Below are positions 1 through 64,000 of a DNA stretch of 64,000 bases, piece after piece (the stretch's first letter is position 1; every line of letters starts with the position of its first letter). A model generated the notes under the pieces. The model did not search any database. It was given only the letters and a program-made list of their open reading frames with translations, and was not told where the DNA came from. The position numbers and the translations under genes were made by a program. The stretch comes from Tetracentron sinense (taxonomy: Eukaryota; Streptophyta; Magnoliopsida; Trochodendrales; Trochodendraceae): positions 11,782,938-11,846,937 of the forward strand of contig CM026574.1 of NCBI GenBank assembly GCA_015143295.1, read 5' to 3'.

Positions 1-2434
1 GGTCAGAATCTTTTACCCGTGGTTAAGGGTCAAAAATGGGGTCGACTCTAATTAAGTGTCTTAACCACAGTAAAAAATGCAATTGAAGATATTTCTGGAT
101 TCCATGTAATATTTATGATTTTTTTATGATTTTTCCAGAATTTTTGTTAAGTCATGGGCCGCTTAACCATGGTTAAATGTTAACCACGGGTGAGTTTAAC
201 CATGGTTAAGGGACCGGCTGAAGCAAAAGTGAGCCCAAGATCCATGGCAGGGCCTAGACTGGCCTCCTACCCGGTCTGGGCCCCCACAAATATCCGAAAT
301 TGCAAAAAACTCCAAATTTTCATCAAATTTTTAACCATAGTTAACATGAATATAACTATGGTTAACGGGGGAACTGCAGGAATCCGATACCACCAGTGGG
401 TAGCCTGATATGTGGGGAACAATTTGGGCCCTTGTGGGACCCAAGGGGATGCCGTATGTGGGCCCCACAGTGGCCCAAAGTTGCCCCGAAAAACACCACA
501 TAAAATGACGATTTCCACCAAAACAGATTTTTTTTCAAAATTTGCGGAACGTTTTCCGCTGATTGGCTCAACCCCCGAGGGATCCGAGACCATGCTCGTG
601 AAGCCTGGTATATGGGAAACAATTGGGGCCCTTGTGGGGCCCAAGGGGAGGCCGGATGTAGGCCCCACAGAGGCCCAAAGTCGTCTCCTCGCACAGATTT
701 TTACACTGTCGACCCCACTTTGGGGTCGATTTAACTATGGTTAGAGTGCGAATTAGGAGCTGAAATTGTACAAGGGTATAGCCTGGAGTGTGGTGAGTCT
801 AACCATGGCCTCAGTTTTTACCAAGGCCGGGTCTAACCATGGTTAAACCGTGGTTAAAGGCAGTGTCCTGAAAACATTGTTTTTGAAAACAATTTTGGAA
901 AAAAAGCTTGAGTGGCTGAGTGGGTTGAACAAAGGGAGTTTAGGGGCATCACTCATTGATTGGGGGCCCCCCCCCCCCCCCCAAAACTCCGGGAGTGGTC
1001 GTGCATGGTGGTGAGGGCTATGCCTGTGGCCATGCCTCAAGGACGGCCTATTTTTTCTTTTTCTTTTTTTAACTACTAAAAAAAAACAAAAACAAAAACA
1101 AAGTGGGGACCCCTGGAATGGGACCAGGGGTCCCTTACAATGCTAAATCAACAGGCTAAAGCAAGGGAAAGGGGGTGTATACCCTCGCGGATCGGCTTGC
1201 ACGGTGGCGAGCTTCCTGGAGCATGGCGGCTGCGGACGGCGGTGATGAGGCTGGGAGAGCCTAGGGGACGAAGATGACAGGCCTCGGAGGTCCACCGGTA
1301 GGCTGAGCTGAGGCGGAGAGAGTCCAGGTGGAGTAGGGACGGCTGGCCGAAGAGGCGACTTTACTGTAAAATTTTAAAAAAAAACTCAAGTGAACGTGGT
1401 GGTGGACGGCGGTGGCTAGGTGGCTGCTAGGGGAGTGCTCGGGGGTCTAGGACCAAGCTATGGCGATGGCGGAGGGGCTAGGTGAGTGGAAGGTAGCCTG
1501 GCCGAATGGGGAAGGCACTGTAAGAAATTTTTTTTTGAAAAAAAAATACTTACGAAACAGTGGGTTGGGGGGTTTAGGCTTGAGAGGTTTTTTTTTTTGA
1601 GAATGTTTTGGTCCTACCTAAGGTGAAGGGTGGAGGAGCAAAGGGGTGGGCTGTCTGGCCGAAGTAGAAAGCTACAGTTTTTTTTTTCAAAATCTCCTTT
1701 GTAATAGAGGCTTTTGGTAATGGTTTAGGGGAGATTGTGAAGCTTGTGCCTAAGGTGGAGGTATGGTGGGGACTTGGATGAGTGGGCTGGTAGAAGGTGG
1801 AACCACTGTGTTTGTTTTTTTTTTTCAAAATCCTCCCTGTGAACAGTGGCTTGGTGGAGCTTTTTAAAGGAAAAAGGAGGAGGATTTGGATGAGGATAAG
1901 GATGAGGGCGAGATGGCCTAGGCGTGGGAGACAAAGGCTGGAAGGGCAGACGAGAGCAGGAGAGCCAGCACTGTTCACTCGTCCCTTTGACAGGGACGAT
2001 GAACAGTGTCATTTTAAAAAAAAAAAAAAAAAAAAATTTGTGTGTGATCTTTTATTTGGTTTAGGGTGGGTCCCACCCCCTACTACCCTAAAAAAATCAT
2101 GGTTTCTTTTTTTTCTTTTTTTTAATTATTATTATTTTTTTGAATTTCAAACTTTTGTTTTATTTCCATTTTGGGCTAAACCCCCACACATGTGGGGAAA
2201 GCAAAAAGTACTTTAATCTAAAACAAAAATTTGAATTTTAAAAAGGGGTAGTGTGGGTCCTACCTTAGATTTGGCTTAATGGGCCCATGCTTGGGCCCAC
2301 AAACAAGGTTTTATCCATTTGGGACTTGAAAAGGGGCCTTGAGCCCATGGGACTTTGCCTAGGGCTTGGGCTAGGGCTAGGCTTGGGCTAGACCTAGGTT
2401 TAGGTGAGCAGGGTGTAAAACTTGGGTGCTTACA
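1..2434 (-). mobile_element. Large Ty3/gypsy-type LTR, left end outside window
   Basis: The right edge is the reverse complement of an LTR start, TGTAAGCACCCAAG, at 2434. The same terminus begins the plus-strand LTR at 2941 and the LTRs at 27208 and 43079. Going inward (leftward) come a degenerate CCTAGG/CCCTAA-like tract (2340-2405), a GGGACCCCTGG inverted motif near 1105-1135, and many copies of the palindrome TTAACCATGGTTAA (about 140-860). The 2941-5816 LTR has the same order. No protein domain is visible. It interrupts a polygalacturonase-like first exon at 2435. The short frames inside it look like chance frames. Family assignment to a Tat/Ogre-like group is inference. Confidence 0.7.
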
Positions 2435-2539
2435 ACTGTCATTGTTGTTTTTGTTCAATAGATGATTGTTGTGGCGAGATTGAGATGGTAAAGTTGTTGT
2501 GTGAATTAGGAGAAGGAAGACAAAGAGAAATGAGGTCAT
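2435..2539 (-). pseudogene. Polygalacturonase-like first exon, copy A, cut by an LTR
   Basis: The minus-strand frame from ATG at 2539 gives a hydrophobic signal-peptide-like start (MTSFLFVFLLLI) and then a Gln/Ser/His/Asn-rich linker with RHNNHL. Copies B and C have the same start and linker. It stops at 2435, where the gypsy LTR was inserted, so the conserved catalytic-fold start (IFNVVNHGAVG in copy C) is missing. It belongs to a three-unit array with copies at 6577-6697 and 8346-8510. This copy cannot be functional. Assignment to polygalacturonase rests on its homology to copy C. Confidence 0.6.
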
Positions 2540-2940
2540 AATAGTTTAACAAGAAAAAGGGAAATGAGTTTTGAGAGAAAAAGGGAGAGAAGCTTAAGAG
2601 TTATCTTTTAAAGACTTAATCAGTTGATTTAGTAGTAATCAAATTCTAATAGATCAAGTGAATTGATATGAATTATCTTTTAGAGGAACGATAGTGTCAC
2701 GTTCACTTAATTCGTGTAAAAAACATACCTTATATCATTGGGTAACACATGAGAAAGTTAGAACTTTTTAATTTTCAAGGGCAGAGGAATTATCTGTCAC
2801 ACTCATTTAATTAGTATTAACAAAGCATAGAAGGATACATTGTCAGCTTCTTAAGCTCGTGGAGAACCATCATTTGAGTGGTTAGGAGGGCCAAATAAGA
2901 AGATTTAGTCGTCATAATGAATATGATAATAGACCATATG
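2540..2940 (-). repeat. Tandem unit A, promoter side, left of the inserted LTR
   Basis: This is the sequence upstream (to the right) of exon copy A. It matches 6700-7110 and 8515-8920 closely by eye, including GTGATTTAGTAGTAATC and the block around GATAGTGTCACGTT. The unit is interrupted by the LTR at 2941 and resumes at 5817. The five bases ATATG at 2936-2940 are repeated at 5817-5821. Confidence 0.75.
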
Positions 2941-3495
2941 TGTAAGCACCCAATTTTTACACCTTGCTTAACCAGGGTTTACTAGCACTTAATCATTATC
3001 ATCCCCCCAGTGGAGTCCCCAGTAGAAGCCCTATTCCCTGAACCTAAACCCTAGGTAGGTCCTAAACCCCCAAACCCTAAACCTTCGGGCTCAAGGCCCA
3101 TTACCCCTAGAACCCTCAAACCTTAGAAGACAAACCCTCGGGCAAAGCCCATTTCATTTAGAACACCTAAGCCCTAGACCAACCTTAGGCTAACCCTAGC
3201 TAAACCCTAGGTCTAACCCTAGGTAAGCCCTAGAACTAGCCATACCCTAAGTCCTAGCTAAGACCTAGGTCGAAGTCTCTTGGGCTCAAGGCCCACAAAC
3301 CCATCCAAGCCAAAACCCAATAGCCTGAGCCTTTGGGGGCCCAAACTTAGGCCCACCAACCCCTAGGGTCCACATGGGTGGGGCCCACAAACCCCTTGAT
3401 TCAAAAATCAGGCGGGAAACTCCCCAAAGAGGCAAGCTTATCCCTCTTTTAGCCCAAGTGCGTATGTGTCTAGCCCAAAACAGCAAAAAACTCAG

Positions 3496-4876
3496 GGTGT
3501 CGGTATTTGGATTACCGACACCTCCAAATTGCACTGTTTGGAGGGTGGCGGTAATCCAACTACCGCCACCCTGAGATTTACAGATTTGCGTATCAGCACC
3601 CACCTGGGTGCATTGGGGTTGCTCCCATTGGTTCCCCAGACCTCTATAAATGCCCATGATGCCCCTGACACCTCTCCCATTTGCTCTATAAAACCTTAGC
3701 CACCCCATGGCTCTCTTCATGCCTGTTCATGAATCACCCCCAACCCTGTCAAAATTCAGATCCAAACCCTTGTTTCCATTCAGCCAGCCTGCTGCCCATC
3801 CACTCCAAGCCCATGTCCACCTTAGGCCCCCCCAGGAGAGTTCTCAGGCCTCACCTAAAGCCTGCCACCTCCACAGCATCCGCGATAGCAGCACCACCTG
3901 GGCATACAGAGGGTATTCCCCTCCCCTACTGTTTATTTTTTTCTGTTACAACCTTTGTAAGGGACCCCTGGTCCTACTCCAAGGGTCCCATCTATCTTTT
4001 TTTGCACGTTCTTTAGCCTCCATAGCCAAGGACAGGCCCCCCTAGTCTTCATCATAGACATGGGGGAGTCCCTAGAGGCTCGGTGTGGGTGCAACACCCC
4101 TCTCCCCTTGCATGAATACTCCCCATAAGGTCTAGGGGTCCCTTAGTCCATGAGGGAACCCTCAAACCCCTGCTAATTCAAGGCCAATGGGGTAGATCCG
4201 GTTTTTCTTAAAATCTGCTAATAGTCGATAATCCCATTACCGACCATATTTTGCCTTACCTGTAACTCAGTGTTAACCCAGCTTAAGTCAGGCCCTGGTC
4301 AGTTCCAGGGCCACAGTTAGGTTGTCCTAAACCTTAGCTAACCCTCCACCAAGTTTCAAACCCTAACTCGTGGTCCAACCATGGTTAACAGGGCTTTGAA
4401 CCCAGGTTAGCAAACTGTCGGCAGTCTGTTTACCGACAATATGGACTGATTTTTGCAGTGACTTTGGGCCTCTGTGAGGCCCACATACCTTATGCTATAG
4501 GGCCCACTCCAGGCCCATTAGAAAGCCTTGACTCAGGGGGCAAGTCTAATCATGGTTAGCAGGCTCCCAAACTCTGGTTAACAAACCGATTAGACTGTCG
4601 GAAGTCTGACTACTGACATATCAAAAAAAACCCTCTAGCTGATTGGCGATAATCAGATTACCGCCAATACAGTCCTTTTTGTTACCAACTTTAGGCCCCT
4701 GTGGAACTCACACCCGAGCTGATCTTGGGCTGAGACGTAGCCCACTGGATTCCTGGCACTCCAAGCTACCTGTCCATGTTTTTACTTTTCCCAAGGGTGA
4801 TCCCTAACTCTAGTTAACTTAGTGCAAACCTTGATTAAAAAGTTACTGTAATGGAGGTAATCCGATTACCTCCATT
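3496..4876 (+). repeat. Series of stem-loops sharing a GGTAATC/GATTACC core
   Basis: Several inverted repeats lie inside the LTR. 3496-3522 has stem GGTGTCGGTA with a 7-base loop. 3543-3571 has stem GGGTGGCGGTA with a 7-base loop. 4850-4876 has a perfect 13-base stem AATGGAGGTAATC around one base. Imperfect ones lie near 4223-4249, 4414-4441, 4596-4621 and 4641-4668. The outer stems differ, but several of the inner parts repeat the same short palindromic core. Confidence 0.7.
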
Positions 4877-5070
4877 CTTAGATTTTTAACTTTTTGGGCT
4901 TTGTATAGGGCCCAGACCTGGTAGAAGGCCATTCTAGACCCTGCCATACCTTCTGGGCCCAATTTTGCCTAACCTTGACCCTTAACCATGGTTGAAACGG
5001 CTCCCGTTTAACTTTTAACAATGTTTAAGCACCACTTAACCCTAAAAAAATTTGAAAAAATCCAAAAAAA

Positions 5071-5256
5071 TACAAAAGACCAAAAAATTAACTTTTGGAC
5101 CATTTTAACCATGGTTAATCATCTTTAACTCCGGTTAGCAAACCTAACCCTGGGTTAACACACAATACAAAAGACCAAAAAATTAACTTTTGGACCATTT
5201 TAACCATGGTTAATCATCTTTAACTCCGGTTAGCAAACCTAACCCTGGGTTAACAC
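5071..5256 (+). repeat. 93-bp tandem duplication inside the LTR
   Basis: The block beginning TACAAAAGACCAAAAAATTA and ending near GGGTTAACACAC occurs twice in direct succession, at about 5071-5163 and 5164-5256. The copies look almost identical, which suggests a recent duplication. Confidence 0.85.
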
Positions 5257-5816
5257 ACCCTTTAGCCTCCGGGCTTCATCCTTGGCCTACCAGGCCTAAA
5301 CCCTAGTCTACCAGACTACCCTTCGGCCTACTGAGTCCATACTTTGTACATTGACCAACCCTGGTCAAACAAAACCCTAATCACCGGATTAGGTCCATTA
5401 GCCACCCTTGGTGCAGACACACACACCCTCCTAGCCTTAGCACAGGCTCAAGTGCTAGAACTACGCTCAGTCTAATCTCACCCCTATGTGAGTACGTAGA
5501 CAATCCAACCCGGGTTCGACCCTAGTTAGCTTTTCTTTCTTAGCTTAGTATTAACTTAAACACTTTGGCACTTGATTAATTTTAAACTTTAATTTGGCTT
5601 AAACCTAGCAAGTAGGGAACCACTATAAGTGAAAGTTTCGGGGTGTCTAACCCCTTCCCCGAACTTAACCGAACCTCTTACCTTGATCTTTGATCAGAGA
5701 CCAAGACCTTATCAAACATCCCGGGGGACTTATCCCTTCTGAATGAATAGGTGGCAACTCTAAACATTTAATAATATCGTGAGATATTTTTCAGGGAGTG
5801 AAATCCTGCGCTCAAA

Positions 5817-6576
5817 ATATGATCATAATTGTTCAAATTGTTCTGTTTTGAAATTTTAATATTTTATGCATAAGATTGATCAAACAGTGTGTGTTCATTT
5901 TCTATTGTTGTTCTCTAGAGCTACCAACACAGTAGTTTTTTCTCCAAAAGCACATTGTAATTTTTTCCGTATTTATCTGTTTTATTTTGAGCTTTTTAAC
6001 AGAAAATGTTAGCTTGCATCCCAAACCGCAGTATAGAGATTACAAAAGACTATATGTCAAGCAGAGAGGATATCTTGACCACCTATTGAATTTTCTACAT
6101 AAAGTAGTCTTATGATGGAGCTAAATCCTCTCAAATACAGCCCATCAATCCATCCTATTCAGTAAAGGGTGTGGTCATTTGGCTAAAGGAAAATAAAAGA
6201 AAAGTGAATTCATTTCATTTCATTTCTTTCACTCACTTTCTTTTCAAATAACATATGGCTTGGTTCCTTGCCCCAAATAACAGAGTGGCATGGATTTCTT
6301 GCCCCAAAAAATAGCCCAATAACATAACCCATCTCATAAATACAATTGGAAAAAATATATAGAAAAAATCATATATCTCAAAACAAATCGTCATGACGAC
6401 AATGAATCTCTGTAAGGTGGTCGTTTTAACCATTGTAATAAAATATTTTGTTCATTGGTTTGTAATCATCAATTCATTGAAAATAATACTAATAGCATTT
6501 CAATATTAAGAAACATAATTAATATTAGCCGACATTTTATTAATAGGGTGGTGTTTGGCACACACCACTATTTGAT
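5817..6576 (-). repeat. Tandem unit A, distal part
   Basis: Continuation of unit A after the LTR. It matches 7110-7960 and 8920-9332, including the blocks around TTGTTCTCTAGAGCTACCAA, GCATCCC...CGCAGTATAGAGATT and CAAGCAGAGAGGATATCTT. It holds no coding region of its own and ends at a GTGGTGTTTGGCACACACCA palindrome-like segment (about 6548-6567) that joins unit B. Confidence 0.75.
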
Positions 6577-6697
6577 CGACAATGTCAAAAATATCACCGC
6601 TATTGTTGCTGCTGGAGAGGTGATTGTTGTGACGAGATTGAGCTACTGAAATTGTTGTGAGCGTTAGGAGAAGGAAGAAAAAGAGAAAGGCAACCAT
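6577..6697 (-). pseudogene. Polygalacturonase-like first exon, copy B (truncated)
   Basis: The minus-strand ATG at 6697 opens a signal-peptide-like stretch (MVAFLFFFLLLTLTTISVAQ) followed by SRHNNHLSSSNNSGDIFDIVD. The GDIF-[DN]-[IV]-V segment is the beginning of the mature pectinase-like fold in plant polygalacturonases. Homology to copy C then stops abruptly at 6577, at the junction with unit A, so the GAVGDGKTD-type motif is absent and there is no splice donor. Downstream exons are not present between units. Confidence 0.65.
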
Positions 6698-7965
6698 GAT
6701 AGTTTAATAAGAAAAAGATAAATGAGTTTTGAGAGAGAACGGAAGGGAAGTTTGAGAGTTCTCTTTTAAAGACTCTTAATCAAGTGATTTAGTAGTAATC
6801 AAATTCTAATAGCTCATGTGAATTGATATGAATTATCTTTTAGAGCAGTGATAGTGTCACGTTGATTTAATTTGCGTGAAAAACACACCTTATATCATTG
6901 GGTGACACGTGAAAAAGTTAGCACTTTTTATTTTTCAATGATAGAGGAATTGCCTATCACACTCATTTAATCAGTATTAACAACGTACAGGAGGAAGGCT
7001 ATGATACACTGTCAGCTTCATAAGCCCGTGGAGAACCATCATATGATTGGTTAGTGGAGCCAAATAAGAAGATTTAGTAACCCTAATATTGAATGTGATA
7101 ATGGACCATATGATCATAACTGTTCAAAATTTTCTATTTTGGAATTTGATATTTTTTGTATAAGATCGATCAAATGGTGTGTGTCCGTTTCGTATTTTTG
7201 TTCTCTAGAGCTACCAACACAATAGCTTTTTCTCCAAAAAAAAAACATCATGTTATCTTTTCCGCGTTTATCCGTTTTTATTTTGAGCATTGTAACAAAA
7301 AATGTTAACATGCATCCCAGACTGCAGTATAGAGATTCCAAAAGACCATATATCAAGCAGAGAGGATATCTTGACTGTTTACTTATTGAATTTTCTGCAT
7401 ACAACAATCTTGTGATGGAGCTAAATCCTCCCAAATGCAGCCCATCATTCTATCCTACTCAGTAAAGGGTGTGTTCATTTGGCTAAGGAAAAATAATATA
7501 AATGTGAATTTTCTTGCACTTTTATTGCGTTTGTGTGTAAGAAAATAATCTTTTTATGATAATTTTAAAAGAAATTTTAAGTTTCTTCTCTTTTTCATTT
7601 CATTTCTTTTCTTTCACCCACTCTTTTCAAATAACATATACCTTGATTCCTTATCCCAATAACATAGAGGGCTAGATTTCTTGCCCCAAACAACATCCCA
7701 ATAATATAACTCATCTCATAAATGCAATAGGAAAAAAATTATAGAAAAAATCATATATTTCAAAAAAAAAATAATCACGACCACAATGAATCTCCGTAAG
7801 GTTGTTGTTTTAACCATTGTAATAAAATATTTTGTTCATTGGTTTGTAATTATCAATTCGTTGAGAATAATACTAATAGCATTTTAATATTAAGAAACTT
7901 ATATTAATATTAGCTGACATTTTATTAATTGGGTGGTGTTAGGCACACACCACTATTTGATGACT
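6698..7965 (-). repeat. Tandem unit B (promoter and distal region)
   Basis: Second full unit of the array, colinear with unit A (2540-2940 plus 5817-6576) and with unit C (8511-9332). No coding region is supported inside it. It ends with the same GTGGTGTTAGGCACACACCA segment as unit A (about 7934-7953). Confidence 0.75.
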
Positions 7966-8345
7966 ACACCCTAAGTCTTTAAAAAATATCAAAAAAATTT
8001 AGTGACTCAACAAAATTAAGAAAATGACAAAAATACCTTTGTTGTTCTTCCTCTTCATGTCGTCCCACAAAAACCACTTAATAGAAAGTGGTTGTCATCT
8101 CGGGGAGCCCTTCTCTCTCCAATCAAAAATATAACGCGGTGAGTAAAAATGTCTTCCCTACACGAATACACATGTTTGGAGAAGAAGATGAAGACATGTA
8201 CGTTGCCTCTCATGCATCTTTAAAGGCCTGCAAAACCAACATCAAAATAGCACATATACATATACATTATAGATATATAAAGATAGAACGACCATTGGAT
8301 CTAACGAAATATCTTTGGATATGAATAAAAACTATATATATCTAC
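7966..8345. other. Spacer between units B and C; possible intron-1 remnant
   Basis: About 380 bases of AT-rich sequence with no convincing coding frame. It follows the putative donor of exon copy C on the minus strand, so it may be the start of that gene's first intron. This is inference. Confidence 0.35.
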
Positions 8346-8510
8346 TTGGGTTTCATCAGTACGTCCTTCACCAACTGCTCCATGATTGACAACGTTGAAA
8401 ATATCACCGCCATTGTAGTTGTTATTGGAGAGGTGATTTTTGTGATAAGATTGTGCTGGTGAAGATGCTGTGAGAGTTAGGAGAAGAAAAACAAAGAGAA
8501 AGACGGTCAT
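8346..8510 (-). pseudogene. Polygalacturonase-like first exon, copy C (complete exon, orphan)
   Basis: The frame runs 55 codons from ATG at 8510. Residues 1-20 form a signal peptide (MTVFLFVFLLLTLTASSPAQ), an Asn-rich linker follows, and residues about 36-55 read DIFNVVNHGAVGEGRTDETQ. That is the conserved N-terminal segment of plant polygalacturonases and related pectinases (usual form: FNV..YGA.GDGKTDD[ST]). A GTAGAT sequence directly follows on the minus strand as a possible splice donor, in phase 0. In intact family members, exons 2 onward carry the catalytic NTD, DD, GHG and RIK motifs. None of these lies within the next several kilobases, where instead the next unit begins. Best read as an orphan first exon, probably non-functional. 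The intact gene would encode a secreted pectin-degrading enzyme. Confidence 0.7.
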
Positions 8511-9332
8511 GATAGTTTAAAAAGAAAAAAGGGAAATGAGTTTTGAGAGAGAATGGGAGGGAATCTTGAGATTTCTTTTTTAAAGACTCTTAATCAAGTG
8601 ATTTAGTAGTAATCAAATTCTAATAGATCTGGTGAATTGATATGAATTATCTTTTTGAGGAACGATAGTGTCACGTTCCTTTAATTTGAGTAAAAAACAC
8701 ACCTCATATCCTTGGGTGGCACATGAGAAAGTTAGTAATTTTTATTTTTCAAGGATAGAGGAATTGTCTCTCACACTCATTTAATCAGTATTAAAAAGCA
8801 CAGGAGTAAAGCTATGGTACATCTTCAACATCGTAAGCTCGTGGAGAACCATTATTTGATTGGTTAGTGAGGTCAAATAAGAAGATTTAGTAATCCTATG
8901 AATATGATAATAGACTATATGATTATAATTGTTCAAACTATTTTATTTTGGAATTGGATATTTTTTGTATAAGATTGATCAAACGGTTCGTGTTCGTATC
9001 GTATTGTTGTTCTCTAGAGCTACCAACATAGTAGCTTTTTTCCCAAAAGCACACATTATTATCTTTTCTGCGTTTATCTGTTTTTATTTTGAGCTTTGTA
9101 ACATACAATGTTAGCGTGCATCCCAGATCGCAGTATAGAGATTCTAAAATATCAGATATCAAGCAGAGAGGATATCTTTATTGTTTACCTATTGAATTTT
9201 CTACATACAACAATCTTGTGATGGAACTAAATCCTCTCAAACTCAGCCCATCAATCCATCCTATTTAGTAAAGGGTTTGGTCATTCGGCTAAGAAAAAGT
9301 AAAAGAAAAGTGAATTTTCTTGCACCTGGGTG
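8511..9332 (-). repeat. Tandem unit C (promoter and distal region)
   Basis: Third unit of the array, matching units A and B over the promoter side (GTGATTTAGTAGTAATC near 8600) and the distal side (TTGTTCTCTAGAGCTACCAA near 9006). Homology fades near 9332. No coding region is supported. Confidence 0.75.
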
Positions 9333-9788
9333 TCGTATCCTACTTTTTATTTCAAATACACTCTTTAATATATGATTCTTAATGGACTAGAATGTAAAAA
9401 AAAAATCATGTTATGGATCTCAAATAGTCGGGATAAGAGGAAGACAAAATGAAATAAAGAGAAGAAGAAGAAGAGGATCCCATATAGGAAATTAAACTCC
9501 TGCTTATTTGGCAATTTGGCACCTTTGGACTGAACAACGCATTGGAGGGAATTGTTGAGGCCAATAGCACTATAACCACCGGATAGGAACAATCTCACAC
9601 AAATTCTGCAACTATTGTTAGTAATCCCCTCTTATGAGATTTAATTAACTCTCAAGTGTTCTTCCTTTTTGTTTTTCTTTTGGCTTTTTCAAGAAGAAGA
9701 AAAAAAGTGGGTAAGGTTATATGCATTTCACATCCTAGGCGGCAGATTTTAATCTTAAATTGGATGTCGTATCATATCATTTTATACT
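9333..9788. other. No gene recognised
   Basis: About 450 bases. A minus-strand frame at about 9365-9598 has no recognisable domain. Nothing else is seen. Confidence 0.5.
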
Positions 9789-10220
9789 CGAAGGCGGAGC
9801 CAAAATTTTCTTGGGGGGGTGGGGGGGGTGGGGGGAAGCGATGGTTGATTGGAAATGGAAATTTAAGTAATTGTTTATGAATTTGTTAGAGAATAATTAG
9901 GGGGGTACAAAAATATTTTGGGATTAGGAGGATAGGAGGTTCAGGGGCATAGGTGACGACCATGTTCGTGGGCCATCTTGCATGTATTTTTCGTACATAT
10001 CCTACGAGTATTGTTTCTCCTTAATTGTTTACGGGGGCAGTTGTCCCCTTGTTCCATAGTTGTGTCATGTTAAATAATTAAATAACATAGTATAAAAGAT
10101 ATATTTTCTTATCAAAAGTTTAGGGAAATAGTTTCTCCTTACCCTATGACTATGTCCTATTAAATAATTAAATAAAATATATCTTTTAATAGGGCCCTTA
10201 TCCCTCTAGCTCTGCCTCTA
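9789..10220. mobile_element. Small TIR element, GGCGGAGCC family, degenerate
   Basis: The left end reads AAGGCGGAGCCAAAATTTTC (9791) and the right end CTAGCTCTGCCTCTA (about 10206-10220), an inverted match to the left. TTATACT is found on both sides (9782-9788 and 10222-10228). The ends resemble the better preserved element at 24392-25578. Inside are stretches about toggling 'CCCCTT' gene-free sequence and repeated AAATAATTAAATAA; there is no coding region. Confidence 0.5.
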
Positions 10221-10235
10221 GTTATACTTCTTATA

Positions 10236-10538
10236 TAGGGGTGTCAACGTGTCAGCCCAGCCTGACTAGGCCCGATTAATAACCGGTTGAGCCGGACCAA
10301 CCCATTTATTAATCGGGGCGGGCCGGGCTAGCCCATCTAAAAAATCAGGTGTATTTTTTTTGCCTATAAACTAAACGGGCCTAATCGAGTCAGGTTAGTT
10401 GGGCTAAGCCTGAATAGAAGTCTACCAAAACGGGCCAATGACTTTAGACTAAGTCCAACCCAACTAAGAATCGGGCCAGGTGGGCCTAGTGCGGGTCGGG
10501 GTGGGCTGCGGGCCATCCCGGCTCATTTGAAACCCCTA
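10236..10538. mobile_element. hAT-type MITE (TAGGGGTG ends) with exact 8-bp TSD
   Basis: It starts TAGGGGTGTCAA and ends TTGAAACCCCTA. The 8 bases TTCTTATA precede it (10228-10235) and follow it (10539-10546). The interior is rich in GGCC/GCCCGA-type words (CGGGCCAATG, GGGCGGGCC) with no coding frame. The 8-base target duplication and TAGGGGTG ends fit non-autonomous hAT elements. Elements with similar ends are at 34278-34848, 34350-34779 and 62786-63625. Confidence 0.85.
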
Positions 10539-10546
10539 TTCTTATA

Positions 10547-11390
10547 GGTGTGCTGTCTCCTTAACCCTATCTTACCCACTATTTTTCCTTTAAATGAAAA
10601 TAATTTATTTTATTTCTTTTCTCTTCTCTTCTCTTCTCTTCTTAATTAATTAATTTATTATTCCTATTATTGCTAAGATGTGATAAAATCTTGTGTTTTG
10701 GATAAGGAGTGGATGATTAGGATTGAATATTTTAGAAATTGAGATTGTATCCTATCAATTTCTCCAATGTCTAATTTGCCCCTATTGACCTAATTATAGT
10801 TGTATGAAGGGTAATATAGTTATTTCACTCCTTTACCTAATCTATCTCATCACAGTCTATAACCCTTGAATTGATACAGTAACTCATGAACAAAATGACT
10901 TTATTGCACTCATGATTCATTTCATCCAAGTTATACTTACCAAAATGGTCAGAGGCATATCTGTCTTTTCCATATCTACATTCGATTACAAATCAGATTA
11001 CGCGGAAAGAAAGATTGATGTCTTACCGAAAGAGAAAGACTGATGGAGATTTACTAGGTGGACCATTGCATGCAGAGCTTTTGACTTTCTAATAGAGGAA
11101 ATGATTTCCTGCTTAGAAAATATTCTTCATGTTTTTTCAGTGGCACTAAGTAACATGGAACTTGGTACTACCTTCATCTGCAACCATACACGTGTCCTAT
11201 TACATTGAATAATGATAACTGATCTATTAATTGAATGATCAGGATTGATTAACATGCTTTGCCCATTTGGTAGTTTGAAGCAGAATGCATTTTCTCATAT
11301 TTAATTTTGATGATTTAGTATGTACTGTCAATGATGTCAGTCAGGGACAAGTGGGGTATAAGCGTGCAACAGAAACATAAAGAAAAGGTC
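10547..11390. other. Intergenic, no gene; short CTCTT microsatellite
   Basis: An AT-rich region. A pentanucleotide (TCTCT/CTTCT) run lies at about 10618-10643, followed by TTAATTAATTAATTTATTA. It may contain the SCL1 promoter if the leader exons at 11.4-11.9 kb are real. No clear TATA box can be assigned. Confidence 0.4.
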
Positions 11391-11458
11391 AAACCAAAAA
11401 AATTTAAAATTGAAGAATGGAGATGAAGCTCAGAAACTTCTCTGGATGAAATTGTTGG
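11391..11458 (+). other. Possible first 5' leader exon of SCL1
   Basis: A short non-coding stretch ending GAAATTGTTGG followed by GTGAGT (11459), a good splice donor. Downstream sequence to 11856 is T-rich like a plant intron. PAT1/SCL-type GRAS genes commonly have introns in the 5' leader, so this is proposed as a leader exon. The exon start is not determined. Only a transcript would settle it. Confidence 0.3.
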
Positions 11459-11856
11459 GTGAGTTTCTCATTTTTTCTCAGACTAGAAGATTAGATTTTC
11501 TTGGAGTATTCTTTGCTTCATGGGGTTTTGAAATTTTGGTCTGTTCATATTCTTGAATTGGGTATCTGGGACCCTCTTAACATAACTAATTTATTTGACT
11601 TTTCTGATTTTCTAGATTTGGGTTTCTAATTTCTCCTAGTTGGTTCTCCTTTCTGCTTCTTTGTTTTTTTTTTTTGTTGCTTTTCTACAAAACAAAACCT
11701 CACAATCTGAAGTTTTTATTGTAAATTTACCATAAAAGTGGACTTGCTTTAGTTTTTGGCTTATTTCCTGTAGTATCTTGGTCAAAACCCAAGCTTTCCT
11801 TTCCCTTAGAGCAGTTTCTGAGGATTTTCTTCATCTGGGTGTCTCTCAAATTTCAG

Positions 11857-11914
11857 GATATGACTGGTGATATGATCTCTATTGCTTCCTCTTGAAGTCT
11901 GCCCTCTGTATCAG
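11857..11914 (+). other. Possible second 5' leader exon of SCL1
   Basis: Flanked by a good acceptor (CAAATTTCAG, ending 11856) and a donor (TCAG then GTGATC at 11915). It holds a short upstream frame (ATGACTGGTGATATGATCTC...) that ends at a TGA within the exon. If correct, the next intron runs about 6.9 kb to an acceptor near 18820 and has absorbed all the insertions in between. This is inference from splice-like signals only. Confidence 0.3.
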
Positions 11915-12151
11915 GTGATCTCCCTTAGCTTCTTCTTCTTATTCCCTTTTTGGGTTGTTATTGAATCCCTTCATTTGTGGAGAATCTGGAGATGCTTCTG
12001 TGTATCAAACCTTTCATTGTAGTTTTAAGGTATTCTAGAAATTCAATGATAGAATTTGTTTCTGTTGCTAATTGCTATCCCTAGATTCTATGGTAGAAAT
12101 TGACATACATCTGAACAGCATTCTGCCTATCAATGACTTATTGCCTGATCA

Positions 12152-12332
12152 GGGGTTGGTGTAGTTGGCTAGCGACCCGGGTTTGCTCCCTGTGGTCGTG
12201 TGTTCAACTCCCACTCCTCGACTTACCCTGGTATCCGTAGGGAAAATTTCGAGTGGGTTGGTGTGGATACCCGGAGGGACTAGTCCTTGGCACGAAGCCT
12301 TTGGGACACCCTCTGTTACCAAAAAAAAAAAA
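12152..12332 (+). mobile_element. tRNA-derived SINE with poly(A) tail
   Basis: The head reads GGGGTTGGTGTAGTTGGCTA, a box A-like promoter. About 40 bases on, GTGTTCAACTCCC is box B-like, as in tRNA genes. A tRNA-unrelated body follows and the element ends in 12 A residues (12321-12332). Length of about 180 is usual for plant SINEs. I do not see a clear target-site duplication. Confidence 0.75.
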
Positions 12333-12913
12333 GAAGCCCAAAGAGAATATGTAAGGAGGACTTATCATTGTATCCCTTTATCAGGTGGGATGGAATGGAA
12401 GTAGTCCCCTCCACAACCTTTTTTTTTCGTTTGATACCGAGGAAGCAAGATAAAGACAACACGAGGGCGGGCCAAATACAGAGTACCTAACAGCAGCTAG
12501 AAAGGCTATAGGCGGGAAAGAAAAGCGAGTAGGGAATTCGGCATCATATCGGTTAACTGAGCACCTGAGCCAACTTCAAGGAAGAGCTTTAATCCTTGCC
12601 TTGAACCTACTTTTGAATGAAGTTTCGTTCCGGTAGTAATATCAAGTGATCTGATGATCTAACCATTGTTGCAGAGTAAATGGGCTTCTAAATGCGGTAT
12701 TTCGTTAGTGATCCTTTCGAGGCCATGGCATATCCTATGAGTCTGAACTCTGAATTGAATATTTCCGTATGTCAAAAGAAGTATAAATGTCTCCATATAC
12801 TAGACGCTCACTTCCCATGCATATAAGCTACTAATACATTTTTCCCAAAGCGAGTTCACCACCAGCTGTTGCCACTTCGTAATATGAAACGCTAAAATTT
12901 GTCCCTTCCTTCC
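12333..12913. other. Possible organelle-derived DNA, no gene recognised
   Basis: Base composition and wording (for example GGCGGGCCAAATACAGAG, AGCGAGTAGGGAATTCGGC) look unlike the surrounding AT-rich introns and resemble plant mitochondrial intergenic DNA. No complete organellar gene can be named. Treated with the segment to 14985 as one candidate insertion. A database comparison would decide. Confidence 0.3.
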
Positions 12914-13440
12914 CTCTAGCTAGAACTATCTGCTTGCTCGAGATCTTGTTGTCTATCTTCACCGACCAATCATGTTCATTGTGATAGTCTCCGCTTAGTT
13001 TAGCAGCCAATCCGGTCTTTCATGCCTGGACCAAGCACATTAAGATCATCTATCACTTTGTTTGGGAAACGGTTGCACTCGGATATATTAGCATTGTGTA
13101 TGTTCAATCATCTTCCCTCTAGCTGGAACTGTCTGCTTGCTCGAGATCTTGGTGTCTATCTTCACCGATCGATTATGTTACATTGTGATAATCTATGCTT
13201 AGTTTAGCAGTCAATCTGGTCTTTCATGCCCAGACCAAGCACATTAAGATCAACTATCACTTTGTTCGGGAAACGGTTGCACTCGGAGATATTAGCATTG
13301 TGTACGTTCAATTGTCTTCCCAACTAGACTATGGTTTTACAGAAGCAATCTCCAAAGATTGCCTTCAGTGGTTTCGCAGCAAGTTGGGCATTTGCGATGC
13401 GATACTGCCCAACTTGAGGGGGAGTGTAAAGAGATAAGAT
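12914..13440 (+). mobile_element. Ty1/copia fossil: RNase H end, duplicated, plus LTR start
   Basis: Plus-strand sequence similar to the C-terminal RNase H region of copia polyproteins (the FHARTKHI...HFVRE block) occurs twice, at about 12914-13110 and 13113-13310. Only the second copy continues to the polyprotein end (LPNLRGSVK at about 13408-13434), a purine tract and an LTR-like start TGTAAAGAG near 13427. This is an old, broken scrap with no other domains. Copia scraps are common in plant mitochondrial DNA, which fits the surrounding segment. Confidence 0.7.
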
Positions 13441-14610
13441 TTTTTTTTTTTGTTGTAATTCTTTCCCCTTACTAGTAAAGGAGAACCTGTCAAGTTGAGT
13501 CTATGAATTCACAGCGCGAGGTTCTCAATCCAAAGTGGTTGAAGATTGGGCAAACATTTCTTCTAGGTATCCAAATATCACGAGACGCTCTGATTTTGAA
13601 TACGACCCCAAAAAAGTCTAGGCTTAAGAACGGTGATGATAGTTTAGCTGTCGAAGCGCAAAAAAAAAAAATAGTGAAGACCCCTCCCCTAAAGAAAGCA
13701 AAGCTTAGGGCCGCTATTCTTGTTAAGAAATAGAGTATGGCCAAAAACAAATGAGTCAAAACTGATAAATCGGAACATAAGTTGATCGGTTATTTTCTCT
13801 CTTGTCCCCTTCCAAACAACAAAATGTCTCTCAAAGAATGCATTGGATGGATGCCGGGTCATTGTGTGAGCAGGTTGTTTTCACATTCTGTTAAAGGTTG
13901 GTTGACCAAGCTGCTGATGCGATGAAAATTCAATTTTTGATGTTTAAAAGCATAAATGTGATTAAATAGCTTTCTTAGTCGATAGAAAGCCATAAAATAC
14001 ATCCCTGTTTGTATGTGGCTCTTTCTCTGTTCTCGACTTCCGGTGCATCTTCTTGCTTGATAGTCAGGGGTGAAAGATCTTTAGGTTCGGCTTTCCATTA
14101 GAATGTTGAGGGGAGGAGTCCTCTCTTTGGAATTTTCCTTTCTTTTGTAAGGAGCAGAAGAGGATTGGACCAAGCCAATCTTCTATTCAAAGAGCAGGGT
14201 AAACCTACTTTATATATTTATCTATCGTGGGAAGGCACTCACTTGAGGACCCGTCCTCGAGCAGAGAAATCCCAAGACCAGAAATAGTAGGAATAATTCT
14301 CATAATAGTAATAAAGTGAAACATGTCAAAAAATTTTGTGAAAATTATCGAATAGAAAGTAAATGTACTATTTCGATTTTCTTTCTCCAGTCCAGTTTGT
14401 TCTTCCTTTTTTGACGGATCAGCCATATTAGAGAAGGTCTTAATTCCAATTATTTGTGACAACATAATGAGCAAAGCAATATGCGGAAAATGAGACTCGA
14501 TACAATGGGCTGGCTAGCATTTCTCTCTGGTTGACCGGAGTAGTATCGACTCTAGACGTTCCTCGATTTTTTTAGAATTCGAAAGAGAAATTTCAAGTCA
14601 TCCACGAAAA
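13441..14610. other. Probable organelle-derived (mitochondrial-like) DNA
   Basis: Sequence style (TTCGGCTTTCCATTAGAATG, GGAGCAGAAGAGGATTGGAC, AAGAGCAGGGTAAACC) resembles plant mitochondrial spacer DNA and leads directly into plastid-like tRNA sequence. A plus-strand frame at 13503-13733 (76 residues, Lys-rich, ending KKAKLRAAILVKK) and a minus-strand frame at 14205-14474 could not be assigned to any organellar protein. Plant mitochondria often carry plastid pieces, so one mitochondrial insertion containing a plastid piece is the simplest reading. This is inference. Confidence 0.4.
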
Positions 14611-14692
14611 TGGAAAGATTCGAACCCTCAGTACGAATAACTTGTACAATGGATTAGAAATCCACTGCTTTAGTCCCATCAGCCATCTCTCC
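14611..14692 (-). pseudogene. trnS-GCU: Broken plastid-type tRNA-Ser (trnS-GCU-like)
   Basis: The minus strand reads GGAGAGATGGCTGA at the 5' end, has a long class-II variable arm (around TGTACAAG...GTAC), GGGTTCGAAT in the T loop, and ends TCTTTCC, as in the plastid serine tRNA with GCU anticodon. The anticodon loop here reads TTTCTAA, so the GCT anticodon has become TCT. About five bases of the 3' half of the T stem (CCCTC) are missing. It cannot fold normally and is a nuclear copy, not a working tRNA gene. Confidence 0.75.
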
Positions 14693-14985
14693 CAATTGCA
14701 AAAGGATAATTACTATGTTCTGCATAAAGTAACAATTGAAAAAGTCTTTCTTCTATATTCTATAGATAAATAGAAAATACAAATTTTATAAGCAATTCCA
14801 ATTCAATTTAAATAATGTAAGGGATCAAAAGAAATATCTCCAATAGAAAAGAGAGAGAAAAAAAATAAAGAATACTTCTTTGATTTCGTTCGAAAGGTCC
14901 TTTTATTCTCCCAGCCTGGTCAGTACCTAGCCAGGGCCTTTTTCTTGTTCCAATGAATCATAGATCAAATGATTTATCTGATTTG
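14693..14985. other. Plastid-like trnS-trnG spacer
   Basis: Directly upstream of the tRNA copy (on its strand). It contains the block TTTCGTTCGAAAGG, CCTGGTCAGTACCTAGCC and AATGAATCATAGATCAAATG, which I recognise as the plastid spacer next to trnS-GCU. It ends at an A-rich tract near 14985 where the style returns to nuclear intron-like sequence. Origin direct from plastid or via mitochondrion cannot be told apart here. Confidence 0.55.
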
Positions 14986-15529
14986 GAAAAAAAAAAAAGA
15001 GCTATGCTACAGATGTGAAAATTTTGTTTATTCTTACTGGTTTGTCATTTCACTTGTGATTTGTACTTTTTTTGGTTAGTTTGTTGGTTAAGGTTTGTTT
15101 GAGAGGCTTATGTGTGCATTTTAGTTGATTCTCTTCTCTTTAGACAGTATTGCTCCTAGTTTCATTCTGTTTCTATCCAGTTTGATTTTGTACTTTATTG
15201 GTTGTACATGGTTAAAGAGAACCTAAGCCTTGGTTGGAAAGTCTGTATATGCAAAGAATTTACAATAAGCCATCTTATTCACTTTGATTAAGAAATTGAA
15301 ACCTAGAATGTTGTATGCATATAGCATCTACTCACAAAACTTGATAATCACTAGTGATTGTACTCCTTTTGCATCATGAGTTCCTCACTATCTAAACGAA
15401 AATAATTGGTCAGTGAAAGAAGTTGGACTTCTTTTTTTGCATGAATGAAAAGTACTTAAAAAGTATTGGATAATAATAAGTATAATATTATGCATTTTCA
15501 TTGAGACCAATAAGGATTTTCCATTAACG
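14986..15529. other. No gene recognised (intron-like, T-rich)
   Basis: T-rich sequence without coding frames, consistent with a long leader intron of SCL1. Confidence 0.4.
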
Positions 15530-15537
15530 TTGATGAT

Positions 15538-15713
15538 GATTTTTTTTTGGTACACAACATCATTTAGCTATGTTAGTTGACCCCTCCTAACACTACATTT
15601 GTTAGTATGTTAGTAAAGTGGGGACTTTCTAACTGTCTCACCATAAAGAGACTCGCACATGAGTCCTCCCCCATGGATACACTCCCTACCACTGAAACAA
15701 CCAGGGAGGTGTC
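15538..15713 (-). mobile_element. tRNA-derived SINE, minus strand, with TSD
   Basis: On the minus strand the element starts GACACCTCCCTGGTTGTTTC with a tRNA-like box A (GGTTGTTTCAGTGGTAG). It has a box B-like GTGCGAGTCTC about 45 bases on and ends in an A-rich tail (plus-strand T run at 15541-15548). TTGATGAT occurs on both sides (15530-15537 and 15714-15721), as expected for retroposition. It is a different family from the SINE at 12152. Confidence 0.75.
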
Positions 15714-15721
15714 TTGATGAT

Positions 15722-16379
15722 TTTCTTTACTACCCTCATCTACAATTTCCCACCATTTACCTAGCAGTTCAAAAGAACAAATGGTTTCTCAACCTTTGCT
15801 AAAAGTCATTCCCCAACTTCTTGCTTCACAAGTTGAGAACACAGTATTTTAAAATGTCCAAATGTCTTCACAAGGTTTGTTTCCATTTTAAATTCTACCA
15901 GTACTTTCCCATGTTGAAGGGAATCAGGTCGTAATTTGCCTTTATATTTGTAAACACAGTGATCCAAAGGTGAAGTGAGACAAGTTCCCTAGGTTCATTA
16001 GATATAGTTGATTAGGACCCTTATACTTTGTCTTCATTACACCCAAACCTTCAAATAAGTTATTCATTACATTTAACCTTCAAAAAAAAGGTTATTTATT
16101 ACATTTAACCATTTCATTGTTGGCTGAATTTGGGGAATCAGTTGACTCACTTCACTTTTTTTCAGCTCGTTGTGAACAAAGGAAACACAACAACAAACAT
16201 TTTGTTTCCTTCACCTTTGGTTGCAGTAGATATTCTGATATGACAAGATAATGATCTTTGGAGTGAATCTCATTATGAAGTAAATGATGTCCTTCTTTAA
16301 CAGATCTCTATAGAAGGAAAACATTCATAATAGTCTCACCCAACTTAACTAGATACATTATTGATTATCTTTAATGAGG
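15722..16379. other. No gene recognised
   Basis: About 650 bases with no supported coding region. A GTTATTCATTACATTTAACC-like phrase is doubled near 16060-16110, a small tandem repeat. Confidence 0.4.
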
Positions 16380-17460
16380 TTGGTTTGGGAGTCACGTGAG
16401 GTTCGAGGATTGCATGGGGTGAGTTGTTGGAAGGTTATTATGGGAGTTGAGAAGTGAGTTTTCCAAATTCATTAGTTATCGGATGGGTTGTAGTTAGGAT
16501 GTGAAATTTTGGGATGATTTATGGTGTGGTCAATCGTCTCTTAGGGAGGAGTTTGGTGTGTTGTATTCCCTAGCTTTGGAGAAAGGTGGGTCAATAGAGT
16601 CCAACTTTGAGTGGGTGGATGAAAAGGTTGTGTAGTTTTAGGCTCAGAAGAGGTCTTAATGATTGTGAGTTGGAGGACATCTCTCGTCTCCTTGGTAGCT
16701 TTGATGAGGTATCCCTTTGTCCCATTTATAGGGATAAGCGAGTTTGGTCTTTAGACAACAAGGGTCAGTTCTCAGTGAAATCCTTCGTTCTATCTTTGTG
16801 GGGAGTTCCTTCTCTTCACTTCCTTACAGGGTTGTTTGAAACCTTGGGGTTCAAACTACTGTATTATTTTTTCTTTGGTTGGATTTGAAGAGATATCCCT
16901 TCGTCCCCTTTTTAGGGATAAGCAAGTTTGGTCTTTAGACAGCAAGGGTCAATTCTCAATGAGATCCTTCATTCCATCTTTGTGGGGCATTCCTTCTCTT
17001 TACTTTCCTTATAGGGTTGTTTGAAACCTTGGTGTTCCAACTAATGTATCATTTCTTCTTTGGGTTGTCCTTTTGTGATGGATGTGTGAAGCCACTTCCT
17101 TTTGCATTTGGGGGTGCAATGGGTCTTCCCGGGTTCCTTTTTGGACTTCTTATCTTGTTGGCTTTCGGTGAGATTGGAGGCCCCTACCGCTGTTTTGCAA
17201 GCCTTTCTTCTGGGGGCCTTAACTTGGTCGATTTGGAAAGAGAGGAATCCAAGGGTTTTTTATGTAGTTTCTCCCTCTTAGTGGATCTATTCGAGAATTC
17301 GTCGGTTACTTTTGGATTGGTGTGCTTTGCTCCTATTCTCAAAACTACTAGGTGCCAATTCATGCCTCAGACTTCCATCTTTAACATCCTTATACGGAGA
17401 AGTTATGACTTTCTATCATCTTCCCCTGCTAACAAGAAGACCCAAAATCTAGGTTCTCTT
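16380..17460 (+). mobile_element. L1-type LINE fragment with internal tandem duplication
   Basis: Frames on the plus strand give the segment C-terminal to reverse transcriptase in plant L1 elements (GLNDCELEDISRLL, then RDKRVWSLDNKGQFSVKSF), and later ALTWSIWKERNPRVF from the extreme C-terminus in another frame. A block of about 184 bases occurs twice in tandem (about 16702-16885 and 16886-17070), so the RDK-VWSLD-KGQFS motif is repeated. The zinc-knuckle region is missing and frames shift several times. It is a dead LINE copy, opposite in orientation to the one at 17850-18424. Confidence 0.75.
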
Positions 17461-17935
17461 CTTTTTTCTTTTTTTTTATTGGTAAATAGATCATAATGTA
17501 TAAAAGGAAAAAGGAACTTACAGAGTTGGAGGTTCACTGAAGGTGATTATTTTTTATGCACTAAATATTTTATGTCAATCTATTAAAACCCATACTTCTT
17601 AAGTCAATGCAACAAAGAATCTGTTTAAGAAGCCACATCTTTCTCTTTACATTGCGGTCTTGCAGATCCATATCAACTAGGTCTCGGTATGTATGTCACT
17701 TCTCTTTGCTCTACACTAGTTAGACCAATATGCCTGAGTGGACTTGCTTTGCTCCTATTCCCAAAACTACTAGGTTCCAATTTGTACCTCAGACTTCCCA
17801 TCTCTAACATCCTTATACGGAGAGGTATGACTTTCTATCATCATTCTCCTTTTTTTTTTTATATCTGTAAATGGATTAGAATGTATAAAATGAAAAAAGA
17901 ACTTACAAAGTTGGAGGTTCACCAATGGGTGAGTT
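17325..17935. repeat. Direct repeat pair flanking 200 bases
   Basis: About 17325-17540 and 17743-17935 are copies of each other (GCTTTGCTCCTATTC...AAAACTACTAGG...CTTATACGGAGA...CTTTCTATCATC), each ending in a piece of LINE 3' tail (TGTATAAAA...GAACTTAC...GTTGGAGGTTCAC). The duplication therefore happened after a LINE tail had inserted. Confidence 0.75.
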
Positions 17936-18424
17936 GACGAAAAGAAAAACTAGACATGTCAAAGAAGAAAAACAATCACTACCCATTTTCAAAAAAGGGA
18001 GACCAATCAATTTCATCAAAGCCACTTCTAATCGAGCAAGAAAAAAAAGCTTCTGATGACTAAGGAGGGTGATTTTCTCGATAGGATCCAAAGACTTTTC
18101 GAATACCCTTCTGTTCCTATCCTTCCGACCCCCCAACCGATAGCTCCCAGGAGAAGCATCCAAATCTCTCCCTGAACGGCATCTACATCCCTCAAGAACC
18201 AACCAGAGATTAAACCCATAAAGTTGGAAGGAAGACCAACAATCCCCAAGCAAGATAGAAAATATCCCCATTGCTCTAACCAGAGGACAATGGATAAACA
18301 AATAATCCACAGATTCCTCCTCAGCCAAACAAATGAAACACCTATTAGCCAAACTACAACCCAAACTCTTCAAGTGGTCCAAGGTGAGAATTTTGTCCAG
18401 AAAATCTAGGCTTCTCTTTGCCAC
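17850..18424 (-). mobile_element. L1-type LINE 3' end with zinc-knuckle, minus strand
   Basis: The minus-strand frame 18424-17903 gives RSLDFLDKILTLDHLKSLG, then CFICLAEEESVDYLFIHC, the C-x2-C...H-x-C type zinc-binding segment found after reverse transcriptase in plant LINEs. It then gives the WxxW/KERNRRVF-like tail in shifted frames. The plus-strand T run near 17848-17859 is its poly(A) end. A second copy of this block with the same right flank lies at 38076-38735, as part of the large tandem duplication. Confidence 0.8.
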
Positions 18425-18819
18425 TGCCTTTGGAGTAGAAGTGTTTAAAGGACATCATCTTATGGTTAGAGCCAATGTCTGGTTATAGTTGGCAACCCAG
18501 CACAATTTTAGAGAGATTTGGAAATGACTGCTCATGTGGATTCTTTGGTTGATAACATCTTTACTACAGTTGTTTCAATTAGGAATAATTAAACACGAAT
18601 TATTCACCACTTTATATTTTTTTCATATCTTGCCTAATATTTTCCAATTTATTTCTGAATTTACAGATTTTTACAAAAACATTGATAGACGAATAATTCT
18701 CAAATTCCGACTTGGCTTTTTAACACTGAAAGTACAGATGTCCTCCTTACTGTTTACCATATTGCGTCACTATTGTGGAATGCTGAGCTATCTTTGTCCA
18801 TTTCTTCTGCTGAATCCAG

Positions 18820-18990
18820 GTATACAAAGAGAGTGCAAGAGAGAGCTGCTGGGTAGTTTCTACAGTTTATGGTGGTGTGCCATTATTGGCTTATTGCCCA
18901 TGGGACCCAGATGACATTTGGTGATACTAGAGTCCTTTTTTTTGCGGTACGATCATTTTTCCTTATGAGTGAGTAGTTTGAAAGAATACC
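18820..18990 (+). other. 5' leader of SCL1 (last non-coding exon)
   Basis: A plausible acceptor (CTGCTGAATCCAG, ending 18819) is followed by 171 bases with short upstream ATGs, ending GAAAGAATACC directly before the SCL1 ATG. The 18580-18725 stretch just upstream is a scrap of the GAATTATTC-rich repeat family also seen at 24500 and 26322. Acceptor choice is inference. Confidence 0.35.
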
Positions 18991-20790
18991 ATGTCTTTAG
19001 TTACGTCTGCAGATCCATCTGCAACACCGTACAGAGGATCTAAACTCTACACACTTGAAGGAAGCAGCGACAGCTCTGGTTTATCCACTCAAATATTTAG
19101 CTCAGATAAGCAAAAGTTCAAGTATGGGACCGAATCTTACTGCCATGGCAATTACGACCAGCAGTGCTTTTCTGACTCCCCTACAGAAGAATTTTCTGCC
19201 TCGCAAGTCGAGTTTCTCCACCCATCTAATTCTGGGATTCCAGAAACTGCATTCCGCCCTCAAGGTGTCTCTTCTTACCAGCTAAAGGCTGGCACGGGTT
19301 CTTCCATCACCACACAAAATTCATTTGACTCGTCTTTCGTGGCCATGAGACATCCTAATGCCTACCAATCGGATTCTGTATCTTTGGATGGGCAGAGCCC
19401 AGATCCAATAGACTATGACGAAGATGAGATCAAAATAAAGCTTCTAGAACTAGAGAGAGCACTCTTGAATGATAATGACGATGATGATGTATTTGACCTG
19501 AAGCAAAGCATGGATATTGATGGTGAATGGGCCGACCCGATCAAGAATCTACTGCTCACCAATTCGCTGAAGGAATCTTCATCCTCAGACTCTAATCTCA
19601 GCAGAATCAGCAGCAATAAAGATATATCTCTAGTACCTTGTGTTCCCAGGCCATGCACATCTAGACCCCTTACTCCTAAGGAGTTGCTTTTTGAATGTGC
19701 TGCAGCAATGTCAGAAGGAAACATAGAGGAAGCATCAACAATTATAGCCAAGCTCCGTCAAATGGTCTCGATCCAAGGCGATCCTCCCCAAAGAATTGCA
19801 GCCTACATGGTGGAAGGCCTTGCGGCTCGCATGGCTGCATCGGGCAAATGCCTTTATAAAGCTCTCAAATGCAAGGAGCCCCCCACATCCGACCGTCTCT
19901 CAGCCATGCAAATCCTTTTCGAGGTGTGCCCTTGTTTTAAGTTTGGGTTCATGGCGGCCAATGGCGCTATCGCAGAGGCATTCAAAGATGAAGACAGAAT
20001 CCATGTTATAGACTTTGACATAAACCAAGGGAGCCAGTACATAACTCTGATACAAGCACTTGCAACCCGGAAAGGTAAGCCACCCCACATGAGAATAACT
20101 GGGGTGGATGACCCAGAGTCGGTCCAACGTGCAGTTGGTGGCCTAAAGATCATTGGCCAGCGGCTTGAAAAGCTTGCAGAGGCAGTCGGAATGCCATTCC
20201 AGTTTCGAGCAATATCTGCCAAGACCGAAGATGTAACTCCATCAATCCTTGACTGCCAATCTGGTGAGGCGCTAGTTGTAAATTTTGCTTTCCAGCTTCA
20301 CCACATGCCTGATGAGAGCGTCTCAACGGTGAACCAACGGGACCAGCTCCTCCGCATGGTCAAGAGCTTAGGTCCAAAGCTGGTGACTGTGGTTGAACAA
20401 GATGTGAACACCAATACTGCTCCGTTCTTCCCAAGGTTCATTGAGGCCTACAACTACTACTCTGCCGTGTTTGAGTCACTTGATGCAACACTGCCAAGGG
20501 AGAGTCCGGACAGGATGAATGTTGAAAGGCAGTGCCTCGCAAGGGACATAGTCAACATAGTGGCATGCGAGGGCGAGGAAAGGATAGAGAGGTACGAAGT
20601 TGCAGGGAAATGGAGGGCAAGGATGACTATGGCCGGATTCACTTCATGTCCGTTGAGTCTATATGTGAATGATGCAATTCGAAAACTTCTAAAGCAGTAT
20701 TGTGACAGATACAAGGTGAAGGAGGAAGGGGGTGCACTCCACTTTGGATGGGAGGAAAAGATCTTGATTGTTGCTTCGGCATGGAGGTGA
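18991..20790 (+). CDS. SCL1: GRAS-family transcriptional regulator, scarecrow-like 1
   Basis: An intact single-exon frame of 599 residues, close to the size of Arabidopsis SCL1. The variable N-terminal third (1-215) is Ser-rich with an acidic stretch DDDD at 163-166. The GRAS domain runs from about 228 to the end. It begins with leucine-heptad region I (LTPKELLFECAAAMSEGN, 227-244). The VHIID motif appears as IHVIDFDINQGSQY (337-350). Leucine-heptad II and the PFYRE region follow (FFPRFIEAYNYYSAVF, 479-494; RESPDRMNVERQ, 503-514), then SAW (WRARMTMAGF at 541-550, WEEKILIVASAWR at the C-terminus). All landmark motifs are present, so the protein is probably functional. GRAS proteins act in the nucleus as transcriptional co-regulators. 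The specific role of SCL1 is poorly known. ATG 18991 is chosen because MSLV...TPYR-SKLY is the usual start of this subfamily. It converges with PEN-2. Confidence 0.93.
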   Translation: MSLVTSADPSATPYRGSKLYTLEGSSDSSGLSTQIFSSDKQKFKYGTESYCHGNYDQQCFSDSPTEEFSASQVEFLHPSNSGIPETAFRPQGVSSYQLKAGTGSSITTQNSFDSSFVAMRHPNAYQSDSVSLDGQSPDPIDYDEDEIKIKLLELERALLNDNDDDDVFDLKQSMDIDGEWADPIKNLLLTNSLKESSSSDSNLSRISSNKDISLVPCVPRPCTSRPLTPKELLFECAAAMSEGNIEEASTIIAKLRQMVSIQGDPPQRIAAYMVEGLAARMAASGKCLYKALKCKEPPTSDRLSAMQILFEVCPCFKFGFMAANGAIAEAFKDEDRIHVIDFDINQGSQYITLIQALATRKGKPPHMRITGVDDPESVQRAVGGLKIIGQRLEKLAEAVGMPFQFRAISAKTEDVTPSILDCQSGEALVVNFAFQLHHMPDESVSTVNQRDQLLRMVKSLGPKLVTVVEQDVNTNTAPFFPRFIEAYNYYSAVFESLDATLPRESPDRMNVERQCLARDIVNIVACEGEERIERYEVAGKWRARMTMAGFTSCPLSLYVNDAIRKLLKQYCDRYKVKEEGGALHFGWEEKILIVASAWR

Positions 20791-21120
20791 TTAGTTCTGT
20801 TCGATTACAGGTACTGGTGCAATTTCTGGCTTATCTTCTTATTATGTATTTTGACTCTGTATATTATATTGTGCATAGGATCAAGATGTTCTGATGATAT
20901 ATTATCCAAGAGGGTCAGAAGAAAATAAAGATTTCCCTGTTTTGTGATGAACTAGCTCTCAAGGGGTTGTAGAAGACTCCAAATGCTTCCCATTCATGTA
21001 TAATTTGTGCAGATAGCACCCCTATATATCAATCTCCTTTGTTCCTTTTTGTCTTCCATTGTTACTTTTTGTCTATCTATCCATATATTACTTGGATGGG
21101 GACATGGTCTGGAACAAACA
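20791..21120 (+). other. 3' flank/UTR of SCL1
   Basis: Non-coding sequence after the TGA with an AATAAAG-type polyadenylation-like signal at about 20925 (GAAAATAAAGATTTCC). No further gene. Confidence 0.45.
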
Positions 21121-21124
21121 ATGT

Positions 21125-21625
21125 TACCTGGTTCCCTCTGTTCAAATTCGGGTTTGCAGATCGCGGTGGGGTTTGCGGTTTGCAGTTTGCCGCTCTAGAG
21201 TAAACCCGGTTCGCTAGGGGTAGGATGAGACAATTAGTCTCTCTTAAGTTCTTTAGTTTGGTTGGCTAGTATACATGTAACCATTTACCATCATCATACT
21301 TGAGATTTGCTTACTTAAGCATGTAAAAAATATATTTTATAATAATATATATATTAAGCATGTAAATAAATATGTTATAAATACTTATTTTAGAAAACCA
21401 TAAAACAATTGTCTTTTTTTATGAGCAGTTTGCAAATCCAAAGTAAAATTCTCCAAACGTAATGTACAAATTTACAAAACCGAAAGAAAAAAATTGCCAA
21501 ACCCTTCATCGAACCGGAGCTATTGGGTAACAATTATGGGTTTGGTAATTTTCACGAACCAAAATGAACAGTACCACAAACCGGTTTCAAGTGAATCAGT
21601 TCACAGTTCGGCATAGTATGCAGGT
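21125..21625 (+). repeat. Dispersed repeat, CCCGGTTCGCTAGGGGTA family
   Basis: It shares long stretches with the reverse complement of 57285-57762: TTCAAATTCGGGTT, AACCCGGTTCGCTAGGGGTA, TTCTTTAGTTTGGTT and an AT-rich core. Words built on CGGTTTG/GAACC recur at both ends, as in small inverted-repeat elements. It lies in the gap between the SCL1 and PEN-2 3' ends. No coding region; superfamily unknown. Confidence 0.65.
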
Positions 21626-21639
21626 AACCCCGTCCCAAC

Positions 21640-22577
21640 GAGCCTACTCCTCTAATCAAGGGTTTCGCTATTGACTGCTCAAATATCAGGCTGCTTAACT
21701 ATCCGAGGCTTTTGTTTGGATGTTCAAAATAGACGAACTGGGCTATAGATAGTTTGTATCAGAGATCTTTTAGGTGGGAATCATCACAGAAGTCTTTCAA
21801 GTCCCAACTCCCTAGACATGGACCATCTGTACAATTCTTCAGCAATTTGTAAGCATCTTAAGGTAACATGCCTTGCCACCGTCGAACAGCATTGGGTTAT
21901 AAAAAGGTTGAAGCTTGGATTGAGGGTATGCTCTCCATGTCAGTGCTTGATCCCGAACTGACCAACGTGTTGCTGTCCATACCTTCAGGTGCACATTGTG
22001 ATAGTTCAGAGAAAGGTAGAGATTCTTACTTTACTTCAATGGATTCCATATTTTACCCATTCATGGTTCTAACATATGAGATCTCCTAACTGAGAAGTCT
22101 GAAAGCATGAAGATGGCCATGTTACATAATTATGTGATTAAATATTCTAATGCCGCCCTCTCTATGTAAACCAAAATCCCACATTATCTGTATCCACTTA
22201 AAACTTGCAAGGTCGGAATTTACAGTTTTTTTTTCGTTCACGGCCGCAACTCCAATTAATATGGTTAGTATCCATTCTAGGTTAGTGAAACAGGTGGATA
22301 TTTCAACCATCACACCCTCTCGGGACTTGATGTTGAATCAAAGTTGTGGTTTACTACACACAACCAATGGGCAATCGGGTAAGGCTCAGTACTTTCCATA
22401 GTAGGACAAATAGAACTGGAGGCAAGAATCATCAAAACCTTCCTGATTGAATACAATACATTGTATGTAGTTTGTTTGTAGATTGTTTGAACAATTGAGT
22501 ATACAAGGTTTATGTGCAAAACAGATACATCAAAAGAGTATATTGTGATCCTTTAAATCTGGGAAAAGGATGGATGA
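21640..22577. other. No gene recognised; 3' flank of PEN-2
   Basis: Contains short frames without recognisable domains. It probably includes the PEN-2 3' untranslated region on the minus strand (stop codon at 22578-22580). Confidence 0.4.
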
Positions 22578-22738
22578 CTAGTTCCAACCTGTCAGGCCCA
22601 ATCTATCAGCAACATTGTACATGACGAGTTGCCCCCAGACAGGGCCAAAGAGACGCTCGCCTCCGATTGCAAATGTAAGGGCCCATGAAGAAAGAAGCAC
22701 TGCAAATACCACAAATCCAATTGCTGATCCAACGACAT
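22578..22738 (-). CDS. PEN2: PEN-2 gamma-secretase subunit, exon 2 (C-terminal half)
   Basis: The minus strand reads through an acceptor (CCTTTTGCAG) into ATGTCGTTGGATCAGC. Joined in phase to the last base of exon 1 this gives YVVGSAIGFVVFAVLLSSWA, then LTFAIGGERLFGPVWGQLVM and YNVADRLGLTGWN, stop. This is the C-terminal half of plant PEN-2: the third hydrophobic segment (VVGSAIGF...SWALTFAI) and the conserved YNVADRLGL tail including the D-Y-L-S-F-like functional region. It is 161 bases including the stop, and exon 1 supplies 235, giving 132 codons in total (131 residues; Arabidopsis PEN-2 is somewhat longer). The frame is open and the splice phase fits exactly, so the gene looks intact despite the 11.2-kb intron. 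Confidence 0.88.
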
Positions 22739-23589
22739 CTGCAAAAGGGGAGGTTCACTAAAACATCAAATCAGAAATGTGTGGGTGCAAACTTGCATGA
22801 ACAAAGGAAAAAAGACTTGATAGGGGACACAGTACTGACCATTACAAAAACAAACACTACACTGGGAAAAAAAACACTCAAGAAATTTCATTTGCATGTA
22901 AACAATAACAAAAACATCTATTTAATCATACTGAATTGAGCCAACAGTCATTCCCCTGATGGTTAATAAAAAAGTGTTGTTCATGGGCCAATTAACCTGC
23001 AAAGCTGGAAAGGTTTCTTTTCTGATACATAATGAGATTGTACAAAACAGTCGAGTCTAATTTCACTAAAGGGCACTAAATTGATATTAATATTAAAACA
23101 TGGTTAGACACTTAAGACTCAAAATGCATATCACGCTCAGGACCAATCAAAGCCTCCCTTGAACTATTGTCTGTTTTCCTGCACTCCACACATCCACCCA
23201 ACAGAAAGCCCCCCCTAACACAGTTACACCACCCCAGCCAATCCCTCAACTGCAGATCTTATGCCAACAAGGTCGCCTCAAAATTTAACTCATGCAATAA
23301 ATGGTAAGAATTATCAAGTTTGCAAAACTTATTACCTTCGAAATTGGATATTAATGCAGAACATATTGCTGGAAGAGAGATGCGTAAATGAGTATTAATG
23401 GTCTGAGTTCCACTCTCCCCTATTTTTATACAAGAAGATAAAATAGTATGACACTTTTTTGTGGGTCCCATCACTTTTATTTTGTCTTTTTGTTTAAAAT
23501 TAGGAAAGACAACCGGAAAGTGGTCGTAGCATTGCTCATAATTAGAATCAAAGTTAGATCGGTATTTGGATTAACCAAGAGATTCTAAA

Positions 23590-23790
23590 AAATTTAATAT
23601 ATTGCTTTGGTGGAAATTCAATTCAACAAATTATCAAATTTTATCAATGATGGCCAGACACATTTTAGCGATTCCAATTTCAATAGTTGTTTCCGAGTCT
23701 GCATTTAGCACCGGAGGAAGACTACTTGACCAGAGCTTTAGTTTGTTACCAAGATTACATTTTTTCGGAAGATAGTGATTCACTAGATAT
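23590..23790 (+). pseudogene. hAT transposase C-terminal dimerisation domain, fragment
   Basis: The plus-strand frame gives LLWWKFNSTNYQILSMMARH and then ILAIPISIVVSESAFSTGGR, LLDQS. It matches the hATC dimerisation domain (WW..N...YP.LS.MARDILAIP.S.V.SESAFSTGGR). Upstream transposase regions are missing or unrecognisable. It is a dead fragment of an autonomous hAT transposon within the PEN-2 intron. Confidence 0.85.
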
Positions 23791-24030
23791 GTTAAAGTTA
23801 GACGTATTGAAAGATTTAAATAGTTAAACATAAGGTAGATTGAGTTTCATTTAGTAAAAACTAATTATAAAAAATAAAAGTTACATTATATATATTTTAC
23901 TCAATAATTATTTTTGTACTTTGTCTGATTCATTTCCCACCGACAAAACAAACAAATAACTCCATCATATTACTCTATGCATTGTATTGCCAGTCTTAAA
24001 CCCAGATAAAGGATGAAGGTTACACATCAG

Positions 24031-24233
24031 GTGTAGAAAAAAAAATTACTAAATCATACGACTTAAAAATTTCCTTTGCTCCTGTTTAAGCCCTAGCCCT
24101 AACATGACCCAACCCTGACCCTTGAGGGTAGGGCTTGGGCCTAGCTAGTTAAGACCCTCCGAGGTCTAGGGCCTCACTTTTATAAGTGAGGGTCAGGCCT
24201 GGTCAGACCTAGGCCCTACCCTTTGACAACCCT
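24031..24233. mobile_element. Small hAT-like element with 9-bp direct repeat
   Basis: ACACATCAG precedes (24022-24030) and follows (24234-24242). The right end reads CCTACCCTTTGACAACCCT, similar to the CACCCCTA-type ends of the hAT MITEs in this window. The left end is not a clean inverted match, so it may be an eroded or truncated copy. The interior is rich in AGGGTAGGG/CCTAGCC words. Confidence 0.5.
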
Positions 24234-24499
24234 ACACATCAGTCATAAAAAAAAATCGGAGAATTACAAGTCGAGAAGAAAAATAAGTATACAACTCAGA
24301 AGAGACTTCTTGTGTCGCAACAAATTCAATGAACCCTTAATTTGAAATTGAATGAAAAGTGAAAAAATACAATTTATGGGACAAGGATAAACAGAGGCGG
24401 AGCCAAGGGGGGCCTGTGCCCCCCTCCCCCCCAAAAAAAAAAAAACATTTGAAAAAAATTAATTTTTCTTTATATAGAGGCATAGCATGGTTGTATGGG

Positions 24500-24822
24500 C
24501 ATAGTTACCAAGTTCTTCGATTTTTTCAAAAATCCCGAATAGTACCCGACTTTTTTGTTGAGCGATTAATTCACGAAGTATTTGCGAGTTTTGAAAAAAT
24601 AGTAACTTTTTCAAAAATTTGCTAATTTTGTGAATTAAACATGTATTATTCACAATTTTTTGAAAAAGTCTCAAATAAATATCTAATCTATGAAATATAT
24701 TTGTGTTTAACTTTTATAATTACTAATTTTATTTTTTATTTCTGAATTTTTCGAATTTTGGTGATCTTTTCCAAACTTTTTCCTAGACGAATTATTCTCG
24801 TACCCCGACTTGGTAACTACGC
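24500..24822. mobile_element. hAT-like MITE, nested, GAATTATTC-rich
   Basis: The ends are CATAGTTACCAAGT and ACTTGGTAACTACGC (near-perfect inverted match). GTATGGG flanks both sides (24493-24499 and 24823-24829). The interior is AT-rich with GAATT..TTC words. Related sequences are at 26322-26634 and just upstream of SCL1 (18580-18725). Confidence 0.7.
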
Positions 24823-24889
24823 GTATGGGTGGTGGGTGCCCATCTCAGCATTTAATTTATTATTATTATTATTATTATAGTTTACTAAG

Positions 24890-25150
24890 GACTTAGAATT
24901 CCCTACTATTATAACTGGACTCCTTGGAGTCCTATTACAACCCACATGTCAACACATGTCCCTTGTAATACCCCTTAATTGTGATTAAAATTCATTAACC
25001 CTTAGGGTTCAACCACCTAACCTTGGTTTTTTAGAAAAAAAAATATTAACTCAAGGGTTAAATTTTTAAGTTGTTAACTAAAGTTATAAGGCTTTTGTGT
25101 TGTAACCGGACTCCAAGGAGTCCGGTTATTGCCATATAGGATTCCAAGTC
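24890..25150. mobile_element. Mutator-like MITE with long TIRs and exact 9-bp TSD
   Basis: TTTACTAAG flanks both sides (24881-24889 and 25151-25159). The left end GACTTAGAATTCC and right end GGATTCCAAGTC begin inverted repeats of about 60 bases that include the inner palindromes GGACTCCTTGGAGTCC and GGACTCCAAGGAGTCC. At 261 bases and non-coding it fits a Mutator-type MITE. It is nested in the 24392-25578 element. Confidence 0.85.
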
Positions 25151-25587
25151 TTTACTAAGGCATTAGTCATGGGGCAGTTGTCCCATTGAAGTTCTACAAA
25201 AAATACTTTAACTATTTTGTTTAATTATTTAATAAGGCATAGTCATTGGACAAGGGGTGAACTTTTGGAAAAAAAATATTTTATATTATTTAAAAAGGCA
25301 TATATAGCCATTGCCTAAGGAGACCTCTAAACTTTTGAAATCAAAAATATATTTTACACAATGTTATATAATTATTTAATAGGGCATAGCCATATGGCAA
25401 GGGGACAACTGCTCCCGAAAACAAGGAGAAACAATACCTATAGGGTTATGTATGAAACATGGACGAAATGATTCACAAACTTAGTCGTCAAATTTTTATG
25501 GCTACACCTCCTAACCCAAAATATTCCATAACCGCCAATAATATGCCCCCCCTACAATAAAATCCTGGCTCCGCCCCGAAGGATAAA

Positions 25588-25766
25588 TAGATCTATTTGT
25601 CCAAGCTAGGCACCTTTAATTTATACTGTGGGAGAACATTTAGGTGCTATAACTGACATCCTTCCACTAAAATCCAAATTCTAACCAAGAGTGTTTTTTT
25701 GCATCATGGATTACAATGAATGTCAAAAACTGCCCTCAATTACATCATAAGTGAATTTTCAAAATT
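25588..25766. other. Unique intron sequence
   Basis: No feature recognised. Confidence 0.4.
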
Positions 25767-26108
25767 AGGTCGAGCTGCTTAACTTAAACATTTTCATCAA
25801 CATAAAGGGGAGAAAGTTGATCTCAAAGTTGATACCTTAAAAATTGCATTTTATAATCCCAAAGCTGAATAAAGCTAACTCTATATTTCAACTCTAAATT
25901 GTATAAGGCCATTAACTAGTCATAGGACCAGTCGGTCAAACTGCTTAACTTAAACATAATGTTTCATCAAGATAGAGGGGAGAAAGTTGATGTCAAAGTT
26001 GATACCTTAGAAATGACATTTTATAATCCCAAAGCTGAATAAAGCTAAGAACTCTATATTTCACCTCTAAATTGTATAAGGCCATTAACTAGTTGTAGGA
26101 CCAATCAC
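25767..26108. repeat. Tandem duplication, ~170-bp unit, two copies
   Basis: About 25767-25936 and 25937-26108 share AGAAAGTTGATxTCAAAGTT, TTTATAATCCCAAAGCTGAA and TAAGGCCATTAACTAGT in the same order. Differences are few. Non-coding, within the PEN-2 intron. Confidence 0.85.
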
Positions 26109-26321
26109 AATCTTAATAATACCCTTGAATTCTAGATTTGGGCAAGGAGTCAAGTTCCTAGGTGAAGTTTCAAGCGCAACTGGATTGAGAGGAACTTGTA
26201 AGTGGATAAATCTGAGTAACCAAAACTTTGTAATACCCTTGTGCTCCCACTCTCTCTATGCGCTCCTCCCGACCCTATGCTAAATTTGAAATTGATGATC
26301 TCGTGTTCTCATTCTCTCTAT

Positions 26322-26634
26322 AACAAAAAACTCCGTTTTTTTCAAAAATTCGCGAATTATTTGCGCATTTTTGCTTTGCCGAATTATTGAATTCTCGAAT
26401 TATTCGCAAATTTTCCGAATTATTCGAGAATTTTCTTTATTCCCGAATTATTTTCTCAAACTTGGCAAAAAACTACTTATTTTGTATATTTTTTAATCAA
26501 ATTGTTCGATATATTTTTATATTTATTAACTCTTTTTTTTTTTTATTTGTTCCGAATCTTTTCCAATTTTTTCCCGAATTTTTCCGAACTTGACCTCTCT
26601 CGAATTATTCCCGAACCCCAACTTTGTCACTATG
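26322..26634. mobile_element. Degenerate copy of the GAATTATTC-rich hAT-like family
   Basis: Starts near ATAACAAAAAACTCCG and ends CCGAACCCCAACTTTGTCACTATG, mirroring the ends of 24500-24822. GAATTATTC-type words repeat many times. Similar but not identical flanks (CTCATTCTC / CTCGTTCTC) may be a decayed target duplication. Confidence 0.5.
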
Positions 26635-26639
26635 CTCGT

Positions 26640-27207
26640 TCTCGCTCCCATTCTCTCTCGCGCTCTCGCTCTGTGCTCTAGTTACTTAGGGATAAAAGCA
26701 CAAGATAGCTTGTTCTTTTTTAGATCAGTAAAGCAAGATCAATAATAAATCAATGAGTACAAGGAAACAAAGGATCACAAGAGGTTGAACCCGAGAAACA
26801 CACAAAGAAAGAAACAACCAAAAACATACATATATACAAAACGACACTAAACAAGCAGAAATGCACGAGATAGTTAAGAGGTGCTCAACTGCTATATGAT
26901 CCACATATCTCATTATAAGAGATACAATGACTCTTTCGCATACTCAATATGTGGTGATGATTTTTTTGAAACTCAAATTTGATACTAAGAATGGTATTAA
27001 AGGATTACTTAAGAAAGATCATTAAGGCTTTCTTCTGAAACTCAGACCAGACTAGACCAGACCCAACAGTTGAACTATTTGGATAATCAACAAGGCCCTA
27101 AACTGAGGTGAACCATAGATCCAGTAATGACCTACAAAAAGTTTAAATAACTGAGAACGCGTTCCACCCAGCGGTCGAACGAACCATTGACCTATTCAAA
27201 CCACTGT
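26640..27207. other. Unique sequence in PEN-2 intron, no gene
   Basis: No supported coding frame or repeat structure was recognised. Confidence 0.4.
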
Positions 27208-29510
27208 AAGCACCCCATTTTTGCACCCTTGGTAGGGCCTACAGGACTTATTGTGACCTACAGAGAGTATTCCTAAAAGTGCCCCTAAAATATTTTGAAA
27301 TGACCAAATTACCCCCTTCATGGAAAATTACATAAATATCCTTGACCTATATCAAAAGGAAAGTGATGCATTCTACCTTACCTTTATTAAAATAATAAAT
27401 TTAATGGATTTTATACCTTTTCCTATCTTTAAGCATTCATAAATATGGAAAATTGGAAATAGGCCAATGTGAGGGTGACAAGTTTCCATAGAGAAATTTG
27501 GATAGATTAAAAAAGCAATAAATATTAAATACCCTAAATTCATACTAAAATCCCTTTGAAAAATAGTCAAATTAGGGTAGGAGAGACCAAGATAAGACCC
27601 CTTTTAATTCCAAAATTAGGAGTAGGCCAAACAACTCTACCAGAGCTAGCTGCCGTTTAAAAAGGCTGCCCCCCCCGGGGATTTGTTTTGGACTGAAACC
27701 CTCCACTATTTGGTTTAAAACACCCTTTTGAATCCACTTCTATAAAAGGTGGGACTAAAATATTTGAGACTGAAACCAAATTAGTGAGAAGAATTTAAGA
27801 AAACTTTTGGGAGATCTATCTATTCTCTCTCTTCTACAATTTGTGTTAAGGAGCTTTGGAGCGTTTGGATCGTCATTCCTTCTACCTCTAGTGGTCCTAG
27901 GATCTTTAATAAGAAATTACAAGTAAAAAGCTTTCTTCCTTCTTTAGTTTATTTTATTAGTCTATTATATGCTTTGTCGTAATCTAGTTTCCCTCTCTAC
28001 ATCTTCCTTTTTTTTGGTTTTCTAGAGATTATGCTATAGAAGTTTGGTTTTCTAGAGATTATGCCATGATTTTTTGTGTACGGATGGATTTTGAAGTGTT
28101 GCTTTAATTTCATGCATGAATAGCATATAATAGGTTTAATTACATATAGTTTTATACATTATCTTATGCATTTTTTATCATTAAAATTCGTTTGGGTGGC
28201 TAAGCAGATGAGATTAGCCCTTGAAATTGGCCTCAGGGCTTGATTTTAGTCAAAGATCAATTTTGGTTGGGCTAATCTCTCAGTTGGACCAATCCAATAT
28301 TGATTTGCATTGATATTCGTGCTAATCTTAGTGTGGTGCAAACGATCCCTAAACGCTGATTTTTGGTATCTAGAGTAATTTGGGCCATCTGAACTCAATT
28401 TTGGCCTTGAATTTTATTTCTGAAGTCAGAATGGGGTACCTCTAGTTAAACCCGAAACTTACTTTTGACGCCAATCATAATCCCCTTTAAATCAATTGCT
28501 AGTTTTTTAGGATGTTATTTCCTTCAGAATTATAAGTATTTTGGAAAACAAATCGAGCCTTATTTGGTGTCAGAAAGGCTAAAATATGGCTGAAACAATT
28601 TTAGAGTTGCATATTGATCTATACAGCATTGTTGCACGGTTGCACCTAATCCAACATGCTAGGACGCCCTTTCAAAGGCGACCCCTTGTTTTTTTCATCT
28701 TCAGAAACCCTACTTCGGGTTTTGGGTCCTCTGGTCCTTACGTTGACTATCAGTCCAGAGCTAGGAAGCACGGATACTTTGAAAATGGAAACATACCCAC
28801 ATTGCCGTACCCGTATCGCCGTATCGGATACAGCACTCTAAGGTAAAACTTAGTTATTTTTCATAATTTCTACCGTATCGCCGTACCCATATCGTATCGC
28901 CATACCCATGCTTCCTAGGTCCAAGAGTTTGTGATTTTTTTTAGATTTCATAATTAGTTTTTTCTTTAGTTTAAAATAAACTTGCCTCACTTTGTTTCAT
29001 CCTTACATGAGCTTAAACAGTTAATGTCATTTCAAATATTTAAAAAATAATCAAAAATACAATTTTTTTTTTATAAAAATGTGTTATTTGCATGTTTGCT
29101 TATGCAATTTTATTTGCTTGCTTGCATATGTGTTTCTAGTTGCTTGCTTGCTTGCATGACCTTTTTATTTGCTTTTTTGTGTGCTTGCATGCTTGTATAA
29201 AATATTAAACTAAGTTGGTCTGATTTTCCTTTTATAGAATACGTAGGCAACCTTCACTGATGCGAACCCAACAAACAAAAAACCGTTTCTTTTTTCCCTT
29301 TTACATGGTTACTTGAATTTAGGTATGTTTTTAATTCCATAGTTTAATCAGATTTGAGTAGTAGGTAATTGCCTTAGGCGGAAATCAAGGGTGCCTACCA
29401 CATTCCCTTGATGTAACCGAATCTCTTACTTAGAATCTTTTAATTATAGACTACTATCTTATCCATTATTTGATTAGGGCTCTTATTCTCCCCTCATTAA
29501 ACTCAAGGAT
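27208..29510 (+). mobile_element. Gypsy-type LTR in PEN-2 intron (duplicated at 47766)
   Basis: Starts TGTAAGCACCCCATTTTTGC and carries the phrase AAAGTGCCCCT...GAAATGACCAAATTACCCCC, common in these LTRs. It ends with the signature AATACGTAGGCAACC (about 29239) and GGGTGCCTACCACATTCCC (about 29389). No coding domain is seen. The start is shared with LTRs at 1-2434, 2941 and 43079. The right end is approximate. The copy in the second duplication unit lacks the first ~60 bases and the MITE at 28761. Confidence 0.65.
28761..28918. mobile_element. Small hAT-type MITE with 8-bp TSD and empty site
   Basis: Ends CTAGGAAGCACGG and CATGCTTCCTAG. Flanked by GTCCAGAG (28753-28760) and GTCCAAGA (28919-28926). 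The duplicate at about 51475-51495 reads CAGTCTAGAGTTTGTGA with neither element nor second target copy, so this insertion came after the duplication. The interior repeats CCGTATCG/CCGTACCC words. Confidence 0.8.
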
Positions 29511-29514
29511 TAAA

Positions 29515-31136
29515 AACTCAGTTTCGGGGACCGTTACTGTCCAGACCGAAACCAATACGTATCACTTATACGTATCGGTTTCGGCAGTTTTTTTTTTCCT
29601 TTTTTTTGTGAAAAAAATCACAATGAATTTTTTTTTAAATATAGAAAAATGCCGTGGATGGGTAACAACAATCTTCTAAAACCAATATCAAGTTGAAAAT
29701 ATAAAAATAATGAAATATAAGGTAGTAGATGAGTCGAAAGTAGAAACATATACTGTTAAATGCTAAAGCCACATATACTCAAGGTTTGAAATTTCGACAA
29801 TATTTCGATATCTCGCACGAGATATCTCCATCTCGACGGGTTTCGAAATATCTGAACCATGTATTTTAGTTTTTACAAAATTTCGTACATTTCGATCAAA
29901 ATTTCGTATATTTCGACGAAATTTCGTATATTTCGGTTGAAATATTTTCTACTGGTTTTTTTTTTTACATTTTCTCACACGATTTTTACAAAATTTCGTA
30001 TATTTTGACGAAATTTCGTAAATTTCGATCACAATATTTTCTACCGTTTTTTTTTAAAAAAAATTTATTTTCTGTTGTTTACTTATTTATACTTAAGTTG
30101 TAATGGTCATTTACAAAATAGAATTTATGTTATAAAATAATAATTTTAAATGCCTCTTTATAAATGAATTTCATTTTTATCTATATTTCAAAACCCTCCC
30201 TTAGATTACACTAATTACAATATAAAAAAAAAATTAATTGCATAAATGACCATATTACCCCTATGTTGCAAGTATTAACCTAATTATATTTTATAAATTA
30301 AATATTATTTAACTATTCTTAGTATTGATTTTTAATATACACACAATAAAAAATTCAATAAAATCTTAATACAATATTTTAATTTTAACTATTCTTAGTA
30401 ATGATTTAATTATTCTTAGTATTGATTTTGATTGTATTTGAGTTAATTGTTATGCTTAATTGAGAAATGAATGCAACTTTTTATGTAAGTTACATCAATA
30501 TTAGTGAATCATACATTGTCGTCAGCATCAACGCACGTCTTTGGCTCCCTTCTCATTGCATCTCTTATATACATTATTGTTTTTGTAATTTTTTTGATTC
30601 TCAGATGTGTATTAACATTTATTTTAACATTTCCTTAAGTTTCATTGAAAAATTCCATGTTTTTCACTTTTTTCAAAATTTTCCTCCACGTGCGATATTA
30701 TTCCCTCGATATCGATATATCTTGCGAAATATCCTCAATATATCTTTTTTCCATGGCTCGAAATGACATGCGAAATCGAAATTTCGAACCTTGCATATAC
30801 TTTCTTCAAATCGATGATTCAAACCTCAAATCAAAGTTTCAATCACCAAAATCTAAAGGATTTTAGGGCTTAGAATGGGTAGAAAAAAAGAGAAGTGAAA
30901 GAAGTGATTTTGGTATCTTTTTAGGGGTTTATATAACCCTTTTTAACCAAAAAAGTTGGAAGAGTCCAATGGCCAAAATCGTTACGTATTGTAGGACTCA
31001 GATGATATGTAACAGTTTCGGCCGAGTCCTATTTCTTCTTCAAAAAACTCCTAAGGGCACGGTTTTGGGTAATGGGTTCTATCGAAACCAAACATATCAG
31101 GTGATACGTATCGGTTTCGGTGATTTTTTAAACCAT
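29515..31136. mobile_element. Foldback-like element with ~40-bp inverted ends, interrupted
   Basis: Left arm ACCGAAACCAATACGTATCA...CGTATCGGTTTCGG (about 29543-29584). Right arm CCGAAACCAAACATATCAGG...GATACGTATCGGTTTCGG (about 31083-31120), its inverted counterpart. GATTAAA flanks both sides (29508-29514 and 31137-31143). A 1014-bp hAT element sits inside (29780-30793). The same element without that insertion occurs in the second unit at about 52078-52645. Superfamily uncertain. Confidence 0.55.
29780..30793. mobile_element. Non-autonomous hAT element, exact 8-bp TSD, empty site in duplicate
   Basis: Ends CAAGGTTTGAAATTTCG and CGAAATTTCGAACCTTG, an almost perfect inverted pair. CATATACT flanks both sides (29772-29779 and 30794-30801). 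The duplicated copy at about 52303-52312 reads CATATACATTTT without the element. The interior is AT-rich with repeated TTTCGTA/TTTCGA words and no transposase. The insertion is private to copy 1, so it postdates the 17-kb duplication. Confidence 0.85.
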
Positions 31137-31185
31137 GATTAAACTAGGTGGTCACTCCGTTTTTAATGATTTTTCATAATTCCCT

Positions 31186-32813
31186 TATATAGTTATATGG
31201 GCCGATATATGTCGGTATCGCCCAATACCGACACATTTATACGTTGTTTAAAAAAATTTACATCATATTGAGAGATATCGGAGATATATCGGCGATATCT
31301 CCCTATATCGGCGATATCTCGCGATATCGACCAAATCTGTAAAATCAACTATTTTCCCCCTTTTTTGTTTTTTTGCAGATGCACAAGCATCATCCAAAAA
31401 ACAAAAGAAAAAACAAAAATCACGAACTGAAATCAGTCTTCACTCCTCAAACATAAACTTTGATTTAAAAGAAAGAGGGTACATACCTCTCACCGTCACT
31501 GTTACCGTGGGTTGTCGTCATCGCCGTGGGTTGTCGCTTTGCCGTGGGCCCGTGGGTTGTAGCCTTCGCCTTTGAGGTTATCCCCTCTCTCCTCTACTCT
31601 TCCTTTCCAAGCTCTGAAGTCTGAGATTTTTTTTTTTTGGTTCTGTTGATCGAATGTGATGAGGGCTTACCCTCTTATGCTTTAACTTAAGTAACCCTAA
31701 GAAGGGAATTCTAAGGTCACTCCTAGCCCTATGTAATAACATATTTATCTTATGTTTTAACTTAAGTAACCGTAACAAGAGTATGCTAGGGTCACTCCTA
31801 GTCCTATGTCATTAAACATATTTCTCTTATGTTTTAACTTAAGTAACCCTAACAAAAGTATGCTAGGGTCACTCCTATATCATCAAATATTCTTCTTTAA
31901 TTGTCGTGTGAAAAGTAACAAAATTCAAAAACAGTATTAAAATTTTAATATAAGGCCTAATATTGATTTATATTATACACCAAATTATATTATACACCTA
32001 ATGACAAATTTGTATTGATTCAGATTTAAAAATATATATATATATATATATATTAAAATTTTAATATAAGGCCTTTTTTATTTTAAGGATTATACATGAA
32101 ATTCATAAATATTTTAATTAGTTATTAATTTTAATAATGTCCTATTATTGTTATTATTAATAGTTAATAATTCTAAATAATGTACTTAGTAACATCGTCC
32201 AAATAATATAACTTATTTAACTAATAAAAATATAAACATTATTTAATATTAATTAAATATATTATCTAATAATTTAATAACATTAAAAGTATTGATACTT
32301 TTCAAACAAATTATTAATCTGTTAAAAAATATAAAATATTATTAATCGAGACAGTGGAAGCAATTGGAATGACTTTTCACATCTAATCCTATTCACGGTT
32401 CTCTTTGTTAAAAAATATATATTAAAAACTTGAATAGGGGTCTGCACAATTAAACAAAATTGCGTCACCTATTTTTACCATGGATAATCATTAAATCTTA
32501 TAAATTATGAATTTATGATTGATTGAGAAATGAATGAAACATGAATCAATCATACATTATCGTCACTCGTCAGCGTACATCTTTGTTCTCTTCCCATTGC
32601 ATCTCTTATTTGCATTGTTATTTTTTTAATTATTTTGATCATAAAAGGTGTATTAACATCTATTTTAACACTTATGAAGATTTACTGCAAAATTTCATGT
32701 TTTGCTTATTTTTTTTTGTCATTTTTCCAAAAATCATCGATAAACAATATATTTACGATATATCTTTTTTTCGCGGCTTGACATGTCGAGCGATATCGAC
32801 ATTCAGAACCTTG
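31186..32813. mobile_element. Related non-autonomous element, CGATATCG-rich, private to copy 1
   Basis: Absent from the duplicate, where CCCTTATATGGGTTATCCCA reads straight through at about 52690. The right end CGACATTCAGAACCTTGG resembles the end of the 29780 element. The two share internal phrases (TTGAGAAATGAATG, ATACATT.TCGTC, CATTGCATCTCTTAT). The left part is full of GCGATATCTC/GATATATCGG palindromes. The left terminus does not match the right one and no target duplication is seen, so it may be a truncated or rearranged member. A (TA)n run lies at about 32034-32053. Confidence 0.65.
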
Positions 32814-32819
32814 GTCCCA

Positions 32820-33960
32820 ATTTGGAATGGTTTTAAATCCCATATCCACAAGACCACAACCACATTGCAGGTTGTTGAACCCCGGACCTGCATCAAAATT
32901 AGAACATTGTTTCTGATCTTTTTTCTAACAATAATGTTGCTTTTAATCTTGCCGAAACCATAGGAGTTAACAGTTTCGGGAATAAACATAGGCTCTCTAT
33001 CGTTTTAATTTTTAACAAATATACATACAATGGATAGGGATATGATATATCCCTCGAGTGCGACAATGAAATATATTGGCCAATATATTGATTTTTGCAG
33101 ATATTTATAATTTAAAACTATGCTTAAGGTTACCCGTTATGCATGCCAAAACCGTTTTAAAACCTAAAAAGAAGCATAAGATAATCTACAAATAGATCCA
33201 AAGCAACAAAAAGATAATCCGCATAAACTCAAAAGAAAATCCATTATATATTTTAATTAAGAAAAACCCTCTTCCTTAATAAGAATAATTAGAAAAATGG
33301 AATACAAGAAACAAGGACCTGATTAAATGCTGGAAGATGTTACAACATTAGCACAAATAACAAAGATTGTTCAAAAAACCCACACATTTTATCCGACAAC
33401 TTGAACTGTTACATTTATATGCAATATCTAGATGAAATTAAGGAGCGATACATTTATCAAGTTAAACTGGACTATACCTAGATGCAGTAGGAGATAAAAT
33501 AAACCCAAATATTGCAGTTTGAAATTTTTATCCCATTTGTAAGTGAATCAAATCAATGACAATTATGAGTAGGGACTCCCTTATCAAGTCAATCAACACA
33601 AAATCCAAACCAAAAAAGAAACCTGCAAGGGATTCCATTATTTTTTAGTTTCTTCCATTTCTTCACAAGATGAGCACAATTTGAGTAGGAATTCTCTTAT
33701 TGTGTCACTCTATGTCTCTACCAAAAACCCCAAATGCAGTGAAGGCAAATAAAAATCCACAGATAGGGAAGAAAACCCATCAAATTATCTAAAGAATCTG
33801 AAATATTCATATCTTTTGAGCTAATAAGAAAGACCAGATATCATTCAATCAACAGATTTTCCAAATTTCTAGATGGGTCGGCTCAATTTTATTTGAAATA
33901 TTCAACAAAAAAGAAAAAGAAAAAAACGAACAAAATAAGTGTGGAGGAAGAATTGGATGG
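32820..33960. other. PEN-2 intron 5' part, no other feature
   Basis: 32820-33320 is also present in the second duplication unit (52707-53170). 33320-33960 is found only here. No coding region. Confidence 0.5.
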
Positions 33961-33969
33961 AAGACTTAC

Positions 33970-34204
33970 AGAGACGAATGCTAGGAAATGACGGGGAATG
34001 GATAAGAACAGGCCAGAAGTAGAAGCAATTGAGGGCCCAAAGACAAGGAAGGAGGAAGAATCCCAACTTGAAGAAAAGACGGGCGTAGCTTAGCGAGTCT
34101 TCTTCGGTGGGGCCATCTATTGTGGGCCATAGAGGCGTAGGGTTGTTGGGGTTGCTCAAACTCCTCCTCTCTGGTTCTCCTCCTGTGCTTTCCCCCCTCT
34201 CCAT
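33970..34204 (-). CDS. PEN2: PEN-2 gamma-secretase subunit, exon 1
   Basis: Minus strand from ATG 34204: MERGESTGGEPERRSLSNPN, then PLWPTIDGPTEEDSLSYARL, FFKLGFFLLPCLWALNCFYF, WPVLIHSPSFPSIRL. It matches plant PEN-2 (WPTIDGP...EE.S..YARRFYKFGFALLPWLW..NCFYFWPVL.HS..FP.IR). It includes the first hydrophobic hairpin that enters the membrane. PEN-2 is the small activating subunit of gamma-secretase, the presenilin protease complex with APH-1 and nicastrin in endomembranes. The exon ends ATTCGTCTCT followed by GTAAGT, leaving one base that completes a Tyr codon with exon 2. ATG 34204 is preferred over the in-frame ATG at 34270 because the latter would add an unrelated Arg/Glu tract encoded by a GA-rich leader. 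Confidence 0.9.
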
Positions 34205-34277
34205 CTCTCTCTCTCTCTCTTCCGCGGCTCTGAAAAGTGTACAGTCACAACTCTTCCCATCAAGAAACAAGTTATAA
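34205..34277 (-). promoter_or_regulatory. PEN-2 5' leader, GA-rich
   Basis: On the minus strand the sequence before the ATG is a GAGAGAGAG run (plus strand CTCTCT at 34204-34219), typical of plant 5' leaders. A hAT-type element begins immediately upstream at 34278, so the promoter of this gene is transposon-derived or lies beyond it. Confidence 0.5.
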
Positions 34278-34848
34278 ATGGGGGTGTCAATGGACCGGCC
34301 TGCCTGCGGCCCGACCGGTTAAGTAGTTGGGCGAGGAAGGGGTTGAGCCTAGGGGTGTCTTTGAGCAGAGCTTGGCCTTGCTCAGCTCGGCTTGAAAAGG
34401 GTTTACTCTAGGCTCGAGCTCGGCTCGGCTTGAAATGGTGATCGAAAAATCAGCTCGAATTCAAAAGGCTTAGCTCAAGCTCGGCTTGATTTATTTTTAA
34501 ATAAAAATAAGAATATTTTATATTATTTATATAGATAATAATGATATATATAAATAATATTTTTTTACTTTTTTACATAATATTCAAGTCGAGCCGAATT
34601 AAGTCTCAATCAAGTCGAGCTTCAAGTTGATTTGAATTAAACAAGCCTTGGCTCGAGTTTGGCTTGACTACATTTCAAGCTGGAAAATTCAGCTCGGCTC
34701 AATCGAGCCATATATTCGAGCTTGAGCTCGACTTGATCGAGCCGAGCAATCGAGCTAGCTCGGCTTGTGTGCACCCCTAGTTGAGCCTACCTCTAAAACT
34801 CGTTTAATAATCAGACCGCAATGGGCCCAAACCAGCCCATTGACACTA
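34278..34848. mobile_element. hAT-type MITE (outer) with 8-bp TSD, upstream of PEN-2
   Basis: Starts ATGGGGGTGTCAATGG and ends CCCATTGACACTA. AGTTATAA flanks both sides (34270-34277 and 34849-34856). Without the nested element (34350-34779 plus one target copy) it is about 133 bases. Its right part is also present at 53190-53270 in the second duplication unit, so it predates the duplication. Confidence 0.75.
34350..34779. mobile_element. hAT-type MITE (inner), AGCTCGGCTTG-rich, exact 8-bp TSD
   Basis: Ends TAGGGGTGTC and GTGCACCCCTA. GTTGAGCC flanks both sides (34342-34349 and 34780-34787). The interior repeats GCTCGGCTTG/TCGAGCTCG words around an AT-rich centre. It is inserted into the 34278-34848 element, giving a clear order of events. 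Confidence 0.9.
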
Positions 34849-34975
34849 AGTTATAAAGCTCATGCTTTTGATGGGAGGACTTTAGACCATAAGCATATGT
34901 ATATACTATCAAATACCCCATGCCATGCACACGAAAAAATTTCGAGATACGTGTGAGCGTGGGATTTTTAGACAG

Positions 34976-34999
34976 GAGTGTAAAAATTGGGTGCTTACA
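34976..34999 (-). mobile_element. Gypsy LTR terminus scrap
   Basis: GAGTGTAAAAATTGGGTGCTTACA is the reverse complement of the start of the 2941 LTR. No further LTR sequence is recognised to its left, so this is only a scrap or a chance survivor near the right edge of duplication copy 1. Confidence 0.4.
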
Positions 35000-35099
35000 G
35001 CGAATTAAAACATCATAACAATATGGGAAGAAAGTGATTAAGCACACAAAAAATAAAATAAACACAATTGTGTAATTGGAAGGTAAAGATAATTAATGA

Positions 35100-35975
35100 A
35101 AGTGAACTTACATAGACAAAAGGCAATGTATGATGCTGTTTCGCCTGATACCATGGATCAATCTATTGGTATTCCTTTAGTTAGCTATTGCTCTTGTTGT
35201 AATTCTGGTAATATTGAATATTTGTTTCACCTTCTTTTTCATAGTGATATTGTAGATAGTATTTGGAGGCATTTTGCTAGTTATTGCTCTATTGTATTAC
35301 AGCCCAGTGATATCATTCAATGTCTTCTAATGAGATGGTTCAGAGCCTATGATAGACTTCACAATGAGCTTTTCATTTTGCTCCCTCTTCTTATCATTTG
35401 AGAAATATGGAAAGAAAGATGTTTGCATAGATTCAAAGGAGTTCGAAAGTCTCCTGATCTTATTATTGTTCGTATCAAGGAATGGATGGAGGAATTAGGG
35501 CGATTACCTAATAAGAAGATATTGGATCTTTCAATTTTTAGTATTACGACTCCTCCTCCTAAGAAAATAAACTTTATATCCTTTGTCAAATGAATTCGGC
35601 CTCTTTACAGTAGAATAAAATTGAATGTGGATGGAGCGTCTAGATGTACTCCTGGTTTAGCAGGTGGAGGGGTTATTATTCATAATCATCATGGAGAGTT
35701 GTTAGCTTGTTTTTATGCATTTTATGATCACTGTTCCAATTATGTTGCTGAGACTAGAGCCCTTCTCGATGGTATTATGCTTTGTCAATCTGTTGGGTAT
35801 ATGCAGATTAAGGTAGAATCAGACTCTAAATCTCTTGTAGAAACCTGGAATGGTATTTGTCATCATCCCCGGAATGTGTGGTATTGAAATCAAAAGATCA
35901 ACAAAGTTAAGAACATATGTTCTTCTATAACTCACATCTACAGGGAAGCTAATCAACTTGCTGATTTTCTAGCAA
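35100..35975 (+). mobile_element. LINE 3' part: zinc-knuckle region and RNase H domain
   Basis: The first frame (35096-35401) has a degenerate zinc-binding segment (CSCCNSGNIEYLFHLLFHSD). The second part (35621 onward) is an RNase H domain: NVDGASRC (catalytic Asp), AETRALLDGIML (Glu), VESDSKSLVE (Asp) and, past one in-frame TGA at 35885, HIYREANQLADFLATL. This order is typical of plant LINEs with a C-terminal RNase H. There are several stops and a frame change between the two parts. It starts exactly where duplication copy 1 ends. Confidence 0.8.
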
Positions 35976-36197
35976 CTTTATGGTTGTGATCTTCATCATT
36001 CAAGTTTGATCCTTTCTAGACAAGATAACCCTTCTAGCCTTAGAGCTCTTCTTTTCCTTGATAAAGTGGGTTTAGGAAATATTAGACAATCTTAATGTGT
36101 TTTTTATTTTGTCATTGTATTAATTGGAGTTTTTGTATTGGGTTGGGGGTTTTTAATTCCCCTTGCCTCTCCCCCCCTTCTTATCGTGTCTTTGTAG

Positions 36198-36797
36198 GAG
36201 GTGGAGAAGATAGTAGAACCTGCATTTAGAGAAGCTAGAAATCGAGATGGTAAAACACCTCAAACTTTTTTTACTGAGCAGCACAAGGAGTTGGTCAAAG
36301 AAAGAGAAAAATGGATGAAGGATAGTTCAACATCATGTATGGTTGTTGCTGCTCTCATTGCCTCTGTTATGTTTGCAGCAGCCCTTATTGTACCAGGCGG
36401 TTATACCAATGATACAGGAATCCCCATATTCAAACAAAGTCACGCATTCATGATTTTCATAGTATCAGATGCTCTGTCCCTCTTCTCTTCCTCCGCTTCA
36501 TTGATGATTTTCCTACACAACTTCATGTCATGCTATGCAGAAGAAGATTTCCTCAAGACATTGCCTCAAAAGATGATGCTTGGTCTCGGCATGCTTACCT
36601 TTTCTATAATGGCAATGACGGTAGCCTTTTGTGTGGCACTTGATATCCTACTGTATGGGCGACCATCTGAAGTTACTATTCCAATCCTTAGTCTTGCTAG
36701 TATCCCTATTACCACAATCGCTTATTTTCATTATCCCTTTCTAATTGATTTTCTCAGTTCCACAATTCTACCTGATATCTATAAGATAGGATCATAG
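36198..36797 (+). pseudogene. Orphan last exon of an ankyrin-PGG membrane protein gene
   Basis: A splice acceptor (GTGTCTTTGTAG, ending 36197) opens a 199-codon frame: EVEKIVEPAFREARNRDGKT, then a hydrophilic TEQHKELVKEREKWMKD linker and a PGG domain with four hydrophobic segments (CMVVAALIASVMFAAALIVP, SHAFMIFIVSDALSLFSSSA, MLGLGMLTFSIMAMTVAFCV, VTIPILSLASIPITTIAYFH). The PGGY motif sits at about residues 65-68. Family members (ACD6/ITN1-like) carry N-terminal ankyrin repeats and act in membrane-linked defence or salt responses. The frame begins with GTG inside an exon, not with an ATG. No ankyrin exon lies upstream, where a LINE ends instead. The exon itself is undamaged. Either the 5' exons are lost or they lie beyond transposons. 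Confidence 0.8.
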
Positions 36798-37276
36798 CGA
36801 GAATTGCAATTATATTCAAGAGAATTTTTTTGCATATATATGTGGCACATGTTGACTGGCTGAGGGGAAAAAGAAGCGATAAATTCAAATTAATTTTTTT
36901 TGTCCTCTTGCAATCCACATATACCACATATGCAATTAATTGAATTTTCTTGAATTCCATTGCAATTGGTTGTGATCCTATCTTGGCATGTATAAGACTT
37001 TGTACCATGTTAGAGAGTTTTTTAATGTGGGCAGACTGAATATCTAAGGTTTTTATTGCTCTTAAATTGTAATGAATTTTTAATCATTTTAATAAATTTA
37101 AATTAGTAAAATTGTGACTAAAGATGTATATAAATATGGGGCATGATCTCCTCGATAGACTAAGGTCATAATCAAGCTTGTATTGATAACATTTGATGAG
37201 CAAGGAGATTTGAATTTACAAGGTCGGATATGGCGTTTTAGTTCCCCTAGAGTCCACTTGCAAGAAATATTTCTTA
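36798..37276. other. 3' flank of the PGG exon, no further gene
   Basis: AT-rich, no supported coding frame. Confidence 0.45.
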
Positions 37277-37310
37277 TCTCTACTATTACAATAAGAGAAC
37301 GAGGGTCCAA
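37277..37310 (+). mobile_element. Helitron 5' terminus (3' end not found)
   Basis: TCTCTACTATTACAATAAGA directly after an A. It is very similar to the 5' end of the Helitron at 49031 (TCTCTACTATTATAATGAGA), including the following GAGGGTC. A matching 3' CTAG/CTAA end with hairpin was not located downstream. Confidence 0.55.
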
Positions 37311-37895
37311 TCATCTCTCCTTTAATGATCGTAAAATTGTATGTTTCTCTACAAGAAATAAAAGACAAAATGTGTGTTGTGCCCCAAAATCTCAAGTTGG
37401 TCAAACGTGATACTACATATCCAACTTAACTTAACAGCATACCAGGCATACAAAAATATGAGTCTGAAATTTTCACAACATTAATAATAAATCATCAATA
37501 TATAACCAATTTATGATACCTACTCTATTGGTATCAAACATCAATTTAAGAATAACCCACAACTTAACAAAATAAACTTGATCATCCATTATGATATCAA
37601 ATCTCAACTTTAAACCTATGCAACATCAATCTTAAAATTATCTTATTACAACCGTTTAAGACAAATAAACTAACTAATGGATCAATAATAAGGATATCGA
37701 TCCAGATCAATCTCTCTCTCTTGATAATCACATTCGGGCTCATTGATGTATACTTCCTTGAAATTACCCCTTATTTATGAATCAAGACCTAGTAGAGGGG
37801 GTGAATATGTTTTCCTAAGGTCTTCTTCTAATTTTAATTTTAACAATTAAAAGTGCGAAAAATGTAAACAAATCACAACACTGAGATTTTTACGT
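37311..37895. other. No gene; possibly Helitron interior and an LTR scrap
   Basis: AT-rich. GACCTAGTAGAGGGGGTGAA at about 37788 resembles the start of the copia-type LTR at 55383 (GACCCTAGAGGGGGG), so a short LTR scrap is possible. Confidence 0.35.
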
Positions 37896-37905
37896 CCAAT
37901 CACTA

Positions 37906-38075
37906 AGATCGAATCAGAGCCAATTGTGATTAATTCAATGACTTATGGGGCACAACATGATTGGAGGAGATTAAAAAAATTGAATTTGAATTTTCCCCCC
38001 CATTTTGCTCTCCTCCAATTATGTTGTGCCACATAAGTGATTGAATTCAATCACAATTGGCTTTCATTCGATCTC
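37906..38075. mobile_element. Foldback MITE, ~62-bp arms, 10-bp TSD, at duplication edge
   Basis: Left arm AGATCGAATCAGAGCCAATT..., right arm ...CAATTGGCTTTCATTCGATC, pairing over about 62 bases around a ~45-base centre. CCAATCACTA flanks both sides (37896-37905 and 38076-38085). It sits at the left breakpoint of the second copy of the 17-kb duplication. Length and long inverted arms fit a Mutator-type MITE. Confidence 0.8.
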
Positions 38076-38735
38076 CCAATCACTACCCATTTTCAAAAAA
38101 AGAAGACTATTCAATCTCATCAAAGTCACTTATAATCAAGCCAAAAAAAAAATCTTCTGATTATTAAGGAGGCTAATTTTCTCAATAGGATCTAAAGACT
38201 TGTTGAATACCCTTCTGTTCCTGTCTTTCCAACCCCTAACCGATGGCCCCCGGAAAAAGCTTCCAAATCTCTCCCAGAACGGCATCTACATACATCAAGA
38301 ACCAACGGGAGATTAAACCCATAAAGTTGGAAGGAAGACCAACGATGCCCAAGCAAGATAGAAAATGTCCCTATTGCTCTGACCGAAGGACGATAGAGAA
38401 ACAAATAATCCACCTATTCCTCCTACTCAACCAAACAAATGAAACACCTATTAGCCAAATTACAACCCAAACTCTTCAAGTGATCCAAAGTGAGAATTTT
38501 GTATAGAAAATCAAGGCTTCTCTTTGCCACTGTCTTTGGAGTAGAAGTGTTTAAAGAACATCATCTTATGGTTAGAGCCAATGCCTAGCTGGTTATAGTT
38601 GGCAATCCAGCGCAATTTTAGAGAGATTTGGAAATGATTGCTCATATGGATTCTTTGGATGATAACATCTTTGCTACACGTTGTTTCAATTAGGAATAAT
38701 TAAACATGAATTATTCACCACTTTCATATTTTTTA
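38076..38735 (-). mobile_element. LINE 3' piece, duplicate of 17975-18625
   Basis: Same LINE tail and SCL1 upstream sequence as in copy 1. The minus-strand frame gives MDYLFLYRPSVRAIGTFSIL, corresponding to VDYLFIHCPLVRAMGIFSIL in copy 1. Here the histidine and cysteine of the zinc knuckle are changed. It ends at an abrupt jump into SCL1 coding sequence at 38736. Confidence 0.8.
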
Positions 38736-38988
38736 CTCTAATACAAGCGCTTGCAACCCGGAAAGGTAAGCCACACCGCACGAGAATAACTGGGGTGGAT
38801 GACCCAGAGTCGATCCAACGTGTAGTTGGTGGCCTAAAGATCATTGAGCAGCGGCTTGAGAAGCTTGCAGAGGCAGTCGGAATGCCATTCTAGTTGTAAA
38901 TTTTTCTTTCCAGCTTCACCACATGCCTGATGAGAGCGTCACAACGATGAACCAACAGGACCAACTCCTCCGCATGGTCAAGAGCTTA
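38736..38988 (+). pseudogene. SCL1 pseudogene fragment
   Basis: Similar to SCL1 coding bases 20043-20200 and then 20272-20372. It reads TLIQALATRKGKP..RITGVD, DPESIQRVVGGLKIIEQRLE, KLAEAVGMPF, then a stop where about 70 bases are deleted, then sequence for FQLHHMPDES and QRDQLLRMVKSL with shifted frame. About 1.4 kb (5' leader end to VHIID) is deleted at its left junction. Its right end is the insertion point of a copia LTR at 38990. Clearly dead, and it marks the ancestry of duplication copy 2. Confidence 0.92.
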
Positions 38989-38989
38989 G

Positions 38990-40272
38990 TGTGGTGAAAG
39001 AGTACCTAAAGAAAACAAACAAACACACAAGAACATACAAGATATACGTGGTTCACCCAATTGGGCTACGTCCACGGAGAGATCCCTTCTTCACTAATAA
39101 TCAAAGCAAAGAGATACAATGGTTCCTCAATCTCTCAAACCCTCTCTCTCTCTCAAAGAAAAGTTTGGCTTCCTTTCTAATAACTCCCCTTATCAAACCC
39201 TAGTTCAAAGAGTCTTTAAATAAGGGAAAAAACTCGAAATTAAGAAATTCCATAAAAATTCACGTTTTGGGCGTTCTATCGCCCAAGGAGGGGCGATCGA
39301 TCACCCCTTCTGAATTGAAAAAAATTCTAACACTCTCCACCTTGGCTTCAATTCTGCTATGCCTCAGGTGAAGGATAACTGCATCTCCAAAGATGCCTTC
39401 ACACCCTCCCTCAAGGGTGTGGACTTCCATCTACCTCATCGAATATTAACCAAGTTCAAGCAATGCTTAAACTTGGATATAGTGACCGGCTTCGTCATCA
39501 TATCTAAAGGTTTTCACCCATGTAAATTTTCTCTAACAAAATCTCTTTCTCAAATATCGCGTCTCTTATGAAGCGGAAGCGCACATCAATGTGCTTCGTT
39601 CTCGAATGGTAAACTTGATTCTTCGCCAAGTGTATTGCACTTTGACTGTCACAGTGAAGAATCATCTTCTCTTGCTTTACTCTCAGTTCACCAACCAAAC
39701 TTCTCAACCAGATTGCTTCCTTGGTTGCTTCTGAAGCTGCCATATATTCAGCTTCGGTCGTTAACAATGTTGTAGTAGGCTGTAACATGTATCTCTAACA
39801 AATTGGTCCTCCACCCTGTGTAAACAAGTACCCTGTAGTAGACCTCCTCTTGTCCAAGTCCCCAACATAATCGGAATCGACATACCCAACTACCTTACAA
39901 TTGCTTGTCAAACAAGATTCAGACATCAATGGTACCCTTCAAATACCTCAGAATCCGCTTCACTGCCTACCAGTGCTCTTTTCCAGGATTCGCCATGTAC
40001 CTACTAACAACACCAATACCTTGTGAGATGTCAGGTCTAGTGCAAACCATGGCATACATCAAGCTGTCCACGACACTTGCATACGAAAATTCAGCCATTT
40101 CTTCCTTCTCTTCATCTGTCACTAGACATAAATGCGACGATAACCTAAAATGTGCTATCAATGGAGTACTCACCAGTTTTGCATCTTGCATATTGAACCT
40201 TGCAAGGACCCTCCTTATATACTTCCCTTGGGATAGAGATAGTCTTCCCAATTTCCTATCTCTCTGAATTTC
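38990..40272 (-). mobile_element. Ty1/copia fossil, 3' half with one LTR (Tork/Tnt1-like)
   Basis: An LTR lies at 38990-39332: it starts TGTGGTGAAAGAG on the plus strand and TGTTAGAATTTTT on the minus strand. It is followed inward by a purine tract (AAGGTGGAGAG, minus). Further in are the RNase H domain (about 39500-39790; LLTTEAEYMAASEATKEAIW, HCDSQSAIHLAKN) and the end of reverse transcriptase (about 39970-40270; GRLSLSQGKYIRRVLARF, ARTRPDIS-like CTRPDIS). The 5' half is missing. The fossil is broken, with at least a few disruptions plus the truncation at 40272. It inserted into the SCL1 scrap, so it is younger than the duplication. Confidence 0.9.
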
Positions 40273-41240
40273 CTAGTATACACCATTCTTAAAAAGATTC
40301 AGCAAATCATCCCTCACTTAATAGAAAGAGAGTGCCATAGGAAATTTCCGTGCTCCTTGGGATTCTCATCGTCAGTCGTTTGATTCAGTCAACTCACTCT
40401 CTACGTCCATCTTATTCTAGTTAGACCTAGCATGGGATTGTCCCTGGCAGATGCCAGAAAATGATCTCGGGCTCCCATTCTTCATTCGACATGTGGCGAT
40501 AAAGGAGAGAAATATCAAAAATGGAGAGAAGTCAAAATTACATGGGGGAAAATGGAAATGACTCTCCTATTTCTCGCCACAAGTTGGTTGAATAGTGGAA
40601 GAAAAAGATAGAAAGACAATAAAATCCTTACTATAATTCTCCCCAACCCTATCCTTAATTGCAAGCTAAAAAAAAGAAAGAACCTTCAAATTTCTTCAAT
40701 GGCGTCTCTCCAGAAGTTATATGTTTATCAAAGTGGTACTAAACATTAAGCTTTCAACTACCTTTACTCTCTTCAACAAGTAGGTGAACTTTCCGTTCAA
40801 GACTTAGTGCCCCTTATCCGTGTAAACTCTGAGAATTGAAAACAGAGTTGCATCATTAGGTGAAACTCCATCATCTCACAATTGATCAAACAGTTGTAGA
40901 GCTTCCATTGGGCGATCATTTATTGAAGTCCAAGAGATTGCGTTTGGGTTGAACATTTTCTCAAGTGTTCATGCTGTGCAGTTTAATTTCAGTTCTCAAT
41001 ACCTAGAATCGATTTTCCAAATCACACCGTACCAATTAACCGACAACTTTATACCCAGCAACAAAGAAAGGCTGGAGAGACCACTCATACCAATATGTTC
41101 ACTCCATGAGAGACGAGTTGCAAGTCAGGTTTTTTTTCTTCTTCTTGAAGAGAAGGTTGAGAGAGAATATGGCCATTTAGTCTTTTTTTAACTTTGTGTT
41201 TGGTGTTTTACAAGTAATTTTTAAGAATGGTGTATACTAG
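40273..41240. mobile_element. TIR element carrying a PPR-gene scrap (Pack-type candidate)
   Basis: Perfect 23-base terminal inverted repeats, starting CTAGTATACACCATTCTT at 40273 and ending with the inverse at 41240. If the CTAG is host sequence, it forms a 4-base direct repeat and the TIR is 19 bases. Between them lies no transposase but a piece of a pentatricopeptide-repeat gene (40807-40956). It separates a truncated copia (left) from a gypsy LTR (right). Superfamily not determined. Confidence 0.75.
40807..40956 (-). pseudogene. PPR protein gene fragment captured in a TIR element
   Basis: The minus strand reads MFNPNAISWTSIN, then DRPMEALQLFDQL, a TGA, then DDGVSPNDATLFSILRVYTD, KGH. This is the classic plant PPR repeat pattern (VVSWTSMI...G...EALELFDQMR.DGV.PND.TF.S.L.AC...G). 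Relative to the consensus several residues after TSIN are missing and one codon is a stop. PPR proteins bind organellar RNA. This piece is one repeat long and not functional. Confidence 0.8.
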
Positions 41241-41469
41241 TAAATATTGGGGTGCGCATGGTACCGCCCTTAATTAATCTTTTTAAGGAGAATATGGCGA
41301 TTGACAGTTTGATTGTTTGATGGTTTGATGGTTTTTGCTCCTATTTAAGGAGCAGAATGACATTTTAAGCTCATGCTGAGGAGCGATGAGGCAGTTTAAG
41401 CTCTTGCCAGGGAGCATCTGGTGGTGGGTATCTGAACAAGGTTTGAATCGAGGCTCTGATAGGGGTTTG

Positions 41470-41880
41470 ACTAGGTAGGAAGGGTTTAACTAGGTTTAAG
41501 CTAGGGTTTACCTAGGGTTAAGCTAGGGTTTACCTAGGGTTTAGGTTGGGGTTGACTAGGGTTTACCTAGGGTTAAGCTGGGGTTTACCTAGGGTTTTAC
41601 TAGGGTTAAGCTGGGGTTTACCTAGGGTTAAGCTGGGGTTTACCTAGGGTTTTACTAGGGTTAAGCTGGGGTTTACCTAGGGTTTAACTAGGGTTAAGCT
41701 GGGGTTTAACTAGGGTTTAACTAGGGTTAAGCTGAGGTTTACCTAGGGTTTAACTAGAATTTACCTAGGATTTAACTAGGGTTAAGCTGGGGTTTAACTA
41801 GGGTTTACCTAGGGTTTAACTAGGGTTAAGCTGGGGTTTACCTACGATTTACCTAGGGTTAAACTAGGGTTTAGGGTAGA
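41470..41880. repeat. Minisatellite of GGGTTTACCTAGGGTTAAGCT-like units
   Basis: About a dozen imperfect units of GGTTTACCTAG / GGTTTAACTAG / GGTTAAGCTGG. It looks like a degenerate plant telomere repeat but the period is about 11 to 22 bases and it lies inside an LTR. A second array downstream (41885-42110) repeats GGCTATATTTGAACT and GGGATTTGGGCAGGG with a period of about 54 bases. Confidence 0.85.
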
Positions 41881-42384
41881 GGTTCGACTAGGCAGGGCTA
41901 TATTTGAACTGGGATTTGGGCAGGGATTCGACAGGCGAGGCTATATTTGAACTGAGATTTGGGCAGGGTTCGATAGGCGGGGCTATATTTGAACTGGGAT
42001 TTGGGTAGGGGTTTGATTAGGTAGGGCTATATTTGAACTAGGAATCGGGCAGGGGTTCGACTAGGCAGGGCTATATTTGAACTAAGATTTGGGCAAGGGT
42101 TCAACTAGGCAAGCAGTCTAAGCAGTTAAATAACTTAAAAACAACTTTAAAAGTGATTTAAACTACTAAAAGACAAAGCAAGGCAAGGTTTTTTCTAGCA
42201 AAGTTACCTTCCGAAAAATCTGAAAAGATTTTTGAAAAAGGGTCCCCAGAATCAACCCTTCGCAATCGACTTTCTCAGGAATCTGAGCGTTATAAGGTGT
42301 TTTGAAGAAGAAAATGGAGATAGAGGAGTGAGAATGAATGAGAAATGAAGTGAGGGGGTGGGGTATTTATAGTTTTTCAAAACA

Positions 42385-42603
42385 GGGGGGCGCAACTTCA
42401 AGTAGCGCTCCTATGGATAAAAACCCCAAAAAGCAAGGCGGCAAGGAACAGTGAGGCGGCAAAAGTGTGCCACATATGGGGGCGTTGTTTGAAGCATCGC
42501 CCTTATGCGAATTTTCCAAAAAAGGCCAGCCGACAAGGGTTTGACTGGTCAAAAGGGTCCAAGAAACAGTCCCATAAAGGGGCGCTATTTGAAGTAGCGC
42601 CCC
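42385..42603. repeat. Three stem-loops with a shared 7-base loop
   Basis: 42579-42603: stem GGGGCGCTA, loop TTTGAAG, perfect. 42478-42503: GGGGGCG.TG, loop TTTGAAG, imperfect. 42385-42412: GGGGGGCGC, loop CTTCAAG, imperfect. Spaced about 95 bases apart within the LTR. Confidence 0.8.
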
Positions 42604-43079
42604 TAGCTTGAGGGGCAAAATTTATATTTTTTTTCTTTGATTTTGACTCGCCACATGACACTCTGATTCACCAGTAAGCTATTTTTCCGTTTTTAGCCTG
42701 AAAATAGTCAAAATTGAACTGATAAAATCCAGAAAAATATTTTAGATAAAACATGAATTTTTTAATACTTTTCAGGGGTATTTTGTACTCCAGAGGCATT
42801 TTGGTCATTTTTTACCGTTTTAAGTCCAATTTAATCCAAAAAATAGCCAAATTCATCAAAAAAATTTGTAAAATCATTTTCGACAAAATGAAAACTTTTT
42901 AACACTTTTGAGGGGTATTTTGGTCATTTTTCACCCTAGGGGCATTTTGGTCATTTTTCACCTCTGAGCCGTTTTTGAAAATCGAAACACGTGGAAAGAG
43001 GGCTTTAAAAGAGGTTTTTTGAAAAGATTTTTAAGAGCACGGAAAGAGACTAGAGGGGTGCAAAATTGGGGTGCTTACA

Positions 43080-43250
43080 GTCTTATCTTGAGTCTTCAAT
43101 TGTATACTTTGAGTTGAGCTTTCTGTAGGATAGTTTCCATCCTTTTACCATGATTGGGGTGCTTTCTTCCTTAGAATCTGAAATACTAAAGCACTTGTAC
43201 CTTAAATTTCATTTCATTATTGTGTTATTATCAAAATTAGTAGGGGTACC
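43080..43250. other. Short unassigned stretch
   Basis: It ends with GTGTTATTATCAAAATTAG, similar to the 3' end of the copia-type LTR at 56618 (GTGTTATCATCAAAATCAC), so it may be an LTR scrap. Confidence 0.35.
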
Positions 43251-46200
43251 CAATGTTGTAACCTTGAGGCTAACAAATTTTATCATTTTTAAGACTTTAT
43301 ATATGAGCCATTTTCAATAAAGTAGCCATTTTCGACACTTTTGTACAATGCGGGATCCATTTTCAAAATTTTCATTTCATACAATACCCATTTTCGTTAT
43401 TTTGCACTCATTTTCGTCATTTTTCAGTGAATTTCGTCAGTTTTCAGAGTATAACAATTGCCATTTTCGAGATTTTCATTTCATTACAGTGAATTTCGTC
43501 AGTTTTCATTTCATTTCATTACAGTATCCATTTTTGTTATTTTGCAGATATTTCGTTATTTTTCAGTGATTTTCGTCAGTTTTCAGCGATAATAGGAGCC
43601 ATTTTCAGGATTTTCATTTTAGTACAATTCCCATTTTCATTATTTTGTAGACATTTTCGTCATTTTTCAGTGATTTTCGTTTGTTTTTAGTGATAACAGG
43701 AGCCATTTTCGGGATTTTCATTTCAGTACAGTTCCCATTTTCGTTACTTTCTAGACATTTTCGCCATTTTTCAATGATTTTTGTCAGTTTTCAGTGACAA
43801 CAGGAGTCATTTTCGGGGAATTTGATTTCAGTACAGTTCTCATTTTTGTTATTTTGTAGACATTTTCGTCATTTTTCAATGATTTTCGTCAATTTTCAGT
43901 GATAACAGGAGTCATTTTTGTTATTTTGTAGACATTTTCGGCATTTTTCAGTAACTAATGAAGAATCTAGTAACCAACCTTTCATTAAGTATTGGATGTT
44001 TTTCATTACATTAAACACTAGACATGCACTACAATGTGCATACACACATGTTTGCCTATTGTGCTTAGTTTGTTTACATCTTCCATATGTTACAGTGGAC
44101 CTTTCCTCACCCCATGAGAGAATTTTCTTCTTCTTCGGCCTCCTTGAACGTCATCTTCCCACCAGTGGTTTAACCCTGTCCATATCTACCATGACCTCAG
44201 GTGGGAAGTCCCATGATTTTTTGTCAAGCATTAGATATATTGACTCTTGGTAGGTGACTTGATATGTCATTGATGTGTAGTATGGTGAACAGTAGTCGTA
44301 TGGGTCTACCCAATACTTTCTACATCCAGTTAAGGCATGTGCACAAGGTAACCCCATTTTATATAATTTCCCATAAGTGCAATTCCCATCAAGAAGTTTC
44401 ACAGTATCTTGATTTTTTTCTCCAACCATGTAATATTGATACATAGCAATTCCATGAGAATCCAGATAACGTGTCTCTGCCATTCTCTTTTGTATTTTCT
44501 TCTCCGCCCATATTGTTAGCCTACCATTCCTTTGCATAGCGTTGATTCTTCGTTTGTAGAACATATTATGTATCTTGAGTCGCACATTCGCTATAAGTAT
44601 ACTGATTAGATATTCTCTCGCTTCCTTTAACAAACTGTTCAAGCTCTCGGCGATGTTCGTAGTCAGCATATTATATCTCTTTGCAGTATAAAAGGCCCGG
44701 GCTCATTTCTCTTTCGGTATTGCATCCAACCATTGGAGTGCAAGAGGGTTTGCGGCTATGAGTTGAGGCATCATCTCATGAAACTCGCTTTATCTACATG
44801 TCTTCACAGCTTTCCAAAAATATGTATACAATTCTTTATTTTTGAATGCTGCATACATATTTTGGCTAGTGTAGAATGGGTAGTAACCATGAATTGCATG
44901 TGAGAATACAACAGAGACTTGGCTTATCAACTAGCATGTCGATCCGTTACAATCACTACATCATCTATGTGTCCAAGTGCTCTTGATAATTGAGTTAAAG
45001 AAAAAGTTATAACATTGTTCTCCGACTCCGCTATCTCAAGCGCAATTGAAAATATGTGATTGTCTCTATCTAGAGCTGTTGCGATAATTAATATTCCTTT
45101 GTACTTTATCTTTAAGTGTGTCCCATCAATGGCTATCACTTTTCATAAAGTCGCCTGAAAACCTCGAATACACGGTCCAAGAGCCACAAAACACCTTTCA
45201 AATGCTCCATTTTCAGGATCGGCCACTATTGCTGTTACTGTTTTCGGATTAGTCCTTTTAATTCCATGAATATAGGCAGGGAGTTCGGAATAAGAGTTGT
45301 CATATGAACCTCTAACTATTTTAACTGCAATCTCCTTAGCTTTCCAAGTTTCTTGTAACTCATCTTAACCCCATATTATTCCCACACATCATGAATAATC
45401 TCGTTGGGCCTATATACGACATGTGCCTCAATAAGTCCCACAACCTAGTCACTCACAACTATACTAGTTGTTTGTCGATAATCGACACCATATAAGGGAT
45501 ATCCACATGAGTGATGTGAAGTATAAGTCTTTATTTTGAAGACACTAGCCTCATTCAGCTTCGATGCATGTAACCTCCAGGTGTAATTATTTATAAGACA
45601 TCTGAATGTATACTTTTGTCTATTTGAATCAATAACCTTGAATTGAAAATTGTTTTGCATTGCATATCTAGACAATACATTTTGTAGATGTCTTTTGTCC
45701 TTAAATAATTGCCCAATCAGTCTTTCATTACTAGCTTCCAACACAGTTTCAAACTCTGATGCTTCCCAATTTACATAGTCATCTAGTTCGATCACATTTG
45801 GCGGAGCTTGTGGCAAAGCTTTTGGAGGAGCTTGTGTGATGATTCTGGAGGAGCTTGTGGATTTACTTGCCTTACTCGACGAAAAGCAGACACTAAGGAA
45901 CTAGGAATATCAACATGCAGAAGAGTGTATAGTCCTTGTGTCCCACTCTGCTGTTGTCTTCCTATGTATAAAGTCTTGCCACATATCTTCAACATCGTAT
46001 GTTGCTACATCTTCACTAAAATCACTAAAAAATCATGCTCGTCTTCATCAGATGATCATTCACTACTTTGAAAATGTTCATCACCTATATCATTTTCAGC
46101 CCCAAAATCTGGATTTCTGCCTCCAATCGTAGTATTAGTGTTGTCCACATAAGTGTTGGGTAGAAAACTTGGATATTAACTGGCTCCGGCTGTCAAGTTT

Positions 46201-47765
46201 ACCATTGGATAAGTCCCCTCAAAGGGATGGCAGGAAAACAAGGAACATAGGCCATCTGTTCAAAGAAAGGAACGACAGTCTCCTGAATATGATGATCAAC
46301 AACCTCCTGAACACGCTGATATTCACAACTCGTAGAATTCAAACCAAATTGTGACTGTGGTACAAATTTCCTCACATTAGATATATATAATGGCGGCAGG
46401 TATTTACTTTCTACTTTCTTGACATGTGAAAAAAATGCCCACAGGTCTTCATCATCTGTTATATCACTAGGAGGGATTGGCGTTGGTGTAGGAATCAAAC
46501 ACCTCAATATAATCACATACTCTTCTGGTTGAGTGTTAGTCAATTCATAAACTTTATCCAATAGTTTCTCATATTTAATTTTCAAAGATAACTACAACAA
46601 CTTTGATTTTCCACCACTGTACACTTACCCTCTAACATTAGGGTCCTCAATGTTCCACTCACCATCATAACAACAATTGACTTATATAGGCATTATCTGC
46701 AATATCGGGAAAACATTTATATGTGAAGACAATATTTTATATTTGGCCAAACAAATAGAACATAATCTCTAATAAGCTAAGTAATCAGAATAAATTCAAT
46801 CCATTACAAGTAATCTGAAAAATATCGAAAATGAGCACTGTAACCATCGAAAATACACTCTAATAATAGAAAATCCCAAAAAAGATTGCATTGTAACCAT
46901 CGAAAATACACTTTAATAACAGAAAATCCCAAAAAAGAATGCATTGTAACCATTGAAAATGCACTCTAATAACAGAAAATCTCAAAAAAAAAGAGCACTA
47001 TAACTATCGAAATTGCACTCTAATAACAGAAAATGCTGGAAATAAGAGCACAGTAACCATCGAAAATGCACTATAATAATAGAAAATTGCAAAAATGAAC
47101 AAAGTAACCATAAAAAATGCACTCTAATAATAGAAAATCCCGAAAATGAATAAACTAACCATCGAAAATGCACTTTAGTAAACATCGAAAATCCTAAAAA
47201 TGAGCACAAAACTATCGAAAATGCATTATAATAAAAATCGAAAATCCCAAAAATGAGAACAAAACTATCAAAAATGAACTATAATAAACATCGAAAATCC
47301 AAAAAATGACCACTGTAAAGATCGAAAATACAACAAAAAATCATACTACTCGTTAACTGTGGGTTGTCCCATTTCTCAAGTTGGAATTTTTTAAAAAAGT
47401 ATAAAAATTACCCTTTGTGGCTGAATACCGGGCTGTCCTTCTTCTTCTTCTTCTACTGTGGCTGAAATGAACTCTTATTCTTCTTCAATACAAAGGTTTT
47501 AGAATGGCTGCATCTTCTTCGGCAAGGTTTCGGATGAGAGTTGTAACGAAGGGGAAAGCAAAAGGGTTGAGCTTAGTTTATGTTGAGGGGATGTCTAAAT
47601 AGTGAAGAAGGGAAAGCAACGATCGGGTATATTGGATAGAAAACAATTAGGGAAAGCACATGTTGCAGGCTCGCACACATGGGAGCCTACAGAAATAACT
47701 CCCTAAAAGTGGAGCCCATTTCCATGTTTTTTTTCGTAATTCAGGGCCCATTTCCGTACTTTTCC
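43251..47765 (-). mobile_element. Mutator-like (MuDR-type) transposon, degenerate, with tandem-repeat subtermini
   Basis: It contains a MuDR-type transposase gene on the minus strand (44151-46585). It is flanked by two repeat arrays: 43310-43960 (CCATTTTCG..ATTTTGCAGACATTTTCGTC units) and 46820-47335 (ATCGAAAATGCACTCTAATA, AATCCCAAAAATGAGCAC units). The right terminus is probably near 47765 (GGGCCCATTTCCGTACTTTTCCC), where sequence of the second duplication unit resumes. I could not define matching terminal inverted repeats or a target duplication, so the left end is approximate. Confidence 0.75.
44151..46585 (-). pseudogene. MuDR-type transposase, broken
   Basis: Minus-strand pieces in order. 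46585-46199 is an N-terminal region (DLWAFFSHVKKVES). 45816-45445 is the MuDR N-terminal zinc-finger-like domain (LIGQLFKDKRHLQNVLSRYA, then FKVIDSNRQKYTFRC, THSCGYP-like SHHSCGYPLYG). 45139-44927 is the DDE core start (MIAIDGTHLKIKYKG with the first Asp, VVIVTDRHAS with the second). 44669-44151 is NIAESLNSLLKEAREY and a SWIM zinc finger (CTYGKLYKMGLPCAHAL). The SWIM motif normally begins C-x-C. Here the second Cys reads Tyr. Frames between the pieces contain stops and shifts, so the gene is dead. Confidence 0.85.
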
Positions 47766-47940
47766 CAAGAGTATTCCCAAAAGTGCCCCTGAACTTTTTT
47801 GAAATGACCAAATTACCCCCTTGATGGCAAATTACATAAATATTCTTGACCTATATCAAAAGGAAAGTGATACATTCTACCTTACCTTTATTAAAATAAT
47901 AAATTTGGTGGAGTTTTATACCTTTTCCTATCTTTAAGCA

Positions 47941-48325
47941 AACTTATTCTCTTTTCTCTCTATCATTATCTTTCTTTTCTTTGATTGTTATAATTTGTAA
48001 TGGTGGAAGGGGGAGTGGTATACGAAGTCGATTAAAAATCAATGAAGTGCGTGGTGATTTATTTCATCGGTCTTATCTTGAATACTACAATGCTCGGCTA
48101 ACTCGTGATAAGGGGAAAATGAGGAAATCAAGAACCCGGTAAGATTTATCCTTATTTTAGTTTTTAACTACTCCATAATTATATTATTACGAAAATATTA
48201 AATCTGGATTTTAATTAACGTTTTCATAAGATCTATCTTCCAATGCAAAGCATTTGTTTGCTTATTGGATCGTGTTTCATTTGAGAATTTAGAAATGAAT
48301 TTTATGATTAATTTTATTGAAATCC
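47941..48325 (+). other. 385-base insertion with an exon-like segment, origin unknown
   Basis: Absent from copy 1, where AAGCATTCATAAATATGG (27431) is continuous. Inside, a plus-strand frame reads GIRSRLKINEVRGDLFHRSY, LEYYNARLTRDKGKMRKSRT, R (about 48015-48137). It is followed by CCG/GTAAGATTTATCC, a good donor. I do not recognise the peptide. No target duplication is visible. It could be a captured host exon or part of a transposon gene. Confidence 0.5.
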
Positions 48326-49030
48326 GGATATTCATAAATATGGAAAATTGGAAATAGGCCAATAGGAGGGTGACAAATGTCCCTAGAGAAATTTGGATAA
48401 ACTTAAAAGCAATAAATATTAAATACCCTAAATTCAAACTAAAATCCCTTTGAAAAATAGTCAAATTAGGGTAGGAGAGACCAAGACAAGACCCCTTTTA
48501 ATGCCAAAATTAGGAGTAGACCAAATAGGTCTCCCCGGGGGTAGCTGCCATTTAAACGGCTGCCCCTTGGGGATTTGTTTTGGACTGAAACTCTCCAATA
48601 TTTGGTTTAAAACACCCTTTTGAATCCACTCCTATCTCTATAAAAGGAGGGACCAAAAAATATTTGAGACTGGAACCGAATTAGTGAGAAGAATTTAGGA
48701 AAACTTTTGGGAGATCTCTCTACTCTCTCTCTTCTACAATTGGTGTTAAGGAGCTTTGAAGCATCTGGATCTTCATTCCTTCTACCTCTAGCGGTCCTAG
48801 GATCTTTAATAAGAAATTACAAGTAGAAAGCTTTCTTCTTTCTTTATTTTATTTTATAAGTCTATTAGATGCTCTTTTGTAATCTACTTTCCCTCTCTAC
48901 ATCTTCCCTTTTTAGGTTTTCTGGAGATTATGCTTTAGAATTTGGAAACTATGAAGATGGAAGCCATGATTTTTTGTGTACAAATGGATTTTGAAGTCTT
49001 GCTTTAATTTCATGCATGAATATCATATGA

Positions 49031-50872
49031 TCTCTACTATTATAATGAGAGAATGAGGGTCAAAAAATAGATGGATTCTTTTTTTATATTGACCATAAAC
49101 CTAACTATTATTTTAGTCTATTACTTTTTTTTAGGGTAGTTATACCTAAGGACATTTAACTAATTTAACCACTAGCTAACTAACTGCATATCCTTTAATA
49201 CCACGATTCTCTCAATCCAGTTTTTTTTTCTCTCTTGCTCTCATCCTCTGTTGCCCCTTGCTGCTTGCTACCGCTCCCTGCCTCTTGGTGCCATCGCCTG
49301 GTCTTCCTCTATCCGTAAGTTCTTTTCTTATACTTTATTCTTCTTCTTCCTTTTGATCTGTCATCCCTTTATTAGATTAGTTGCAGAAAGTTGTTAAGAC
49401 CCTCTGTGTGTTATCTGCTGGATGAGCGGTTTGTCGATGGTTGTATTCCGATGCAAGATTGGGTAATCAGATGCATTGGGCTTGAGTTAAGCACCAATTA
49501 TAACGCATGGCAAAGCAAAGGAATGACATGGGGCTGTGCCCTATTGGATGTGCTCACTAAGGTTTTTTCACGACCATGATTGGCCAGACCTACCTGTTCA
49601 TGCTTCTGGCTTTTTCTCCGCATGACCCATTGCGCTTGCCTATGAGCACTAGATTCAAAATCCTAGATAAACCAACCCTAAGGCTTACTTTAAAAAATTA
49701 TATTATTTTTTAAAAACCCTAAGGTTAGATGCTTTAACCCTAAGGTTTAGTAAATCTTAACTACAATTAGTGAGAGTTAAATGTGGACCATGTTTTTGGC
49801 CGTGACATATAGGGATGAGTAGTTAGTACATGACCGCAAGGTCCTCTACCCTATCAAATTTCATAAGAAATTTAACTGTTTAGGTTAAAATTGTTAACCA
49901 TAGTTAGATGAACAAGCTAAAGAGACACTTTACAATTGGTGATAAGTTTTAAATATAGTTAAAAATTTATTATATTCATAAAAAAAAAATCACGGTTAGA
50001 TGATTTAACCCTAAGGTTAAGTGAATCTTAACTTCAGTTAACGAGAGTCAACTGTGTGACGATGTTTTTGGTCGTGACATATAAGGATGAGTAGTAATGT
50101 GGTGAATCAACTGACAAACCATCTCATACTTTAACTGCCCTTAAGTTTTGGTTAGTAAGTTTTAACTCCTGTAGTTAAAAAACTACCAAGGTTAGATATT
50201 TTAACCTTAAAGTTTAGTGATTCTTAACTATAGTTATTAAGAGTCAAATGTGGACCATGTTTTTTGCCGTGACATATAGGGATGAGTAGTGATTAGATGA
50301 CCACAAGGTCCTCTTCGTAGCCGACCACTCTATCAAATTCCAAAAGAAATATAACTTTAAAGATTAAAAATTAGTAACCACAGTTAGATGAAAAAGTATC
50401 AATTTACAACTGAGTGGTAGGTTTTTAACCCATGTAGTTAAAAAAAAAATCAAATATAGATGATTCAACTCTAAGGCTTAGTAAATCTTAACTACAGTTA
50501 ATGAGAGTCAAATGTGGACCATGTTTTTGGCTGTTACATAGTTCAATACTAAGATTTTCATTCGTCAAATTAAATATGTTTATTTGTTAAGCAATCAAAA
50601 TATGAATGCAATCACATTAATGACATCTCTATGTTTTGGCATACTCACCTTCTAATAATAAGATTAAATAAATAATATTAGTTAGATTGAACTAACGATT
50701 TAATACGATCTTAAATACTAGTATATCATCAAAACAAAATCTGATATATCTTTTAATATATTGCATTTCACATATATTCAAACCATTTTTTCTCATCTTA
50801 TCGTTGTGTAGTTTTTTTTTTTTTAACCATTAGAATTGGTCACTCATGTGCATCGCACGTGCATTCCACTAA
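49031..50872 (+). mobile_element. Helitron (non-autonomous), 1.84 kb, with empty site
   Basis: 5' end TCTCTACTATTATAATGAGA; 3' end GTGCATCGCACGTGCATTCC then ACTAA, with a short GTGC/GCAC hairpin a dozen bases before the end. Inserted between A and T (CATATGA / TAGGTTT). The copy-1 empty site reads CATATAATAGGTTT at about 28126. No Rep/helicase gene. The interior has four spaced copies of a ~110-base motif (about 49722-49830, 49995-50095, 50180-50300, 50455-50540). A 62-codon frame at 49391-49579 has no recognised domain. Confidence 0.88.
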
Positions 50873-52080
50873 TAGGTTTAATTACATATAGTTTTATACA
50901 TTATCTTATGCATTTTTTTTATCATTAAAATTCGTTAGGGTAGCTAACTAAATGAGTTTAGCCCTTGAAATTGGCCTCCGGACTTGGTTTAGTCAAAGAT
51001 CAATTTTGGTTGGGCTAATCTCTCAGTTGGACCCATCCACCCATCCACTGATGATTTGCATCGATATTGGTGCTAATATTTGTACTGTGCAGACGATCCC
51101 TAAATGCTGGTTTTTGGCATATAGAGTAATTTGGGTCATCTAAACTCAATTTTGGCCTTGAAGTTTATTTCTGAAGTCAAAATAGGGTGCCCGAAACTTA
51201 CTTTTGACGCCAGTCATAATCCCATGTAAATCAATTGCTAGTTTTTTTAGGATGTTATTTCCTTCGGAATTCCAAGTAAACCTTATATGGAGTCTGAAAG
51301 GCTAAAATATGGCCGAAACAATTTTAGAGCTGCATATTGATCTATAGAGCATTGTTGCACGGTTGTACCTAATCCAAACATGCAAGGACGCATTTTCAAA
51401 GGGCGGCCCCTTGTTTTTTCCGTTTTCAGAAACCCTACTTCGGATTTTGGGTCCTCTGGTCCCTACTTTGACTCTCAGTCTAGAGTTTGTGATATTTTTT
51501 TTTAATTTTATAATTAATTTTTTCTTTAGTTTAAAATAAACTTGTCTCATCACTTTGTTTCATCCTTACATAAGCTTAAACAGTTGATGTCATTTAAAAA
51601 AAATAAAAAAATTAATCAAAAACATAATTTTTTATATATAAAAATGTGTTATTTGCATGCTTGCTTATGTGATTTTATTTGCTTGCTTGCATATCTGTTT
51701 CTAGTTGCTTGCTTGCATGACCTTTTTATTTGCTTGTTTGTGTGCTTGCATGTTTGTATAAAATATTAAACTAAGGAGGTCTGATTCTCCTTTTATGGAA
51801 TACGTAGGCAACTGTTTCTTTTTTCCCTTGTACATGATTACTTGAATTTAGGGATGTTTTTAATTTCATAGTTTAATCAGAGTTGAGTATTAGGTAAATC
51901 GCCTTAGGCCGAAATTAAGGGTGCCTAACACATTCCATTGATTTAACCGAATCTCTTACTGAGAATCTTAATTTTTTTTTTTTATCGATATGTAGAATCT
52001 TTTAATTATAGACCACTGTCTTATTCATTATTTGATTAGGGCTCCTATTCTCCCATCATTAAACTCAAGAATTAAAAACT

Positions 52081-53298
52081 CAGTTTCAGGTACCGTAACG
52101 GTCTCGACCGAAACCAATAGGTATCGCTTTCGGCCGTTTTTTTTTTTTTAAATATAAAAAAATTACAATGATTTTTTTTTAAGTGGATGGGTAACAACAT
52201 TATTCTAAAATTAATATCAAGTTGAAAATGTAGAAATAATAAAATATAAGATAGTAGATGAGTCGAAAGTAGAAACATATATTGTTAAATGTTTAAGCCA
52301 CATATACATTTTCAAATCGATGATTCAAACCCCAAATCAAGTTTTCAATCACCAAAAATAAAAAGAATTTTAAGGCTTAGAATGGGTAGAAAGGAAAAGA
52401 GAATTGAAAGAAGTGATTTTGGTATGTTTTTAGGGGTTTACGTAACTTTTTTAACCAGAAAAGTCGGCCGAGTCCTACGGCCAAAACCGTTACATATTGT
52501 AGGACTCAGGTGATACGTAAGAGTTTCAGCCGACTCCAATTTCTTCTTCAAAATCTCGTAAAAGCACAATTTTGGGTTCTGGGTTCTACCGAAACCGATA
52601 TATATCAGGCGATACGTATCGATTTCGACAATTTTTTAAACCATGATTAAAATAGGTGATCACTCCATTTTTAATCATTTTTCATAATTCCCTTATATGG
52701 GTTATCCCAATTTGGAATGGTTTTAAATCCCATATCCACAAGGATCACAACGACATTGCAGGTTGTTGAACCCTGGACCGCTTTTAATCTTGCCGGAAAC
52801 CATAGGAGTTAATAGTTTTGGGAATAAACATAGGCTACCTATCATTTTAACAAAGATACATACAATGGGTAGGTATATGATATATCCCTCGGGTGCGACA
52901 ATGAAATATATTGGCCAATATAACGATTTTTGCCGATATTTATAATTTAAAACTATGCTTAAGGTTTTAATTACCTGTTATGCATACCAAAACCATTTTA
53001 AAACATAGAAAGAAGCAGAAGATAATCTACAAATAGATCCAAAGCAACAAAAAGATAATCCGCATAAACTCAAAATAAAATTCGTTATGGATTTTAATTA
53101 AAAAGAACCCCCTCTTCTTTAATAAGAATAATTACAAAAATGGAATACAAGAAACCAGGACCTGATTAAAAAGAACCCTCTTCCTTGAGCCTACGTCTAA
53201 AGCCCATTTAATAATGGGGCCGCAATTGGCCCAAACCGGCCCATTGACACTAGTTATAAAACGCATGCTTTTGATGGAAGGACTTTAGGCCATAAGCA
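52081..53298 (+). repeat. Duplicate of PEN-2 intron/upstream sequence, exon 1 deleted
   Basis: Matches 29515-33320 minus the private hAT insertions. It then jumps at about 53175 (GATTAAAAAGAACCCTCTTCC) to sequence equivalent to 34788. The PEN-2 exon 1 region (33325-34780) is missing, with an AAGAACCC-CTCTTC repeat at the junction. No coding region. Confidence 0.75.
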
Positions 53299-53701
53299 TC
53301 TTCTTTATCTTTACTATTATAATGCAAGAGGCATGCATAGATGATGTTTCCGAAATTTCCAAATTACCCTTATATAAAAACAAAACATTGATTTAATGTC
53401 TTACTTTAATTCCCAAACTATCATAACTATCATTGCCTTTGATTTATTGTTTTATTTTAATTCCTAAACTACCCTTACCATCTATCTATTTAGAATCACA
53501 CACAACCAATCGCGATTGACCTCAGGGAGAGTTCAATCACACCCATGGGTTAACACGTGCCCCTTTTAATTCCTATTAACTGTGGTTAACTCCTTCCACT
53601 TACTCTCACGTGCATTAATGCACATGCCACTAGCGAGTTCAATCGGGTGTCGTTAACTCCTTCCCCTCGCTCTCATGAGCATCGCACGTGCCACTTACTA
53701 G
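53299..53701 (+). mobile_element. Small Helitron with two 3' ends in tandem, empty site known
   Basis: 5' TCTTCTTTATCTTTACTATT; 3' GAGCATCGCACGTGCCACTT then ACTAG. Inserted between A and T (AAGCA / TATGTATAC). The copy-1 empty site reads AAGCATATGTATATAC at about 34892. About 70 bases before the end there is a second Helitron-like 3' end (ACGTGCATTAATGCACATGC then CACTAG, ending about 53633). Both are preceded by TTAACTCCTTCC. No coding region. Confidence 0.85.
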
Positions 53702-53859
53702 TATGTATACACTATCAAACACCCTATGACAAAATTTCGAGATAAGATTTAAAAAATTCTAAAAATATAGGACGAAATTGTTTAGAAATAAACACAATGT
53801 GTAATTGGAAGGTAAAGATAATTAATGAAAGTGAGCTTACATAGACATAAATCAATTAC

Positions 53860-55030
53860 AATAAAAAAAAATGACATGGTAATTTCCATTTTAGATTCTT
53901 CGGTAGATGTAAGAGTAGGGCATCAATACATGGGATATAAAACCCATATTCTAATCAACATTCAAGACCGACCCAAATTTGATTTTTTATTTTGTGTGTT
54001 TTTTTTCTTGGAGAACTGAATATTCAAATAATCAAGGTTAGGTTCATTAACATTAAGGTTTACTAAATCTTAACCACAGTTAAAATAGGACATGCATTGG
54101 GTAAGTGGTAGCACAGACACATGTCACTAGCGGTCTCCTCTCCAGTTGGTACTAGAGAAGATCCCAAGTCCAGCAGTAGTAAATCCGTTGCCATCTTGCC
54201 CTCCTATTTTGGTATCATGGTTTCCAATGCAGTGCAAGGTATACTTGGTTTTTTTATTTTATTTTTATGTGTCTTTCGTAGATAGAGAGTACAGAAAGTG
54301 GCTACTGAGTACTTATTAGGGAGCCTTCCTAGGTAGAATCTTTTTTAAATGGCTGAAACATATTTGTGATTACTTGGAGGACATATCACCGTAGTCGAAG
54401 TGAAATCATCACTGGATTGCCCCTGAAGATCATAAAGGTAATTCGAATGCGGTACTGGTTGCTTGTGCAGAGAGACATACGACGAAATCATAGTGGGTGG
54501 GACCAAAGGGAGTGTGCAATGGTACTCGTAAGAAAATATTTGTTTCATAGGGAATGATGCGGTTGAGAAATACCGCAATTTAAAGCAAGTCTAGAATTCT
54601 CCATTCCATAATACGTTGCTACCTAATGATGTGTTTGAAGAAAGCAAAGAGTGAAATAGAGGGCTTTTATAGGCCTAAACAAAAGATAATCACAGTGCAT
54701 GCAGTATCTTCTCTCACTCTCATCTATTATGTGCCACTATTTTCTGAGAAATAGAGGGAACGAAGGGAGAGAGGATAAATATTGGAATGGAGTTAATTTT
54801 TCGAGGCGGTGGTTTTTTTTATGCGTTAACACCAGGGCTGATGTTTTAGGTACCGTGTTGTTTATATTGTTAACGTCGGGACTGATGTTTATATTGGGTC
54901 TGTAGTGTTTCTTTCTAATACCCTCTCAGACTTCTCATTCATTCGATGCTCATGGGTCTAATAGAGAACCCATCAACTCAATAGGCATCACCACGTACTC
55001 GAATTGCATTGTTAGGGTTTGAAGGATTTT
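53860..55030. other. No gene recognised
   Basis: Short frames at 54345-54578 (-) and 54366-54557 (+) overlap each other and show no known domain. No repeat structure was identified. Confidence 0.4.
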
Positions 55031-55039
55031 CTCCATAAC

Positions 55040-57060
55040 TAAAAGATTCATCATTTTCTCTCCATTAGCCTTTATCAGATTGACTAGAGCCAATGTCTAA
55101 TTAAAATAATTGGAAACGGCTTCTGATTTCTTTATTTGAAGAAGCTCAAACTGCCTTTGTAAGGTTTGTAACATCACTTTCCTCACCTTCTCAATTCCGT
55201 TGTATGAATTTCCTAGGATGTTCCAAGCATGTTTTGCTGATGTTGCATTGGCTATATTTTCAAAAACATGTCCGTCCAACGATTGAAAAAAAATTACACT
55301 TTGCGATCTTTCTTTTTGTTCTCTCTTCGCGCATCTCTTTGTGCTTGGGTTAGAATTGCCTAATCCGTCCATTGCCCAAGGTATTGACCCTAGAGGGGGG
55401 GGGGGGGGGTTTAGGTTCTATGACAAATTAAAATTTTATTTCTACTTCCTTAAGTTGAATTTCAACTTTTACAAGTTAAAAGGAAATAAAAATTAGGCAA
55501 TCATATACAAACAATGAATTTAAACAATCAAACATAAGAATTTAAAGGAGAAGGGCAAGAGAATGTAAACACAAAGAATTTGTTCACGAGATTCGGCAAT
55601 TCTCGCCTACGTCCCCACCTCAAGCTATACCTGTTAGAGGATTCACCACGATTTATTCTCAATCGCAAGTCTTCTTCCAGGTGAAGACCAAACCGTTATA
55701 CTTGCAAGAGAATGTCCTCTCTTGACTTCCACAATCTTCTTCCGGGTGAAGATCCTCCCTTACAATGAAGCTCCTCACTTCAAGTATAAAAATCCACCGA
55801 TTCTTGATTTCATACATTCTTTATATAGAAGTGTTTTTACAATCATAAAATGCTCTTTAACACGAGTTGAATGATCACTTTAAAGCTCTCTAAAAATCTC
55901 TCAAAGATTAGAGATGAATAGCTCAAGAAATGGGATTTTGAGAGTTCTAGGTTTAAATTTAAAAATCTAAGCTTGTGAGTGATTGATTGAATGATCTTGA
56001 GTGATAAGAGTTCTTATTTTATTCATTAATCATCTCATTTTATATCTCAAGAAGTTTCATAGCCGTCGGAGTAGTATTTAATTCAAAAAGAGCCGCTGAA
56101 AAATAACCGTTACAGAGTGATTATACTCTGTCCCGACCCATCCAGTCATCTGGATGAGTCTATCTAGGTGACTGGATGGTGCTCCGTTTTTTCCTCTTAG
56201 TGTTTAGACCATAAATTTTGATTGGCTTATCGGAATTAAGTGATTTAACTTCCCGTAGACTCAAAATTCAAAGGGGAACAATTTTGTGTCTAATGTAAAA
56301 ATCTTAATTCTGTTTTATTTTTAGTCTAAGTGGGTCTCAACGTTAACTGGTCCATCCAGTCGTCTGGATGGTGCACCGTTTTGTCTCCTTTAGTATTTTG
56401 ACCATAACTTTTTATTGGCTTAATGAAATTAGGTGATTAAACTTCTTGCTTTGACTTTGATAATGATTTTTATTTAAGCTTAGTGACATTTCCATGCAAT
56501 TTGCCTTGAATGGTTTTACTAATGCTCTTGGTATTGATTTCACATAAAATTCATTGAGACATTAGTAACATAATTCATATTCTATTATTGTGTTATCATC
56601 AAAATCACAAGGAGAACTAAGGTGGACACCTATAGGCTAACACCGTCGATTCCTTGTACCATTGATCAACAACTTCCAAATCTCCTGATATTCAAACAGG
56701 AATTGCATCTGGATCCTCTAATGCTCAAAGTTCTTCCCATCGAACTTTGGAAGTTTTGGTTTAAACGTGTCATTTCCTATCGACATGGCTCTAATACCAA
56801 ATGTAGGAATGGAAAATACAGGACAAACAATTCACAAAGCACAAAAGGTATACGAAAAACTAATTTCAAAATAATCAAACAATGTTTTTAGGCTTCTCAC
56901 AACTAATAATAAATCACCACTTAAATAAAGCGCACCCTATGATTGCTATTTAAAGAAAACAAAATAACTAAATAAAAGATATAGTCCTAATAGGAAACAT
57001 GAAGAAAAATATCTATTCTTAATAGGAAAAAATAAGTTCTCAGTTTAGGTATTTCCAACA
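55040..57060 (-). mobile_element. Ty1/copia fossil: 5' LTR, primer site and gag, split by a solo LTR
   Basis: The 5' LTR is 56802-57060 (minus strand TGTTGGAAATACC ... CCATTCCTACA, 259 bases). Directly inside is a primer site TGGTATTAGAGCC (56788-56800) complementary to initiator tRNA-Met. The start of gag follows (about 56650-56786). The second part of gag (KHAWNILGNSYNGIEKVRKV, SEAVSNYFN) is at about 55090-55372. Between the two gag parts lies an unrelated solo LTR (55383-56618). The rest of the element is missing. It is old and broken, with a few disruptions in gag besides the nested insertion. Confidence 0.8.
55383..56618 (+). mobile_element. Solo LTR (copia-type), 1.24 kb, with 5-bp TSD
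   Basis: Bounded by AAGGT on both sides (55378-55382 and 56619-56623). Starts ATTGACCCTAGAGGGG (with a long G run) and ends GTTATCATCAAAATCACAAG, GAGAACT. These are phrases typical of SIRE/Tork-type copia LTRs. Inside, GTCATCTGGATG/GTCGTCTGGATG blocks repeat (56130-56180 and 56350-56370). It has no coding domain. It sits inside a copia gag region. Confidence 0.75.
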
Positions 57061-57284
57061 AAGCTAACTACATTTGGAGGAACATGATTAAAGACTTTAC
57101 CAAGACTTGAGTTGATGATTAATTGATTTGAGGGGCCCATTTAGGGAATATTCCCCTATGCATTCCTTGTTCCTTGCCTAAGAAATCCAATAACTACAAA
57201 AAAAGACAAAAAAAAAAAAGACTTAGGTTGAGGGTCAGTAGGTTAGTACGAGGCTACTTACCGAAACGAGAGGATATCTCAATC

Positions 57285-57762
57285 AGGTTTACCAAGTTCG
57301 CTACATGCTATAGTGAACCGTGAATCAAGAGAACCCGAACTGGTTCGTGGTTCGGTTTGGATTGGTTTGTGAAATTGAATGAATCACATAGTGGTTTCAA
57401 AACAATCTTAGTTTGTTAAATTTTTTATTCTAATTCACTGATATTTTTCTTTAGATTCGGAAAATTTATACTTTGAGTTCACAAATTAAAAAGACATTTA
57501 AAAAAAATATTCAAATAAGTATTTGTAATATATTGTTTGCATGCTTAAAAGATATGCATTTTATAATATAATACAAAATACATATTTTTTTTAAATGCTT
57601 CAGTAACGAACCAAGCTAGCGAACCAAACTAAAGAACCTAAGCAAACCGAAAAATAAATTATCTCATCTTACCCCTAGCGAACCGGGTTCACCCTAGAGT
57701 GGTGAACTACAAACAGCGAACCCGAATTTGAACCAAGTGAACCGATGAACCAAATAACATTG
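57285..57762 (-). repeat. Dispersed repeat, second copy of the 21125-21625 family
   Basis: Reverse complement shares AACCCGGTTCGCTAGGGGTA, TTCAAATTCGGGTTCGC and TTCTTTAGTTTGGTTCGC with 21125-21625. AT-rich centre. No coding region; element family unknown. Confidence 0.65.
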
Positions 57763-58302
57763 ATCTCAATAATTGAGCGCACACAGGAGCTGGAACCCAA
57801 AACCAACGTGTGGTCAAAGACACATAACCAATAGGACAAGCCTTGCTTCCCAGCCACTGGCTGATTTAGTCAACCATAAATATAGACTAAATTAAATATA
57901 AAGAATAAAATATTAAGAGTTTTCCCATGAGGTTTATTTGGGGGCAATACTTGGGGGTGAAAAAGGAGGGTTGCATTGATTTGGCAATCAGAGTAATAGA
58001 AATGGTTCTTCCTAATATCCACTTGCCAATTTTTTAGTTTTATGTTTTGGTTAACTCAACTACACCACAAGGCGATAGCTGAAGGCAAGACAAAGGAAAC
58101 ACACACCCTATGCACTCACACACACACCACACACACAACCACACTTGCCAATTTATTCAACCCTAAAGAAAGGCTAAACTAAATATAAAGAATAAAATAC
58201 ACAAGAAGAGTTTCATTAATTGATTTAAGGGTGCCAAGGCAGCCCTAGTGAAAAAGCAAGGTTAAATTAGGTTCGCAACTGGAAGTAAGACCCCACTAAA
58301 TT
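57763..58302. other. No gene; short CA-rich tract
   Basis: An ACACACACC-type tract lies at about 58098-58143. Otherwise nothing recognised. Confidence 0.45.
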
Positions 58303-61300
58303 AACAATGAAAAGACTTGGTAAGGAAGATATTCACTGGGTTGAGTTCTTCTATTGATTCATATTAACTACATAGACTTGTTACAATTGTATAAAGAAAG
58401 AAAACAAGAGTAGAAAGTTACAGGTTTTATAGATTGCACACAAGGGATTTATTCCTAAAGGAGATAGCAAGGTGCAGAAGAGGAAAGAGATGAGAACGGC
58501 AAGATGTATATCACGTAATCTTTCCATTCTTGGTAGAAGTGTCTAATACTCCCCCACAAGCTGATGTCGGCAAAGCAGACATTAGATTGGACCGTAATGT
58601 GTTGTAGCGAGCATTAGATAAGGCCTTGGTGAAGATATCGGCATGCTGATGAAGTGTGGAGACAAAGCCAATGCAGAGATCACCGCAAGCAACAAGATCT
58701 CGAACAAAGTGATAGTCGATCTCAATGTGTTTTGTGCGAGCATGAAAGACGGGATTGGCAGCCTTGTAGGTAGCACTCACATTGTCACAAAGAAGGTGAG
58801 TGGGGGATGGGAGAGAGATAACAATGTCACGGAGAATCAAGCGAATTCAAATTGTGTCGGTAGTAGCCACAGCGAGCGCACGGTATTCAGTTTTAGCACT
58901 AGAGTGGGAAACAGTGGGCTGCTTCTTGCTCCCCAAGAAACAAGGTTGGTCCCTAAGTACACACAATATCCACTTGTAGATTTGGGATCATCATGGTTGC
59001 CGGCCCAGTCTGCATCAGAGTAAGCAGTCAACCCAAACTGAGAGATGGGTCGAAAAGAAAGGCCATACGACAAGGTGGACTTGCGATAACGAAGGATTCA
59101 TTTGGCCGCAACAAGGTGTTGAGAGGTTGGTTGATGCATGAACTGACAGGCTTGGTTAACTGCATAGGTGAGGTCAGGCCGAGTCATGGTGAGGTCCTGA
59201 AGGGCCCCAACAAGACTTCTGTATATAGAGGGATCAGGGAGAGGGTCACCAACCAAGGATGATAGTTGGGCATGGGAAGAGAAGGGGGTGGAGCAAGGTT
59301 TGGCATCAGGCAAGTTGAACTTGCTAAGTAGGTTAAGGGCATACTTGGATTGAGTGAGAGAGAGACACTCGGCGGTGCGATGAACTTCCATTCCTAGGAA
59401 GTGATGGAGGGCACCAAGATCTTTCATATCAAACGAAGCTGATAAAAGAGAGATGAAGGATTGAACAAGAGAGGGAGATGAACCGGTTAAGATGATATCG
59501 TCGATATAAAGGAGAAGAACAAGGGAGCCCTGCTGGCCATAACGGGTGAACATAGAGGAGTCAGCATGGCTACAAGTGAAGCCGTGTTGTAAAAGAAAGC
59601 TACTGAATTTATGAAACCATGCGCGAGGAGCCTGTTTGAGACCGTAGAAGGATTTATGGAGCTTACAAACATGATGTGGATGTTCAGGATCAACAAATCC
59701 AGGCGGTTGAGACATGTAGACCTCCTCGTCGAGATGGCCATGGAGAAAAGCATTTTGGACATCAAGTTGGCAAATAGCCCAATGCTTGGGCACGACAACA
59801 GATAGAACAATGTGAATTGTAGTGGGCTTGACCACCGGGCTGAAGGTTTCATCATAGTCTAGTCTATGCCGCTGATTAAAGCCTTTTGCCACAAGGCAGG
59901 CCTTGTAACGTTCAATGGAGCCATCCGCATTATTTTTTTTGTGAAAAACCACCTGCAGCTGACAACATTAAGATAGGGTGGAGGACGTACTAGGGACCAA
60001 GTACCATTCTTGAGGAGTGCATTGAATTCCTCCACCATTGCTTCACGCCAAACAAGGAGTTTGGAAGCCTGAGTATAACAAGAGGGCTTAGAGGGACCAT
60101 CGGTTAACTGAGATAGAAGTGACAAGGGAAGAGGGTGTTTGGTGGAGAGGAAAGAGCGAGGGGTGAGCTTACCACTTTTGGGGCAAGTGATCATAGGATG
60201 GAGGGAGGTGGCAGGTGAGTCAGGGAGTGGTAAAGGAGGGAGATCCACCACAAGGTCAAGAGCTGGGGCGTGAAGGTGGAATGAGGAGTTGTCAGAGGTG
60301 GAGACCGAAGTGGAGGGAGACTACCCGGGGAGAGAGAGGGGGAAGGAAGGGCGGACTCGGGTTGGACAGGATCAAGGACAGTAGGCGGTGATGGTAGTGT
60401 AGGGGCTGGGGGTGGAGAGGGAAGGGGAATAGGCAGAGCCATAGTTGAGGATGAGATGCTAGGCCGTATGGATGGAAGGTTATGTGAGAAGGGGTAATGC
60501 ACCAAACCAGGTAAGTATACCATGGTTGGAGGGGAAGGAGGTGAAGGGGATTGGACCAACTGATATGGGAAGCAAGTTTCATTAAAAAGAACATGGCGGG
60601 AGATGTAAATGCGATGAGTGAGAGGGTCAAGGCAACGGTAGCCTTTATGAAGGGAGCTATAGCCAAGGAATATGCAACAAATACTCTTGGGGCTGAGCTT
60701 ATCTTGGCGATAGGGACCAAAGAAAGGAAAGCATTCGCAACCAAAAGTCCAGAGATGTGAGTAGGTAGGTGGTTTGCCAAAGAGTATTTCATAGGGAGAG
60801 AGGTGGTGATGAACGGAGGAGGGAAGGCGGTTAATGAGATAGAAGGCCGTAGCAAATGCCTCAACCCAAAAGGGTGTGGCCAAGGTGCTCTGTGTTAGTT
60901 GGGTGTTGCCGGTGTCTACAAAGTGACGATGCTTGCGCTTGGCCACACCATTTTGTTGAGGTGTGTGAGGGCACGATCGACGAGGGAGAATGCCATTCGA
61001 GGTGAGGAGTTGTTAGAAATTTTTGCTAGTGAATTCATCACCCTTGTCTGATTGGAAATATTTAATTCGTTTGTCAAAAATATTGGTTACATGCGATGAA
61101 AGATATCAAAAAGAGATGCACATTTAGACTTTTGGCACATGAGGTAAATCCAAGTAAAGCGACTATAGTCATCAATAAAGATGACGTAGTAGCGAAAACC
61201 GGATAGAGAGGGCACCGGGGCGGGGCCCTAAACATCACTATGAATAAGAAAAAAAGGTTCCAAACTATCATGAATAACAAAAGTAAAAGGGAGACTAGTA

Positions 61301-62785
61301 CTTTTGCAAAGTTTGCAATCACGACAAAAATAATCAATTTTATTCAATGAAGGTTCGAAACAGTTTTTCCGAACAAGTAAGCGAAGAACATTAGATGAGG
61401 GGTGGCCAAGCCGGCGATGCCACAATTCAACAGAGGAGGAGGAGGTAGCAAGCGCATGAACTTTGTTGGGAAGAGAAGCTGGAATGGGATAGAGATTGTG
61501 TCTAATCCCCCCTTTGAGAAGAGTTGTCCCATTGTGAAGGTCCTTGACACAAAAACCCCAAGGAAAAAAAGGTAAATGAACAGTTATTATCCTTGGTAAA
61601 AGAAGCAACAGAGAGTAGATTCTTAGTGAGAGAAGGAACATGGAGAACTGATTTTAATTGAAGTTGAGAAGGAGTAGAGAGAAGAGATTTACCAACGTGG
61701 GTTATGGGAGCACCATTACCATTGCCAAAAATAACCGAGTCAGTGCCCATGTAATCAGACACACTGTGAAGGAGAGAGGAGTCAGGTGTTATGTGACTTG
61801 TTGCGCCGGTGTCGGGGTATCAATCAGAATCATAGGATTGTGGTAGGGACATGGCAACAAAGGACTTGTGAAGATGGTCCTCCTGATAGGTGTGAATAAA
61901 GCAGTGGCGACAAGTCATTGCGGAGTGACCATTGTGAAAGCAGATCTGACAAGTGGCAATGGGTTGGTTGGAATGTGGGATAGCAGGAGAGGAAGGGCCA
62001 GCACCGAGAATGCTAGGGACAGGGGGCGGTAAGCAAGGGCAGTATCATAGCGTGGCCCGTAGGTGCGGTTGTGGGGGGAGCCACGACCACGGTTGTTCCA
62101 AGAACGACCACGACCACAACCCGGGAAGCACGAGAGGGCTGGGAGCGTTGGCTAAGGAGGGCTGTTGCATAAGAAGAAGAGCCAGAGGTAAACTGGAGAA
62201 GGCGCTCTTCATGTGTGAGGAGACAAGCATGGAGTTCTAAAAAAGAGATGGGTTCCACACGATTCGTGATGGCCATGATGAAGGATTCGTAATCCGAGGG
62301 TAAGCCACCTAAGGCACTCATCACCAAATCTCGATCAGAAACACGATCTTGGACGGAAACCAAGGAAACGGCAATGGTCTTCATCTTATTGAGGAAGTTA
62401 GTCATGGAGAGAGAGCCCTTTTCGAAGAGTTTGAATCTGGAGACGAGATGCATAATCTTCGCTTGAGAGTACTGCTAGAAGGTGGTGGCCAGAATGTCCT
62501 AGATGGCACGGGAGGTCTCGAGACCCATGATTTGAGCTAGAACACCCTCCGTGAGGGTGGCATTCAAGTAGCTCATGACGTATTTGTCATGGCGATCCCA
62601 AGTAGAGAAGGTGGGATTAACAGAGCCGTCGGGAAGGTGTGGAGATGGTGGTAAGATTGATCCATCCACAAACTGAAATAAGTTTTGGGAGATGAGAATG
62701 GGATAAACTTGGCTCTTCCAGAGGAGGTAGTTCAGGCAATCAAGTTTGATAGAGATGAATTGAGTGATATTGCCGATATTATGAG

Positions 62786-63625
62786 TAGGGGTGGCAATTG
62801 GGCTGGGCTGGCCCGAAGCCCAATTGTTCGGCCCGAAATTTGGGTGGGCTGAGTCTTCCTTATTTTGGGCTGAGCTAGGTTTGGACAAGAGTATAGGCCC
62901 GAAGTAAATATTAGGCCGAGCTTGGGCTGCCCTTAGATCAGCCCGAATTCAACCCGACCCGAACTAAAGATATTTTATGCTTTTATAAATAGTATATATA
63001 GATAGAGAAGGCTCACGATCTAATCTCATTCTCATTGAATTGGAATTGATGTGTTTCACATGGAGAAACTATTTTCGTGTTTGCTATCTAAGAATGCTAC
63101 TAGTAGTATTTATAATATATACACATACATACATACATACATACATAAATATATATATATATATATATATATATTCTTAACCTTGTTTATCAAGGGTTTG
63201 AATCTAGTTCTTTTGTTATTGGAGAAACACTTCCTAAAATTGATTACTAATTAAAAGAATTAGGTACCAAGAACAGTGATTGCCTAATTTTACTAAACTC
63301 TAAATTTGTTTACTATTTAAGTTCTTGTTAATTTCATGAAGGTGTTTAAGGGAAAGTTAACAAGTAACTACAGGAGAACTCAACCCGAATTCGGCCCAAA
63401 CTCAGCCACAAGCTACTTAATTCGGGCCAGCCCGAACTGAACCTGAAGCCCACACTCTACTTACTTTGGGCCAGCCCGAACTCAGCCCAAAGCCTGATAT
63501 TATTTGTGAGCTAAGCTTGGGCTGGGGTGCTCGGGCTGAGATTGGGCTGGGCTGAGCTTGGGCTAAGGTTTTGAACTTTTAGTTGAGCTTGGGCTAACCC
63601 CAGCCCGACCTGATTGCCACCCCTA
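62786..63625. mobile_element. hAT-type MITE (840 bp) inside the copia gag, exact 8-bp TSD
   Basis: Starts TAGGGGTGGCAATTGGGCTG and ends CTGATTGCCACCCCTA. ATTATGAG flanks both sides (62778-62785 and 63626-63633). Both ends are rich in GGGCTGGGC/GCCCGAA words. The centre is AT-rich with an ACAT microsatellite and a (TA)n run (63119-63173). No coding region. It is younger than the copia copy it sits in. Confidence 0.92.
63119..63173. repeat. ACAT / TA microsatellite
   Basis: ACATACATACATACATACAT followed by about ten TA units, in the centre of the hAT MITE. Confidence 0.9.
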
Positions 63626-64000
63626 ATTATGAGGTGAGGCAGGGAGAGGTGGAGGGAGCACAACATCAGCGGTGCTGCTGGAAGATTTCTCAGAGGTATG
63701 GATGGTTTCTGTTGGAGAGGAAGCCATTGAAAAACAAGAGGGAGGGGATGGACGGTTTAGAGCTCTAATACCATAAACAATGAAAAGACTTGGTAAGGAA
63801 GATACTCACTATGTTGAGTTCTTCTGTTGATTCGTATTAACTATATAGACTTGTTACAATTGTATAAAGAAAGAAAAAAAGAGTAGAAAGTTACAGCTTT
63901 TACACATTGCACACAAGGGATTTATTCCTAAAGGAGATAGCAAGGTGCAAAAGAGGAAAGAGCTGAGAATGGCAAGATGTATATCACGTAATCTTGCCAT

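Follow-up and report, generated by a model that had tools for sequence, protein, structure and literature searches.

Three head-to-tail copies of a chromosome stretch with an SCL1-like GRAS gene and PEN-2 in Tetracentron sinense, with most extra gene copies decayed

A tandem duplication can become a triplication when its members recombine asymmetrically, and the genes kept after whole-genome duplication show a pattern complementary to that of segmental duplicates (PMC9252495). We have found that a chromosome stretch of Tetracentron sinense with an SCL1-like GRAS gene (a gene regulator) and PEN-2 (a gamma-secretase subunit) is present in three head-to-tail copies, here called A, B and C, and that nearly all extra gene copies of this array have since decayed. 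A tandem array is the outcome of an ordinary, known kind of process, which is unusually readable here. Among the matches listed in a literature search, no title dealt with a duplication of SCL1 and PEN-2.

The window, that is, the whole stretch of 64,000 nucleotides that was analysed, comes from assembly GCA_015143295.1 (genome of 1.16 Gb), contig CM026574.1, and corresponds to C24:11782938-11846937. Flanks of 40 kb on the left and 100 kb on the right were added, and all coordinates are window positions, also beyond its ends. Copy A occupies 17973..38076 on the + strand and measures 20,104 bp with its private insertions counted. The left end of this copy is native, since its left flank is collinear up to 17815 with a locus on another chromosome, a putative whole-genome-duplication homeolog (the C2 homeolog), and since the alignment of one of five LINE copies examined (L006) covers 17853-18403 and thus spans 17973. 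Copy B, also on the + strand, fills 38077..64000 and continues to 89922 beyond the window; it is perhaps a hybrid with a C-like left end and an A-like right part. Copy C lies right of the window at 89923-100718, on the same strand as the others and in register, and nine pieces of A recur in it in the same order (17973-18441, 20397-20723, 21896-22733, 23264-23396, 23538-24395, 25604-25783, 32953-34347, 34779-34912 and 35002-35106). The three copies are adjacent and share orientation and block order, as in a tandem segmental duplication. A model of only two copies is ruled out by copy C, and no fourth copy appeared among the genome-wide matches listed for SCL1 and PEN-2. The first-pass annotation had described a 17-kb tandem duplication; its head-to-tail segmental nature holds, but the copies number three and the unit extends to about 38076 rather than 35.1 kb, because the stretch 36195-38076 that precedes B also precedes C, at 88130-89922 (K2P 0.063-0.066). 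Within this stretch lie the PGG last exon of an ankyrin/PGG gene, a palindrome and two dispersed repeats. The homology of the left flanks of B and C covers 36195-38547 and 88130-90396.

Self-BLAST of the window gave 11 collinear, same-strand blocks that link 17973-35127 with 38077-53856 (E-values from 1.9e-22 to 0), where four blocks between 18.0-35.1 and 38.1-53.8 kb had been named before. Blocks 1-3 pair 17973-18622 with 38077-38734, 20044-20204 with 38735-38895 and 20272-20371 with 38890-38989; blocks 4-6 pair 27264-27435 with 47768-47940, 27435-28131 with 48330-49031 and 28128-28760 with 50870-51485; blocks 7-9 pair 28924-29778 with 51482-52307, 30794-31190 with 52301-52698 and 32815-33327 with 52705-53170; and blocks 10-11 pair 34781-34896 with 53185-53299 and 35056-35127 with 53786-53856. 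The offset is 20.1 kb at block 1 and 18.6-18.7 kb for the SCL1 scraps; the middle blocks are offset by 20.5-22.7 kb, and those at the right by 19.9 kb and then 18.4-18.7 kb. The offsets predicted earlier were about 20.1-20.5 and 18.7 kb. Raw BLAST identity is 80-95%, and the two blocks with low values (80-81%) owe them to gaps; with gaps excluded, 385 of 4199 columns carry substitutions (K2P 0.098). The uniform divergence that the annotation expected agrees with the data, as homogeneity was not rejected for all 11 blocks (chi2 15.1, df 10, p=0.13) or for the nine non-coding ones (p=0.17). Divergence between A and C is less even than that between A and B (K2P 0.064-0.235).

On the one hand, some of the A-B blocks contain old dispersed repeats and belong to dispersed repeat families, as would be expected if independent repeat insertions had become collinear by chance. 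On the other hand, order, strand, gene exons and junction are all common to the copies, and pieces of SCL1 and PEN-2 occur only in the array and at C2 among the matches listed, other GRAS genes aside. Other listed genome matches of 27435-28760 have 66-80% identity over at most ~760 bases (40 of 57 candidates scored), and those of 17973-18622 outside the array have 69-83% identity (40 of 392 candidates scored), so the pairing of A with B is no chance meeting of dispersed repeats. We consider such a coincidence practically negligible, and it is refuted by the gene pieces common to the copies. An assembly artefact made of unmerged haplotypes is very improbable considering the divergence of about 10%, the many private insertions, the codon decay in B and C, and the third copy, which lies on the same 33-Mb contig at some distance.

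The left edge of the unit is a LINE scrap on the - strand (17973..18441; Pfam zf-RVT 9e-7), which starts A, B and C; alignment of the C2 homeolog at this scrap is confined to 18401-18517. The spacer in front of B contains two dispersed repeats, namely TE-a (37371..37758, from repeat comparison) and TE-b (37758..37895, from comparison with two genomic copies), the latter cut at the copy junction. TE-b reads here ACGT, C and then CAATCACT, where the two genomic copies examined read ACGT and GGAAACC. In a longer reading, these two genomic copies continue as ACGTGGAAACC, whereas the junction copy is cut at ACGT and followed by C and CAATCACTACCC, the latter being the first bases of the unit. Both junctions carry one and the same joint: TE-b is cut after ACGT (AAGT in the second junction) and CCAATCA follows, so that the cut repeat, ending at 37895, is fused to the LINE scrap (17973 = 38077). 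A first duplication driven by homology was rejected, as TE-b and the LINE are unrelated at the joint, where one base is ambiguous.

On this joint lies a palindromic element of 170 bp (37906..38075), which we call a MITE from its form and which is also found before C. It is flanked by 10-bp direct repeats, CCAATCACTA, at 37896-37905 and 38076-38085, and before C its flanks are CCAATCACTG and CCAATCATTA. Because the same MITE sits on both joints, it arrived before the joint was copied. Moreover, the recurrence of this MITE-bearing junction implies two or more events, which contradicts the single duplication event proposed at first.

The ankyrin/PGG gene is distributed unequally over the array. 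At the right end of A, only its last exon was found (PGG, 36195..36797, + strand, Pfam PGG 2.3e-27), and searches with the ankyrin exons of B found no earlier ankyrin exons in A. This exon is abutted by a LINE fragment (35128..36194, + strand) whose start matches zf-RVT weakly (E=0.0004, short of the Pfam cut-off) and which includes a stretch judged by eye to be RNase-H-like. The PGG exon of A has 88% amino acid identity to the copy before C, and its next relatives reach at most 61%, except for one 58-residue piece at 67%. In B, the gene comprises ankyrin exons at 78098-78757 (Ank_2 7.4e-14), a candidate exon without Pfam support at 78939-79118, a weak ankyrin exon at 85957-86430 (Ank_2 0.0012, under its cut-off) and the PGG exon before C (88130-88727). 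In our judgement, B holds the array's only near-complete ankyrin/PGG gene; this is a judgement because the first exon was not identified. When the changes in the PGG exon were polarised with two relatives, L043 and L044, more fell on the A copy (21 vs 10 and 19 vs 8), and the two relatives disagree over the codon positions of these changes. Further PGG exons of this family, 56-67% identical to those of the array, are clustered at C24:12.7-14.0 Mb.

Right of C, up to 164 kb, we found neither ankyrin/PGG nor spacer sequence that would represent the native right end of the unit, and 35 kb of the C2 homeolog likewise yielded no remnant of this gene. The former speaks against a simple tandem duplication, which predicts such a remnant right of C. 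One explanation is that the ankyrin/PGG gene never belonged to the original unit and was caught at the first junction as filler of more than 10 kb, a reading that could be combined with any of the other explanations of the array's history. Relatives of the gene on the same contig, at 12.7-14.0 Mb, and the lack of any trace in the two regions just named are in its favour; however, it requires a very large insert, and a deletion from C is simpler. We therefore regard a filler origin as a minor possibility and assume that a deletion explains the missing end. The classification as a tandem duplication rests on features other than the native right-hand end.

The only open GRAS gene of the array is in A (18982..20790, + strand, Pfam GRAS 1.9e-140); SCL1 is the label given to it by the earlier reader. 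Its product is 84% identical to that of the C2 homeolog, with a dN/dS of 0.17. A also keeps both exons of PEN-2 (PF10251), on the - strand: exon 1 at 33881..34105 (C24:11816818-11817042), in which the frame is open throughout, and exon 2 at 22611..22739 (C24:11805548-11805676), open to its stop. The earlier claim that one copy had kept both genes is thus borne out by A. The extra copies are eroded. In B, SCL1 is left as scraps at 38735..38989 (161 and 100 bp, + strand, from self-BLAST). Compared with A, this copy has two deletions: one of about 1.4 kb, and a smaller one of about 67 bp that shows AGTT as a 4-bp microhomology. In C, 327 aligned bp of SCL1 remain, and 4 bases have been inserted. 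Pieces of SCL1 were found in A, B, C and C2 among 80 genome-wide matches listed, the rest being other GRAS genes with at most 59% identity. The five PEN-2 matches in the genome are two in A, one in C and two at C2, so none is in B, which agrees with the description of B as a copy without PEN-2 and with only scraps of SCL1. Exon 1 of PEN-2 in C contains an in-frame stop, and exon 2 has lost its splice-side flank by deletion. Several deletion joints in the array show short microhomology or none.

We polarised the SCL1 substitutions with C2 and dropped three sites that differed in all three. On the A branch, all 7 changes fell on third codon positions and none on positions 1-2, in contrast to the branches of B and C, on which 7 of 26 were at third positions and 19 of 26 at one of the other two (A versus B plus C, p=0.0008). 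This pattern suggests that codon constraint was lacking in the additional SCL1 copies during most of the time that they have existed. With disabling lesions and lost codon constraint, SCL1 in B and C is a pseudogene.

SCL1 and the two PEN-2 exons are retained at C2, which is collinear with the left flank of A (10892-16332 and 17323-17815), SCL1, and PEN-2 exons 2 and 1; the order of these parts matches, and the right flank gave no convincing synteny. The array is younger than the homeolog split, because synonymous divergence between A and C2 is 0.469, against a total K2P within the array of 0.098 (A-B) and 0.131 (A-C). Intron DNA of PEN-2 that is common to C and C2 (within 93177-94318) is missing in A. 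The PEN-2 intron is about 11.1 kb long in A (22739-33881) and about 7.8 kb at the C2 homeolog. Since A lost this intron DNA and kept only the last ankyrin/PGG exon, of which gene B has nearly the whole, the decay was not one-sided as had been proposed. In the left flank, a tRNA-Ala call (12149-12222) starts exactly where homology to C2 ends (12149); homology returns at 15022, and 12149-15022 is possibly an insertion that begins with tRNA-like sequence.

Private insertions were expected on both sides and are found in A and in B, with empty sites in the partner. A contains a TIR insertion of 163 bp (28761..28923, CTAGGAAGCA...TGCTTCCTAG) with an empty site in B, a TIR-like insertion (29779..30793) with CATATAC at both sides and an empty site at 52301-52307 of B, and a second insertion (31191..32814) that is absent in B and shares its 3' part with the preceding one at 71%. 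B contains an insertion of 1.84 kb with internal repeats (49032..50869; empty site at 28128-28131 of A), which we take to be Helitron-like, and a stretch at 53300..53785 where the sequence of A differs and whose repeat (53308-53645) is also found at 84287-84611. The LTRs of a copia element in B (58300-64023) differ at 15 of 251 columns, and a MuDR-type transposase piece (45445-45900, DBD_Tnp_Mut 2e-11) lies in a part of the array present only in B. Left of the array, an LTR retrotransposon at -12799 to 2438 (L010-L012 together with 1-2438) has 3.4-kb LTRs that are 96% alike (TGTGAGCG...GCTTACA) and ACTGT at both outer ends; related repeats (-20245 to -12800 and 2440-9325) form the array into which it was apparently inserted. 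A remnant of about 50 bp in A (34952-34999) resembles, by eye, the fused start and end of that LTR (TGTGAGCG...GGGTGCTTACA) and is absent from B and C in the alignment.

The kinship of B may differ along its length. In the left block, with each of five LINE outgroups (302-430 columns), 9-14 derived sites are common to B and C, 0-1 to A and B, and none to A and C; four unrelated pieces forced in as controls gave 4-6 against 2-4 and 1-3. Because all five outgroups agree and the controls lack such a pattern, B and C are sisters at the left end. In the right block, a rooted test with the C2 homeolog that favoured A and B (13:1:1, support 0.993; Fisher 1e-5) does not stand. We withdrew it because true homology to the homeolog is confined to the final part of the block and because four forced unrelated pieces gave similar values (9-17 against 0-2 and 2-7). 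The 69 truly homologous columns, when rooted, give 5 sites for A and B, 1 for A and C, and 2 for B and C, which points towards an A-B pair but on too small a number. A search for a better outgroup returned six matches, which were the three array copies and three short pieces (37-76 bases).

Counted unrooted, the sites at which one copy is the odd one out number 34 for A, 18 for B and 15 for C on the left, and 31, 25 and 94 on the right. This contrast is significant (chi2 p=1.5e-7; p=0.0005 without the first right stretch), also for B against C alone (18:15 left, 25:94 right, p=0.0003). By stretch, the right-hand counts for A, B and C are 17/7/61, 8/11/9 and 6/7/24, so that one stretch of 130 columns (8, 11 and 9) has no preference. 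The K2P between B and C rises from 0.063-0.077 on the left to 0.135-0.197 on the right, and that between A and B is alike on both sides (0.105 left, about 0.10 right). From these unrooted branch lengths, the right part of B looks kin to A, and B may be a mosaic of A and C.

A plainer history would be that A split from the ancestor of B and C and then B from C, so that B is no mosaic and the right part of C is merely fast. The B-C kinship on the left is well rooted and the right part has no secure root, as this history would allow. Near PEN-2, 895 columns carry 60 changes specific to C and 34 specific to A (p=0.01), and this faster evolution of C partly explains its long branch on the right. 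However, C would have to evolve about four times faster on the right than on its left, and B, which is equally gene-free there, shows no rise (25 against 94). Accordingly, we judge two plain steps to be unlikely. It is also conceivable that the array grew by stepwise tandem duplication (X to XY, then one copy again) and that a subsequent gene conversion made B and C alike at their left ends. Conversion would carry the MITE and spacer too, and the left distance between B and C (0.063-0.077) is younger than that between A and B elsewhere (about 0.10), as a later conversion predicts. But one more event would be needed, and the converted tract would have to span about 2.3 kb or more, whereas an unequal crossover accounts at once for the third copy and for the left-right contrast; we give conversion only a limited chance.

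An unequal crossover fits best as the origin of a mosaic B, and we consider the following history fairly probable. A block with the SCL1-like GRAS gene, PEN-2 and the ankyrin/PGG gene would have been duplicated head to tail in place to give X-Y, with a first joint between two unrelated repeats, the cut TE-b and the LINE scrap, formed essentially without homology. The MITE would then have inserted exactly on the X-Y junction. Later, X and Y may have mispaired, and a crossover of Y on one chromatid with X on the other would have yielded X - (Y left / X right) - Y, that is, a third, middle copy with its left end and junction from Y and its right part from X, so that A corresponds to X, B to the hybrid and C to Y. 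After the crossover, as we infer the order, the redundant SCL1 copies would have drifted as pseudogenes and genes would have been lost piecemeal through deletions and mobile-element insertions, with SCL1 and PEN-2 surviving in A and the near-complete ankyrin/PGG gene in B. The two distances expected to date such a crossover differ (B-C left 0.063-0.077, A-B right about 0.10), and its position would fall within 18441-32953, where B and C have no overlap.

More tentatively, and with considerable doubt, the locus could be read as a natural experiment with three genes, in which one block was multiplied by two routes and the fate of each gene was settled separately. SCL1 and PEN-2 would have kept their C2 homeolog, while the extra tandem copies of SCL1 were unconstrained apparently from birth and those of PEN-2 were lost; this part is equally doubtful. 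The ankyrin/PGG gene would have been kept in the other copy, which we likewise hold as a speculative reading. In such a case, neither copy could be lost without losing a gene, because the surviving set is spread over two copies.

The array shows the stepwise rise and erosion of a plant tandem array, and the steps on view are an illegitimate joint of two repeats, a MITE marking the interval between events, a likely crossover, and losses split between the copies. With relatives, it would allow each loss to be timed against the second event. It would likewise allow one to ask about the gene-balance prediction that genes kept after whole-genome doubling are purged at once from tandem copies. Compared with known systems, the ankyrin/PGG gene of the array resembles those of the ankyrin-PGG gene clusters of plants, a family that we take to be ACD6/ITN1-like, in its ankyrin and PGG architecture and in having clustered relatives on the same contig, but it differs from them as a single member inside an SCL1-PEN-2 array. 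As in gene-balance fractionation (PMC9252495), SCL1 and the PEN-2 exons were kept at C2 and lost from the extra tandem copies; our case is a single locus known from its sequence alone. Like the tandem-to-triplication cases outlined there, two copies in place became three and most redundant genes were then lost. Unlike the triplications outlined in the same source, the unit here contains three unrelated genes, and the junction, the MITE that arrived between the events and a possibly mosaic middle copy are still readable. The value of the case is this readable history, as the process itself is already known.
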